Source: Vishniacozyma victoriae (Eukaryota; Basidiomycota; Tremellomycetes; Tremellales; Bulleribasidiaceae). Taken from it: a stretch of 64,000 bases of DNA. The notes under the pieces are model-generated. The model saw nothing but the letters and a program-made list of their open reading frames with translations. It did not search any database and was not told the DNA's origin. A program made the translations under genes and the position numbers. The stretch covers positions 310,001 to 374,000 of the forward strand of contig JADPYG010000002.1 in NCBI GenBank assembly GCA_017654735.1. Direction: 5' to 3'. Shown in pieces: positions 1-64,000 of this stretch (its first letter is position 1; every line of letters begins with the position of its first letter).

Positions 1-2298
<2,298 letters not shown>

Positions 2299-2571
2299 CC
2301 TGGATGGTGGGTATAGGTGTATAGGTAGGAGAGGGTGAAATTACGGTTCAGTTGTAAATCTGTGGTGGAGGTCTGCAAGAATAGGCGCAGCAAGAAAAGG
2401 TATCAGGTACAGCAGGCCTATCGAAAGTCCAGTCACCTTTCTTAAATGGGGTGCATGTAGAAGCGACGCGTCGGAATTGACTTCTTTTCCTCGAGAGCTC
2501 ATATCATCATCGATCGACAGTCTTATTTCATTCATAATCAATCATCTCATTCAACCACTCATCATAACAAT

Positions 2572-3963
2572 ATGGCAGAAGAGCAAGATCCATTCGGAGC
2601 AGGAGAGGAGGAAGAGGAGGGTATCATAATGGCACCTATGCTAGTGGCCAAATTACAGGTAAGCTGCGTAATGCGTCCAAGTTTTGCAAAGAGCTGATGG
2701 GTAGGAAGCAGGAATTTCAGCATCCGACACCGATAAACTAGTCAAGGCGGGATATCATACCGTCGAAGCAGTCGCCTTCACTCCTAAGAAACAACTCCTC
2801 ACGATAAAAGGTATTAGTGAAGCTAAAGCCGATAAAATATTGACCGAGGGTAAGCTGTTCCGCATTGGGAGCGGTGACAGAGCTGATGTCAAGCGTGCAA
2901 AATGGTCCCTATGGGATTCACTACTGCCACAGAGATCCATTCGAGGAGGTCGGAATTGGTCCATATCTCAACGGGGTCTACTGGGTTGGATACGATTTTA
3001 GGGGGTGGGATCGAGACTGGTGCTATCACTGAACTGTTCGGTAAGCTGTTCGATTCGCCTGATGAGTTTAGCTAATGGATAGGTGAATTCAGAACGGGTA
3101 AATCCCAGATATGTCATACACTAGCCGTCACCTGTCAGGTACGTCATCCACGTCCTCCCCATACCGAATGCAATAAGCTAATCCACAGTTGCCAGTATCA
3201 ATGGGAGGTGGAGAAGGGAAATGTCTATACATTGATACAGAAGGAACATTCCGTCCTGTCAGGATGTTGGCTGTTGCAGAACGATATGGTCTAAATGGAG
3301 AGGAGGTATTGGATAATATCGCCTACGCTAGGGCGTACAATGCGGATCATCAACTTCAATTGCTAGTTCAGGCTAGCGCGATGATGGCCGAGTCTAGGTA
3401 AGCTATTCATACCTGCACTTCGACAAACAGCTGACGATCAGATTCTCATTACTCATTGTTGATTCGTGTACTTCTCTCTACCGAACCGATTTCTCAGGCC
3501 GAGGAGAATTGTCAGCTCGACAGACCCATCTCGCCAAGTTCCTGAGAACATTGATGAGACTAGCGGACGAGGTAAGTTAATTCGGGCCTGAAGACCCGTG
3601 AGCTGACGGCCAGTTCGGTGTAGCTGTAGTAGTAACCAACCAAGTCGTAGCACAAGTTGACGGTGGTCAATTCGCCCAAGCAGACGCAAAGAAACCAATG
3701 TAAGCTCATCCCCCCTTCACGCTGACAAGAGCTGATTGGTAGTGGAGGAAACATCATGGCTCACGCTTCTACCACGCGTTTATCCCTTAGAAAAGGAAGA
3801 GGTGCAAGTCGAGTTTGCAAGATTGTCGATAGTCCCTGTTTACCCGAGGCTGAAGCTATCTTTGCTATCAAGTGAGTTCAGTTCTGCATAATGAGCACTT
3901 GTGCCAGAGCTGACGAGCAGTGCGAATGGTATCGGAGACCCAGAAGAACTCAAGGGCGAGTAG
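2572..3963 (+). CDS. RAD51: Rad51 recombinase
   Basis: RecA-family strand-exchange protein of homologous recombination, acting in the nucleus. Exon 1 encodes an acidic N-terminus ([17 protein letters not shown]). After the first intron comes the helix-hairpin-helix N-domain ([20 protein letters not shown], then [13 protein letters not shown]). The linker GFTTATEIH leads to the ATPase core with Walker [10 protein letters not shown], the strand LLIVDS as Walker B, and the L1/L2 DNA-binding regions ending in [20 protein letters not shown]. The end [20 protein letters not shown] is typical of Rad51. DNA binding and the N-domain favour Rad51 over Dmc1 or RadA-like paralogs. About eight short introns are present. 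The stop TAG is at 3961-3963. Start chosen as the first ATG, which gives the family's usual acidic leader. Confidence 0.96.
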
Positions 3964-4376
3964 ACAGGCGGTGGAAGTAGAGGTAGTCATCAGTCGGACT
4001 CATCCTCTACACGACTCAATCGTATCTCATAGGGAATGATAGATTAGAGACTGTTGTAATATGGCGGTGTCAATCCCCAAATACTGGTTGTATGCATCCC
4101 AAGGTGCACCTATCACCCACCTAAACAGCTGCCACATGTCCTCTACTAGAACACGAATTTGATTCCGTCCCCCCTTTTAATCTCGACGCGTGAATTGTAG
4201 TAGTAGTGAGAATTAGGAAGAGGTGTGAATCTAGACAATCCTTTGATCATCTAATCTATATCCTGTTCTTCTTCACCTACTTTACCTATCGCCCATCCTC
4301 TACTCGGAGTCTAATCTCCTCCTCACTCTCATTAGACAGATTGTGACACACGAAAGCCCAGGTGGCACTGTCCAAA
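3964..4376. other. Intergenic stretch between RAD51 and the CAP59-like gene
   Basis: This 413-bp stretch holds the RAD51 3' end and the promoter of the downstream glycosyltransferase, both on the plus strand. I see no convincing coding exon. It is C/T-rich just before the downstream start. Confidence 0.5.
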
Positions 4377-6669
4377 ATGAAACCAGCAACATCGATGCTT
4401 GGGCGGAAACTCCCCTCGGCCGGGTCATTGTTAGTTGGTATACTAGTTGGATTGTTGGTTGCCTCGGTAAGCTACTATTAAGCTCATGTATTGGATGAGC
4501 TGACGTGACAGTTATTAAGAAGAGGTTCTTCAGATGTAAGTTCTCATCCACCATCACCTATGTTCTCTATCCCCCCCTCCCTATACACTCGCCCAGCCAT
4601 CGTCCTGTCAAGAGACATCCTCCTTGGCCTTTGGTCGGAAACCTCCAGACTCCCAACTCCACCTACGGCGTCGTGCTCATTCTAGACCTCATCCGGAACA
4701 TGGCGTGGATCCGGTTCCAAACCTCTTCGCCCAAACGCAATAGGTGCATCCTCCCGTTTAACCCGAGCAGCCATCACCCTCCCATCTCTAGCTCAGCGCC
4801 TGCACATCCTCCAATTACTCGGTACAATCACCCCACACCACACTAAAGAATGTACACGCCACGTTCAACCCATGTACTCGGATCAAGTACACGATAGGTA
4901 CTCTGCTTTGGTGGGTCATAAAAAGAGTTGGGCAAATTCAGGATGGTTATCCTCAATATTTGGTGGATCGAAAGATGCCCAGCAATTGGCTATTGGACAT
5001 GCTGGTGCTGGTGGTAATAATCGACGAGAGAGTATTAGGAGGGATTTATCTGGGAGTGGACATAAGTATTTCTTTGCTATTAATTTATATAATTCCTTCG
5101 ACGTTATCCCGGACATCTTCGCTACACTCTTCCGAACAGCTTCAATCTTGGGCTATCAAAATGTTTACGTCTCAATCTACGAGAATGGATCTTCCGATCA
5201 AACGAAAGCTCTACTTCGAATATTCGATGCTCTAGCCCGGACTGTTGGATTGAGGATCATCATTAGGACGAGTATGCGAACAAGGGGTCAATTTAATCAT
5301 CGAATCGAATACCTTGCCGAAGTTCGAAACGCTGCCATGGTCCCACTTCACGAGTTGAGGGATAACGAAGGAGAAATCTTCGATTCGATCGTCTTCATGA
5401 ATGATATCTTGCCTTGTGTGGATGATCTATTGGAATTGATCTGGCAGTCGAGGAGGCAGAATGCTGGGATTACTTGTGCGGCGGATTACATGTATCATGA
5501 TGATATCGTGAGTCGAGTCGAGGTATCACGCGTAGGGTGGTGCCGAGATCTATACCATACGCCCGATACAACGGTGTATACCACGTGGAGGGAAGGCTGA
5601 TAAATAGGGAGCACCGGTATTCTATGATAATTGGGTAGCAAGAGATATCAACGGTACAGCCCTCGAAAACGCTCCGTTCGAACAGGTATTCCATCATACC
5701 GAATCAAATCATAGGTTCCAGCATCACCTACCTATCCAGGGTACGTTTTCCCTCCATCTATCCCATATCTCTTTTCTCTCTTACCCTGTTCTGTCTCATG
5801 GAGAAGAGACAACCAGTACTCTCAAAAACACTCTCAGAAGTCCCCTGGACTCCTTCGAGTTGAGCTAACAGCCAGTCCAATCATGTTGGAATGGTATCGC
5901 CGTCCTCGACCCCGCACCGTTCTATCAACCACCCCATGTTAAATTCAGAATGGCTAGATTACCAGATGGGGAATGTTCTGCATCTGAATGTTCTTTGATC
6001 TGTAATGATTATTGGGAGCAGGGATATGGAAGGATTATCATGGTTCCAAGGGTTAAACTTGCCTATGACAAGGTCAGTCCCCTTTTCCGCCGCTTCCTAC
6101 TTCCTCCGCCCTCCTTCTACCCACTGGTCTCCTTGTCGCCGCCCTTCTTCATCCTCATCGCATCTTTTCGCAGCCCCGATCATCCTTCGGATGACAAGCT
6201 GATGATTGCAGAAAGTATACGATATCATCCATCCCGAACGTCGTAACCTGACTGCCATCCGGGGATACAAGAGGATAGGAGGATTACCTGATGATCCAAG
6301 GACCGATCCTCAAGATAGGAGTTGGTATGGACCACATGATCGATTGTTTACAGAGGAAGAGGATTTGGAAGTTGATTTCCAACCTGGACCAAAGCATGGT
6401 AAGTGAACCAGCCCGTTAGGCCGCCTCTTTACAAGGCCGGTAGGCTCGTCATTTGTCAGACGTTTATGAAGCCTGCCGGTTCTCAAATTTCAATACTCGC
6501 TTTGCTCGTATCTCGAATAGAGCTGATAATAGTCTGGTGTTGGGGATGGGACGGAGCTGGAGATCTTGATGGACCCGATGTTGATCCTATCTGGGAACCT
6601 ATGCCTAAGAAATCTTATTCTGAAGATTCAATCAAGGTCAAACATTTCAGGAATATTCCTGGGTTCTAG
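4377..6669 (+). CDS. CAP59-like glycosyltransferase (GT69 family), capsule/mannosyl transfer type
   Basis: A type II membrane protein of the CAP59/CMT1 (alpha-1,3-mannosyltransferase, GT69) family, which acts in the Golgi on capsule polysaccharide or mannoprotein glycans in Cryptococcus relatives. Exon 1 gives a short basic start and one signal-anchor helix (SLLVGILVGLLVAS). The luminal domain begins near 4870 and carries KYFFAINLYNS, VYVSIYENGSSDQTKALL, NDILPCVDDLLELI and, after further introns, CWNGIAVLDPAPFY and CNDYWEQGYGRIIMVPRVKL, all hallmarks of this family. An intron at 6400-6535 precedes the last exon, which ends KHFRNIPGF with TAG at 6667-6669. The exact second and third exons (4500-4700) are the least certain part: the best model joins a donor near 4535 to an acceptor near 4687. 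Which acceptor sugar it uses, and whether it is CAP59 itself or a paralog, cannot be told from sequence. Confidence 0.82.
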
Positions 6670-6905
6670 GTATGTATCATCCATTGTTCATTATGAGCAT
6701 TCCCGAGCTGATGGTCAGTGAACCTCGAGGTAAGATATGTTGACTGTCTGGAAACAGTCAATCACTAGGGATTGTTTTCTACATATTTATAGAATCATGC
6801 ATGCATTGACTGGGTTCCTGGCTGCTCGATCAGAGAATGCATCGCAGCGGGATATGTATATCCACTCGTAAGTGCAGATGTCCTAAGCCTACCACCACAC
6901 ACGAC

Positions 6906-7758
6906 CTAAATCTCATTCACACTAGCAACCTCCTTAGGCCAACCCCAGAACCTCCTATCCCTTCCCTCTCTAACTTCATCACGGGGTAATCGATCCTCCC
7001 GACTCCTAACAATACCCACATACTGCCTCAAGCCCCTAGGTCGCTTTACGGGCGGTTGAGAGTATTCGGATGGAACGTACTCTTCAGAATTTGATTCGTT
7101 TATTTCGAATGATCCCGCTTCTTCCGAGGCGGAAGCCTCGGACGAGGTGAGAGTCGAGGAGGCGGACGTCGAGGAAGAGGTAGAGGGAGTAAGGAAAGCG
7201 GGACGATGGGGGAATGGTTGATCGTGTGTATAGTATTTGACGTATCCTGGTTCTGTTGCGTATAGGGTTTTATCTGTTCCCATTCGGACGTGTTGGCCTG
7301 GATGGAATGAGGAGCCTCGCTGGCGGATGATGATTTGGCCGGGGAGGATGTATTGGTCTATACGTCAGTGACCGAGCGCAGCGAGGTCAAGAGGTGTGGG
7401 AGTGAACGGGGACTTGTGGGGTTCGAGCGAGGGAGTGGAAAAGCCAGCATGGAGATAATGGTGAATTATGAGGAGTGTTCGATTATTCAGTAAGCGACGT
7501 ACCTGTATACTTCTTCACTCCCAATCTTTTTCCTGCTGAATCACGACCATTCTTTGAAGATCCACCACCCCTCTTTGTAGCTGTTCGAATCTGTAGATGG
7601 GCTGTATATCAGCTCCTCTTCTTCATCTTGAACTCTTTTGTTAAATATCAAGTAGAACATTTATACGTACTAGAAGGACCAGCGAATAACTCTGATTTCA
7701 ACTCTGATGAGATACCCTGTAAAGCCCTTGAGCGATTGAATAGTGATGTACCCAACAT
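6906..7758 (-). CDS. Mitochondrial large-subunit ribosomal protein bL27m
   Basis: Three exons. Exon 1 (ATG at 7756-7758) encodes an arginine/serine-containing leader (MLGTSLFNRSRALQ) that fits a mitochondrial targeting sequence. Exon 2 gives the diagnostic bL27 start after the leader, ATKRGGGSSKNGRDSAGKRL, and VKKYT. Exon 3 continues QYILPGQIIIRQRGSSFHPG and MGTDKTLYATEPGYVKYY. All junctions keep frame by eye (phase 1 for both introns). Bacterial L27 ends soon after this core; here about 90 more residues follow, rich in Ser/Thr/Glu with a basic end, as in fungal mitochondrial homologs (MRP7 type). The intron near 7290-7500 is longer than its neighbours and contains GAGCG-type repeats. Stop is at 6906-6908. 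Confidence 0.92.
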
Positions 7759-7922
7759 GATTGAATATAGTCTAATTGGATGAGTATGATTGTGATTTCG
7801 ATTTACCTGGTAGTCTGATTGTTAAAACACGGAGATTGAATCAAACTCCGTCATATCACATGACTGACGCGACTATCCTCATGTTCAAGTGATTTAGATC
7901 GCATCTTCATTAATTGGACAGG

Positions 7923-9565
7923 ATGAGCGGTATGTCCCATACTCGTTTGAACACAGGGGAGAGACTGATTGATAGGACTCAAACGCCCTTCTTCTAGTAT
8001 CACCGATGATACAGGTGGTCAACCGAGTAAACGCCAAATTAAATCAACTCCCAACCCTGCCCCCGCACCAGTCCACCCATTCTTCTCCGCCGCCCCAACT
8101 ACATCGGGCTCATTTCTCCCCTCTCCACCAACAGTAGCCCACTTCTTACACCTCGACCCATTCAATACCTCAGGCGAATCATCAAAGAAGATAGAAATAG
8201 TATTCTACGATCTAGATGGGACACTTATCAAGACGCTCAAATCGGGGAGTGGGTTCCCAACGAGTAGGGCAGATTGGCAGTGGTGGGATCCGTCTGTTCC
8301 TTCGAGGTTAAAGAGGGAAGTGGAGGAAGGGAAACATTTGGTGGTTTTGAGTAATCAAGCTGATTCGAGACCTAAGATCAGGGCGGAGTGGAAGGCGAAA
8401 TTGCCATTGATTGCTGCAAAGGTGAGTCTTCTCTCCCCTGCACCCCTTCTTATTATCTGTGATGTTCTCCCTTCTCTTCTCCAGGTCTTGCAAAGAAAGT
8501 CAAAGCCAAGATGGAGCTGATGCCAGATGCCCCCAAATACCCCCATCCGAATCATAGCAGCCTATTCTCGAGATCAATACCGAAAACCAATGACGGGGAT
8601 GTTTGATCTAGTAAACGACCTGTACAAGTCGAAAGGGTATGAGGTCGATATGGAAAAGAGTGTTTATGTTGGTGATGCTGCTGGTAGACTTGCTGGGGTT
8701 GGGAGGAGAAAGGATCATGGGGATACGGATTACAAGTTGGCTTTGAATGTTGGGTTGAAGTTTGTTACTCCAGAGGTATGTTTCCTGTCTTACTATCCTT
8801 CAATACCCTCCACTTGCATCGTCAAGATCTTTGGACAAGTCATCAATCTGTGGAGCTGACAGGCAGGAACATTTCTTGAACCACCCTAGACCCACGTTTC
8901 CTGAACCACCAAATGGATTCCACCCTTACAAAATTAGCCTCAATCGTATGTCCCACCTATACCTTGAGAGTGGTATTAACTAAAAGGACAGTGCCCCACG
9001 TCGTACCTTCGAACACTTCGATCGCTCGTAAGGAAATAGAAATGATTCTGTTTGTCGGCCCACCGTACGTACACCTCCCTCAGCTCTTTCTGTGCTGATG
9101 AGTAGTGCATCCGGTAAAACGACCTTCTACAAAACCCATTTCCATCCACGCTATCAACATATTAATCAAGATATCCTTAAATCCCGAGATAAATGTCTCC
9201 GCGTGGCTCAAGATACTCTCTCGGGACCATCACCTCAATCAGTCGTGATTGATAATACGAATCGCAATCGCGCCACTCGAGCCCTCTATGTCGCATTGGC
9301 GAACCAACTCAATGTTCCGATCAGAGTGTTTTGGTTCAATACACCTATAGAACTTGCTCGACATAATAATGTCTATAGGGCGTTTTACAAACCTGAGGAA
9401 GAGAGGACGTTACTCCCTGGAATGGCTTTCTCTGGATTTGCAAGTTCATTTGAAAGGCCAGAGATGGGGGAAGGGTTTGATGAGTTACGGACTGTCAATT
9501 TTGTTTGGGAGGGGACTGAGGATGACCAGAAGCTGTGGAGCAGGTATATGCTCGAGACCAAGTAG
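7923..9565 (+). CDS. Bifunctional polynucleotide kinase / 3'-phosphatase (PNKP type)
   Basis: A DNA end-repair enzyme that removes 3'-phosphates and phosphorylates 5'-OH ends before ligation. The first exon is only ATGAGCG; it joins in phase to GGACTCAAACGC, giving MSGLKRP and a basic, nuclear-looking N-terminus. No FHA domain precedes the catalytic part. The phosphatase domain has HAD motif I YDLDGTL (near 8210), motif II VVLSNQAD and the later YVGDAAGR. An intron at about 8421-8524 joins to YRKPMTGMFD. The kinase domain has P-loop GPPASGKTT, split by an intron near 9070-9105, then VVIDNTNRNRATRALYV and a C-terminus typical of PNKP kinases. Having both catalytic halves separates it from yeast Tpp1, which has only the phosphatase. 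Stop TAG is at 9563-9565. Confidence 0.93.
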
Positions 9566-9594
9566 CCACTGTCGATGTACCTTGAACGTTACTT

Positions 9595-9604
9595 GTCACG
9601 TGAC
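9595..9604. promoter_or_regulatory. Palindromic E-box GTCACGTGAC upstream of the dihydroxyacetone kinase gene
   Basis: A perfect 10-bp palindrome with CACGTG core, 191 bp before the DAK start. Such sites are bound by bHLH factors such as Cbf1 or SREBP-like proteins in fungi. A second TCACGTGA lies in the ABC transporter promoter at 17647-17654. A G-rich run follows at about 9609-9631. Binding is inferred only. Confidence 0.4.
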
Positions 9605-9739
9605 CCCGTGGTTGGGGTCGGGGTCGGGGGATTTTCGGAATGTGCCTTATTTACCCCAGATTGACTATTGATCCGGACCCGGCGTTAAGTGCCGGTGGTG
9701 ACAACCTCCGTACCGGACAACCGTCCTTGGCGAGAAGTG

Positions 9740-9746
9740 TATATAT
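9740..9746 (+). promoter_or_regulatory. TATA-like element before DAK
   Basis: TATATAT about 50 bp before the dihydroxyacetone kinase ATG; placed as expected for a fungal core promoter. Confidence 0.4.
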
Positions 9747-9794
9747 CTACAGCTCCCTAATCCACTCTTGTACTCATCAACCAAAACACAAAAG

Positions 9795-12207
9795 ATGACA
9801 GACCGACACATTTTCAACGATCACACTACCCTAGTCCTCCGTTCTTTAAAGGGATTAGTAGCGACCCACCCATACCTCTCTCTTATCCCTTCCTTGAAGG
9901 TAGTCTATCGAGCAGACCATGATCGATCCAAAGTATCTGTCATTTGTGGTGGAGGGTCAGGACATGAACCTGGAACCGTTGGATTTGTGGGGAAGGGTTT
10001 GTTGAATGCTAGTGTCGCCGGTGATGTCTTTGCTAGTCCATCCGCTAGGCAGGTTGGGGGTGCTATCGAGAGGGTAGGGAGTGATAAAGGGGTTATTTTG
10101 ATTATTACCAATTGTGAGTGCGGGCAGTCGAGCGGAGCGAGACTGGAGCCGAGAGGCGAGAGCGGTGAAGGGAGGCGAGACCGGAGTAGAGGAGCGAGTC
10201 CGGAATGAAATCGGAGCTGATATTAGATACTGGTGATAATCTCCATTTCGGGCTGGCTAGGCTGATGGCCCATTCAGCTGGAAATTCGAATGTTGAATTA
10301 GTAGTGGTTGGGGATGATGTATCTGTTCCTCATTCGAGGGGAAAGATGGTGGGTAGGCGATGTTTGGCGGGTATCACCCTTGGTACGTCTTTCTCTCGTG
10401 CTCTTTTTCTTCTCGTACCTCAAGTTCCCCCGTCCCCTGCCCCCAATCTACACTGCCTCTACCGTCGTTGTGTCTCGAGATCCATCGCAGACCTCCATCT
10501 GGCCTTGGACCAGGCTAACATATAGTTTGCAAGATCCTTGGAGCAGGTTCAGAAGCGGATATGGAATTCCAAACTCTCGTCAACCTAGGTCGGGCAACAT
10601 CAACACACATGGCCTCAGTCTGCGCAGCCCTAGATCACTGTCACGTCCCAGGACGGACTGGGGAATGGCAAATTCCAGAAGGAAGGATGGAGATTGGTCT
10701 AGGTCTACATAATGAGACCGTAAGCACTTGTCTTTCGGGATCAAGAGGAAACTGATGAAAAGGGAGTATTCAATATCCCTCAACCGTCTGGAGAGGAGTT
10801 GATCACACGCCTACTTGATTTGATTCTTAAGCAAGATGACCCAGAGAGGTCATTTGTGAAGTTTAAAGATGGAGATGATTTGGTGTTGCTGGTTAATAAT
10901 CAAGGAGGAATGAGCGCTTTGGAGATGGGTGCGGTAGTCGATGAGACTTTGACGCAACTTGGTATGTCCCTTCTTATCCCTTCGCTCCTTCACAAGCTTC
11001 GTCATTTCATCGTTTTCCGCTCGCTTCGTTCTTCTCACACCCTCTACTCCCTCGCCATTCCCAGTCCACTCGCTATCCCCAGTCCACTCGCTGCTTTCAG
11101 CTCGCTCGCTATCGCTGGGCTGATATCCAGAAACTCGAAACATTACCCCGCGCAGAACCCTAAACGGACCATTCATGGGTTCAATGAATATGCCAGGAAT
11201 CTCCCTTACCCTCCTCAATTTATCAAACGTTTCAGAAGAATGTAATATCCCCGTTGAGAAATTATTGGAAATGTTGGATGCTCCTCATAATTCCCCCGCC
11301 TGGCCTCAGACTAGTGGGATTTATCCATTACCTCAAGAGTTGAAGAGGGGTAGGAAAGATGCTTGGGTTGATGTTGAGAAAGAGGAGAAGGTCGTTAAGA
11401 AGGGTGGGAAACAGATTTTGGGTACGTCTGAGTTACCTTGATCAATCTGGCCCCCTTGATCCGCGGCTGGCTATGAAGATTAATAAGCTGACAAGCAGCG
11501 GACAGCTCAAAGATGAGGGAAGCAATGAGAAAAGCATCAGAAGATGTCATTACCTCTGAACCTGATCTAACCCGATGGGACACCGTACGTATCCCTACCC
11601 TTCGAAGGTGATGGGAGCTGATGAACAGATCGTTGGAGATGGTGATTGTGGAGAAACATGCGCCGCTGGTGCTAAAGCCGTTCTTGAGGCTCTCGATCAT
11701 GGATTGGGAGAAGATGGGGATGTTGTGGATCTATTCAGGGAATTGACTGATCTGATCGACGGTGAGTTCTTCTTCTCGCTACGTGGAATAAAACTAATGG
11801 AATCAGAGGCATGCGGCGGAACGCTTGGAGCCATCATCTCAATCTTCCTAGCTGGAATCACCAATGCCCTCCTCTCCTCATCCGAGTCCAAGGCAACACC
11901 AGGATTCATGGGTAAAATGGCTTTAGCAGGTCTCGAGACTCTAAAACAACGAACAGCAGCCAGGGTAGGCCATCGAACAGTAATGGACGCTCTTATCCCT
12001 TTCGCCGAGGTCCTCGCTGAAACTGGGGATGTCAAGAAAGCAGCGGAGGCATGTAGGAAGGGAGGAGAAAGTACTGTGGAGTTGATTGCTAAATTGGGAA
12101 GAGCTACTTATGTGGGAGAACGGGAAGATGGGGGTGCGCTACCTCCTGATCCGGGAGCTATGGCTTTTGTTGTGGTTGCCGAGGGGCTTGCTAAGGTCTT
12201 GGGATAG
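9795..12207 (+). CDS. DAK1: Dihydroxyacetone (glycerone) kinase
   Basis: Phosphorylates dihydroxyacetone with ATP to the glycolytic intermediate DHAP in the cytosol; needed for growth on glycerol or methanol-type substrates and for detoxifying dihydroxyacetone. The start ATG at 9795 gives [20 protein letters not shown]. The DhaK domain shows [16 protein letters not shown] and [12 protein letters not shown]; the covalent substrate-binding histidine lies in the AHSAGN region. The C-terminal DhaL nucleotide-binding domain has [16 protein letters not shown] near 11640 and [17 protein letters not shown] near 11820, then the C-terminal [12 protein letters not shown] and [17 protein letters not shown]. 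At least seven introns; phases were checked at ITN/YTGDN, QLE/TRNITP and IDE/ACGG. Two introns (10115-10215 and 10963-11129) are longer and repetitive. The stop TAG is at 12205-12207; the gene converges on the ABC transporter. Confidence 0.95.
11060..11092 (+). repeat. Short direct repeat inside a DAK intron
   Basis: CCCAGTCCACTCGCT occurs at 11060-11074 and 11078-11092, followed by CTCGCTCGCTATCGC. The repeat lies wholly in the intron 10963-11129 and makes it several times longer than the usual 35-60 bp. Confidence 0.8.
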
Positions 12208-12424
12208 TTTGGTAGTTGATGAATCAGATATTCTTGGTTTGATCTCTGGCGGTGCATCGCATTTTTACTCGGGTGGTAGCGTCGCTTATTCGGAACAGGA
12301 CTATATTACATTTGACGCGATACTACGAGATTGACAACCCTAACACTCTTAATTATGTATTTATTTGTATTTGAATAGTAATCCAATTCGTAAATTCTTC
12401 GTGACATCGACAATGGCCAATCCC

Positions 12425-15400
12425 TCATTCGGTCTTTTCCTTCTTTTTCTTTGGCTACTCGTTAGCTCTAGGATGACGCTGATCACGCAGAACTCACCAC
12501 TCTAACCAACCAATAAAGCCCTACCGCAACGACAATATTGAAAATCACATACGCCCATAACAACCCGAAATCCCTCCACCTAGTCCCATAACTTAATCCA
12601 AATTGCCTGAGCAAGTCATCGGTAGTACTAGCCGAACAATATTCGCATCCACTCATATTCTCTGGGTCGACGAGGTATCCGCCAGCCATTTCGAGATACG
12701 GCGCCATGTATTCGCTACAAGTTTGACCGGTTGGTGTCGTGAACTTGATCAACTCTTGTGGAGAGCATACTATCGGTGCCATTGATATACCCGTTGGTAT
12801 CATTCCGCCGACGATATAAGTGAAGGGAGAGAGGCGATACATGAATATCCAAAATCCAGGGAATGTTCCAAGCGGAACAAGAACTCTACTTATAAGCCTC
12901 ACTGCCATGACGGATGTAAAAGGACATACCCGCAAAAGACAAGACACATGACAAATAACAAATTGGCGACATTCCCAGCTGTCTCTGCTGTTTCAAAGCA
13001 TGTTACGCACATGTACCCAAATGTCGAAGTGAATAGCATGTACATGAGCACAAAGAGGAACATTAATCCACCCCGCTCATGGACGGTATTGGTAAGTTCG
13101 GCATTCCGAAAGAATCCAATGGGGTAGTACCATGTCACAAACAGGATTACTGCCGAGATGACCGCCCATGGGAGTTCGGTGAGGATATTGGATAACATGA
13201 ATACTCTCCAGGAATAGATCTTGGAAGGTCGTTCTCTGACTTCGTAGATCGATCGAGACATGATGAAGATAGGAAACATTTGTTCGAGTAGTTGTCCAAA
13301 GAGGAGGAAGAGCTGACATCAGATGCGTCCATAAGAGGGAAGAGAGCCCACCATAAAAACAGAAAAGAGTTGACTCTGTACCCCTTGTTGCGATCTATCG
13401 GCACCGAAGAATGAGAATCCGATATATAAACCCTTGCTTGTCAGCTATTATCTTAAACCTGGACAGGGACATACCGAGATAGCACACAGTACTAATTTGG
13501 AGTAGATGTAACTAGGTGATCTCCAAAGTTGCCACCAAGACCGCTTGAGGGTAATCATCAATTGCTCCCCGAATGGCGCTGCGAATTCACTATACGCCGA
13601 AGCATCACTACTCCCTTCCCCACGTTGTGGGGTTTGTTCCATTTGATCGAGTTCCTCCCTTACCGCAACCCGCTCAGGACTATCCAACCATTGCTGATGC
13701 CAATCAATATCCGATTTTGTCCCAGGAGCAGCCCCAATAGCTTCCAACATCCACTCGGCAGGATTCTCTCCTTGTTTGTATAAAGTAGCTCCATTCCGCT
13801 CAAAGTAATCAATGAGAATACGTGATTCTCGACCGACCTGACCGTAATATACCGTCCGACCACCTTTAGCGAGGAATAAAAGCCGATCAAACTGCTCAAA
13901 GAGGATAGCAGAGGGTTGATGGATCGTACAGAGAATTGCTTGACCGTGAGCTGCGAGTTTCCGGAGCAGCTGAAGGATATTCCAAGAGGTCTGGGAGTCG
14001 AGACCGGAAGTGGGCTCGTCGAGGAATAGTAGGAGAGCCGGCCTGGATACGAGTTCAACTCCGATACTAAGTCGTTTCCTCTGCTCAACATTCAGTCCTA
14101 CGATATCAGCCACCAGTCTTCTATGCTCAACGCCAAGTTTGACTGACCTTCTCCAGGAGCACCAATAACGGCATTGGCATAATGTTCCATTTCCAGCAAC
14201 TTCAACACTTCATCCACATACGCTATCTTCTCAGCCTTGGGTACGTGTCTCAGCTGTCGAAGCAAAGCTGAAAACTCGAGGGCTTCGCGAATAGTGCTAG
14301 TCTCGAGATGGACGTCTTGTTGTTGGACATATCCCGTTTTACGCTGGAAAGACTCGTCGCGGGGTTTACCGTCCACCAAGACTTTCCCACCGACTATGCC
14401 CATGGTTACACGGGTAGCGAGGACATCGAGTAGTGTGGTCTTTCCTGCTCCTGATATACCCTTTTCATCAGCATATATATCATCAGGTTGTGGATGTTGA
14501 TAGACTCACCATTAGAGCGGTGAGAGTACCAGGTTTAACCCAACCATCTACATGATCCAATATCCGCCTTTCTTCACCTTTGATCTTGATGTCATAAGTC
14601 ACATCTTTCCATGAAACGGTAGAAGTCTGTTTTTGAATCTTGACTTCCTCCTTTCCATCCCGTGAAGCGTTGCCAGATTTCTCGGAATTGTAACCAGTCT
14701 CGATATCATCTTTCCGTGTTTCCATGTCTGTGGGTAGCGCCCCTCGTTGATAGACTAGCACTTCTCCTTTAGATTTCTGAGCGGTAATTATATCTGACAT
14801 TAACTAGATACTAGGGATAGACATACCTGAAGCTAGAAGATAGAAAGCCCCTAGACCAATGGCAAAAGCAAGTAGAATCCCGAAATTCCTCCATTTATTC
14901 CCAACACTCGCCTCATACATGACTTCAATATACCTAGTTCCATCCACCTGCAAAGAGCCCACCTCGGATCCTAATGCAGAACAGGACCTCTGCAGACTTT
15001 CAATCCCCTCATACGCGGGTCCAGAGGGTACTATTTCTGTACAAGTGAATGACCTTCCTTGGAACTCATTGATGAGGAGAGATTCAAGAGCGTAGTAGAT
15101 GGGATTGAGGAATCGCATCCATGCAGCCCAACCTCGCATGTATTGTACCGGAATTGAGAAACCGGCGTACATGACTAGACCGACCATGATAATTGTCGTA
15201 GGCAGGAGTGCTTGGATCAAGCTTCTAGACGCTGCCGCCAGAAGTCGAAAGAGACTCGACATGGCGAGTGTACAAGTGAAACTGATTAGGAGGTAGAAGA
15301 AGAATGCCCCTAGGTATCAGTTTCGCGACATCGCCATGCTTCGATGACCCACCTGCATCTCTTCTAAGGTTGATCATAAAGTATAGTGGTAGATTCGAGG

Positions 15401-17460
15401 TGAAAGCATTGATGATCTTGTATGGCATATCAGTCAAGATTGATGCGATAGCCTCGCTCGATGGTCGATAAAAGGCATAACCAGTATGTTTCTCCACAAT
15501 AGGTCGTTGGGCGTACAGCGTGAGGACCTGACATCAGCAAGATTCAGTGATACATCAAGCCACTCTGGGAACTGACCTCTAAAGCGGCGCCGAAAGCATT
15601 GATCAGAATAGCAAAGAATAATGCCGCTCCCCTAGGTCGGAAACTAGCAGTAGTCTCCGCTTACAATCAGCTCAGCCTCGGTCTGTGCACGTACGCTGAT
15701 TGAAAAACACAGAACCAACCACTAATGACATGATCAAATTCCCAAAGATCTGCGTCAACGTCAAGGTAGGTTCGGCTTTTAGTCTCCAAAATCCTCTTCT
15801 CAAACATAATTTGGTCTGACCATAGAATGAGAGGGTATAAGGTGATTTCGTTGAACTACCCATCAGCCCTGTTTAATGGAATTACGAACCTGTGTTTTGA
15901 TTTCTCCCATTTCCTACTCGCCAAGAAATCTTGATAATGTTTTCCTTTAAAAGGGTATTTCACACCGAAAGATTTGATTTCGATTTGAAGTTGGTTGTAT
16001 TCCGGACTGGTTCTCCATTTTGCGGCAAATTCCTTCGGTGATCTGGGGACTCGATCTTCATACCCTAATCTTGGGGTCCGCTCAGAAGCGGACGTGAGGG
16101 AAGTGAGAAAGTCTGGGGTGGTTTGTTGAGGAGGACATTCGAAGCCCATATTGACGAAATACGCCTTTGCGTCGGCAGTACGTCCAAAGTAGATTTGTTC
16201 GCCTTGGTATAATACCGATACCTGTCATCAGCTTATACAGGCTCCAGGATATACCTTGTCGAATTGCTCATAAGCCGATTGGGGAGCTTGGTAGATTGCC
16301 ACGACAGAGGTGGTCCCAAAGAATTCAGCAGCAGTGCGTAGGGTTTTACAGAATTGAACAGCATTTGCCGAATCGAGACCACGAGTCGAATTATCCCAAC
16401 ATTGAAGCGGTGCACCAGAGAGGGTAGCTTCGGCGATAGTCACTCTTTTACGCCTTCCATCAGCTCCACTATTGATATCTCAACTTACTCTCCTCCTGAA
16501 ACACCTCTCACGAAATGATCACCAACGATTGTATTTTCCGTATGCCCAATCCCAAACATTGCCATGACAACATCTCGTAAATGTTTCGCATATTGTTTCC
16601 TAGTCAATCCACAAGGTGGATTAGCAGGTGATCGAGCTTCAGCTGCAAATCTATCATCAGCCAAGACATGGTATGATATGGTAATGACATACGCTAGAGT
16701 CTGGCCGACTGTGAGTCTAGGAAAGTGAACATCAACCTCGGCTGTGTAAGTCGTTTCACCCCTAAATTGGGAATCCATCTGTTTCTTTGTTATTCCCCTA
16801 TAATTCATTTCAGATTTATCGTCGAGGTAAATTCCATTCATCTCGCCAGCTATAGTTTTGAGGTATGTCGTACATCCACTACGTCCGTCAGCGATATTTC
16901 CTCTGCTTGAACTCACCTTCCCGGAGGACCTAGGACGACCAACATCTCCCCAGCTTCCAGGACACCATCGACACTATTCAAGATATTCACTCTCTTCTTT
17001 CTACCACCCTGTACCAACGTTCTCGCACCCGAGATCCAGGACAATGGGATATTAGCTACGGTCTTTTGATAATCTACCATCAGCCATCAGCCATATCCCA
17101 ATCAAGCATCCAGTATGGAGACTTACCTGCATCCGTCCCATATCCAAAAACAGTCATATCCTTGAAACTAATCCCACTCCTTCGATCCGATCCCAAAGCC
17201 CAATCCTCAAGATTGGCAAATTTACTAATCCATAATCTCGAGTCGAAATTCTCATGAAATGGATCTAGGATTGAACCTTTTTCATAATTGAAGATATGTC
17301 CATCTGCCGATGAAGATATCTGCCGAGCCAGTTGGACTATTTCCTCGGATGGGACAGGAGGTGGACCTTCATGTTCCTCGACTCGATGGAGGTGGGGGTG
17401 TACCTGGGTAGCAAGGGGAGCTGTTCGATCATGATTGAATGGACTGTGACCTATTGACAT
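12425..17460 (-). CDS. PDR-type full-size ABC transporter (ABCG, drug efflux)
   Basis: Plasma-membrane efflux pump of the pleiotropic drug resistance family with the (NBD-TMD)2 layout. NBD1 has the degenerate Walker [14 protein letters not shown] (Cys for Lys, split by an intron near 16915), signature VSGGE at 16485, and the degenerate Walker [18 protein letters not shown]1 spans about 15860-14820, with the CDR-type loop before TM6 (cysteines at FTCTEIV and RSCSALG). NBD2 is canonical: GISGAGKTT near 14450, the family-specific [15 protein letters not shown] in place of LSGGQ, and [16 protein letters not shown]2 follows. A donor at GTG/GTGAGT (12500) and an acceptor near 12454 add a short last exon ending PKKKKEKTE, the usual basic tail of this family, with TGA at 12425-12427. 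Reading through that intron would stop earlier at 12483. Upstream palindromes suggest transcription-factor control. Confidence 0.93.
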
Positions 17461-18043
17461 TGTCAGTACACGGTATCTGGGTCCAATTCGGAAGAGAAGA
17501 TGAGTGACGATATGGACATGTTGTTTATATATACTTATTCCCTGCTCTACCTTACCCGTATAAGATACGTGTATAGATACGACGGAGATGAAGTCGGAGT
17601 GTTCCCCGAATTGATCTACCTTATGCCGGGCATGTATTCGGCTATCTCACGTGACATACGACATGCCCGGTTCCCAAGGTAATCTTAAGCAGCATACACG
17701 AATTAGGGACTAGACCCCACCAATGGACCTCGAGTGTCCGAGATGGTACGGCGATGCCCAGCTTGCCAAGTCTTTCAGCTCGTCTCTCGTCTCGCCGAGT
17801 AGACGCAAACACTGTACGGTCGTATCTTCCAATTGGGACTTCCGGGCATGTGCACTGCCCGTCTTTCGTAGTTCAATCTACAATTACCAACACCCAGAAT
17901 AGCTGTTCGACGTCTCTTTTGGCCAGTCTTCAGTATAGGGCGGAGCAATCATCTGACATTCTATGCGAGTGATCACATGTCAGGTAAAATATCCTGGACA
18001 TACATGCTTCTAGGAATGCATACACCCCATTACAAGACATGAT
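17461..18043 (-). promoter_or_regulatory. ABC transporter promoter with repeated CCGGGCATGT elements
   Basis: This 583-bp region separates the ABC transporter start (17460) from the SPT5 3' end. A TATATATA lies at 17526-17533. The 10-mer CCGGGCATGT occurs at 17626-17635, inverted (ACATGCCCGG) at 17661-17670, and again at 17842-17851, where it extends into CGGGCA-N7-TGCCCG (17843-17861). TCACGTGA at 17647-17654 sits between the first two arms. Inverted CGG triplets are typical targets of Zn2Cys6 regulators such as those controlling PDR pumps, and the E-box suggests bHLH input. The repeats are seen directly; the regulators are inferred. Confidence 0.6.
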
Positions 18044-21000
18044 TCACTGCTCGCCCCCAGCCCTCCAGATTCTACACAGATTATTAGTCTCCATAACCGC
18101 CGGCGCGGGATCATCAGCCTCCATCTCCATCATCCAACTACCCTCATTTTCATACTGAGTAGTCCTCTGTTGTCCCTTATTATCCCCCAATACCGTAACG
18201 CAGACTTGCCCAGAATTATCAGGTCGAACAGGACGAGCATATTCAGCTGGCATCCTCTCAACCAAAGTCGGATCATCAACCGAGACAACTTCAATCATAT
18301 CTCCATCTAAATGATTTTGAAGACCGAATCGACGTCCATCGTATGCTCCCCTTTGATGATGTCTGGGGTTCTTTGTTCCTGGTTTCGAAGATGGTCCTAC
18401 TTCAATGACGATATTCCAGAAATCCATGGCCCAATCCCATGATAACGTATTTGTAGGTGGAGGTGCGGCAGGTGCACCATAAGGTGTAGGAGCGGCTCCA
18501 TAAGGTGTAGGAGCTCCATAAGGCGTAGGAGCACCATATGGCGTAGGAGCACCTTGTGGGGTAGGCGCACCTCGGGGAGTAGGGGCTGCAGCAGGTGTAG
18601 GGGCAGTGTAGGGTGTAGGAGCAGCAGCGAAAGGTGTAGGAGCAGAATAAGGTGTAGGTGCGGAATAAGGATTGGTCGGGCGAGGAGGTAATTGTTGAGC
18701 TTGTGGTTGAGCTTGTGGTGCGGGGTAAGGTGGTCGAGATGATTCCGAAGGTCCAGCGTATGGATTCGGTGTACGTGATCCAGCACCTTGTCCTGGTCCA
18801 GGTGTTCTTCCGCCTCCAGCTCCAGCACCTGGATATCCTGGAGTTCGTCCACCATCACCACCATAAGCAGGTGTTTTCCCACCAGCTGCCCATCCTGGCG
18901 TCTTTCCACCTCCACCACCTCCTCCACCACCGTATGATGGCGCAGGCGTCCTACCTCCAGCACCACCATATGTAGGAGCAGGTGTCCGTCCACCATTACC
19001 ATAAGGATTTGGTGTCTTTCCTCCTCCAAATCCACCACCACCTCCCCCACCCTGTACAGCGTAAGGATTAGGGGTCTGACCGAATCGAGCTCCACCTGGA
19101 GCGGGCGTCCTTCCTCCAGCTTGAGCGGCCCATGCGGGCGTAGCACCCCCATTGACAGGTGCAGCAGGGGCAGCATAAGGATTCATATCGTATCCACCCA
19201 TTGGAGGTCGACCGGTCATACCCATCGGAGGAGGTCCCATACCCGTATCGAGTGGGTAAGTCAGGCCGGACTTGGGATCTTTTCTCTTGAGCGAAGTCAA
19301 GTTGATAGTGAGGATCTTGTTATTGGTCGCCAATTCCACCCTAGCGTTTTCTCCTTGTAGATCCTTGATGACCCCCATTAATCCCTTGTTTGTCCCTTTG
19401 GTGACGACCACGAGTGTATTCACGATTCGATTCTTGTTGATAGCAGTAGCGGGAGCAGGCATCAAACTAGCTCCACCGAAAGGTAAAGCCTGATTGAGCG
19501 CTGGATTGATTTTACCCAAATCATTGGTCGACTTAGGCGTAACCGATATGAGGGAGGTGGAACGAGCGACAAAGACACCATTATTTTCGGTGATATCCCT
19601 GTTGTTGAGGAAAACGAATAGTGATCGGAAGATATTGATGACTTCTCCTTGACGATTATCGTTTCCTGTTTCCTTCATGAAATCTCCTACTCGGAATTCG
19701 TTTCCTTGAGAATCGGATCCGACGGCATAATCTTTACTTTCGCGACGAGCAGTGACTTGATTAGGACTGATCATTCGGGCGATACCATTCTGGTCGAGGA
19801 TACGTAAGAGGGCGCCTTCAATCTTGATCACCACACCTGCGGTTGTGGAACTGTCATCAGTACACCACATATCAGAGAATTGAGGGGGTGACTCACTCTA
19901 GCATGACGAGATCGTGCAGATCATACAATCCAGTCTTTTGGGTGATAGTAGCCGAATCACCGGCTTTCCTAATATCTTTCGAGAATACCTTGATCTACTC
20001 ATCAGCTTTACTCCCGTATATGACTCACCTCTCGTTCTCCCTGATCCGACATCAAAGTGACAACATCCCCTTGAACTTCTACGACCATACCAGAAGTCTC
20101 GGCGTTCTTTCCATTGATCACTGTAACATGTTCTCCCACTTCGAACCTCTTTCGAACAGCCCTAGCGGGTACTTCGATAGTTTGACCGTGAATATCCCCT
20201 CCTTCCGCTTTGATAGCTACTATCTCTGTAGTGACTGTTTCTACCAATCCATACAATCCAGTTTGTTCTCCTTCGTGTACCTCCACTCGATCACCTGGTA
20301 CGAGTCCCGAAGCGGTTGTTGTACGATTAGCATCCATAATGGCCGACAAATTGATTTTCGAAGGATTTGTTTCGCTTCCTTGGAATTTCGAGATTTCTTC
20401 CAGAGTAGGCTTGATATCTTCAGTCTGTAGGAAATTGATTTTGAAATCTTTATAACAGAATCCATCGATATATTCGTCATTATCGAAAATAACACTTCCA
20501 GTCGATCCACCCTGTCTAGCCGCTCCCCTTCCATAGATCTTTCGAATCTCATCAATCTGGAATGGTCTTGCAGGTGGTCGTGCGCTCGCTCCAAGACTCT
20601 TGCCAGTCAATTTATCTTTTCTCTTTTCCTTGGGTGTCAAGTCGATTCGAGGTAGGAATTTGATTCCAGCAACTCCACTTGTAATTTGATCGACATCGAC
20701 AACCTGAGCCAAATCACCAGTATGTTTCCCCCTCTTGAATCGGACCCACATTCCATGGTTCAATTGAACATCCTTCTTCTTGATCTTGAGTAGCGGAGCC
20801 ATTTCTTCAATAGGAACAAGGGCGGGCGGTGTACCCATGAAAACACCCATGATACCGTAGATCGCTTGCGAGACTTGTCCAGCTGCTCGAGCTTCCAGGA
20901 AGATGGAACCAGGGAGCGAATCTCGGAAAAAGGCCGAATGGATTTGCAAGGCATTGGCTTGATTGGCGAGTTGAGACATTTTCTGGAATAGCGTAGCAAT

Positions 21001-21911
21001 GATGATCTGTTCTCTTCCAGCCTTTCATCAGCTAGCCCCATTCTACAAACACGGAGAGCTCACCTTGACTCGAACACGCCATAATGATGGATCTTCAGAA
21101 GAAGGCATAAGGAGTCGTTGGGGGATATTATCGCTATCCGCATCATATTTAGCAGCAGAAGATCTCCCATGACGTTCCTTGATCCCTCGAACGATTTCTC
21201 TGACGTCCATTTCCTCATTCCTGCCTAGATCACGATTGAATTGACGATGGCGATGTTCATCCGTGGGTAAAGCGGCTTCGGGGACTTCATCAATGAAACC
21301 GGCTCCTGATTATCAGCCCCTACTTTCCAAGTACCCAGAGTCGAAGGGGACGTACCATCTCCCTCGTAATCCACATCGTCCTCTTCTTCATCCTCATCAT
21401 CGACCTCAGCTTCAACATCCAAGAAACGGTTGACTCGAGGTCCTCTTCTTCTCTATCTTGTTAGCTTACTTTACGCGTGAGATACGCGTAGCTACCTTTT
21501 TACGTCTCCCTATATGTCAGCTGGAGCCATGATCAAATGGTGAGCTTACCCTGTGCATCACGTTCCTCCTCTTCCTCATCATCCTCGTCCTCCTCATCTT
21601 CTTCAACTTCTCCACCCTCTTCTCCATCTTCTTCCTCATCCTCGTCTTCCTCCTTGGTATCATCACCATTCTATAATCAGCCCCCTTACAAACATTCTAG
21701 ACGAAAGAGACATACTTCGCCCTTGACTTCTCCAGTCATGTCAATCTCGCCATCATCTGATCTTGCCTAGTTGTTAGTACGTACTATTCGAGCAAGAGTC
21801 GCGACGGAGGGAGTGACATACCCTTTTCCTGGGGACTTGTTCCTCTGATTTTGGTTTCACATCCTCTTGTTCCCCATCACTACGATCCACGTCGATAGGT
21901 GACTCTGACAT
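18044..21911 (-). CDS. SPT5: Transcription elongation factor Spt5
   Basis: Spt5 pairs with Spt4 (DSIF) and travels with RNA polymerase II. The start ATG at 21909-21911 gives MSESPIDVDRSDGEQEDVK, the beginning of a long acidic, Glu/Asp-run N-terminus (21,360-21,900) in several small exons. The NGN domain includes the SIFLEARAAGQVSQAIYGI region near 20,900. KOW domains follow, for example VQLNHGMWVRFKRGKHTGDL, VPGDRVEVHEGEQTGLYG and FEVGEHVTVINGKNAE. From about 19,200 to 18,450 lies a Gly/Pro-rich C-terminal repeat region with many TP units: GGRTPAP, GGKTPNPYG, then tandem APTPYG. These threonines are the kind phosphorylated by Bur1/P-TEFb. A last KOW-like segment (GAYDGRRFGLQNHLDGDM, VCVTVLGDNKG) ends at TGA 18044. 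It is divergent from the securin-like gene. Confidence 0.95.
18450..19180 (-). repeat. SPT5 C-terminal TP repeat region
   Basis: Within the SPT5 coding exon, degenerate repeats of GGRTPAP/GGKTPNPYG are followed by near-perfect tandem APTPYG hexa/heptapeptides. The DNA shows matching GGTGTAGGAGC-type periodicity on the plus strand. Repeat number is likely to vary between strains. Confidence 0.85.
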
Positions 21912-22104
21912 CTGTACGTATATATGTTATATGTATAGAAAGAGAGTAGTAGTAGCAGTAGTAGAGTAGGGGTAATGGGATAGTCTAGGATAAAATGGGA
22001 ATAATTCAATAAATAATACATCTATAATCTAGACCGCGACTGATTTCACTCTACAGTTTAACTGACTAACTGATTCAACACACTATACACTATACATACA
22101 TACA

Positions 22105-22779
22105 ATGACAACAAGGATAAGAGATGAGAATATCATACACCCTTCCAATCATGGTCGTAAACAATTGAAGAAAGGGAATGAAAATAATCTATCAATAACC
22201 AGACCGACTCTAGCATCCAGCGCGAAAGCTAAACCCGGTAAGCTGCCCCTCTCCTAATGTTGGGAACGAGCTGATAGTAGAACTCAAGCCCAAAGGGAGT
22301 AGAACCGTCCTAGCTCCCCTCGCCAAGAGTAATCCCAATGCTACGCCCCGGTCAAAGATCGATACTGCAGATAAACCGAAAGCATTGACGTCGAAAATAG
22401 CAGTCAAGTCGAGTATACTTCAAACGCCTAAACCTGTGAAGAAGGTACTACCGAAATCAACAAAGAAGACTATAAACGTCTATACACCCGCTCGACCTAA
22501 AGAGGATAATGAAGTAGAACACAGTCATCCAAAACCACCAGGTTAGCTAGATCCTCCTTGTAGTTGAAAAACCTTAATGACCAGGACTCGAGGATGGACC
22601 ACCTACCCCCATCAGGAACGCTATGTTTGCCGCGGCTGAGGTTATGGAAGATGATATACCGCCTCCATCTGAAGAACCAGTATGGGAAGATGATTTCGGG
22701 TTGAAGCTTGGTATGTCCCGTATGTGGATGCAGCTGATGAAAAGACAATCCTGTCTCACCTACTCGATCCCTTTCATGA
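22105..22779 (+). CDS. Small basic protein, securin-like candidate
   Basis: Four exons give about 170 residues. The N-terminus RIRDENIIHP contains a KEN-box-like DEN, and RTVLAPLAKSN (near 22,305) fits a destruction-box pattern with Arg, Leu and a trailing Asn. The middle is lysine/proline-rich with TP sites (TPKPVKK, VYTPARP). The C-terminus is acidic: DDIPPPSEEPVWEDDFGLKL. The best last splice runs from the GTATGT after CTTG to an acceptor just after CTGATGAAAAG, giving DNPVSPTRSLS and TGA at 22777-22779. Size, a degron-rich basic N-terminus and an acidic C-terminus fit Pds1/Cut2-type securins, the separase inhibitors destroyed at anaphase. Securins diverge quickly, so this is only a candidate; another APC/C substrate is possible. 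It shares a 193-bp divergent promoter with SPT5. Confidence 0.45.
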
Positions 22780-23086
22780 TTGTCAGCATCGACTTGTCGA
22801 TGCTACGCCGCCGAATGACCACTCTTACGATTTATATGCCCTTCACGCCCAGAGTTCACTCATCAAAGCCTACCGCACCCGCTCGTTGTATTACAGACAT
22901 GCATTTCCCGACTTGCTTTCCGTATATTGTAAACACTTGTTGATACGAAATGATATGTATATGTATCCGAACCTGATTACTATATGGTATGATCCTCCTA
23001 TCTCAGCCTGCCCGACATTTCGTCTCGCCTCAACGCTCGTGGAGAATGATCACTGACGGCCTACCGGCCTATGTCCTAACGGCCTT
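22780..23086. other. Gap between convergent securin-like gene and CAC2
   Basis: The 307-bp gap holds the two 3' ends. No coding exon or structured element is evident. Confidence 0.5.
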
Positions 23087-25896
23087 CTACTCATCCGCAA
23101 CCTTACTCAACATGACCCTCCTCTTCTTCTTTGGCGCCTCTTCCTTCGCTTCCTCAACCCTCTTGACTCCATCCGCCCTCATCCCCTCCCGGCCTGACGT
23201 CGACTGCCCAGACTCGGACCCACTAACAGATATCCTAGGGAAAGCAAACCCATCATTCTCCTCCCCGGGAGTTGGCAAGACTTGATCAATAGAACTAGTC
23301 GTACTACTCCTCCTACCACTGCCCGTACCAGGGTTAAATAAGGGCGTAGAAGATGATTGAGGTGGGAAATTGATGGAAGATACGGCAGATCCCTCTCGAT
23401 CTGTCCGAGATGGTGCGGGGGATACTTTGGTTGCTGCTGGAGATTGGGGGATTGGGGTGCTTGCTACGGAGGGATGAGAGTGATGTTGGGCGATAGCTGC
23501 CAGTTGTCGGTTGTGCTGTTGTGTTGCGTGGACTGTTCCTAGTTCCGACATGTCGAATACTACGATTGAACAGTACCCATCTGCGCTCGAGAGCATGAGG
23601 GTTTGTCCGTCGGGGGACCTGCTCATTAGCTCTTCCTTCTTTATCATTTTCTCATATCCTTCCTCATCTCGCTTGCCCCAGGAAAGAGAGATCCAAGAAA
23701 GGATCCAAGAAAGACGAGAGGACATACCAGGCAACATCGGTAAATCCAGCATAATGCAATCCCTTGAAAATAGCAATAGGCCCCGACTGTTGCGTATCAT
23801 ACAACAATACCGCATCCTGACACGCAACAGCATACAACATCCTATACGGTAATGCGAAAATCGATCCAATCGGTCGTTCCTTCTCGGCCTCTTTCTCACT
23901 AGAAGGAGGAGGGGGAGGGGGCATTAACGAAACATGTATCGGACCCGGGACATTTCGATCTAACGTAACTTGCTTCGGCTCCCCGCCACTCGAAGATGAG
24001 GAGGTAGTTCGTAGATCGTAAAAGATTGGTGAGAATCGAATTGCTACTGATGAGGTTTTATGCCCTGGTAAATGCGCTACGGGGGCTTTGGAGAGGTTTG
24101 CCCGAGAGTAGATGTATACCGTTGGTTTACCTCCATCTGCATTTTTCGGTTTAGGTAATGGGAGATCACCATCATGCGAGAGAGTTCGACCCATCAACAT
24201 TGGGGATCCTTTGAATAATTGATCTTCAATCTGACCAGCTGGAGTCAAGAGCAAACTTCCATCGGGCGAGAAAGTAAGGCGACGGAAGAATCGAGTAACG
24301 CCTTCTTCCCCGTAGATCCGTTGCATTATCGCTTGGGTCGATGTTGACGGTTGTCGAATAGCAGGTAGAGGCGGTATAGGAGATGGTGAACGGCCTGTAC
24401 GACCTCGAAGACCACTTGTCGAGAGTGATGGTGAACCGACTTGAGAGGAGAATGAGGATCTCCTCGAACCGGGTTTAGTAGAGGGAGGATCCATCAATTG
24501 TAATTGAGGTGTCGATGGAACGGAATGCGATGGAGTCATCGGCGCGCCAGAAGCCGAGGCGAGAAGATGTCGAGAGAGAGGTAATGGTTCCGTGAACTCT
24601 GATGCGGTGGTTATAGCAGATCCAGTTTCCGAAACGTTTGATCCTCTCCTCGTAAAGTTCGGTCGACTGCCAGATGGAATGGACGGTGTTCGAGAATGAC
24701 GAATTTCGAATCGAGTAGCTCGAGAAACGGGATGAACGTCTGGCATTCCGTTGCGGAACGCGAACGTGTTGACGTGGACAGCGCTAACGATTAGCTTAAT
24801 CGCACCAAAGCGGAAGAGATAGCTTACCGGTCTGAAGACTGGGTAGCAATGTACTCATTCATTGGATCCCATGCTACTCCCTGGACATAATGTGTATGTT
24901 CCCTGAAAGCGTATACGACCTCGCCTGAACATCAGCCAACTCCTCGAAAAATTAAGAGGACATACCAGTCCCAGCTTTCCAGATACTAGCTGTGTTATCG
25001 GTTGATCCAGCTATCAAGAATTCACTATCCGGGGACCAAGCGAGATCGTAGATATGTTTCCCAGTCACACTATTATCAGCTCACTGCCTATGATAGACCG
25101 TCATCAATGCATGTTCAGTCGCCCTTCAAAGAGGTTGAAATGGAGGTGAGGAATGGAGTTGAGAGGATGTGGACATACGGTAATACCCTCTGAGGTCTCC
25201 AGAATTCTTTATCGACCGTATCGCTAGATTCTCCAAATACAGTTTGGGGCTTGTCGGAAGGTACCCATAGGATCACCATTCCATCTGATTGTCAGCTCAA
25301 GTCCAATTGCACCATGTAACTGCGATTCAAAGGATGAGAAACAGAACACACGAGAAAGATGTAAATGAAAGACATACCGTCACCAGCAGAAGCTAGAGTC
25401 GCACCATTCGGACTAAACCGAACAGCATTCACAGCAGCGGTATGTTTTGATAAAGTCGCCAAATACTCTGCCCTCGGCGGATGGGCAGTCACTTCCTGCC
25501 CAGTAAGAGCAGCTTGTTGTGCGGCGGAGGAAGAAGGGATATTAGGATGGACCATCCATAACTACCATCAGCCCATGCTACATCGTGTATCTCTAAAGAA
25601 GGGGACTTACTCTAACTTTCGAATCCCCACCGCCGGTAGCTAATCGATATTGTCTGCCTCCAGCTATGATTGGTCCTGTACTTGAATTACCAGCTTTGTC
25701 CTTGTCTTTGGAGGGATCATCATCTTCAGATAGTAATCGCTTTAATTGAGCGAGGGGGAGTGGTTGGAAATCACAAGAGTAGACTGCTTGGGTTTCGTGC
25801 CACCTATCATCAGTTCCTTCCATGACAGTTCAAGAGGGGGAGGAAGAGAAAAGGGAAGGAGAGGACATACGAGATCTCCAAGACTTTAGGCCTCAT
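23087..25896 (-). CDS. CAC2: Chromatin assembly factor 1 middle subunit (CAC2 / CAF-1 p60), WD40 protein
   Basis: Histone chaperone subunit that deposits H3-H4 behind replication and repair forks. The start at 25896 gives MRPKVLEIS, and after the first intron WHETQAVYSCDFQP, the diagnostic N-terminus of CAF-1 p60. WD40 repeats follow with ATGGGDSKVRV, LSKHTAAVNAVRFSPNGATL, DLAWSPDSEFLIAGSTDNT and YIATQSSD. A long Ser/Pro-rich insertion (24,750-24,330) sits between repeats; then FFRRLTFSPDGSLLLTPAGQ, TVYIYSRANL and AGFTDVAWSPDGQTLMLSS complete the propeller. The C-terminal tail is disordered and ends in a basic patch EAPKKKRRVMLSKVADE with TAG at 23087-23089. The Cac2/HIRA relative Hir1 is much longer and lacks this N-terminus. 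Many short introns. Confidence 0.9.
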
Positions 25897-26333
25897 TGCG
25901 ATGAATCAAACCAAGAAGGCCAGAGAAGAGGGGGGGCGCGATGCGTTATAAGGAGTGGGTGTAGCTCTTTCGAGCGAGTTGAAGTGATGGTGATGATGAA
26001 GATGATCTCAAGACCTCAAGAGGATCAAGATGTATATAGATAGAGGTATAGGTATTGTTTGTATAGGTATAGGTGTAGTAGAGGAGAGAGTACGGTGAGA
26101 GAGAGAGAGTCACGCGTCTTTCCTCGTGGTCCGTGCCTGGACTCAGTAGAAGGGGAGTTGTGGTTGTGGCAAGTCTCAGATATGGCGAGACAATTGTATG
26201 GGAATCATCGGATGGAATGCATGGAGCATGGGCATCCATTTGAGTTGATGCTGGTCTATGAACATTTTATATACGCCTTGATTTCCGATATTGATCACTT
26301 CCTTTCTGTTATTCTACCTTTCTCATCCTTCCG
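25897..26333. promoter_or_regulatory. CAC2 promoter and BTB1 3' flank
   Basis: This 437-bp region holds TATAGGTA-type tandem repeats near 26035-26080 and a GAGAGAGAGAG run near 26096-26109. ACGCGT at 26112-26117, 216 bp upstream of CAC2, matches the MluI cell-cycle box, but this 6-mer is no commoner in the window than chance predicts. No gene is seen. Confidence 0.4.
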
Positions 26334-27299
26334 TCAATCTTCTGCTTTCCTCTTCTTGCTCGACTCTTCGGATCCAGATGGCGGATCTAAGATCAGCTCG
26401 ACTACCGAAATGTCAGATGTGAAAGATAGACTCACAGGCTAAATCTAGTAGCTGTCGTATGACTTGCTCTTGCGAGAGCGCTGTCTTGCCCTTCAAAGCC
26501 TGGGCGCGTAAAATGATCCAGCCCACCGTTGGCGGTAAAGAGATGAAGAATTCATGGGGTATCATCCCGAGTGCGTTGTATTCTTCACAATCAATGTCGA
26601 TTAGTGGATGAGTTTGAGATAGTGTCGCCTTCGGAGTATTACAAAGGTGGTGTTTCGAAATTTCCCCCACTTCCTTCGGTTCTGCATCCTCTCGGCGCCA
26701 ACCTTTACATTCTTGAAGCGACATGGCATACGCCGTAGCAAGGCGGTTCTTCTCCAACTTCAAAGCTATGAGAAATTTGTCGAAGGGGTACAATGGATCA
26801 TCTTTTCTGTTGAGATTTTCGTCCAAATTTCGAGTCATGAAATCGATGATCAGGGAAATTTCCCACTTCCTAGCGAATTCTATGATGGATAGAACGATTC
26901 CGGAATCGTAGGAACCGGAATCGAACTCGAATTTAAGAGTGTATATGATATTCAGCGCTCTCACTATGACTCTCCTCGTCTCAAATCTGGTGTCGGTGAG
27001 GTGGAGAGGATCTCGCTGAGAGGCGGATTTGGCGAGAGCAATCATCGAGCGGAAGACCGGACTACCGTCAGCTCAAGTGTCAGATCACGAGAGGATGATG
27101 TGGGGATTATTACTCACGACGCGCTTTGTAATCGATATGAATGAACTTTGAACATCACGTTATCGCTTGAGATCAACTCGATGTCGGCATCATCGCTGTC
27201 GTACTTGTCGCATATCTTGAGAGTAGTTGCGCCATTCTGAGAAGTAGTCGTCCCGGTGATGGGTGAGCCTTGGTCGAGTTGAGTATTGAGGTTTGACAT
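26334..27299 (-). CDS. BTB1: BTB/POZ-like protein
   Basis: First of the BTB family. Three exons (27299-27118, 27061-26436, 26386-26334) give 286 residues in phase. The core is YDSDDADIELISSDNVMFKV followed by HSYRLQSAS; intron 1 (phase 2) falls in that last Ser codon, and exon 2 resumes PVFRSMIALA. A helical stretch IIEFARKWEISLIIDFM follows, then EFFISLPPTVGWIILRAQAL, this family's C-terminal motif. The last exon encodes YPPSGSEESSKKRKAED, ending in a nuclear-signal-like KKRK. BTB folds dimerise and often recruit Cullin-3 or act in transcription complexes; which applies is unknown. It is closest to neighbouring BTB2. Confidence 0.8.
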
Positions 27300-27507
27300 G
27301 ATTGTAAAAGGTATGTAAGTGACAATGAGATTTAGGAACAGGTTCAGCTTTTTATGGTAAGACGGTGGGTCCGTGCGAGCGTCCCAGTGTGTCGGTGCTC
27401 AGCTGGATCAGATGTCGTCATCCTCCTCTGCATCAGCCGCCGCTACCATGTACCCTCCTCAGACCCTCTATATCCTATCCTTCGGACTGTATCCGTACCT
27501 CAGTCCT

Positions 27508-28437
27508 TCATCCATTGGCTTTCCTCTTCTTTCCAATATCGGGAGGTGGGGGAGGAGGATCTGGCATGAGCATATCAACGGCCACATCCAGCAGGATGCT
27601 TACATGCATTGTCCATGAGCCTTTTGAAGTGATCTTTGGCTGGTGTCTTATCGTGAGCGGCCAGATGTTGTGATTTGAGTATTATCCAAACAATCGTTGG
27701 AGGGATTTGAAGAAAGTCCTGATGCCAGGACGCTCCAAGATCGAAGGGAACACCACCAAAGGATCTTTCGCCGCCGGGGAAGGATGGGAGATGTTCGCTC
27801 TGGTAACATAGAGGTAGCAGCCTCGGTGAATTCTCGTCGAGGCCGGCCGTGTCTGTATTGGGACCAGCGCCGGAAGTGTCTGTGACGTCTGCAGGCCACT
27901 TTTCTCCATGCGCCGCAAACGCAAGCGTGGCCAGACTATTGTCGTTGAGCCTCGAGGAGAGGAGCAACAATTCGAGTGCTGCACAGCCCTTGACTTTCAG
28001 TGTTGCTTGAATCGCCTTGCGGATGACGTTGGATATCAAGTCGATATCCCACTTTTTGGCAAAGTCGACGACAAACATGTAGGTTCTTGCGGAAGTCTCG
28101 TCGATGTCCTCCATCTCCAGGGTGTAGATGATATCAAGAGCCATCTTGACAATGCGACTACTCTCCACCCGTTCTTCGGTGAAGACTATCGGATCTCGCT
28201 GTGTCGCCGACTGAGCCATCGAGATCATAGATCTGAAGACTGAGCTATACAGTAAGCTCTCTTCTACTCTTTTGTACAGGTGTAGACTCACGAGAAGCAT
28301 TGAAGTCGGTAAGAGTGAACTCGGAATCGGTAGTTGTCGCTGGATATGAGGACGACGTCGGCATCATCACTATCGTATTCTTCGCACATCTTGAGTGGGG
28401 TAGTTTTGGCCGTACTTGTCGAGTCGGACGTGGTCAT
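27508..28437 (-). CDS. BTB2: BTB/POZ-like protein
   Basis: Three exons (28437-28292, 28244-27604, 27560-27508) give 279 residues. Start at MTTSDSTSTAKT was preferred over an in-frame ATG at 28596 because family members have short leaders. The BTB core is YDSDDADVVLISSDNYRFRV then HSYRLQCFS, intron, SVFRSMISMAQS. VVDFAKKWDIDLISNVI is the helical middle, and DFLQIPPTIVWIILKSQHL the C-terminal motif. The last exon encodes YPPPPPPDIGKKRKANG, again ending in a basic KKRK tail like BTB1. An ordinary tandem duplicate of BTB1 in the same orientation, about 200 bp upstream of it. Confidence 0.8.
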
Positions 28438-29002
28438 TTTTGGAGTATTGAGTACAGCTCCAGGCTTGGAAGCACTTGACCTGATTATTAGTATGTATGC
28501 AAGAGAGAGACTGATGAGGTCGTGAAGTGATTTTTGAGAGATATCAGGTACGACTGTGTGTATGAGACGTGTACTGTTTGTCAGCAGATGACGCAACGAC
28601 GCGACACACGATAATGGTGGAATATCAGTGGAGGAGACGGAGGTGTAGCAGCATGTCTGCTGCAGTATACATACAGAATAGCTGCATTTTGGCTCATTAT
28701 CCCGCTCTAGCTAAAGCTCGATCAGGAAAGACAAAAATTACCGAGTAGACCAGGAGCAGCTACGCAAGATAGCGCCTCTACCGAGGGAAACAAACGTCGA
28801 GGGTGATCGCGGAGCAGATGGTGTGGTGCGAGAGATTCAGGAGGATGTGATTGTATCAATCTATTAAAAACAGTATGAACATCAAAACAGTACATGAACA
28901 ACGAGTAGGCTACCGACAGACGACTCGACATTGACTTGCCTCATCACGCTCCGGTCACCGCTCCATATGCACCAGACATCACGAGGCTTTGAGCTGGAAT
29001 AT
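28438..29002. other. Intergenic stretch between BTB2 and BTB3
   Basis: These 565 bp carry the BTB2 promoter/leader and BTB3 3' end. The in-frame open stretch up to 28596 extends the BTB2 reading frame but lacks family similarity. No other gene is visible. Confidence 0.45.
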
Positions 29003-30042
29003 CTATCTGAAAGTTTCCTCCTCTCTATCATTGCCCGCCTCAGTATCAACTACTCATCAGCTGATATCCATCTAATGGACTTACACGCAAGAGTGAGCAA
29101 CCTCTCAAATTCCTCCGCCACCTCATTGTAATCGATCTGGGCTGTCTGCTCCGTCCCTACGTACGCCGCTCGGAGTAGCGCCCATACAGCAGTAGGTGGC
29201 AACTTCAAGAATGTTTCGTATCGCCAAGTACCAAGATCCCAAATGCTTCCACCATCAGCTGCTGAAATAGGCCTGAGCCCGGCAGCTGAATCGTCGTACA
29301 TCCGTCGAATACTGTCTTTCGAAAATGGTAAGACCCACTCGGACTCGACGAGGGAAGAGTCCCAGACTTTGGTGCTGAATTCTTTGATCCAAGTAGCTGC
29401 CATCCTGGGATTTTTCAATTTCAATGATATTTCGAATCGTTCCGTGATCGATCCTTTTCGGTGAAAGACGTCTTGGGCGATAGCACCGTGGACAAGTGCT
29501 CGGGCCTTGGTAAAGTCCCATTTATCCGCTAAGTCTAGAACCAGGTGAACACGTAATCCGTCCGAAAGAAAGTCCATGTTGAGATCATAAATAACGCCGA
29601 GTAGGGATTCAAGGACCCAGTTATGTTCGAGCATTGGGTCTGAGAGTTCGATCGGATCTCGCTTGGTGGGCGATGTGGTCGGGATCGAGCACATGGATCT
29701 GAACACGGTCCTGCAATATGAGCTATAGTACGGACGTGCGGGTTGACTTACGAAGCAGCCATCAGTTGGTACGAGTGGACCTTGAACGCGACATTATCGC
29801 TTGAAATCAGAGTGATGTCCGCATCTTCATCATTGTATTTGTCCGACAAAGCTGGCTCCTTTTTAGGCTCGTCGCTGACTTTCACTACTTCGGTCTCCTC
29901 GTTGATCGATTTGGCGTTTTCAACCGCCGGTAGCTACAGGTCAGCTGAAAGCGAGGATATGTCACCCTACCTGGTCGTCACAGGCTAGCCTGTCCTGAGC
30001 ATCATCCTCATCTCTCTTATTATCGGTAGGCGATAGCATCAT
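29003..30042 (-). CDS. BTB3: BTB/POZ-like protein, sister of BTB13
   Basis: Four exons, about 310 residues. Exon 1 (ATG at 30042) encodes MMLSPTDNKRDEDDAQDRL and ends at Asp-Gln with a phase-0 intron; this extra 5' intron is shared only with BTB13. The core is KYNDEDADITLISSDNVAFK then VHSYQLMAAS, the conserved phase-2 intron, and TVFRSMCSIPTT. The middle has LVLDLADKWDFTKAR, and the C-terminal motif is WDLGTWRYETFLKLPPTAVW followed by ALLRAAYVGT and EFERLLTLAC. The last exon encodes FDTEAGNDREEETFR, TAG at 29003-29005. ALLRAxYVGT and VAxEFERLLTLAC are nearly identical in BTB13, 29 kb away. Confidence 0.8.
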
Positions 30043-30299
30043 GTATGAGGAAGAATGGTGAAAGTGGAAAGACGAGTCGAGTATTTGGAAAGGTGATTCA
30101 CCCCAAGGCACCCTGATTTGGTCGACTATGTTCATTCAACGTCGAGCGATGTTTTCACGGTCAGCAAATCTCGTTTACTATGGGTCTGTGACAATAGAAT
30201 GTAAGTGTACATACATCTCGCCCTTATTGAAGACATGATACAAATACAAGGGTAAAGATACAACAAGACAAGACGCTCTGTCGACTTATGTTTTATATT

Positions 30300-33200
30300 T
30301 CATTTTTTACTTCTTCTCCCCACCTCTTCCACTTTTCTACCGCGGCCTCCCCCTACACCTCCAGATTCCACCTGACGGTCGGCCTCGTACTCCTTAGCCA
30401 GCCCTCGTTGTTTCTCAACCCACTTCCTCCTCTCTTCTTGTTGTTCATCCATCAACCCCAGAACCAAATCATCAGGTCCACCATCATCCTCGACAGCCTG
30501 TCGATACTCATCTTCCCACCTTACTCCCCATTCTTCATCCCCTTCTGGTTCTGTGGTCGGTATTCCAGAAGACATTGGTGAGCTCTCACTCTCTATCCCT
30601 TCTTCCCCTTCGGCATCATCGGCGAAAACAGCATCGTCCTCGAATGAAAGACCTGTTCCGATGTGTCTCTTTCGTCGACGATGGGCGTGCCGATCGTATT
30701 GGGATCTCAGGTGACCCATTCCTTCTTTTACTTGTTGGATGGGGATCGATTTCCAGGATCCGTACCCGTAATAACCTTGACTGCGGGGTTCGTTCGGTAG
30801 GTATGGGAGTTCAGAAGAAGGACTTGATTCAATAACGGAATGGATTGCCGTGATGAGTGGTTCATCTAGATCGGCACTGGACGGAGGGCGGAGTTCTACC
30901 TCTGGGCGGAATTGCAAACGGCGAGTTCGAGCTTCTGGGTCGAGGATAGAAAGGGGGGAGTAGTCGTCAATCGGTCTCGCATCGTAGAAATCGACTTGGT
31001 GAGATAGGTAGATTGATAATGGGAGGAGGTGGGGGTTTGAGGAGAACGATTGGATCTCGGCGTAAGCTAGATATAGGTTCCTATTTATCAGCTTGAACCT
31101 GAAAGCGAGAGTGATAGGCAGCTTACCTAAGGCTTGAATTTGCGGGTTCTTTTTCGGCTGCTGAAGGATGAAGTACAACCCCCTCCTGACTAGGTGGCAA
31201 CATCCAAGTGACTTTCACCCGACTCGTAATATCCAAATCACCCCCTCCAATCCCAACTTTCGCCTTCATCATCTCGGTCAATCCACTTCCCTTCCGTCCC
31301 ATACTCATCGACTGAGCAATGTTGGTGTGGATAGAAGAAACAGAAAGCCTAGCGAGGTCGAGCTGCTGGATTCTTGATCTGTAAATCGCGATATCGAGGA
31401 CTGAAGTACCGGTTCGCAGGGGATCAGAGAGCTGGGGGCGGAAAGTGAATGTGGTTCCTGTATACGTTGGACCTGCGAGATTGGCGTCCTGCTTCGAACG
31501 CATACGGAGTCGAGCCGAGGGGGTGATGGTGGTTGAAAGGGACTGAAGGGTGTGAGGATTAACAAGTCGAGCGGGAGTATGGGTAGACGCATTCGCAGCA
31601 CCTCCAGTGGGGTTGATGGCGAATACATCTAAATGTTAGATATCTCCCGCATCGCTGGAATGGTAGCTTACGAACAGTCCCACGTCCAGTGGCTACTCCA
31701 ATCCACCTCCCATCATTACTCCATTTCACCTTCACTACCTCAGAAACCGTATTGCCCCGCCTAAGCTCGTACAGATGCCATACTTCCCCTTGAACCTCCG
31801 CCTGATTCCCAGGCGAAGTACTTTGCGGGTGTATCTCGAATAAATGGAATGACCTCCCATCGGCGGGTGCAGCAAAGAGGGTAGTTCCATCAGGCGAGAA
31901 AGCGAGGTGCGATACGGCTGAATGGCCAGTTTCTGAGAACTTTCGATTGGCGGTCGTTACGTTTGGGACGGTATGTCGGGATGGTGGGAGTCTGAAATAC
32001 GCAATTGTTCTCGAATTGGTCAGATCGATAATCTTGATCCATTCTCCTCCTTGCTTCATGCTCGAATCCGACCCTGAGGCTCGTAGAGGCGAGGGAGAAG
32101 GGGAAGGCGGATCAACAGAAGTTGACTCATCCAGAACACTGGAATCATCCAGTGATCGACTCTCCAATTCTCCCTCCTCGTGAGGGAGGGTAGAATGGGT
32201 AGGAGCAGAAGTAGCCATCCGTTGATTAGTAGCCCTAGATGCAGCTTGAGCACCCATCTTAATGCCTGCCCATACGCCCCTTGCTACCCCACCTCCAATA
32301 CCCACTGCTGAGTTGATGACGTTCTTTGGTGGGGTCTGCTGACGGCTTAGAGGATGTCGTGAAGGCGTCGAGGCGGAAGTGATGAGGGTACCAAGACCGT
32401 CCTTGCCTGTGTGACGAGGTGGCTCGGAAGTTGTATGTGCGAATAAGCGGCCAGAGAGGGCGAAGGTCGGCATTGAGAGGCGTATAGTTGAAGGAAGATC
32501 GGTAATCGTTGGGTGGACAGGTTCGAGGGTGGTCGGATCGAAGAAGAGAAGGGAAGGGGTAGGATGCGACATCGCCTACTCGTCAGCTCGTACTACATTG
32601 TGAGCGACAGACTTACGACTACCACAGCTTTATCGGATACGCTGAGAGCAACCTCCTGCCCATTCCCTATATCGACCCTCTTGACTACTTCCCCTGTCCT
32701 CGAACGAAGCATAGCCAGACTATAGCTCGACATCCCCTTCCCCAGTCCAGCAATAAGCAACAGCACCATAGGGCCCTCTGAAGATAATGATCCGATAAAC
32801 CTGGCGCTCACTACCTTCTCGGCCCCGCCTTTGACCTTGGGTTTACGTATACTGGAGGAGTACCTGAGAGTAGGTATCGAAACAACTTCCTCAGGAGCTG
32901 CGAACCGTTCTTTGACGTGCTGATCTTCCGGTAATCGTGTTGGGGGTATTGCGAAGATCTGAAGAGCATGCTCGGGAGTCGAGATGAGCAGGAGAGGTCT
33001 ATCGTTAGCTTGATCCTTCAGACGTCTAGCTCACCTCTTCCCGCTCCCATCCCCTAAATCGCCTTCTTGCCAACTTGCATACCCCTCCTCCACTTTCGAT
33101 AGACCAGCTTGAGAAGGTAGGTAGTCTCTGATAGTATTATTGATCCCCATGTTCGCCATCAACCGACTTGGGCTCAAGTATGATCCAGAGCTCTCACTAC

Positions 33201-33394
33201 ATATTAGCGAAGTCCTTCATCTAGGCCAGATCAAGCATACTCAGCCTCAAGAGCTGATTGTTAGCTTTCGCTAACGGGAGAGAATGAGCCTTACCTACAC
33301 CCTTCCTCCCTTCCGCCGACGCCGAGGTGCCCTCTCCCCCATTCTCATACTGCCATCCCTTATCATATTCCTGGACATGGTTCGGCGATGGCAT
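30300..33394 (-). CDS. BCAS3-like WD40 protein
   Basis: A large beta-propeller protein of the BCAS3 family, relatives of which bind phosphoinositides at the phagophore in autophagy or act with the cytoskeleton. The start MPSPNHVQEYDKGWQYENG is at 33394 after a probable 5'-UTR intron. Propeller segments include ALQIFAIPPTRL, EWIKIIDLTNSRTIAYFRLP, GHSAVSHLAFSPDGTTLFAA and VVKVKWSNDGRWIGVATGRG, the last spliced to HVFAINPTGG and then ARLVNPHTLQSL. This final pair is the strongest BCAS3 marker. The C-terminal 250 residues (31080-30300) are charged and disordered and end GRRSKK with TGA at 30300. Some N-terminal exons (33000-33400) are small and less certain. An Atg18/PROPPIN was considered, but no FRRG motif was seen. 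Confidence 0.7.
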
Positions 33395-34225
33395 ATAGTC
33401 TCCTGAGGAGGTAAAAGGTTTGTTGAGGCCAGTAATTGGCTATCTCGCGTAATATTGAGAGTCGTTATAGACTGATATTAGCGTTGAAAGAAGGTCGAGG
33501 GTAAGAAGGCTCTCGGGGGAAGACGCTTACTGATTCAAGCCGGTCCGGGTAGATGACCGGTGAAAGGAGTATAGATAGCGGTGTTGATGTGGGATTGTCG
33601 ACTCGAATGGAGCGGTAGAGTAGGCCGGTATCACTATTGGTTGTGCTATGTGAACAAGGTTCCCTGAATGACTGCGGGATGGACGAGGTGTGGATGGAAT
33701 TGATTGATTAAGGAGAGGAGGGTGGCGACGGGACGCGTGTAGTGGGGTAAATCTGGGGTAACAAGGGGAGATAAGGCGTTTCGGGGTGTTGATGTCTATG
33801 TGTATGGGTAGATAGGAAATGAAGTGAACACTATGAAACACTAGTGGTATACTTGTTGCTAGATGACAGTTGGTAGAACAGATAGGATAAGAAGCATCAA
33901 CAAGCGGCTTCTTTGATCGACTCGGACTATGTAAGACGAAGGTGGCTTGTTCCTAGATACCGAGCAGCGAGAGCCAAGGTAAACGTAACGTTATCTTACC
34001 CGACGCGTCTATATCCCATTTAGGTAATTGTACTTTACATTGTGCGTAGCATGGAGGTGAGATGTACAGCTTTCATAAACGATAGGATATCACAAAGCAT
34101 TCTAAGAAAGAATATATATGTAACCAGTACAAATAAGTAATTTATTATAGACATCTAGAACCGAAAAAGTATAAACTTCACAACTAGTAACCACTCGTTC
34201 TCGTGTATCTCGAACCCAGCGACCA
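33395..34225. promoter_or_regulatory. Leader and promoter region of the BCAS3-like gene
   Basis: This 831-bp stretch lies upstream of BCAS3-like and downstream of the next minus-strand gene. A probable 5'-UTR intron runs from about 33531 (GTAAGCG) to an acceptor near 33470. An open stretch at 33527-33841 begins at GTG, not ATG, and splices into stops. Nothing else is evident. Confidence 0.4.
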
Positions 34226-36788
34226 TTACTCCTCACTACTTTCCTCTGCCGAAGATGATCTCTCCCTCTCCTTCAGTTCCTCATCATCATCTTCATCTTC
34301 CTCGGGACTACCGTTACCACTACCGCCAGCAGGAGGGATAATCGATCCGGATTGATCAACATTCAACATCCCATTATCCATCGGTCCTGGGGTCATTGAA
34401 CTCGGCATAGGAGTTTGGACTTGAGAATTGGAATGGGATTGAGATTGGAAATTCCAATTACCACCAGGCATCTGAGGCATAGGCGTAGCGATCATTTGTA
34501 AAGGCGTACTCAATCCTTGATGTTGGAGTTGGACCGACATGGGAACTTCATCCTCCCCATACATTGGAGGAGCAGTTTGAGGGATAGCGGATCCTGGATA
34601 ATAACTCCCCGAAGCGGTTTGAGGTTGTTGATTGTATACTGGAGAGGGAGCCGACATGGTTACAGACATTACCCTGTTGTTTGGGTGTGCGTGGGATGGA
34701 GCTCGTCTGTTGGGGAATGGTCGGATTGTCCTTCCGTGTGATGAATGGTGGGATGGGATACGAGGTTGTTGATGTTGTTGATGATAGGCTGAGGGAGGTG
34801 GAGTGGGTAGGGTAAGAGTGACATTGGATAAATCACCAGCGGGGTCGTTGTTACCGGATGAAGGATCCCATTCGATAAACCCAACCTCGATAGCTTGCCA
34901 TTTGTTTTTACCCAATTGTCTACCATCAGCTCCACCCATAATCGAAGAAGAAGACTCACTTGTCCAAAATATCCCTTCGGGTATATTTATAATTCTCTAC
35001 TACTTTTCTCCTAACATCCCGAACAGCGATCCTGGTGTTATAATCCATTTCCTGCCATTTATCCTCAGGACCATCATATTTCCTATCACACCTAGCGGAA
35101 AAAGTATCCAATTGAGCAAGTACCCTTCGACCTCGATGATAATACAATGTCAAATTATCCGCCTTCTCAATAGGAGTAACGGTCGAAGGGATCGAGCCGA
35201 TAAGAGGGACCGATTCGGAATTGATCGTAAGGTCGTTGTTGAGGGTGTAGTAGAATAAGGGGAACATGTGGGGGATATCGGGATATGATTGGAGTAAACC
35301 CCAAAGGGAAAGTTCGACATTAGGTCTTCGGGACTGTACGTCAGTAATCCATCTCAAAGGGATTGGAGAAGAGAGCTGACCTTGGTAGATGATTTCTGAG
35401 CATAGGTCACCCTTCCCCTAGCCCTCTTAGTAGGCCTAAACTCTTCTTCCTCATACGCATCACCATTTGAACTATATTCATCCGAACTTTCTTGTTCCGG
35501 TTCACCATCGAGATCGGCATAGGAAGTACGGCCCACCGAAGCGATACGGCCTGATTGTCGAACTACTGCCTGTCAGCTTTTAGATCAGCAGAGGGTAAAG
35601 GACTGACCTGGACCACCGTACGATGCCTGCCTCTTGTTCTTGTGTTTCCTTCGGTGTCCAGCACCACTACTCTCTTTTCGATACTACCATCAGCTCATTT
35701 CTCACACTCGTGCCATGAAGTAGACTCACAGTCTGCTGACCCAACCCGACATCCTCCATCAATCTCCTATTATCCATAATCTGCTGTCTCCTCTCCCTCT
35801 CATACTCGGTATCCTCACCCATCATGGTCAAATCAGGCTTAACATCCCCTCTAACCGAAGACATATTATAATGTTCCCCGACTCCACCACCATACTGTTG
35901 ACCCTGAGTAGTATTTGTCCTCCAATACAATTCGGTAGGTTGAGGATGAGCTCCTAAACCAAGTCCATGACCGTTATTAGCTTCATATGCTGGAGCGTAA
36001 GAGGCGGGGTATAATCGATTCTTCATACCGAGGTTATTCATTGGATCCGACAACTTTCGCATTTCATCATGAGGTGATAGATGGCCTTGATCGTAGTAAT
36101 GAGGAGTCAAGAGTCGTCCCATTTCATTACCCGCATCAGAAGCTGATGCTCCAGATGTTGACCTTGACATTGGGTAATTTCCGTTGTTGTTGGCATTGTA
36201 ATGACCGTTGTTGAACAAGGAAGGATTGATATGACCTCGAGATTGATCTGATACTTGGATAGTAGGTTGAGGTTGAATACTCGACATATTATACGATTGA
36301 TGGAGTGAAGCGGATGGAGGTGAATGTTGATGGATCCCACCTGCTGAATAAGGAGATGGGGAATATCGAGTACTAGCCGTCTTGTCGGTTGCCGAATGCA
36401 TTGGATGGGCATGGGGGTAAGTCCCCATTATACTTTGACCGTTCTTGGCTTCGTAAAGAGGTGTGGAGGAAGTAGGGAAATACGGAAGAGGAGGAGCGGT
36501 AGGTGGAGGATAATGGTTATAATTGGCAGCATGAGGGATAGGAATAGGAAGAGTCATGGAAGGAGTGAATGGCCTGAAGTGACCGGGGAAAGCGGTAAGT
36601 GGACCATTGTTGTTGTCGTTGATGGCAGGAGAGAAATTGGCGGGAGCGGTCGCTACTGGAGCCAAGTGGTGAGATGCTTGGGAAGCTGGTCTCACTTGTC
36701 GAGGCGAGTCGGCGGGGGAATGATGGAATGCCTGTTGAGACATTGGTCGAGGTTGATCGAAGGTGGCGGCAACTTGGAGAGATGTCAT
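34226..36788 (-). CDS. Unrecognised low-complexity, probably nuclear protein
   Basis: I do not recognise this protein. The N-terminal 350 residues (36788-35720) are rich in Ser, Pro, His, Asn and Tyr, as in fungal transcriptional regulators. Next come basic patches (SSGAGHRRKHKNKR, PTKRARGR) and an acidic Glu run (EPEQESSDEYSS). A conserved-looking folded block follows at about 35360-34850: VELSLWGLLQSYPDIPHMFP, LIGSIPSTVTPIEKADNL, then VVENYKYTRRDILDK spliced to QLGKNKWQAIEVGFIEW. The C-terminus is again Pro/Gln-rich and ends with an acidic-serine tail. The start MTSLQVAATFDQPRP follows an apparent 5'-UTR intron (GTAAGT near 36841, acceptor near 36802). A chromatin-remodeller or transcription-factor subunit is a guess based only on composition. 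Confidence 0.65.
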
Positions 36789-38894
36789 TGCCACTGGTAC
36801 CCTAATCGTCAGCAACACATCACAAGTCGTAGAGGACTTACAGTTGATAAAAGTTATAGGTATGAAAGGGATTTGCGTTATACGAAGGTAACAAATGTAA
36901 CTTGAAGGGTATATGACAAGACTTCTCGTATCCGTTAAAAGGACGATTTGCGCTTGTCTTATATATATCGAGTCACGACTAGTCTAGTCAGCATCGAATA
37001 TACCCGAATCGTATGATCATGCGCAGCATATCCTTCCGAACCATCGAAGCGTTTCATCATCTACCTCTCTCTCATCTCCTATAACGGTGTATAAGGAGAG
37101 GGAGATGACCGAGAAATACGGGAGGTGATCATGAAAGGAGTGAAGGTTCGAGGATACCATTTTCGGTGGAGGTGGTGTAAAGGATGATAGTAAGAAGGAA
37201 GGGGTGATCGCCGGATGGTGGGATATGGTTTAGTTTGAAGGGGATCAATCTTATCATGACGAAGATGATCGGCTTGATTTGAGGTATTTGGGAGAAAGGT
37301 GGAAGGAAGGGTTGCGGTGAAGGATGGGTTCTGAAAGGGGTGAGACTTACGAGAATGGGAAGTAAGAGTAACTATATTTCACTACTTGCCCGTGATGTTT
37401 CGTACGAAGGATGTAAGATGGATGGATTCGATCCTTTCAAGGTATGTCTTCCGGGAATGGTGTTGGAGGTATTCCGAGAGAGGGTATATCTAGCTCGAAA
37501 CGGGATTGGTATCGAAGGTATCGCAAAAGAGGTGTTAAAGGCGGTCTGGCGGTTTCGGTATATCAAAAGATAAGTATAGATGAGATGAGAGATCAAGTTC
37601 GTTCTCCTATACTTATAATCCAATTACTTGTTTACTCGATCAACAAGAAGCTGTCCAACTAAACAGAAGCGCGTGTCGGTATCGATCAACGATCCAGTAT
37701 AATCGTGTAGTGTAATCGTAATCTGGTATTGTCGAATCCTCTCGATATCCCCCTTTCTAATCCTCTGATCCGCGGACAATATTTCTTTACCGTATCCGTA
37801 TCCGTGTACAGCCGAGGACTAACTATGTATCGTATTCCGTATGTATCATTCGTTCGTTTGGTTGTTTGGTCTGAAGGAAGGCAGCGCCGCTGAAAGGATG
37901 AAACGTATGATGCGGATGGGGAAGGGGAAGGTGATGTTGTGTGTGGAGTAATCTTGTTGTGGTGTTTGCCACCAAAATCTATCGTCAGCACCGCACCCAA
38001 TATCAACTCTCTACCACTACTCCATGCATTGGACATAATGATACGAATGTACATGATGACTCACTTCATCAACTAACACCCTCCTTCCGTCGAATGTGGG
38101 GATCCAAAGGTCGAGGAAATATACCTTCAAAGGGATTCAAAGGAGTCGAATATGATTTTCGAGGCCCAACAGCTGATGCCGTTATGCCTTTGGGTGATAT
38201 CCTTTATGCGTGTTTGTCGAGTCGTATCGTATCGCGTAGATTGATAGAGATATGTAATGTATAATATAGTAAGTCGTCGATGATGGTAAGTAACGAAAAA
38301 GGTCAAAGCATCGTCAACCACCAAGAAACGGAGTAGATGACGGTTTTTATTTACAATACATGCTTCTCTCGGAAAAGCGCTTTGTCCACGGCCAAGGCCT
38401 GTGATCACCCTTGCCGCCCCCTAACCCCTAGATTCAACGCGTCCCCCGGTAGTCAAGTAGATTGTGGGGTCCTATCTCTTTTGAATAAAAGGGTCGAGGC
38501 GCGTGTGCAGTGTGTATGTGTGGGTTCTGACTCCGGAGCTCGTTTGGTTGGTGGCAGTGTAGCCCGGTTCGGTCGGGTCGAGGAGTGTTTTGGGTTTATA
38601 GAGCCTATGAAGATTGGACGTGATGATACCCTTGTTTACCTTCTCGATGATCTAGGCTGATGCATTGCCTTGAACATGGTATTCGACGTGTCAGTGTGTT
38701 AGCGTATAAAGTAAGAACACACACAAACATACAATCTCGGTGGCGAATTGTGAAACGTTCATTCAACCCTTTACCCCCTTGTCTTGTTCAGGCACAAATA
38801 CAGTCATCTATAATCTACTGTATACAACACACAAACACGCGTCACTGTGTACACATACTATCATCTGTACTTGTTATTTTCATTCAATCCCGCA
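36789..38894. other. Long gene-poor stretch between the low-complexity protein and BTB4
   Basis: About 2.1 kb without a supportable gene. The left part is probably the promoter and long leader of the minus-strand gene ending at 36788 (TATATATATC near 36960). Small plus-strand open frames at 37340-37573 and about 38089-38264 show no family similarity. The right end holds the BTB4 promoter, with TCAGGCACA at 38788-38796. A noncoding transcript is possible but unsupported. Confidence 0.4.
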
Positions 38895-40041
38895 ATGAGC
38901 TCCGGGAAGAAGCTAGAAACTACTATGGAATTCGTCCAAAGGCTGACAAGGGAGGCGGCGGAGCGTCAAGTAGCCGAAGACCTGGAGAAGAATGGTGAGA
39001 TTGACAAGGAAGAGAAGGAAGAGGAGGGGAAGGAAGAGGAGGTGAAGGAACAGAAGGAAGTGGAAGGGAAGAAGAGAAAGAGGGAATCTGGGATTAAAGT
39101 ATCTGAGCGATACAACGAGGAAGACGCCGACATTACCATCATCTCAAGTGATGGCGTTCCATTCAAGGTACACTCACTCTTCTTGGTACGCGCCTCGTGA
39201 GTACCACTTTCGCGCAATGTGTACATTAGCTAATGAACAGGGCAGTATTCAAGTCGATGCTTGGCGTGGCTCAATCCATAGACCAGCGAGGTCCACTCGA
39301 CTTGACGGACGAATTCGTTGAACATAGCTTGGTCATTAAAGCGATTCTTGATATACTATATGATCAGGAAATTACCTCCTTCAAAGACGACAAGCTCTAC
39401 CACCATGTCATTGAATTCGCTAGAAAGTACGACATGTCTTCCATCCTTAAAACCATCTCGAACCAGCTTCGAGTACACGCTACTTCACCGGATAAAGCAC
39501 ACTGCCTCCGGTTACTAAGAATCGCCATCGACCTGGGTGAATGCGATTTGATGACCGCAATCGTCCGAGCGACATGTGGACACATTTGGCCAACTTACGA
39601 AAAACCCGACTCTTCTCCCTTTCAGTTTCAATTTGGCAGGGGGTCTGATTTCAAACCGATGCCACTCCCAAAGAAACGTGATGAACGGTCAATCTTCCCC
39701 ACCAAGAATCTCTCCCTACCATCACCCAATGTCTCAACCGCGTCGAAAGAGTACATCGAAGGCGGCAAAGCGTTCGATCTAGGAACTTGGCCATATCCCG
39801 AATTTGCCGCTCTCCCACCTCCTCTCGCTTGGGCACTACTTAGAGCCGAGCAGTTGGCTTCTAAAGAGTACCATCACCTTAGAACCGATGCCTTCGGTAG
39901 AGAGCTCCAAAACGTTCTGGATTCAATGTGTGAGTTCAGTCTTCTTTTTGGTTCTGCTTAGGTAGCTGACACTCTGCTGTAGATCCTATGAACGTCGAGA
40001 TGATCGGAAATGGGAATGTGGCATCTGGCAGGAGGAGGTAG
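38895..40041 (+). CDS. BTB4: BTB/POZ-like protein
   Basis: Three exons, about 350 residues. The start MSSGKKLETTMEFVQRLTRE leads into a long Glu/Lys-rich segment with a nuclear-signal-like GKKRKRESG. The core SERYNEEDADITIISSDGVP then FKVHSLFLVRAS is followed by the conserved phase-2 intron (39197-39240) and AVFKSMLGVAQS. Next are QRGPLDLTDEFVEHSLVIKA, a helical HHVIEFARKYDMSSIL, and the C-terminal motif FDLGTWPYPEFAALPPPLAW then ALLRAEQLASK. A phase-1 terminal intron joins to YPMNVEMIGNGNVASGRRR, TAG at 40039-40041. It opens the plus-strand tandem block BTB4-BTB9 and is closest to BTB5. Confidence 0.82.
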
Positions 40042-40352
40042 AATGAGGGAAGAAGTCGCGTATTGGGCAAGGGAGATTGTTGTTGTTTGTAAATAGATCG
40101 TATCGTAAAGAAGGAATAATAGCATCATTCATAGAGTTCATGAAACGCATTAGCATGGTCTGATATTTCGTCTTGAAGGCATAACCACCTGAGCCTTGAT
40201 CCCATCATCACGGTACATGCCGAGAGCATTAGTGACCAACATGAAACGTTCAACCAACTTAGCAGGTAAGGGACACACGTAAACATCCCTCCAACACACC
40301 AGACGCGTCACTGTATTGTCACATCCACTCTTTGTGAAACAATCACTCTCAA
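40042..40352 (+). other. BTB4-BTB5 intergenic region
   Basis: The BTB4 3' flank has GTTGTTGTTTGTAA near 40077-40091, shared with other BTB genes. ACGCGTCACTGT at about 40304 also occurs before BTB4 (about 38836). No gene is seen. Confidence 0.45.
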
Positions 40353-41573
40353 ATGAGAGGAGAATCAAGCAAGTCTCGCATGAACCGGCTGGGTAGAGAA
40401 GCGGAGGAGGATATACAGGAACGAGAGGACCAAATGAGTAGGGAACATCCTGAAGGGAAGATGTCTGAGTTTACGATCAACAAGGAAGTCAACTGGAAAG
40501 TTGGAGATCAACAAGGAAACAACGATGAGGAAAGAGGCAAAGGAAAGAAGAGGAGACTGAACTCCGACACTCACCTTTCGGAACGGTACAACGAAGACGA
40601 TGCCGACATTGTCATCATTTCCAGCGATGGCGTTGCGTTCAAGGTTCATTCACTCTTGTTGACTCGAGCTTCGTAAGTCACCTGCTCCACCGCACATGAC
40701 ATGCTAATCAGCAGGTCAGTATTCAAAAACATGCTCGGTATCGCTCAATCCAACTCGCAAAGAGACCCAATCGATCTTACCGATTCGTTCGTCGAACTGA
40801 GTGTAGTCATCTGGACAGTACTCGATATACTATACGATCAAGAAGTCATTTCCTTCCATGACGATAAGCTATATCACCACGTCATCGAATTCGCTAGGAA
40901 ATACGATATGGGAATCTTACTCAAGACCATGTCAAAGGAGATTAGGGTTCATGCCACGTCACCCGATAAAGGTCATGATGTCCTTGGATTGTTCCGAATT
41001 GCGATCGATTTGGGTGATTACGAGTTGATGGCTGCTATCGTACGAGCAAAGGGGAGTCATGCTTGGCCGTTGCTGGCGAAGAAAGATCAAGAATCAGAAC
41101 TGAATGCGTTATTCCCTTCATCGAACCTCACTTTACCTAAACCGCTCATCACCGGCTCGACCAAAGAATATGTTCCAGGTGCTAAAGCGTTCGATCTTGG
41201 AGGACGGCCTTATTCGACTTTTGCTGCTTTACCTACTCCACTCGCTTGGGCGATACTTCGAGCTCACCACACCGACCAAAAACCATTCCTGTCGGACGGT
41301 ATAGAGTCTATAGGGAAAGAACTCGAGAAGGTATTGGAATCAATGTGTGAGTCTCGACTCTCTCCGTTAGTTATTGCTGACATGGTAGATCCCCGACCCT
41401 TCAACAACAACAATCACAATGCGGAAGAAGAAGCAGGAGTCGCCCTACCAGTTCGAGGTTTCTTATTTGGCCGTCCTGCCGGAACCTTATCGTTCTCTCC
41501 CGGTAACTCTACCGCACTCCCTCCATTTCCATTTTCTTCCTCTGGCAATAATGCTGGTGCATTGTCCGGATAG
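40353..41573 (+). CDS. BTB5: BTB/POZ-like protein with extended C-terminal tail
   Basis: Three exons, about 380 residues. MRGESSKSRMNRLGREAEED begins a charged leader with GKKRRLNSD, a possible nuclear signal. The core SERYNEDDADIVIISSDGVA then FKVHSLLLTRAS, phase-2 intron, SVFKNMLGIAQS follows. The motif HHVIEFARKYDMGILLKTMS is nearly that of BTB4. The C-terminal motif is FDLGGRPYSTFAALPTPLAW then AILRAHHTDQK. After the terminal intron (about 41347-41388) the last exon is longer than in relatives: YPRPFNNNNHNAEEEAGVAL, then a Gly/Ser/Pro/Phe-rich tail, TAG at 41571-41573. That 42-bp intron is a multiple of three without a stop, so its retention would keep the frame. Confidence 0.82.
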
Positions 41574-41871
41574 GAGAATTGTAATTTAAGAATGGACATT
41601 ACTGTTGTTGTTTGTAAGCCCATGTTTCGTACATTGGTAGCATCATTGATAAGGTATGTATCATAGTAGCATATCCTGTTAGTCCATACTTCGGCGTCCG
41701 GATTTGGCTCATGGACGGAGCTGATAGGTCACGGCGGTATAGGTATCGAGGTGTAGTGGTGGCGACTCCGAGCTAAGACGTCATCTATCAATCTATCAGG
41801 CACAAGGTTCTTCAAACCCCACCTTCCTTTAAAATTCAGTATCGTCACATCATCACATTAACACATACAAT

Positions 41872-42857
41872 ATGAGGGATGAAGGTGGATTCGAAACCAT
41901 GAAGACCTTGCTAGAACAATTGCCGGAGACAGTAAATAACGGGAATGGAGGAGAGATCAAAGGAAAGGAAGGGAAAGAACTCAAGATGTCGGAGAGATAT
42001 AATGAGGATGATGCAGATGTGACGATCATCTCTAGTGATGGGGTTGTCTTCAAGGTCCACTCCTTTCTTCTTCTTAGGGCTTCGTACGTCCATCCTTAAC
42101 CCTCATCACTTTGTGAGCTAACATTAGGCCGGTGTTTAAGAACATGATCGGACTAGCCAAGTCCGACTCCCAACGGGATCCCATCACATTGACCGATAAA
42201 CCTCTTGAACTCTCCCTAGTGGTCAAAGCCACTCTCGACATCCTCTACGATCGGGAAGTAGCTTCCTTCAAAGACGCCAATCTATATCATCAAGTCATCG
42301 AGTTCGCCCGAAAATGGGATATGCCAGTTATCCTTAAAACCATTTCAACCCAAATCCTCGTCCATACCAATTCAGAAGGTCTAAACAGCCACATCAACCA
42401 GTTTTTCAGCTTAGCTGTCGATTTAGCCGAACCTAAACTCCTTACCGCGATCATGAGGTCGAAAGTCGGAAGAGTATGGGGAGATCCTATTCCAAACCCG
42501 GAAGAGGGGATCAGTCGATTATTCCAAGAAAAAAGCCTTTCCATAGGTCCGCCTATCCTCAACGAGGATGCTGAACGATGTCTAAAGGGCGCTCCCTGTT
42601 TCGAATTGGGTGGATGGCCTTATTCAAAATTCGCCGCGGTACCTACTCTGATCGTATGGGCCCTGTTGCGAGCTTCCGAGACGGCGGATCTAGCGTACAA
42701 GAATCATGTACCTGAGTTCTTGTTGGTGGAGTTTCAGAAGTTGATGGAATCAATGTGTGAGTCGATATTCATTACCTGATACTGTACCTCCTGCTGATGA
42801 CTCCTGATAGATCCGAAAGATGTCAGCAAAGCAAATGGAACAGGACCCTCGTCTTGA
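41872..42857 (+). CDS. BTB6: BTB/POZ-like protein
   Basis: Three exons, about 295 residues. The short leader MRDEGGFETMKTLLEQLPET precedes MSERYNEDDADVTIISSDGV then VFKVHSFLLLRAS. The phase-2 intron (about 42084-42127) leads to PVFKNMIGLAKS and QRDPITLTDKPLELSLVVKA. The helical middle is YHQVIEFARKWDMPVILKTI, and the C-terminal motif FELGGWPYSKFAAVPTLIVW then ALLRASETA. A phase-1 terminal intron joins YPKDVSKANGTGPSS with TGA at 42855-42857. TCAGGCACA lies 76 bp before the ATG. The decayed fragment at 48950-49030 resembles exon 2 of this gene most. Confidence 0.82.
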
Positions 42858-43193
42858 TAGGATGGATAGCTTTTGTAGCTTGAGGACGGGAGGGTATGTG
42901 GTAAATCTCGGTGACGAAGTATGAAGGATATGTTGTAGTTTGTAATCGCATGGTATCGTCTAGATGAGTAGCATGATGAATAGGAAGCATGTGAATCAGG
43001 CGCATCTCCCTGTGAACCAGCTTGGGATGATATAGATATTCCAACATGATCTTCTACATGCGAGTCGCATCATCAGTCAGTGGAGGGATAGTAGAAAATA
43101 TCAGACTTCATACACAACTCACTCACCAGGCACACCACATCGTCCGGTAATCTCACCGTTGATCATAGCACAATCAATTCAACATATTATACC
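42858..43193 (+). other. BTB6-BTB7 intergenic region
   Basis: Holds the GTTGTAGTTTGTAATCGCAT 3' motif (42932 onward) and CCAGGCACA at 43126-43134, 60-70 bp before BTB7. No gene is seen. Confidence 0.45.
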
Positions 43194-44162
43194 ATGGTGG
43201 ATTCAGTCGGCTTGGATACGATGGATGAAATCGTGGATGTACTTGAGGATATAAAGTCAGGAAGGGATATAGAGTCTGGAAAGGATATCAAGCTTTCAGA
43301 GGGGTATAAGGAAGAAGACGCGGATATCATGATTATCTCGAGTGATGGCGTTGGATTCAAGGTTCATTCGTTCCTGCTATTACGGGCTTCGTAAGTGATG
43401 ATAAGATACTCGATGAGCTAATTATCAGATCAGTCTTCAAGAATATGATCAGTATCGCCCAGTCCGAAATACAGCGAGATCCTATCACTCTCACCGATGA
43501 GCATGTAGAGTGTAGTCTTGTAGTTAAAGCGACCCTCGATATCCTTTACAATCACGAAGTCGTCTTGTTCGACAACGACACCCAATATTGCTACGTTGTC
43601 GAATTTGCCCGCAAATGGGATATGTCCACTGTCCTCAAGACCATTTCGATGCAACTGCGTCTACACTCCATCTCGACGGAGAAGGGGAATCATCCACTGC
43701 GATTACTTCGGATTGCCATCGCCTTGGGAGAGAACGAAACCATATCAACCATAATCAGATCGGCATGCGGAAAGGCTTGGCCTATGAGCGGAGGCGGCGA
43801 GAAACAAAAAGGGAACTTACCCTACAAACCTCCCACTTTACCAGAACCGACCCTCTCGGAGGGGACGAAAGGTTTTCTCAAAGGCGCCCCTGTCTTTGAC
43901 CTAGGCGGATGGCCTTATGCGAACTTTGCCGAGCTACCTTCCCCGCTTGTTTGGGCATTGCTTCGAGCAGGCACCACTTTGGACCAGTCCTACGTAGCCC
44001 GAACTAGTGCTAGCTTGGCGACGGAGGTCCAGAAGTTGATGGATATCATGTGTGAGTCACTAATCAGATCCTCACCAATCACGCCGAACCAATTACTGAT
44101 TGCCAATCGTAGATCCGAACGAAACCGCAAAATCGGAGAACGGGGGAGGAACATCTGCTTGA
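43194..44162 (+). CDS. BTB7: BTB/POZ-like protein
   Basis: Three exons, about 290 residues. MVDSVGLDTMDEIVDVLEDI precedes a Lys/Asp/Glu linker and the core GYKEEDADIMIISSDGVGFK then VHSFLLLRAS. The phase-2 intron (43392-43430) leads to SVFKNMISIAQS and RDPITLTDEHVECSLVVKAT. The middle is CYVVEFARKWDMSTVLKTIS. The C-terminal motif is FDLGGWPYANFAELPSPLVW then ALLRAGTTLD. A phase-1 terminal intron (about 44052-44112) joins YPNETAKSENGGGTSA, TGA at 44160-44162. Read-through of that intron stays open to 44182, which would give a different basic tail. The acidic residues of the BTB core match BTB6 and BTB8 closely. Confidence 0.82.
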
Positions 44163-44460
44163 GTACTGCCTGGGTCGGATAGAAGGACAATGAGACGACG
44201 GGATGGCGGCGGAGGATTAGAGGCTGTTATTGTACAACGATAGTATCGTAAGAACAGTGATATTATGGATCGTGGTACATGTATGAACCGCATCGCCCCG
44301 ATTCCTAGTCAGATCATATGAGTCTATGGAATGGACGCGGTGGAATTAGGGAGAATGGGTGACGATGTTGAAACAACTTACCTTTCCATCAGGCACATCG
44401 GCCAACGACTTCCCGCCAACATACCAGTCTTCTTTACTTACTGTTTCACTTTCATAACCA

Positions 44461-45506
44461 ATGTCCGCAGATCGTATGGAAACGACAAGAGCTCGCATTG
44501 CTGAGTTAACGAAAAGAATCAAGGATGACCTGGGACAGGTATCTGATGAGGAAGAGGAAGCGAGTATGGATGATATCAAGATGGAGGATAGTCTGGAAAC
44601 ACAAGAACAGGTCGAGTCGGGGTCAAAGACATCGGAACGATACAACGAGGATAGTGCCGATATGACCCTGGTTTCCAGTGATGGAGTCACGTTCAAGGTC
44701 CATTCGTTCGCCCTCCTGAGAAATTCGTAAGTTCTCCATCCATCCTCGAACGTAAAAGTGAGCTAAACGTCAGATCAGTATTCGACTCGATGATATCGTG
44801 TGCCCAATCGAGTTCCCAGCGCGATATCATCCATTTGACCGATCAATTCGTCGAGCATAGTCAAGTCATCAAAGTCACTTTGGATATCCTGTACCACCGA
44901 GGAATCACCTCGTTCCGAAACGAAAGACTTTATCAACACGTAATTGAATTCGCTCGAAAGTGGGAGATCCCAGTCGTCCTCGAGACCATCACGAAAGAAC
45001 TCCGCCTTCAAGCCAACTATCCCAAAGCATTCAAGTTGATCATTCGAATGTTTCGGCTCTCAATCAATCTGGGTGAACACGACGTTATCATCGCAGTCAT
45101 CAAGGCTTGGGGTGGGAAATCCTGGGGGACGAACACTTCTCCCTCCAATTCCACCAATAAACCCGACCACTCGTTCTTTCCCGCGACTACACCTACACTT
45201 CCGGAACCCACTATCGAAGGCGCCCTTCTAAAGTACATTGAAGGAGCCCCTATTTTCGAATTAGGAGGTTGGCCTTTCGCTACATTTTCCGAATTGCCCT
45301 TACCTCTCATATGGGCTATCCTTCGAGCCGGACAACTTGCTAAAGGGCGTCACACGGATGCGATGGCGACAGAGCTCAAGAAGGTGCTTGATTTGATGTG
45401 TAGGTGGGAGTATCCTCATATTGTCGGAAACCTATGGCTGACTCCTCTCACAGATCCCCCAACTACCTTCTCGTCCGCGGGAGGCTCATCGGCACCACCT
45501 GCCTAG
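44461..45506 (+). CDS. BTB8: BTB/POZ-like protein
   Basis: Three exons, about 325 residues. The leader MSADRMETTRARIAELTKRI could form a short amphipathic helix and is followed by an acidic stretch. The core is SERYNEDSADMTLVSSDGVT then FKVHSFALLRNS. The phase-2 intron (44729-44775) leads to SVFDSMISCAQS and RDIIHLTDQFVEHSQVIKVT. QHVIEFARKWEIPVVLETIT is the middle, and FELGGWPFATFSELPLPLIW then AILRAGQLAKG the C-terminal motif. The terminal intron (about 45401-45453), also stop-free and in frame, joins YPPTTFSSAGGSSAPPA with TAG at 45504-45506. TCAGGCACA lies 72 bp before the ATG. Confidence 0.82.
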
Positions 45507-46039
45507 GGCGTTCCTTGACATTGAGATTCTTTCTCGGCTTTCGTAGTGAGGATGAAAGGGCTGTTCATGTTTTGTAATCGCATAGTATTGTGTTGAGAAG
45601 TAGCATTATTGAGAAGAGGTATGATTCCTAGTAGCATGACCTTGACTCGATTATCTCGCTTGTTCAGTCAGATGAGACTTTACGAACGACCCATGTGATA
45701 CCATGTTGAGACTACCGGTCCATGACCCTGACGTAACAACTGAAGAGCTTGGCGTCAATTAACTGGTCTTCCGTCACTCTTTGTCACTCTTGATATCTAC
45801 TTGGATGTACTACATGCACAGCTGGAATACCAAAGAATCCATACGGCACATTCAGACATGGTCTAAATAGGACGGACGAGATTGGAGGGTCCGTGCGGGG
45901 GTGACGCGACGTGGTTTGATGGATTGATGACTGGTACTCATTCGCTTCTTATCAATCACACTCGATATCGATACCGAAAGAGTACCTGACGAATCAATCC
46001 TACAGACCACAGGTGAAGCATATATTGCAGGAGTGAATC
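45507..46039 (+). other. BTB8-BTB9 intergenic region
   Basis: 533 bp with the shared 3' motif (TTTTGTAATCGCATAGTATT near 45570) and the BTB9 promoter. A GAGCTTGGCGTCAATT at about 45748 resembles GGCTTGGCGTTCATT near 48749 downstream of BTB9, hinting at duplicated flanks. No gene is seen. Confidence 0.4.
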
Positions 46040-48579
46040 ATGGTAAAGGAGATGGAGACCAACTTGGGAAGGGAAGATGATCACATCGATGACTATGAAG
46101 CGCTTCATCAAGCAGAATTTGGACACCGAGACCACGGCTTCTGCAACTACCGCAACTATCGTGACTTCCACGACTTGTTAGAAACCCAATGCGACTACTA
46201 CTATCCCAGCATTCCGCATCGCCCAGCCGGGCAGAAGAGAGCATATCAGGATTCGAATTCAGGATCCGATGACGCCAGATCCAAGCGTTTGAAAGTGCAG
46301 GACAACAGAGACTCAGAGGGGATGGCAGAGTATCTACTCGTAGTTGAGAGTGGAGAGGGAGTCTGGCAATGTGTCTTATCAGAAGATCAAACAGGAAGAG
46401 TACTACCAAGAGGCTATCCGAATGTACGAGGAAGAGAAAGATATTGAGAGGGATATTCTAAGTTTTGTTCTCTCGAATACACATGCAGAAGAAGATCAGG
46501 ATATTGTCATGATGGAGCGTGGACAAAATGAAGAAGAGGAGGAGGAGGAGGAGTGGGATCAGGAGGTACCGCCGGAGGAGGAGGAGGATCAAGAAGCAAT
46601 ACGATATCAGGAACAGTACGACATATCCAAATACCTTGTCACAAACACCTATACGGTAGCAAACTCGGATATCAACATTGTTTCAAGTGATGGTATTGTC
46701 TTCAAGGCGCATACTGTAATACTGAGGCAAGCATCGTGAGTCACTTCAGGCCCTATGGGCCTTTAAGCGTGGTGATCTTGCTAATTTCAACAGCCTTTTA
46801 CATCAATCTTCCCTTCCTCCTTCCTTGTCGTACCTGGGGTATGAGGCAATCAAGTTGCCCGATGACGACACTGGACACAGCTCTGTCCTCGCGATCTATC
46901 TTCAGTTGATCTATCCGGCAACGCGCCCCGATATGAACTTAAACAACGGACTCTTAAATAGACGAGTCATACGATTAGCCCGAGATTGGAAATCCCTACT
47001 CGCCCTCGACCGAATCAGTAAAGAAGTTTTCCTCGGCGCCCTATCCGGATTCTCTCAAGCAAATTCACCCACTCTCTTCATCACCGCTGTCGGACTCCAA
47101 GATCCTACTCTGCTGGGATTCATAGTCTCGCAGACTGGCCAGCTTCCATGGGTCTACGCCTGGAGCAATAGGGACCGCAAATGCTTCACCGAACACGGCA
47201 CCGTGAGGTATCACCGCAGCGAGGTCGCTCATCAACACCATTACAACTTTGGATCTTGGCTACTGGAGCATTACAATTCAATACCACCTCATGTGGTTTA
47301 CGCGACTTCCGAGCTAATCGGGACAACCGATGAGGAAGTCGATTACCGCTTCGTTGGGCGAGAGCTAAAGACAACACTGCTCCAGGCTCGTGAGTCCATG
47401 CAACATATTTGCATCAGAGCTAACGCGATCTAGACGGATCTGGCAACTCCTGGACCGATATCATTTTGCATGATGGAATTGACATGCCTCTTTGTAGCAC
47501 GACGATGGACCGCATTCGACACATTCAACAATATGACCGTCTAGGTGCCGGTGCTGAAGATTTTCTCTTCGAAGAGAGATGGTGGAGCCAAGATATTCAG
47601 TCACTACCTACCGAAATCCAAGCTTCGGTCTTCACCCACGACTCCACCAATTCTGACGTGATGATGGTATATAGCGACGGGCCACTTGTAAGAACCCATT
47701 CGCACATTCTCGCCGAAGCATCGTGAGTTGATAACATGAAGGAGATGCTGGAAAGCTGACGCGATTCAGTCCTGCCTTCTCGGGGATGGTTGGCCTTCAC
47801 GCCCAGATCGATCCGCCCACTGTCGCAGAGGGGCCGCTCAGCCTAGGCGACGAGATGTCGGCACATAGTACCGTTGTTAAAGCATTGATGGATGTCCTCT
47901 ACAGGTCAGAGCTCCCCGATCTTCGCTTTCCGAATCTGCTTCGCCACTTGATCGTCCTCGCCGACAAATGGGGAATCGAAAAAGTACCTGAGATCATCAA
48001 GAAAGCTCTATCAGTCCCCGAGTCTTCTGCCCGCCACTTCGACCGCTTCCTGCTCGCCATCGGGCTTGAAGACTATGCTCTGGCCGCGAAGATCATGGGG
48101 CAGGTGGATATGGACAGACAGTGCTACGAGATATCGCTGGACGAGCTCCCTCCTGTAGAGCTCCACGACGGACCAATCCTAGATTCGGCACTAGAATATC
48201 GAAATTACGGGTACATACACTCCAGCGGAATGTACGGTTTAGCATCATGTCAATACCTCGACTTCATTCGACTTCCCCCTCGAGTCGCCTGGGCTTTGCA
48301 GAGAGCCGCCGTAATGTGGGAACATGGAATTGACGATGGACGCATGCGCGGTAATAAGATATTGGATTGGGATCAAAGAGAGGTCACAGGGGAAAGGTTT
48401 AGGAGGATCATGATGCCTGATTGTAAGTGTGCCAAGCGTTAATGGGTCATGGGCTGATTGTAGATGAGACCTCGGAGCCGCTCTTCTCGGTGAACGGGCA
48501 CTGGTCAAACCGCTGGGACGACGGTGGGGATCTGCCCTCAACGCACGAGAGGGACCGAGTGACTGGGTCGACAATGTAA
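46040..48579 (+). CDS. BTB9: fused double-BTB protein
   Basis: About 770 residues in six exons. Exon 1 (ATG at 46040) gives a His/Tyr/Asp-rich leader with AGQKRAYQDSNSGSDDARSK. A 43-bp intron (about 46341-46383) switches to the frame with a Glu-rich run and BTB unit 1: VANSDINIVSSDGIVFKAH then TVILRQAS, phase-2 intron, SLLHQSSL. Unit 1 has the motif YNFGSWLLEHYNSIPPHVVY. Its terminal intron (47390-47433, phase 1) does not lead to a short tail but to an exon of 97 codons containing BTB unit 2: TNSDVMMVYSDGPLVRTHSH then ILAEAS, phase-2 intron, PAFSGMVGL. Unit 2 ends with YLDFIRLPPRVAWALQRAAV, then the last exon to TAA at 48577-48579. No in-frame stop or ATG-poor break separates the units, so this is one gene made from two family members. 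Confidence 0.7.
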
Positions 48580-48949
48580 ATGGGTCAGACGAGGATACGG
48601 AACATAGTCGGACAACGAGTATGATGTTGTGCTTCATTCTGCTGGAAGCAGTCGCATGTATGAAGGTCGACCGGCTGGATTGGACTCACTCAGGCTGAGA
48701 CTACCTGGACAGACCATCGTGACGATGTGATTCCGGTAATTCGGAAGGCTTGGCGTTCATTCGCCAAACAACCTGATGTCTGATCATCTACATTGTGCAT
48801 CATCTTTTACATAAGCCTCATACCGCTGTAGGCTGCAGGCTTCAAGCTTACCTTATCGAGACCATGTACCAATACCATGCGTCTCAACATTCGACTTGTC
48901 CGGGACGACGTGATACCGATTGCCGGAGTTGAGGTTGGTTGAATGATAA

Positions 48950-49030
48950 GATCCCGTCACTTTGACCGACAGACCTTTTGAACTCTCCCTAATAGTCAGG
49001 GATACTCTCGTCATCCTCCAGACCATGTCT
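48950..49030 (+). pseudogene. Decayed BTB family fragment
   Basis: DNA from about 48950 aligns by eye with BTB6 exon 2 (42178-42248), with about 58 of 71 positions matching. Translation gives DPVTLTDRPFELSLIVRDTL against DPITLTDKPLELSLVVKATL in BTB6. The BTB core exon before it and the middle and C-terminal parts after it are absent, so it is a fragment, 166 bp upstream of the dehydrogenase. Confidence 0.75.
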
Positions 49031-49156
49031 CCAGTAGCAAATCAGCATCGACCCATTCCCTAGACCCCACATGACGGAGCGGACCAAAGGTGCGGAATGA
49101 CTCGGCACACCGGCCATACCCACGATCCCGGTCGATCAGGAGTCGTACGCTCTTCA

Positions 49157-49164
49157 TATAAATA
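49157..49164 (+). promoter_or_regulatory. TATA box of the dehydrogenase gene
   Basis: TATAAATA ends 31 bp before the ATG at 49196; short, but a good consensus match. Confidence 0.5.
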
Positions 49165-49195
49165 GCTGGCTTCGGAGTGGACGCTACCCCTAACA

Positions 49196-50430
49196 ATGAT
49201 GCCTCAACCAGCCTACGGCCACGATACGACCTCCGAGGAAGTATGTGGATACTTTGCAGACCAGATTAGGGGGAGAACAATCCTGATAACTGGACCTACC
49301 AAGACTGGAGTAGGATTTGGTACGGCTTTGGCTATTGCCGAGCAGGGCCCGGATTTGTTGATTTTGGCTGGACGACGACAGGAAGCGTAAGTTGAAACTT
49401 CGGATAAGGCGAGGAGGCTGATGCAGAAGACTTGAGGAATCTCGCGTTGCGATCCTGGAGAAAGTACCCAATGCTCGTATCAGGTTAGTCTTGCTTGACT
49501 TGGCTTCTTTGGGAATGGTGAGGAAGGTGGCCGAGGACCTCGAGGAACTTGATTCTCCGATCGATGTGATCATCGCCAACGCCGGTATTGTGCGTCCTCT
49601 GCGTGCTTGGGAAAAGAGCAAGCTGATTTCTCAGATGGATCCACCTTTCTCCCTCTCCGAAGATGGGTACGAGAGTCAACTCGCAGCCAACTACCTAGGG
49701 CATTTCCTTCTGATCAGTCACCTGCTCCCCAATGTCATCAGATCTGTGTCAAAGAGGATAGTGCTGGTCAGTAGCAGTGGGCATGGGAGCGGAGGGGTAA
49801 GATGGAGTGATCCGAATTTTGAAAAGGGATATGACAAGAAGTTAGCCTAGTAAGTCCACATATTATCTTCCTGCCACTTACAGTTGATATCGACTAATAC
49901 ACATTAGTGGGCAGAGCAAGAGCGCCATGATTCTTCTCGGAAGATATCTCGCCAAAGAGTACGGATCTCAAGGGCTAGTCGCCATGTCCCTAGACGTGAG
50001 TCCACCTTATGGATTTGATGCTAATACAACAGCCAGGAGGAATATCCACCCCGCTCCAGAAATTTTGGGATAAAGAGACCTTGATTCAAATGGGCAAAGA
50101 CTCGGGAGGATGCTGGGATGAGAACGGGAATGTCAACGGGGACCATCCACTCTGGAAGAGTCTCTCTCAAGGAGGGTCTACGCGAGTGGCTGTTACCATA
50201 AGGTATTGAAGATGGCTGACTTGCAGATCATGTCGGGCAGCTTTTGACCCCTCGATGATTGATCATAACGGAGCTTATATGACGGACTGTCAGGTTGATG
50301 AAGCGAGCTGTAAGGACCATGCCCAGGGAGAGGTGAGTCTAGTGTAGGAGGTTGTACTGACTTTCAGGCGAATATTCAGCGAATCTGGCAATGGTCCCAG
50401 GCGCTAGTCCAGAGTAGCAACGACGAGTAA
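49196..50430 (+). CDS. Short-chain dehydrogenase/reductase (SDR)
   Basis: NAD(P)-dependent oxidoreductase with a Rossmann fold, resembling the retinol-dehydrogenase/WWOX-like SDRs of fungi. The start MMPQPAYGHDTTSEEVCGYF is at 49196. The cofactor loop is ITGPTKTGVGFGTALA, one residue longer than the usual TGxxxGxG. RLVLLDLASLGMVRKVAEDL gives the adenine-ring Asp, VIIANAGIV the NAG motif, NYLGHFLLISHLLP the helix-4 Asn region, and IVLVSSSGHG the catalytic Ser. After an intron (49850-49909) YGQSKSAMIL gives the catalytic YxxxK, then VAMSLDPGGISTPLQ. Later exons continue to IWQWSQALVQSSNDE with TAA at 50428-50430. Substrate unknown. It stands alone between BTB9 and the potassium transporter. Confidence 0.88.
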
Positions 50431-51252
50431 TGATGGAGCCTTTGGTCGAAGAAGGTGTCGATTTCGTTGCAGTAGGTGTAGGATGGGAACGCAAATCGGA
50501 GTCTGGAGACGAGATCCAGAAGTGAGGTAAATCTGACTACCAATTGTTGATGAATGCTGTGGGACTTATGGACTCCTCTCATTTGGAGCATGCTTAACTT
50601 TCTCAATCCTTTGATGTATATCCGGCAGTGTTTCAGAGCCATACTTACTAAACATACCAGGACTTGTCGTGTCGGCCCACCTTGAGCTGTTCCTCGCCAG
50701 ACCTACCGGGGAGCAGGCTTGCCAACTCGAGGTATCAAAAGGATCGACCCTCATCTCGCTCCCTTCTCCAAGCCTGTATTCAGCATGCATCTGGTGTGAC
50801 ATTGGTTGCATGCGACCGGTATTAATTAGTGCCACAATTATAATTGAGCGTTATTCTGGCCAAGTTCCGGTCCGGCGTCCTCCGCTTGAGCGAAAGCGCG
50901 ATTTTCCTCTTTCCTTTCTCCCCCTCTACTTCTATTATTAAGTAACTTTGACAAAGGCGTTTCACAAGGATATACACCGAAGACGCACAAAGGGAAAGGA
51001 TGTCCGGTGATTTCGGGCATCAATTGAAAGGTGGAATAAATCTCCTATTGGACAAGTCCTCTTGCGCGATATACATTTCAAGCGATTTATCAAATCGTGC
51101 CTGCCGTTACCCGCTTGCTGTGATCGGCCCTCTCAATTGATTGGAGATCTGCATATATCATAAATAGACCTACATGGGATATATGGAAATCTGAAACTCC
51201 CTTCTTGTCATCACTGCTGTTCTTCACTCATCAACACTAGCCTCGATAGAGC
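50431..51252. other. Dehydrogenase 3' flank and Trk promoter
   Basis: 822 bp. An open frame on the minus strand (50566-50835) begins at GTG and shows no recognisable domain. The right part is AT-rich with TATATGGAAA near 51180 and is probably the transporter promoter. No gene supported. Confidence 0.45.
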
Positions 51253-54200
51253 ATGCCACCCATGTCGCGGACATTCACAGACACACATGCCGATCCAGCA
51301 GAAACAGAGGGCCGGCTCCCTCGACCCCTCCGACTCATGGTAAACCGTGTTCGGGCTGAAATGAACTTTTTCAGGATTCACCTCTTGGTCTTCATTCTCG
51401 TCAGCTAAGTCCCCTATTATCCTTCCCTCTTCCCAAACTCTGGTTTTCCAAAACCTCGGTATTGCATAGTCATGTATGCTTCACACGTTCCTCCACCTCC
51501 ATACTCAGTAATCTGTAATGCCTGTAAAGCTAACCCTTACCAAACTCCGACAATCATGTCTGGAATCATTTACGCTTGCAACACTATCAACCACATTGCC
51601 TATATTGATTGCCTCTTTCTAGCCGTCAGTGCTGCGACTACGACTGGACTCGCTACCGTTGATCTCAGCTTGCTCAATGCAGTGCAGCAGGCTTTGCTCT
51701 TTGTCCTATTTGTGGGCGGAAGCCTTGTGAGTCTGACCTGTCGAAGCGATGGTAATCCTTTTTGACGATTAGTGCTTTGTCTCTTCCGTCACTTTGCTCG
51801 TAAGACAGCACTTCTTTCGCCAAGCTTTCAAGAATACCATCGATCAGAGACGACGGAAACGTCGGCTTTCAAAGCGAGCCAACCCGCTCGCGATGTTGAG
51901 GACCGGCACATGGAGAACAAACACTACAAAGCCAGAGGTGAGTTGTAAACCTGACTCATGGGAATCTATCTGAAACGTGATAGGAGCATGTGGCCGTGGA
52001 CGAAGAAGATACCAAGAGCATCAATTCCGATGATGAAGAATCTGTACATGAAGTAGGCAATGGCCCTGCCGTCGGTACCTCCTACCAACCTGCTTCCATC
52101 TTGGCCTGGTCTGGCCCCGGCCCTTCAGTCACACACGCTCCCGTGGAACTGGCGAGACTGGACGAGAACCGCGAGTCAGGCTCGGACTCTCGAGGTATCA
52201 AGTTAAATGGGGAAAGGGACCTCACTTCGTTCCTCACCGAACAGACTATGGTGAATAGGACCGTCGAACTCGAGTCGCATCCCACTATTCGGAACCGTAT
52301 TCCCACCGCTGGACTGACTCGACAATCTTCGGGGCTCCCTCGAACTTCAACTATGCGTAGCGACCGGACAAAACATACTGGTCTCGGAGGTTTCCCTATG
52401 CCTTTGGAAATTATTCGAAGTCTGGCCCAGAAGTTTGCCCCAGAAACGACCAAAAAGCTAGAAAGGACATATAGTCAAGCTCCTGTCGATACTCGTACCC
52501 CGCCGACCGCTTTGTTTACCTCGTTTCCGCTCAAAGTTGGGCGCAACAGTCTCTTCCTCGATCTGACCCAAGAACAAAAGGATGAGCTTGGTGGGATCGA
52601 GTACAGAGCTTCGAAGCTATTGCTCAAAGTCGTCTACAGTGTGAGTGTATTCCTCAAATAAGCCGAATTTACTGATCTTCCAGTACATCATCTTGATACC
52701 TGTAGTATCACTGATCATCGTGGCACCTATCCTATCGGTCAATGACCCTTATGCCGAATTCTTTGAGAGTCAGCATCGAAGAGTCGCTGCTCCTTGGTTC
52801 GCCATGTTTAGTCTTTGGTCGTCTTTCACCAATTGCGGAATGTCACTCTCTGATACCAGTATGATCCCGTTCATCAATTCACATGTTTTTGTCTTCAGTA
52901 AGTCATCTTGTGATTCTGTTGACGATGCTTGTCGCTCATGCTCCTCTTTAGTTACGACTGTGTTGATTTTCGCTGGAAATACTGCTTATGTAAGTTACTA
53001 TCGTTGTACGCCCTAGGCCTCGCTGACGTTACAGCCGGTCATGTAAGTCTATCCTGAGGATCCCCCTGACTTGGACAGACTACGAAGCATTTTGTGGATC
53101 CTACATAAAGTCAGCGGAAAAGAATCTCGATTGCGGGAGACGACTGGATTCCTGCTCCAACACCCCCGAAGGTATGTCGCAGATTACCGTCAAATTCTAA
53201 CGTCGCAGGTGCTTCTTGTATCTCTTCCCCGCCAAGCAGACTTGGTACCTGTTCACCGTCGTCTTTGTTCTGACGTAAGCTTGATAGTCACTCCTCTAGT
53301 GCAGCGCTGACACGTCAGATCGGTCGACTTTGTAGCATTCCTTGTTTTGGACATTGGAAACGAGTAAGTGATATCATGTCTGCATCGATTATGACTTACA
53401 AGCAGAACTATTGAGAGTATTCCGGTTGGAACTAGGCTCCTAGCTGCTCTTATGCAGTCTGCTGCCATCAGAGTCGAAGGGTTCGCGATCGTTCCGTTAT
53501 CGGCACTGGTCCCAGCGGTTCAGTAAGTGGTTCCGCATCCAGATTCGGAATGTAAGCTCATACTATGTTAGGGTTCTATACGTCATCATGATGGTACGCA
53601 ATCAATGTTGCATGGTGAGCTAACAGCAGTACATCGCATGCCTTCCCCTCGCTCTTACTGTCCGCTCTACCAACGTATACGAGGATCAATCGTTAGGCTT
53701 GTACCCCGAAGTCGAAAACGAAAACGACGCGAATTCCAAATCAGTAGTGAGCTATGTTGGCTGGCAGTACGTCTTTCCTTCTTTTCGTAGGCCTACCTGA
53801 CATTGCAGTGCTCGACGTCAGCTCGCTTTCGACATGTGGTGGCTCGCCCTCTCGCTTTGGCTTATTTGTATCATTGAAGTAAGTGTCTACACCCATGGGA
53901 AGCGTATAGCCGGGCTGATAAGGTAGCGAACTCGAATAATCGGTAATGCGGAAGAACCATGGTTCAACATCTTTAGCGTCATTTTTGAAATCGTAAGCGC
54001 ATACGGTACCGTCGGCTTGAGTCTCGGTTCTTCGAATGCCAATTTCTCGTAAGTCTTCACTCCCCTCCCGATGTCAGTACCGACGCTAAAATCAGGCTTT
54101 CGGGAAATTTCAAAGTACTAAGTAAACTCGTCATGATGGTAGTCATGCTTCGAGGTCGACATCGTGGTCTTCCTCTGGCAGTAGGTCCCTCTATCTTCCA

Positions 54201-54360
54201 TCGTCTCGGCTTACACCTTTAGCTCGATCGTGCCGTCTTGCTACCTGCCGATTTCGACGAGATTGAAAATGAGGAGCAGGACGAGAACAGGACCGGTAGC
54301 GCATCTCATGTAGATGTCCCGTCTCAGGTGGTACATGCTGGAACATCGACCGACGCTTAG
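51253..54360 (+). CDS. Trk-type potassium transporter
   Basis: Plasma-membrane K+ uptake protein of the TRK/KtrB superfamily. Exon 1 encodes MPPMSRTFTDTHADPAETEG and NFFRIHLLVF. All four pore loops are visible: SAATTTGLATVDLS (51640), SLWSSFTNCGMSLSD (52820), MQSAAIRVEGFAIVPLS (53460) and SAYGTVGLSLGSSNA (54000), each with the selectivity glycine. The long cytosolic loop between the first and second units (51900-52600) is hydrophilic and Ser/Glu-rich, as in fungal Trk1. About a dozen introns, one per 150-200 bp in the second half. The join between exon 1 and the exon starting IMYASHVPPPP near 51475 needs a phase-1 junction I could not place with a canonical GT donor. The C-terminus ends VPSQVVHAGTSTDA with TAG at 54358-54360. 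Symbol TRK1 is likely but paralogs exist. Confidence 0.88.
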
Positions 54361-55060
54361 CATGGCGGCTGACCGAGGGCTGGAGAGGGCAAGCTGCAGG
54401 GATGGTAGCGTATATGAGAGGGAGGAGGTGGAGCGGCGATGATTTGTCATGCATCGAACGTGGATGTTCGGAAAGCCACCCTAGACAGTGCTGTCGAATT
54501 TGGCAATGTTTGATCCTTATTTGCTGTGAAGATACTCATGACTTCCTTTTGGTCGGCACGTTTGGGGGAAATATCTCATTTCCCTCTTCCCTCATTGACT
54601 ATCCTGTGAATCAGCTGACTCAGCTTAACATGATTCCTTTCTCTTGGTCCTGACGATGGAAAGTGCACCGTGACCTCATCGAACATGCTTGGCTGTTATG
54701 ACACATGGTGGAGGATTGAGTACGGCTGATCACGGAGTTGACGAGCAGGGTGGTTGGGATGAGGCGGACCTGAATTTGAGTCCTAACCGTGCCAGAGAGA
54801 TCCAAAGCTGACGATCAGGATGAGGTCCGTCAGAACTGGTCGAGATTCACGAGAATCTGGTCAATGCTAGAGTCCTACAGTCATGACTTCATGATAATCT
54901 GGACACTATCCTGTGGTTGGGCAATATATCAGCATCGTCAGTGGTCAGTTGTACAGGTGTCTTGGGCGTCAGAGACGAGATATGGGAGTCCTGTACCGCC
55001 GCGACTCGTCGGTGTCGTAGCTATTCATTGTATCCACTGATACCAGCGGATGCAGTTCTA
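54361..55060. other. Intergenic stretch between Trk and BTB10
   Basis: 700 bp between convergent genes. No exon with family similarity, no repeats, no RNA gene recognised. Confidence 0.5.
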
Positions 55061-55972
55061 TCATCCCGGGTATTGCCTCGCCCACCACGACGGATTGCCT
55101 TGTACCCAGTCCTTCACAACCTTGTCGTTGTCCCAGTCTGAACTGATATGTCAGCCTCCGTTTGAATAGGCTCGGCGGCTTACCTCGCCATGACTCGAGC
55201 GAGGTCCGGTCTCATGGCGGCGTAAGAAATCCCTCCATGGTCAGACGCCCCTGCATGCTTCGTTCCGACCTGACAAACCGCCCAGAGAAACCTTATACTT
55301 ATCTTCGATAAATCTCGAATGATCTCCGGCGTCCAACCTCGCCAATCGAGCATTTGTCGCATGAACTCGTCTTCCTCGATGTAGATGTCCCCTTGCCAAG
55401 CGTCCAAAGTCGCTATAAGTCTACCGCACAGTTCCCAATCCTCCAAAATAGCAGCGACAAAGACATGCCTCCCTCCGGTAGGTGGGGTTTCATTCAGCAG
55501 TCCATTGAGGTGAATCTTGATGGCGTCAATGGTTGACTCCATCTCGTACTTCTTGACGAAATAGGCAACTTTGTCGTCCAGGTAGTCTCGGATGGTTTGT
55601 GGTAATTTCGGATCGTTGTCTTCCTGTTGACTTATGATTCGAAAGATCTTATCGAGGTTGGCTCCTAGTTCGATCTCGGGGTCGGTAAAGCGGAGTTCCG
55701 CTTGTGGGTGCATCTCATAGAGTGCTGGAATCCTGGTCTTGAGTACGGGACTAGACACGTCAATTATTGTCCTCTCGTTGGATTTTGCTGAGGTACTGCA
55801 ATAATGACACCACTTACGAGAGTCGCGCCAGAGTATGTGTTAACCAGAAATCCCAATTATCGCTACTGAAGACTCTCAAGTTAGCTGTATAGTCGTGGTC
55901 GTCTACTCCCCACCCCGGCCATTCACGAAATCTCCCATTCTCCTCATCTGGTCCAATTGTCGAATCCTCCAT
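55061..55972 (-). CDS. BTB10: divergent BTB-like protein (LDWRGWTP subfamily)
   Basis: Three exons, about 270 residues. The start MEDSTIGPDEENGRFREWPG is at 55972; the reading frame upstream has only GTG. The BTB core is reduced to DYTANLRVFSSDNWDFWLTH then TLARLS, without the FKVH histidine. The phase-2 intron falls at the same Ser, and PVLKTRIPALYE replaces the usual VFxxM. The subfamily motif is MLDWRGWTPEIIRDLSKISI then RFLWAVCQVGTKHAG and ISYAAMRPDLARVMAR. An apparent stop there lies inside an intron: donor GTAAGC after GCGAG and an acceptor at 55143 add a last exon ending DWVQGNPSWWARQYPG, TGA at 55061-55063. The matching tails of BTB11 and BTB12 support this splice. Confidence 0.72.
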
Positions 55973-56492
55973 ACTGATAGTCGGCGAGAGATGATACACG
56001 ATGAAGCGAAGGAGAGATAGTGAAGGCAGTCTAGAGAAGTGAGATACACCAATCAGAACCTACCAGGATACACACACACCCTTTGACTCGGTCCCGTATC
56101 GGACTTAAGATGAGAGAAGGGCTTGGGTTCGGGGCCGAGGAGTCAGCCAGGAGCGCAGCTGTGCTGGAAGATATCCAAGCGCAACGAGGTGAATGATTGA
56201 TATCAGCAGTGTAGCAATACCCCTCTAGCGGCCATGGTTATGGCAGATGATCCCTCACATGATCAGATGGACACCCAGCTCAAAGTCCAGATTCCGATAT
56301 CAATACCTGCCCAACAACCTCAATACATAACATCGCGAGACTACTCGACATCTCATCAGACCTACCCCTGCGCAGTCCAGCTCCTAGCCTCACCTACGGC
56401 GATTGATAGCCTTAGTCACGTCAGCCAGCTTTCTACGTCAAACGGGACTGGACCTACACCATCATGAGCTTGACCATAACGTGACATGACCT
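55973..56492. promoter_or_regulatory. BTB10 promoter and BTB11 3' flank
   Basis: 520 bp. ACACACACACC at 56070-56080 lies about 98 bp upstream of BTB10 (TG repeat on the coding strand), as before BTB11 and BTB12. A plus-strand open frame (56234-56467, 77 codons) has no recognisable feature. Confidence 0.45.
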
Positions 56493-57387
56493 TCAAGCCC
56501 ATAAAGCTTTATCACCTTGAGTCCAATCCTCGTATTTGATTTTGCCGTGCTCCACCCTGCATCCATCAGCAGTCATCAGACATATATGTCTCGATCGCTT
56601 ACTTCTTCATGATCAGAGCCAAGTCCTGACCCATGGCCTTATAGTCGATCGGTCCATTACCTTGCGCATGTTTGGTTCCACTTTGACATACCGCCCAGAG
56701 GAATTCCTCGCTGATTCCCGATAATGTTCGCATTTTCTCTGGCGTCCAGCTCCGCCAGTCTAGTAGCTCCCTCATGACTGCAGCATCTTCGATGTAGCAG
56801 TAATCGTCGATGTCTCGTACCACGGCTTCATTCAAAAGCGTAACTAATCGTCCGCATAGAGCCCACTCCTTCAGTCGGGCAGCGACGAGTATATACCCCG
56901 TTCCCTGAGACGGGAAGCCAGTTGCGAGACGGAAGATTTCGATCTTGATGGCGTCCAGGACAGATTTCACCTCGTATTTTTGCGCAAGGCAGAGAGAAGT
57001 GCCACCAGGACTGTAATGGAGTGCCTCGAAAAAGATTTCAGGCTCCTCAAGGACTTCGATGAGGCGAAGTAAGACTGAAAGATTGCCGGCGCACTCGATG
57101 ATCGGGTCGGACAAGTGTAAAGTGGCGTTGCTCGACGATTTGTCGCAAGTGGCAAGCATCGAGGCGAATACCGGGCTGAAGAGGTGAGCTGAGAAGACCA
57201 AAGTGACATTACATGTATGTAGTCGAACGTACGAGTTTTGAGCCAGATTCTTCGACTCCACCCAAAACGAATATCCATCGCTGCTCACAAGTTTCAGATC
57301 GGAATCCTTGTTTCGTCTATTAACCCAACCTATCCATACCTTCTCTTCTCCTTCATCCTCTTCTCTTACAGGTGGCATAGCATCCAT
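56493..57387 (-). CDS. BTB11: divergent BTB-like protein (LDWRGWTP subfamily)
   Basis: Three exons, about 265 residues. The start MDAMPPVREEDEGEEKVWIG is at 57387. The core is KDSDLKLVSSDGYSFWVESK then NLAQNS, again lacking the BTB histidine. The phase-2 intron (57 bp or so, stop-free in frame) leads to PVFASMLATCDKSSS. The middle CLAQKYEVKSVLDAIKIEIF resembles BTB10 and BTB12. The subfamily motif is LLDWRSWTPEKMRTLSGISE then EFLWAVCQSGTKHAQ and IDYKAMGQDLALIMKK. A terminal phase-2 intron joins VEHGKIKYEDWTQGDKALWA with TGA at 56493-56495. DW(V/T)QG..xxW is shared with BTB10. It is in tandem with BTB10 and BTB12. Confidence 0.74.
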
Positions 57388-57759
57388 ACTGATATCTTTG
57401 ATGAAGTTTTGGATATGACGAAAGACAGTAGAGATTGCGGAAGGAGAGGGTATTCAGTCAACAAACAACTTTTACACACACACAGCCCCTGACCCCGTCA
57501 AACATCGAACTACTTGGAGAAAAGGGGGTCGGGCTACCCTACAGATCCTCAAGGCGGTGGAGCTGATATCTCGATAGTATAGCTTCTGTCAATACCGGAC
57601 TTCTACAATTCTGAACTGGTATCGTCAGCACGACTAACCCGAGGCAGAGGCAATCTCAAGGTCGTTCACGAATAGGACATGTAGACACGATTTAGAGTAG
57701 GACCGTCATACATGCTTCACCTCCTAAGAGCGACTTATCCTATCATTGCCACGAGTACC
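57388..57759. promoter_or_regulatory. BTB11 promoter and BTB12 3' flank
   Basis: 372 bp with ACACACACACA at 57474-57484, about 90 bp upstream of BTB11. No gene is seen. Confidence 0.45.
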
Positions 57760-58632
57760 TCAAGTGCCCCACCATGACGAAAGCCCTTCTGTCCATCTAT
57801 CATTTATTTCCTCCTCGTAGTTGATGTCGCTGCCATTAGTACAGTCTGCTCAAGCGTAGACTCACGATGTCATGAGTTTTGCCAACTCTTCTCCCATACC
57901 CTCGTAGTAGATGCCTTTGTCCTTGTTACGGCCAGCATGGTGTGTGCCAGCATAACACACTGCCCAGGAGAATTTTGCACTGACTCGCCCCATCTCATCC
58001 ATTGTATTCGACGTCCATCCTCGCCAGTCCAGCATCCTCCTCGTATACTTCTCTTTGTCTGACTCATCTGGCCTGACATTGTCAAGAGTCGCAATGAGTC
58101 GCCCGCATAAGGACCACTCTCCTAGATGAGCGGCTTCGAGAAAATACTGTCCACCTGTTGGCGGCCATTGGGCAATAAGGCCGAACAGGTACATCTTGAT
58201 CTCGGCGATTATTAAGTTCATCTCGTACTTCTTTGCGAAAATTATCGTGTGCGGGTCCAGTCTGTCGTACATCAGATCCGCAAGATCATCGGAGTCGCTG
58301 TTATCGATGGCGAGTATGAACATCAGGATCGTCTCGACCTCGAAGCCATCCTCGATATCGTGGCTGATCAGGTGGACGGTATTGGAGGTGTTCCCGCATG
58401 TGGATATCATCGAGGCGAAGACCGATCTATCAATGAGATTCAGCAATATTTCACCTATTGCGTGTTAGAAAACTCACGAGTGATGACTCAAGATGGTCGA
58501 TGAGAACCAGTATGACGTTCCATCGCTGCTCACGATTTTCAAGTCGGCATTCTTGACATCGTTTTGTTCCCATCCGGGGTAGGGTGTCAACTCCTCATCC
58601 GGGACGTCTTCAGAAATTGTTGATCCAGTCAT
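57760..58632 (-). CDS. BTB12: divergent BTB-like protein (LDWRGWTP subfamily)
   Basis: Three exons, about 260 residues. Start MTGSTISEDVPDEELTPYPG at 58632 was preferred over an in-frame ATG at 58743 that would translate the CA/GT microsatellite. The core KNADLKIVSSDGTSYWFSST then ILSHHS lacks the FKVH histidine. The phase-2 intron leads to SVFASMISTCGNTSN. The middle is IIFAKKYEMNLIIAEIKMYL. The subfamily motif reads MLDWRGWTSNTMDEMGRVSA then KFSWAVCYAGTHHAG and IYYEGMGEELAKLMTS. A terminal phase-2 intron with an ACTAAT branch site joins DINYEEEINDRWTEGLSSWW-GT, TGA at 57760-57762. It is divergent from BTB13 across 220 bp. Confidence 0.74.
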
Positions 58633-58700
58633 CGGAAACAGGTGAGTAAGATGAACGAGAATGCGTAGAGGAGGACGAGAAATTTTGATGGTACACATTA

Positions 58701-58716
58701 ACACACACACACACAC
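58701..58716. repeat. (AC)8 microsatellite upstream of BTB12
   Basis: Eight AC units, 70-85 bp upstream of the BTB12 ATG, inside the 220-bp bidirectional promoter shared with BTB13. Shorter AC runs stand in matching positions before BTB10 and BTB11. Confidence 0.9.
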
Positions 58717-58852
58717 CCTCTTTCCCTTCCCTTCATTGGGCAATCAACGTCAACATTAGTGACCTTGTTCGAGTACACACGCGTTGTTTACCTCTTATCA
58801 CTCATCCTTCTTCACCTTATCTCTCTTACTTAGCACCTTCCGTTCCGACACC

Positions 58853-59916
58853 ATGAGTGAAATCATCAACATCGAACAAGGTACTCAGCAAGGTGGCGAT
58901 CAAGTACGTCGCGTTTTCCTTTCAGTCTGCTTGAAGATTGGCTGACGCGTCTAGCAACCCATTTCGAAGAAAGCTAAGAGGGATCTGGAGACGATGGAAG
59001 GGACAGGGGAAAAAGAGAAGGAAGAGGAAAAGGATAAAGTTGATAAAGCAAGGAAAACTCCTACCGTCTCTAAAAAGTATAACAGCGATAATGCCGATAT
59101 CAGCCTCATTTCAAGCGACAACGTCCTCTTCAAGGTCCACTCGTATCGCTTGATGATCGCATCGTACGTCTCACCTTGAGGGGAGGTTAAGTTGGACAGC
59201 TGACGAAGGCAGATCGATTTTCCGAGATATGCTCTTGATGCCTGACTCCGCAGCTCGTCAAGATCCTATCCACTTGACTGATGAGAAGATAGAACAAAGC
59301 AGGGTGCTTGAGATCCTCTTGAACATCATGTATACGCTGGAAGCGACGGGAATCAATACCGTGGACATGTTCTTAGTCCTTGATTTGGCGGAGAAGTGGG
59401 ATTTCGAGCATGTCCGACATACTGTCCGCCGAGACCTTGCACACCACGACAGCAACGAACACGAGTTCCACCGCTTTCAGCGGTCCTGCAAGCTCAAGGA
59501 CCCCAGCTTGATCGCAAGCTTCCCGAGAATTATACATAACGCCAACTGGACTGACTCTCCGACTGGCTCTGCGATCGACACTTTCCGCAGAAGACACTTG
59601 GTTCGACAAGTGTACGATGAGGCGGCTCCAGCTTTACTTAACGAGTCTTTTGTAGGAGGAGGTCGTATCTTCGATGCCGCAACCTGGTCCTACGGTACTT
59701 TCCTGCTCACTCCCCCTACTGTCCTCTGGGCGCTGCTCCGAGCCACCTACGTCGGAACGACCACCCCGGCGGAAATCGATTCCGACAAAGTAGCGGATGA
59801 ATTCGAGAGGCTTCTTACCCTTGCTTGTAAGTCATCCGGTCATTGGACTTAGCTGATCAATAGACGAGCCCAAGAAGGCGGAAGCCGACGAGAATAAGGA
59901 TGATGGTAGTAGTTAG
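58853..59916 (+). CDS. BTB13: BTB/POZ-like protein, sister of BTB3
   Basis: Four exons, about 295 residues. Exon 1 encodes MSEIINIEQGTQQGGDQ and ends in a phase-0 intron after Asp-Gln, exactly as in BTB3. The second exon adds a Lys/Glu-rich linker and the core KKYNSDNADISLISSDNVLF then KVHSYRLMIAS. The phase-2 intron leads to SIFRDMLLMPDSAARQDPIH. The middle is MFLVLDLAEKWDFEHVRHTV, and the C-terminal motif FDAATWSYGTFLLTPPTVLW then ALLRATYVGT and VADEFERLLTLAC. A phase-1 terminal intron joins YEPKKAEADENKDDGSS, TAG at 59914-59916. It converges on DRE2. Confidence 0.8.
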
Positions 59917-59985
59917 GAGAGATAGAGGGATCTCGGTGAAAGGCAGCTGTAGTCAACGTATACATTATCGGGAAATCAATTTAAA

Positions 59986-60365
59986 GAGACAGGAAAACAT
60001 CGACACATGCAATGTTTATAGCGATAGCGTTGACTTACCTCATCAGATCTCCGTTTGGATTAGGGCCACTTGGGTATCGTTACCATCCATGGTTAATAGC
60101 TCGACTTTCTCTCCTGATCTGTGAGGCACACCTGCTTTTCAACCAGTCCCGTCACGGTTTGCTCCTCTTTGCCGTCGACTGTTCCCATCGTCATCATCAC
60201 CACTAATGGCAGGAAGTTGAAATATCGATACATGCATGTTCTATAGTGTCAACCTCTACGTACTCATCTATTCCCGAGCCTTTATCTAGTCCGAGTCTAG
60301 ATATCATCCATAATGGAAAGCTCGACCTTTTCTCCAGGTTTAAAAGCAGGCATTCCTGCGAATCA
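59986..60365. repeat. Degenerate tandem duplication covering the DRE2 last exon and 3' UTR
   Basis: Copy A (about 59986-60145) and copy B (about 60208-60365) share CGAYACATGCAATGTTTATAG-type starts (60001 and 60221), a TTAC..CTCATC block and AGCTCGACTTTCTCTCCTG/AGCTCGACCTTTTCTCCAG. Unit length is about 220 bp. Copy B contains the working DRE2 terminal exon. Confidence 0.7.
60043..60131 (-). pseudogene. Second copy of the DRE2 terminal exon (alternative or decayed exon)
   Basis: Downstream of the used last exon, the minus strand carries an AG acceptor and an exon that would join in the same phase, encoding GVPHRSGEKVELLTMDGN followed by an 11-residue extension and TGA at 60043-60045. The used exon encodes [19 protein letters not shown]. 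The GEKVEL core is kept. The branch site has decayed (CTGGT for CTGAT), so use is doubtful. Confidence 0.5.
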
Positions 60366-61301
60366 GCACGGTTCACATGTAGCTCTGCGAAGCTAACGCT
60401 TTGATGGAGAAAAACTCACCAAGATAAGGACAACTATTACACCTAAACGCATCACCCAAATAACAACTCGAGCATGAACTCGTCTTTTTCGCCTCAGCCC
60501 TTTTCTCCGTCGGCCATACACCCTCCGTTCCGATTGTAGCCACTTTGAGGTGTTCGGGGATATCATCATCCCCCTCCAAGAAGAATTCCTGCTTCTGAGC
60601 CTTATCTTCCTCTTCATTCAATTCCTTCAAGCCGCAGGTACAATCTTTACATGCCCTTCTCCTTTTTACTGGTTTACCCTCTGTATCGGGGAATACACAT
60701 GCTGGTTGGACTTTATCTTCTTCCGTCAATAATGACCTTCCTCCATCGGGGAGGAGTGGGGAATCCAAAGCCCATAGGGCGGAGCGTTTTGCTTTATCGG
60801 TCGTTCGACGCTTGAAGTTTAGAGGACGTGCTGCACCGCTACCGGTAGCTGGAGCTGGGGTTGGGATAGGGACAGAAGCAGCAGCGGGAGAAGTGTAGGC
60901 GATGACATTTGTTGAGGGAGTAGGGAGGAGAGGGGCGAATGAAGCGGAAGCGAGGGATTGATGGAGGGTTGTAGTTTCCGACTCGGTATGGGTAGAGGGG
61001 AGGTGAATGAATAATTGAGTCGAAGGTGGGATGAATGATAGTAAATTGCTTGGAAAGGGGAGGGGTAGGACTAGGTGGATAGTAACCGGTGGAGATGGGA
61101 GTGTGGTTGCTATTCGTCAGCTTGTCCGGGTCACGAGTCGACTAGCTTACCCTTGTCCAAGACTCGATCGACCATTTCACCTTGTACATTCCCTCCATTC
61201 GATTTGAGTTCAGTCAACTTGGCTCCATACTCCTCTGCTCTCTCCATTGATCCTATGACCACCTGTGTACTAGTTCCTGCTGTTGATGATGATCCGTTCA
61301 T
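60297..61301 (-). CDS. DRE2: Fe-S cluster assembly protein Dre2 (anamorsin/CIAPIN1)
   Basis: Cytosolic iron-sulfur assembly factor that takes electrons from Tah18. The start ATG at 61301 gives [20 protein letters not shown]; the frame upstream has only TTG. After one intron the N-terminal SAM-methyltransferase-like domain and a Pro/Ala linker lead to [20 protein letters not shown] and [15 protein letters not shown]. The two C-terminal cysteine motifs are ACKDCTCGL with the earlier ACVF Cys (2Fe-2S) and [20 protein letters not shown] (CX2C-X7-CX2C). The last intron (60356-60417) joins [22 protein letters not shown] at 60297-60299. The N-terminal domain is short and Pro-rich for the family. A second copy of the last exon lies downstream. 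Confidence 0.94.
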
Positions 61302-61529
61302 GATGTATATGGAATGAGTGATGATACTGAGTCCAATTGAAATCGTCAATTGACTTGACCTTGGCTGACTGACTGATTACAAATATTTAACCCTGAATCA
61401 TAAGGGAGGATATTAAAGGATGGATCAAATAAGAGGCATGACACAAGGTAGTCAGTCAGTAAGTCTATGCTGCTCGTACTGCTACTGTTATGCATGCACT
61501 ATCTGCTTTCTACCTTCTACCTTACTCTT

Positions 61530-62793
61530 CTACTTGTCTCGACCAGTAGGAACCTTCTTTCCATCCTCACCTCCATCGGGCAAATCAGGAACAGGGAACT
61601 CATCAACCATATGTTCCTATCTCATCAGCTATACTCATCTAAATCAAAAAAAGAGTACTCACGGCATAATACCTAAAGTGAACCTTCTTACCCGCCTCTT
61701 CGATCTCTTTAACCTCCTCGGGAGAAAGTTCAAACTCCCAAAGTTTCGTGTATCCTTTAATCCTCTCTTCATTTTTGGAGGAAGTAACGGCAACAACACC
61801 TGATTGGATAGTCCACCTCAATAGGACAGTTGCGGTATCGACATCATGGGCCTTGGCGATCTTTTCAAGGACTGGCTTAAGAGGTCCACCGGGGTGCCTG
61901 ATGACTGGAGTCAAAGGTCCGTAGGCTTCAGCGACGATTCCGTGTTTAGCGTGAATGTCTAGAACTGGTTTCAAGTGGGAGAGGAGGTAGGGGTGGTACT
62001 CGAGTTCTGACATTAGTCCGCGTTCTAACTTCTTACTCGGATTGATATGTTTGACGTACGATGACAAGCGGGCTTGATTTTGGCAACTTTCAAAACCTCC
62101 TCGAGGTGATGAGGAACGAAGTTACTAACTCCAAGACTAACGCCCTTTAGAGTTCCATCATTTACGAGATCCTCCAAGATAGTCCAGAGTTCTCCAATCT
62201 TGCCCTTTTCGGCAACGTATGGAGAGTGGATCAAGAGGAGGTCGGGCTTGGATCCAAGTCGATCAATGGACTCCTGGACAGATTTCTTGACGTCCTCAAA
62301 TTTGGTCGGGAGATCTGATTATCAGCTATGATATAAAGTGGGATTAGGGACTGACCTCGCTTCTTTTCCCATCCGGGGTCGAAACATGGTTTTCCGTCGA
62401 TATGAGGCGATACTGCTGGTCAGACTCGTTGCCTGAATTCGACATAGATGAGCGTACCCTTGGTAGTGACCCAGATAGTGTCCCTCTTCTCTCCAGAGGC
62501 CTTGATAGCTTCACCAGTCTCTTTCTCGGTACCGTATCCCTGCCAGTCAGCCACTATTATCTATCCAGGATATGAGACACTTACTTGGGCGGTATCGATA
62601 TGGTATACACCGTATTTGAGATTAATGACTCCATAATCAACAGCAGTCTGACCGGAGTTCCCGAGACCACCAGTTCCGTTTCTTTTATCAGCTATCTGCA
62701 TCTACCTGTTCATGTCGTAAAGGGAACTCACCCCCATGCAAGAGCAGGAATCTGTTTCCCGTCGTTCAATTTTAGATGGATTGCTTGACTCAT
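61530..62793 (-). CDS. Aldo/keto reductase
   Basis: NADPH-dependent carbonyl reductase with a TIM barrel (AKR superfamily). The start MSQAIHLKLNDGKQIPALAW is at 62793, giving the usual LNDGxxIPALAxG opening. After several introns come the DTAQ-type loop, a Lys-containing segment, IHSPYVAEKGKIGELWTILE, GVSLGVSNFVPHHLEEVL and CHRT/NQIEYHPYLLSHLKPVL. The cofactor-binding end has VLLRWTIQSGVVAVTSSKNE and LSPEEVKEIEEAGKKVHFRY. The final exon ends VPDLPDGGEDGKKVPTGRDK, TAG at 61530-61532. It resembles fungal xylose/glycerol-type reductases with no assignable substrate. Exon edges near 62040 and 62400 are approximate. Confidence 0.88.
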
Positions 62794-63737
62794 TTTTGAT
62801 AAATTGTTGTGTAGAAGAAGAAGGTGGAGCTGGTTCTTTACGGTAGAGTAAGGTGAGGAGTAGTGCACGTCATCTTACATCACTCTACATTTACCTCCAC
62901 TTGACTTTAACCTGCCTCCACCTTTCTGGTATTTTCCGGTGACTCATACAATTCAAGAGTGGGTATAACAGTGTTAGTGGTAATAGCAGGATTGGATAAA
63001 CTTCCACATGTGACAATGATCACTTGTCAAGACGATGAGACAGCGGACTAGGATGCATTAGAATCCAGTACCTCCAAAAAGTGATTCGAGAGTAACGACG
63101 ACAGCTTGATCTCTATGTGGGCACTCATCGTTAGCTGAGAACCAACAGGGTCAAGAGTACGAGATCACTCTCCCTTCCATTGAAAGTATCCAGGCTATTC
63201 AAAGCTATACTCCCCTGCCCATGAGACTTGCCCATGTCGAGTCAAGTAGATATAAGCAAGCCTACAAACGCAATCAGATTCATCCGACAATTCCCCGAAT
63301 TCCCAAGTCGCGTGATTTCACATCATACAATTACGCCGAGATGACCGGGAGGAGCAGCTGAGTGTAGGTTGGTGGGTGGGCCGTGTGAATACCGTCTCGG
63401 GGGGAGGGAGGAGCAGGTATGTATGTATCCATCCTTCTTTCCCTTTCTTCTTTTGTACTTGTACTCGTACTCCATCCTTTGTCTATCCAACTCCAACCTA
63501 TAACTCGTACGACTTCAACCCCTCGAAAGGGATTTGTATAAACCGTGGGCGGATTTGTATTTACCCCACCCCACCCTCAACCTCGAGATTTGTATTACAA
63601 GCGATAACACCATTATTCCACGCCTCTCCCACGCTATATTATCGACTCACCCTCAATCCTCAATACGAATACAATTACCCATCTATATAATCACTCCAGC
63701 CGTTCTTCACTCTTCAACGAACGAATACAAAATCACA
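62794..63737. other. Aldo/keto reductase promoter and divergent leader
   Basis: 944 bp between divergent genes. A possible two-exon minus-strand small ORF lies at 63058-63235 (45 codons, see findings). The right part contains long pyrimidine-rich tracts typical of a leader. No other gene is seen. Confidence 0.4.
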
Positions 63738-63953
63738 ATGTCTACTACCACAGCATCCCGCCCTACCACTACCCAAACCCCACCAATGGCTATCAGGCGA
63801 AACTCGGCACATCCCTGCCCCCACTTCGGTGAACTTGTACATGCTATCGTTAGAGCCTACTCCTCCCCTTCTCCTTCCAATACGAACACGAATACAACAC
63901 CCAATTCGACTACTACCAACCCCAACGCGAGAGTAGGTACGGGTAGACGGTAA
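63738..63953 (+). CDS. Small Thr/Asn/Pro-rich hypothetical protein (possibly a first exon)
   Basis: Unrecognised. MSTTTASRPTTTQTPPMAIR begins a 71-residue frame with a central block HPCPHFGELVHAIVRAYSSP and an Asn/Thr-rich end (NTNTNTTPNSTTTNPNARVG). The ATG follows a CAAAATCACA context usual for starts here. TAA is at 63951-63953, but GTACGGGTAGAC at 63935 and GTAATGAAC at 63950 could be splice donors, so the gene may continue past the window. Confidence 0.4.
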   Translation: MSTTTASRPTTTQTPPMAIRRNSAHPCPHFGELVHAIVRAYSSPSPSNTNTNTTPNSTTTNPNARVGTGRR

Positions 63954-64000
63954 TGAACGGTCCAGCTATACCCCACTGCTCAACTACTCTATTGTATCGT

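Follow-up and report, generated by a model that had tools for sequence, protein, structure and literature searches.

We conclude that the window, the whole stretch of 64,000 nucleotides analyzed here, contains a real, clustered and old expansion of BTB-BACK-like proteins, whose function we infer. The best explanation is a tandem-amplified family of BTB-BACK-like adaptor proteins, a reading to which we give about an even chance of being correct. The BTB domains would form dimers, possibly of one paralogue with another; the BTB-BACK body would dock on one common partner, for which our best guess is Cul3, the ubiquitin-ligase scaffold of this fungus; and the linker and tails, which change fast, would assign each paralogue its own client, in the manner of the single-chain substrate receptors of CRL3 ligases.

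Gene models and BTB homology

The observation of a clustered BTB-like gene family was confirmed. Reading the regions and splicing the genes by eye gave 13 gene models with 14 BTB-like units in three blocks, as the first-pass annotation had counted them, and the outer ends of our models fell exactly at 26334 and 59916, the span it had given. Its statement that the genes fill most of 26-60 kb did not hold, as the summed gene spans come to 13,833 of 33,583 bases (41%). All splice sites in the 13 models were picked by eye with homology in mind. The numbering skips g10, a label originally used for the relic exon.

26334-30042 (26.3-30.0 kb), minus strand: block 1, three genes, g1-g3, hand-spliced
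26334..27299, minus: g1, BTB-BACK-like, 286 aa; exons 27118-27299, 26436-27061, 26334-26386; Pfam BTB 28.6 bits (cut-off 20.5)
27508..28437, minus: g2, 279 aa; exons 28292-28437, 27604-28244, 27508-27560; Pfam BTB 27.3 bits
29050..30042, minus: g3, modelled at 304 aa with an uncertain terminal exon; Pfam BTB 29.9 bits
38895-48579 (38.9-48.6 kb), plus strand: block 2, six genes, g4-g9, with seven units (two in g9), hand-spliced
38895..40041, plus: g4, 349 aa; Pfam BTB 42.5 bits
40353..41573, plus: g5, 378 aa; Pfam BTB 35.4 bits
41872..42857, plus: g6, 295 aa; Pfam BTB 41.2 bits
43194..44162, plus: g7, 289 aa; Pfam BTB 38.4 bits
44461..45506, plus: g8, 314 aa; Pfam BTB 39 bits
46422..48579, plus: g9, double gene, two BTB + C-terminal units over five exons; second unit Pfam BTB 27.3 bits
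48950..49018, plus: relic of an exon 2, 69 nt, with 83% identity to g6; repeat family D3
55180-59916 (55.2-59.9 kb): block 3, g11-g14, three minus-strand genes and one plus-strand gene, hand-spliced
55180..55972, minus: g11, 241 aa as modelled, most divergent BTB; no Pfam BTB match
56599..57387, minus: g12, modelled at 243 aa; Pfam BTB 19.0 bits (under the cut-off of 20.5)
57862..58632, minus: g13, modelled at 239 aa; Pfam BTB 19.3 bits (under the cut-off)
58853..59916, plus: g14, 308 aa, four exons; Pfam BTB 39.5 bits

All 13 hand-spliced models are open through the BTB and C-terminal regions, with matching intron phases. The common intron phase proposed earlier is present throughout: all 14 units have a phase-2 intron in the codon for the BTB serine that precedes the VF..M helix. 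A second, phase-1 intron lies near the end of 10 of the 14 and is absent from g3 and g11-g13 as modelled. The 5' start of g9 and the 3' ends of g11-g13 are uncertain, and g11 probably has a further 3' exon that was left out of the model. The first unit of g9 (g9a) is degenerate and has no Pfam match; both g9 units align to the family HMM, for which both were among the building sequences. phmmer shows g11 to be a homologue of g12 and g13 (about 1e-47).

BTB homology is supported by Pfam. BTB (PF00651) scored above the 20.5-bit cut-off in 10 of 14 units (27.3-42.5 bits), fell below it in g12 and g13, and had no match in g11 and g9a. The best PDB sequence matches of the family profile, SPOP and KBTBD4, were all weak (E 0.02-0.03) and add weak support; the KBTBD4 alignment runs on past the BTB into the helices that follow it. 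Family HMM scores on the window genes (to 9.5e-81) are circular because those genes built the HMM, so the independent support for the family is Pfam BTB together with HMM matches to loci beyond the window (i-E to 1.9e-27). On dinucleotide shuffles of the 144-kb region, the HMM found no domain at i-E<0.01 in five of five (best 0.75). Across the 13 genes scanned, no Pfam family other than BTB passed its cut-off, no DNA-binding domain did so, and neither MATH nor kelch matched at E<=1.

The C-terminal part is predicted to have a BACK-like fold. Of the two Pfam models proposed for checking the family, BTB was found as above but BACK (PF07707) gave nothing at E<=1 in any of the 13 genes and was absent from the 14 families listed for the 51 members of A5; HMMER filters, which discard most matches above about 0.1, limit this negative. 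The description of the C-terminal block as unmatched to a named domain thus stands for Pfam, but the predicted model comes closest to the BACK half of SPOP/KBTBD proteins. In the g5 full-length model, which retained a 14-residue intron, residues 107-121 and 123-132 had pLDDT < 50; the exon-2 model was good but lacked the N-terminal half. Each protein runs from a variable, often acidic N-terminal tail through the BTB, a helical pair at the 3-box place and a linker (long and variable in most members, short in g11-g13) to a late hairpin that is BACK-like and conserved (W/F..LP..WALLRA, with variants).

The sequence signatures are narrower than first described. DAD(I/V)xxISSDGVxFKVHSxLLxRAS is exact in g5, g6 and g7 and one residue off in g4, but not elsewhere: g1-g3 and g14 have SSDN, and g8, g9 and g11-g13 depart further. 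The SSDGVxFxVH signature presumably resembles that of BTB proteins in mushroom-forming basidiomycetes. For DLG.WPY..FA.LP..LVW, g7 alone has an exact copy; g4-g6 and g8 carry close variants, those of g1-g3, g9 and g14 are weaker, and LDWRxWT...WAV replaces it in g11-g13. The last exons of g1 (26334-26386, KKRKAED) and g2 (27508-27560, KKRKANG) encode KKRK-rich ends, possible nuclear localization signals.

A partly shared stretch, GTAATCGCATRGTATYGT, lies near a GTAGCATNATTGA-like segment downstream of g4, g6, g7 and g8 (window 40089, 42942, 44232 and 45574, plus strand), each about 45-90 nt beyond the modelled stop. An 18-mer matches with one substitution each at g6 and g8 and with five at g4 and g7, and five-substitution matches also arise by chance (e.g., 21972, 53552); downstream of g5 there was no match within six substitutions. 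The stretch could represent a 3' UTR element common to these genes, or else what is left of a duplication.

Cul3 and its usual contact motif

Cul3 is present in the genome of this fungus. A cullin gene lies at C11:1655719-1658087, and over one 303-aa stretch its best match is Cullin-3. Contig C11 carries two cullin loci no more than about 47 kb apart (1611296-1613662 and 1655719-1658087), the second being the Cul3-like one. For S. pombe, PMC2785787 lists a Cul3-BTB complex.

The motif by which BTB proteins usually touch Cul3 is incomplete throughout the family. The phi-x-E motif in the alpha3/beta4 loop of KLHL3 and SPOP makes this contact, as described in a passage of PMC3616122. Full phi-x-E was found at the matching positions in none of the 13 scored window units (g9a was unscorable) and in both controls, SPOP and KBTBD4. 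Only phi is hydrophobic in g11, and g6 and g7 have only an acidic last residue; in g1, g2 and g4-g8 the place of phi-x-E is occupied by an A(Q/K)SxxQR-type family stretch. Cul3 binding would therefore be possible only with a changed interface. With Cul3 present and full phi-x-E missing, a Cul3-adaptor role for the family is possible.

The same loop bears on a possible, if less probable, alternative: that these are BTB-BACK-like oligomerizing scaffolds working without Cul3, taking part in transcription or structural complexes as dimers, or as heterodimers of paralogues, with the phi-x-E surface ceded to another conserved partner. The loss of full phi-x-E from 13 of 13 scored units, the family's own stretch in its place in g1, g2 and g4-g8 and the Lys/Arg-rich tails of g1 and g2 are consistent with such scaffolds. 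However, the helical pair and BACK-like tail resemble those of Cul3 adaptors, and the 13 genes contain no DNA-binding domain over cut-off.

Extent, age and constraint

The expansion is clustered on contig C2, as seen with the g4, g3 and g12 searches and the family HMM, in keeping with the earlier claim of expansion within this genome. The HMM, run over C2:280001-424000, matched the relic (C2:358950-359060, window 48950-49060, i-E 0.0048) and added five loci beyond the window:

C2, 303.3-304.2 kb: extra family locus
C2, 305.1-305.9 kb: extra family locus
C2, 306.2-306.7 kb: extra family locus, partial
C2, 389.4-390.2 kb: extra family locus
C2, 396.7-397.7 kb: extra family locus

These five members or fragments flank the window at C2:303278-306747, 389373-390225 and 396724-397730 (L069, L071, L072). 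A search of the whole genome (11.58 Mb, 17 contigs), which scores best candidates only and in an assembly that may be incomplete, gave 28, 29 and 7 rows at E<=1 for g4, g3 and g12. C2 holds 61 of the 64 rows, and the family therefore seems restricted to a single region, some 94 kb long, of this 519-kb contig; the other three rows were weak, on C11 (E 0.002-0.025), and came from the g3 search. Interspersed genes over Pfam cut-offs encode SPT5, a CAF1B/HIR1-type WD40 protein, a BCAS3-like WD40 protein, a short-chain dehydrogenase, CIAPIN1 and an aldo/keto reductase; a TrkH-type transporter scored below its cut-off.

The duplications are old, with constraint on the BTB and the C-terminal block. 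Mean identity among g4-g8 was highest for the BTB (65%) and the C-terminal block (61%), lower for the helical pair (36%) and lowest for the linker (26%). In most comparisons synonymous differences had reached or approached saturation (pS 0.50-0.95; BTB 0.70-0.88) and BTB pN was low (0.16-0.28), indicating that g4-g8 are old and constrained.

Three queries only (g4, g12 and g14) were used to find the 40 metagenome relatives. g4 had 18 relatives (the best 94% identical over 64% of the query) and g14 had 20. In a quick tree that had SH-aLRT as its sole support measure, left out x4 and starred 19 of its 55 inner branches, 31 of the 40 fell in starred sets with just one window gene (g4, 10; g5, 3; g6, 1; g12, 2; g3, 3; g14, 12), with further spread within the g4 and g14 groups. 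Relatives thus sort by paralogue, and the duplication is older than the split from them. "Lineage-expanded", the first-pass description, fits insofar as the relatives, found with three queries, sort in this way. The longest contig of the g4-like P0002 and of the g5-like P0012 is in both cases 6,622 bases; perhaps these metagenome proteins lie on one contig, with the same two neighbors as here.

We consider it unlikely that the genes are mostly drifting tandem duplicates of little function, retained by chance at an amplification-prone locus. The degenerate BTBs of g9a and g11, the relic exon (48950-49018) and the partial copy x3 beyond the window would suit drift, but all 13 models are open with matching intron phases, the BTBs of g4-g8 changed far less at nonsynonymous than at synonymous sites (pN 0.16-0.28 versus pS 0.70-0.88), and metagenome relatives adjoin g3, g4, g5, g6, g12 and g14 one by one.

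A more specific reading of the family is very doubtful: about 18 BTB-BACK-like loci would make up a single-locus fungal repertoire, engaging Cul3 or another shared scaffold by a replaced contact stretch (AQSxxQRDPI-like for phi-x-E), with a hypervariable linker inside the BACK-like domain, rather than MATH or kelch, choosing clients, possibly foreign proteins. The MATH-BTB expansion of C. elegans has been given an immune reading. Least probable here is a non-self or pathogen recognition repertoire of CRL3-like receptors with linkers under diversifying selection, for which the linker identity (26% versus 65% for the BTB among g4-g8) and the C. elegans precedent for BTB lineage expansion (a passage in PMC1257465) speak, but loose constraint likewise yields a fast linker, and the near-saturated synonymous sites preclude a site-wise selection test.

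Comparison with known BTB families

According to PMC1257465, worms, plants and vertebrates each have BTB expansions specific to their lineage. In mushroom-forming basidiomycetes, a passage of PMC8893723 places BTB/POZ among the ubiquitination genes of developmental orthogroups specific to complex multicellularity, as opposed to orthogroups shared with C. neoformans. To these the window adds a compact, single-locus fungal BTB expansion without the usual client-binding domains or the usual Cul3 contact motif, in which the linker changes far faster than the domains on both sides, making it a tractable system for how a BTB repertoire acquires clients.

The BTB-BACK part of SPOP/MATH-BTB proteins is the nearest comparison on one side; in contrast to them, the window family showed no MATH domain and no full phi-x-E, and it has a variable linker inside the BACK-like part. 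With the BTB-BACK-Kelch proteins KBTBD4, KBTBD2 and KLHL11 it has the BTB-BACK order in common; the weak sequence match to KBTBD4 reaches the first BACK hairpin, and VIA rows for all three were counted as likeness, whereas neither kelch repeats (13 of 13 genes scanned) nor full phi-x-E were found in the window family. Nothing shown here departs from known biology: the family is of a known kind, unusual mainly in its tight clustering, its missing phi-x-E and its fast linker.
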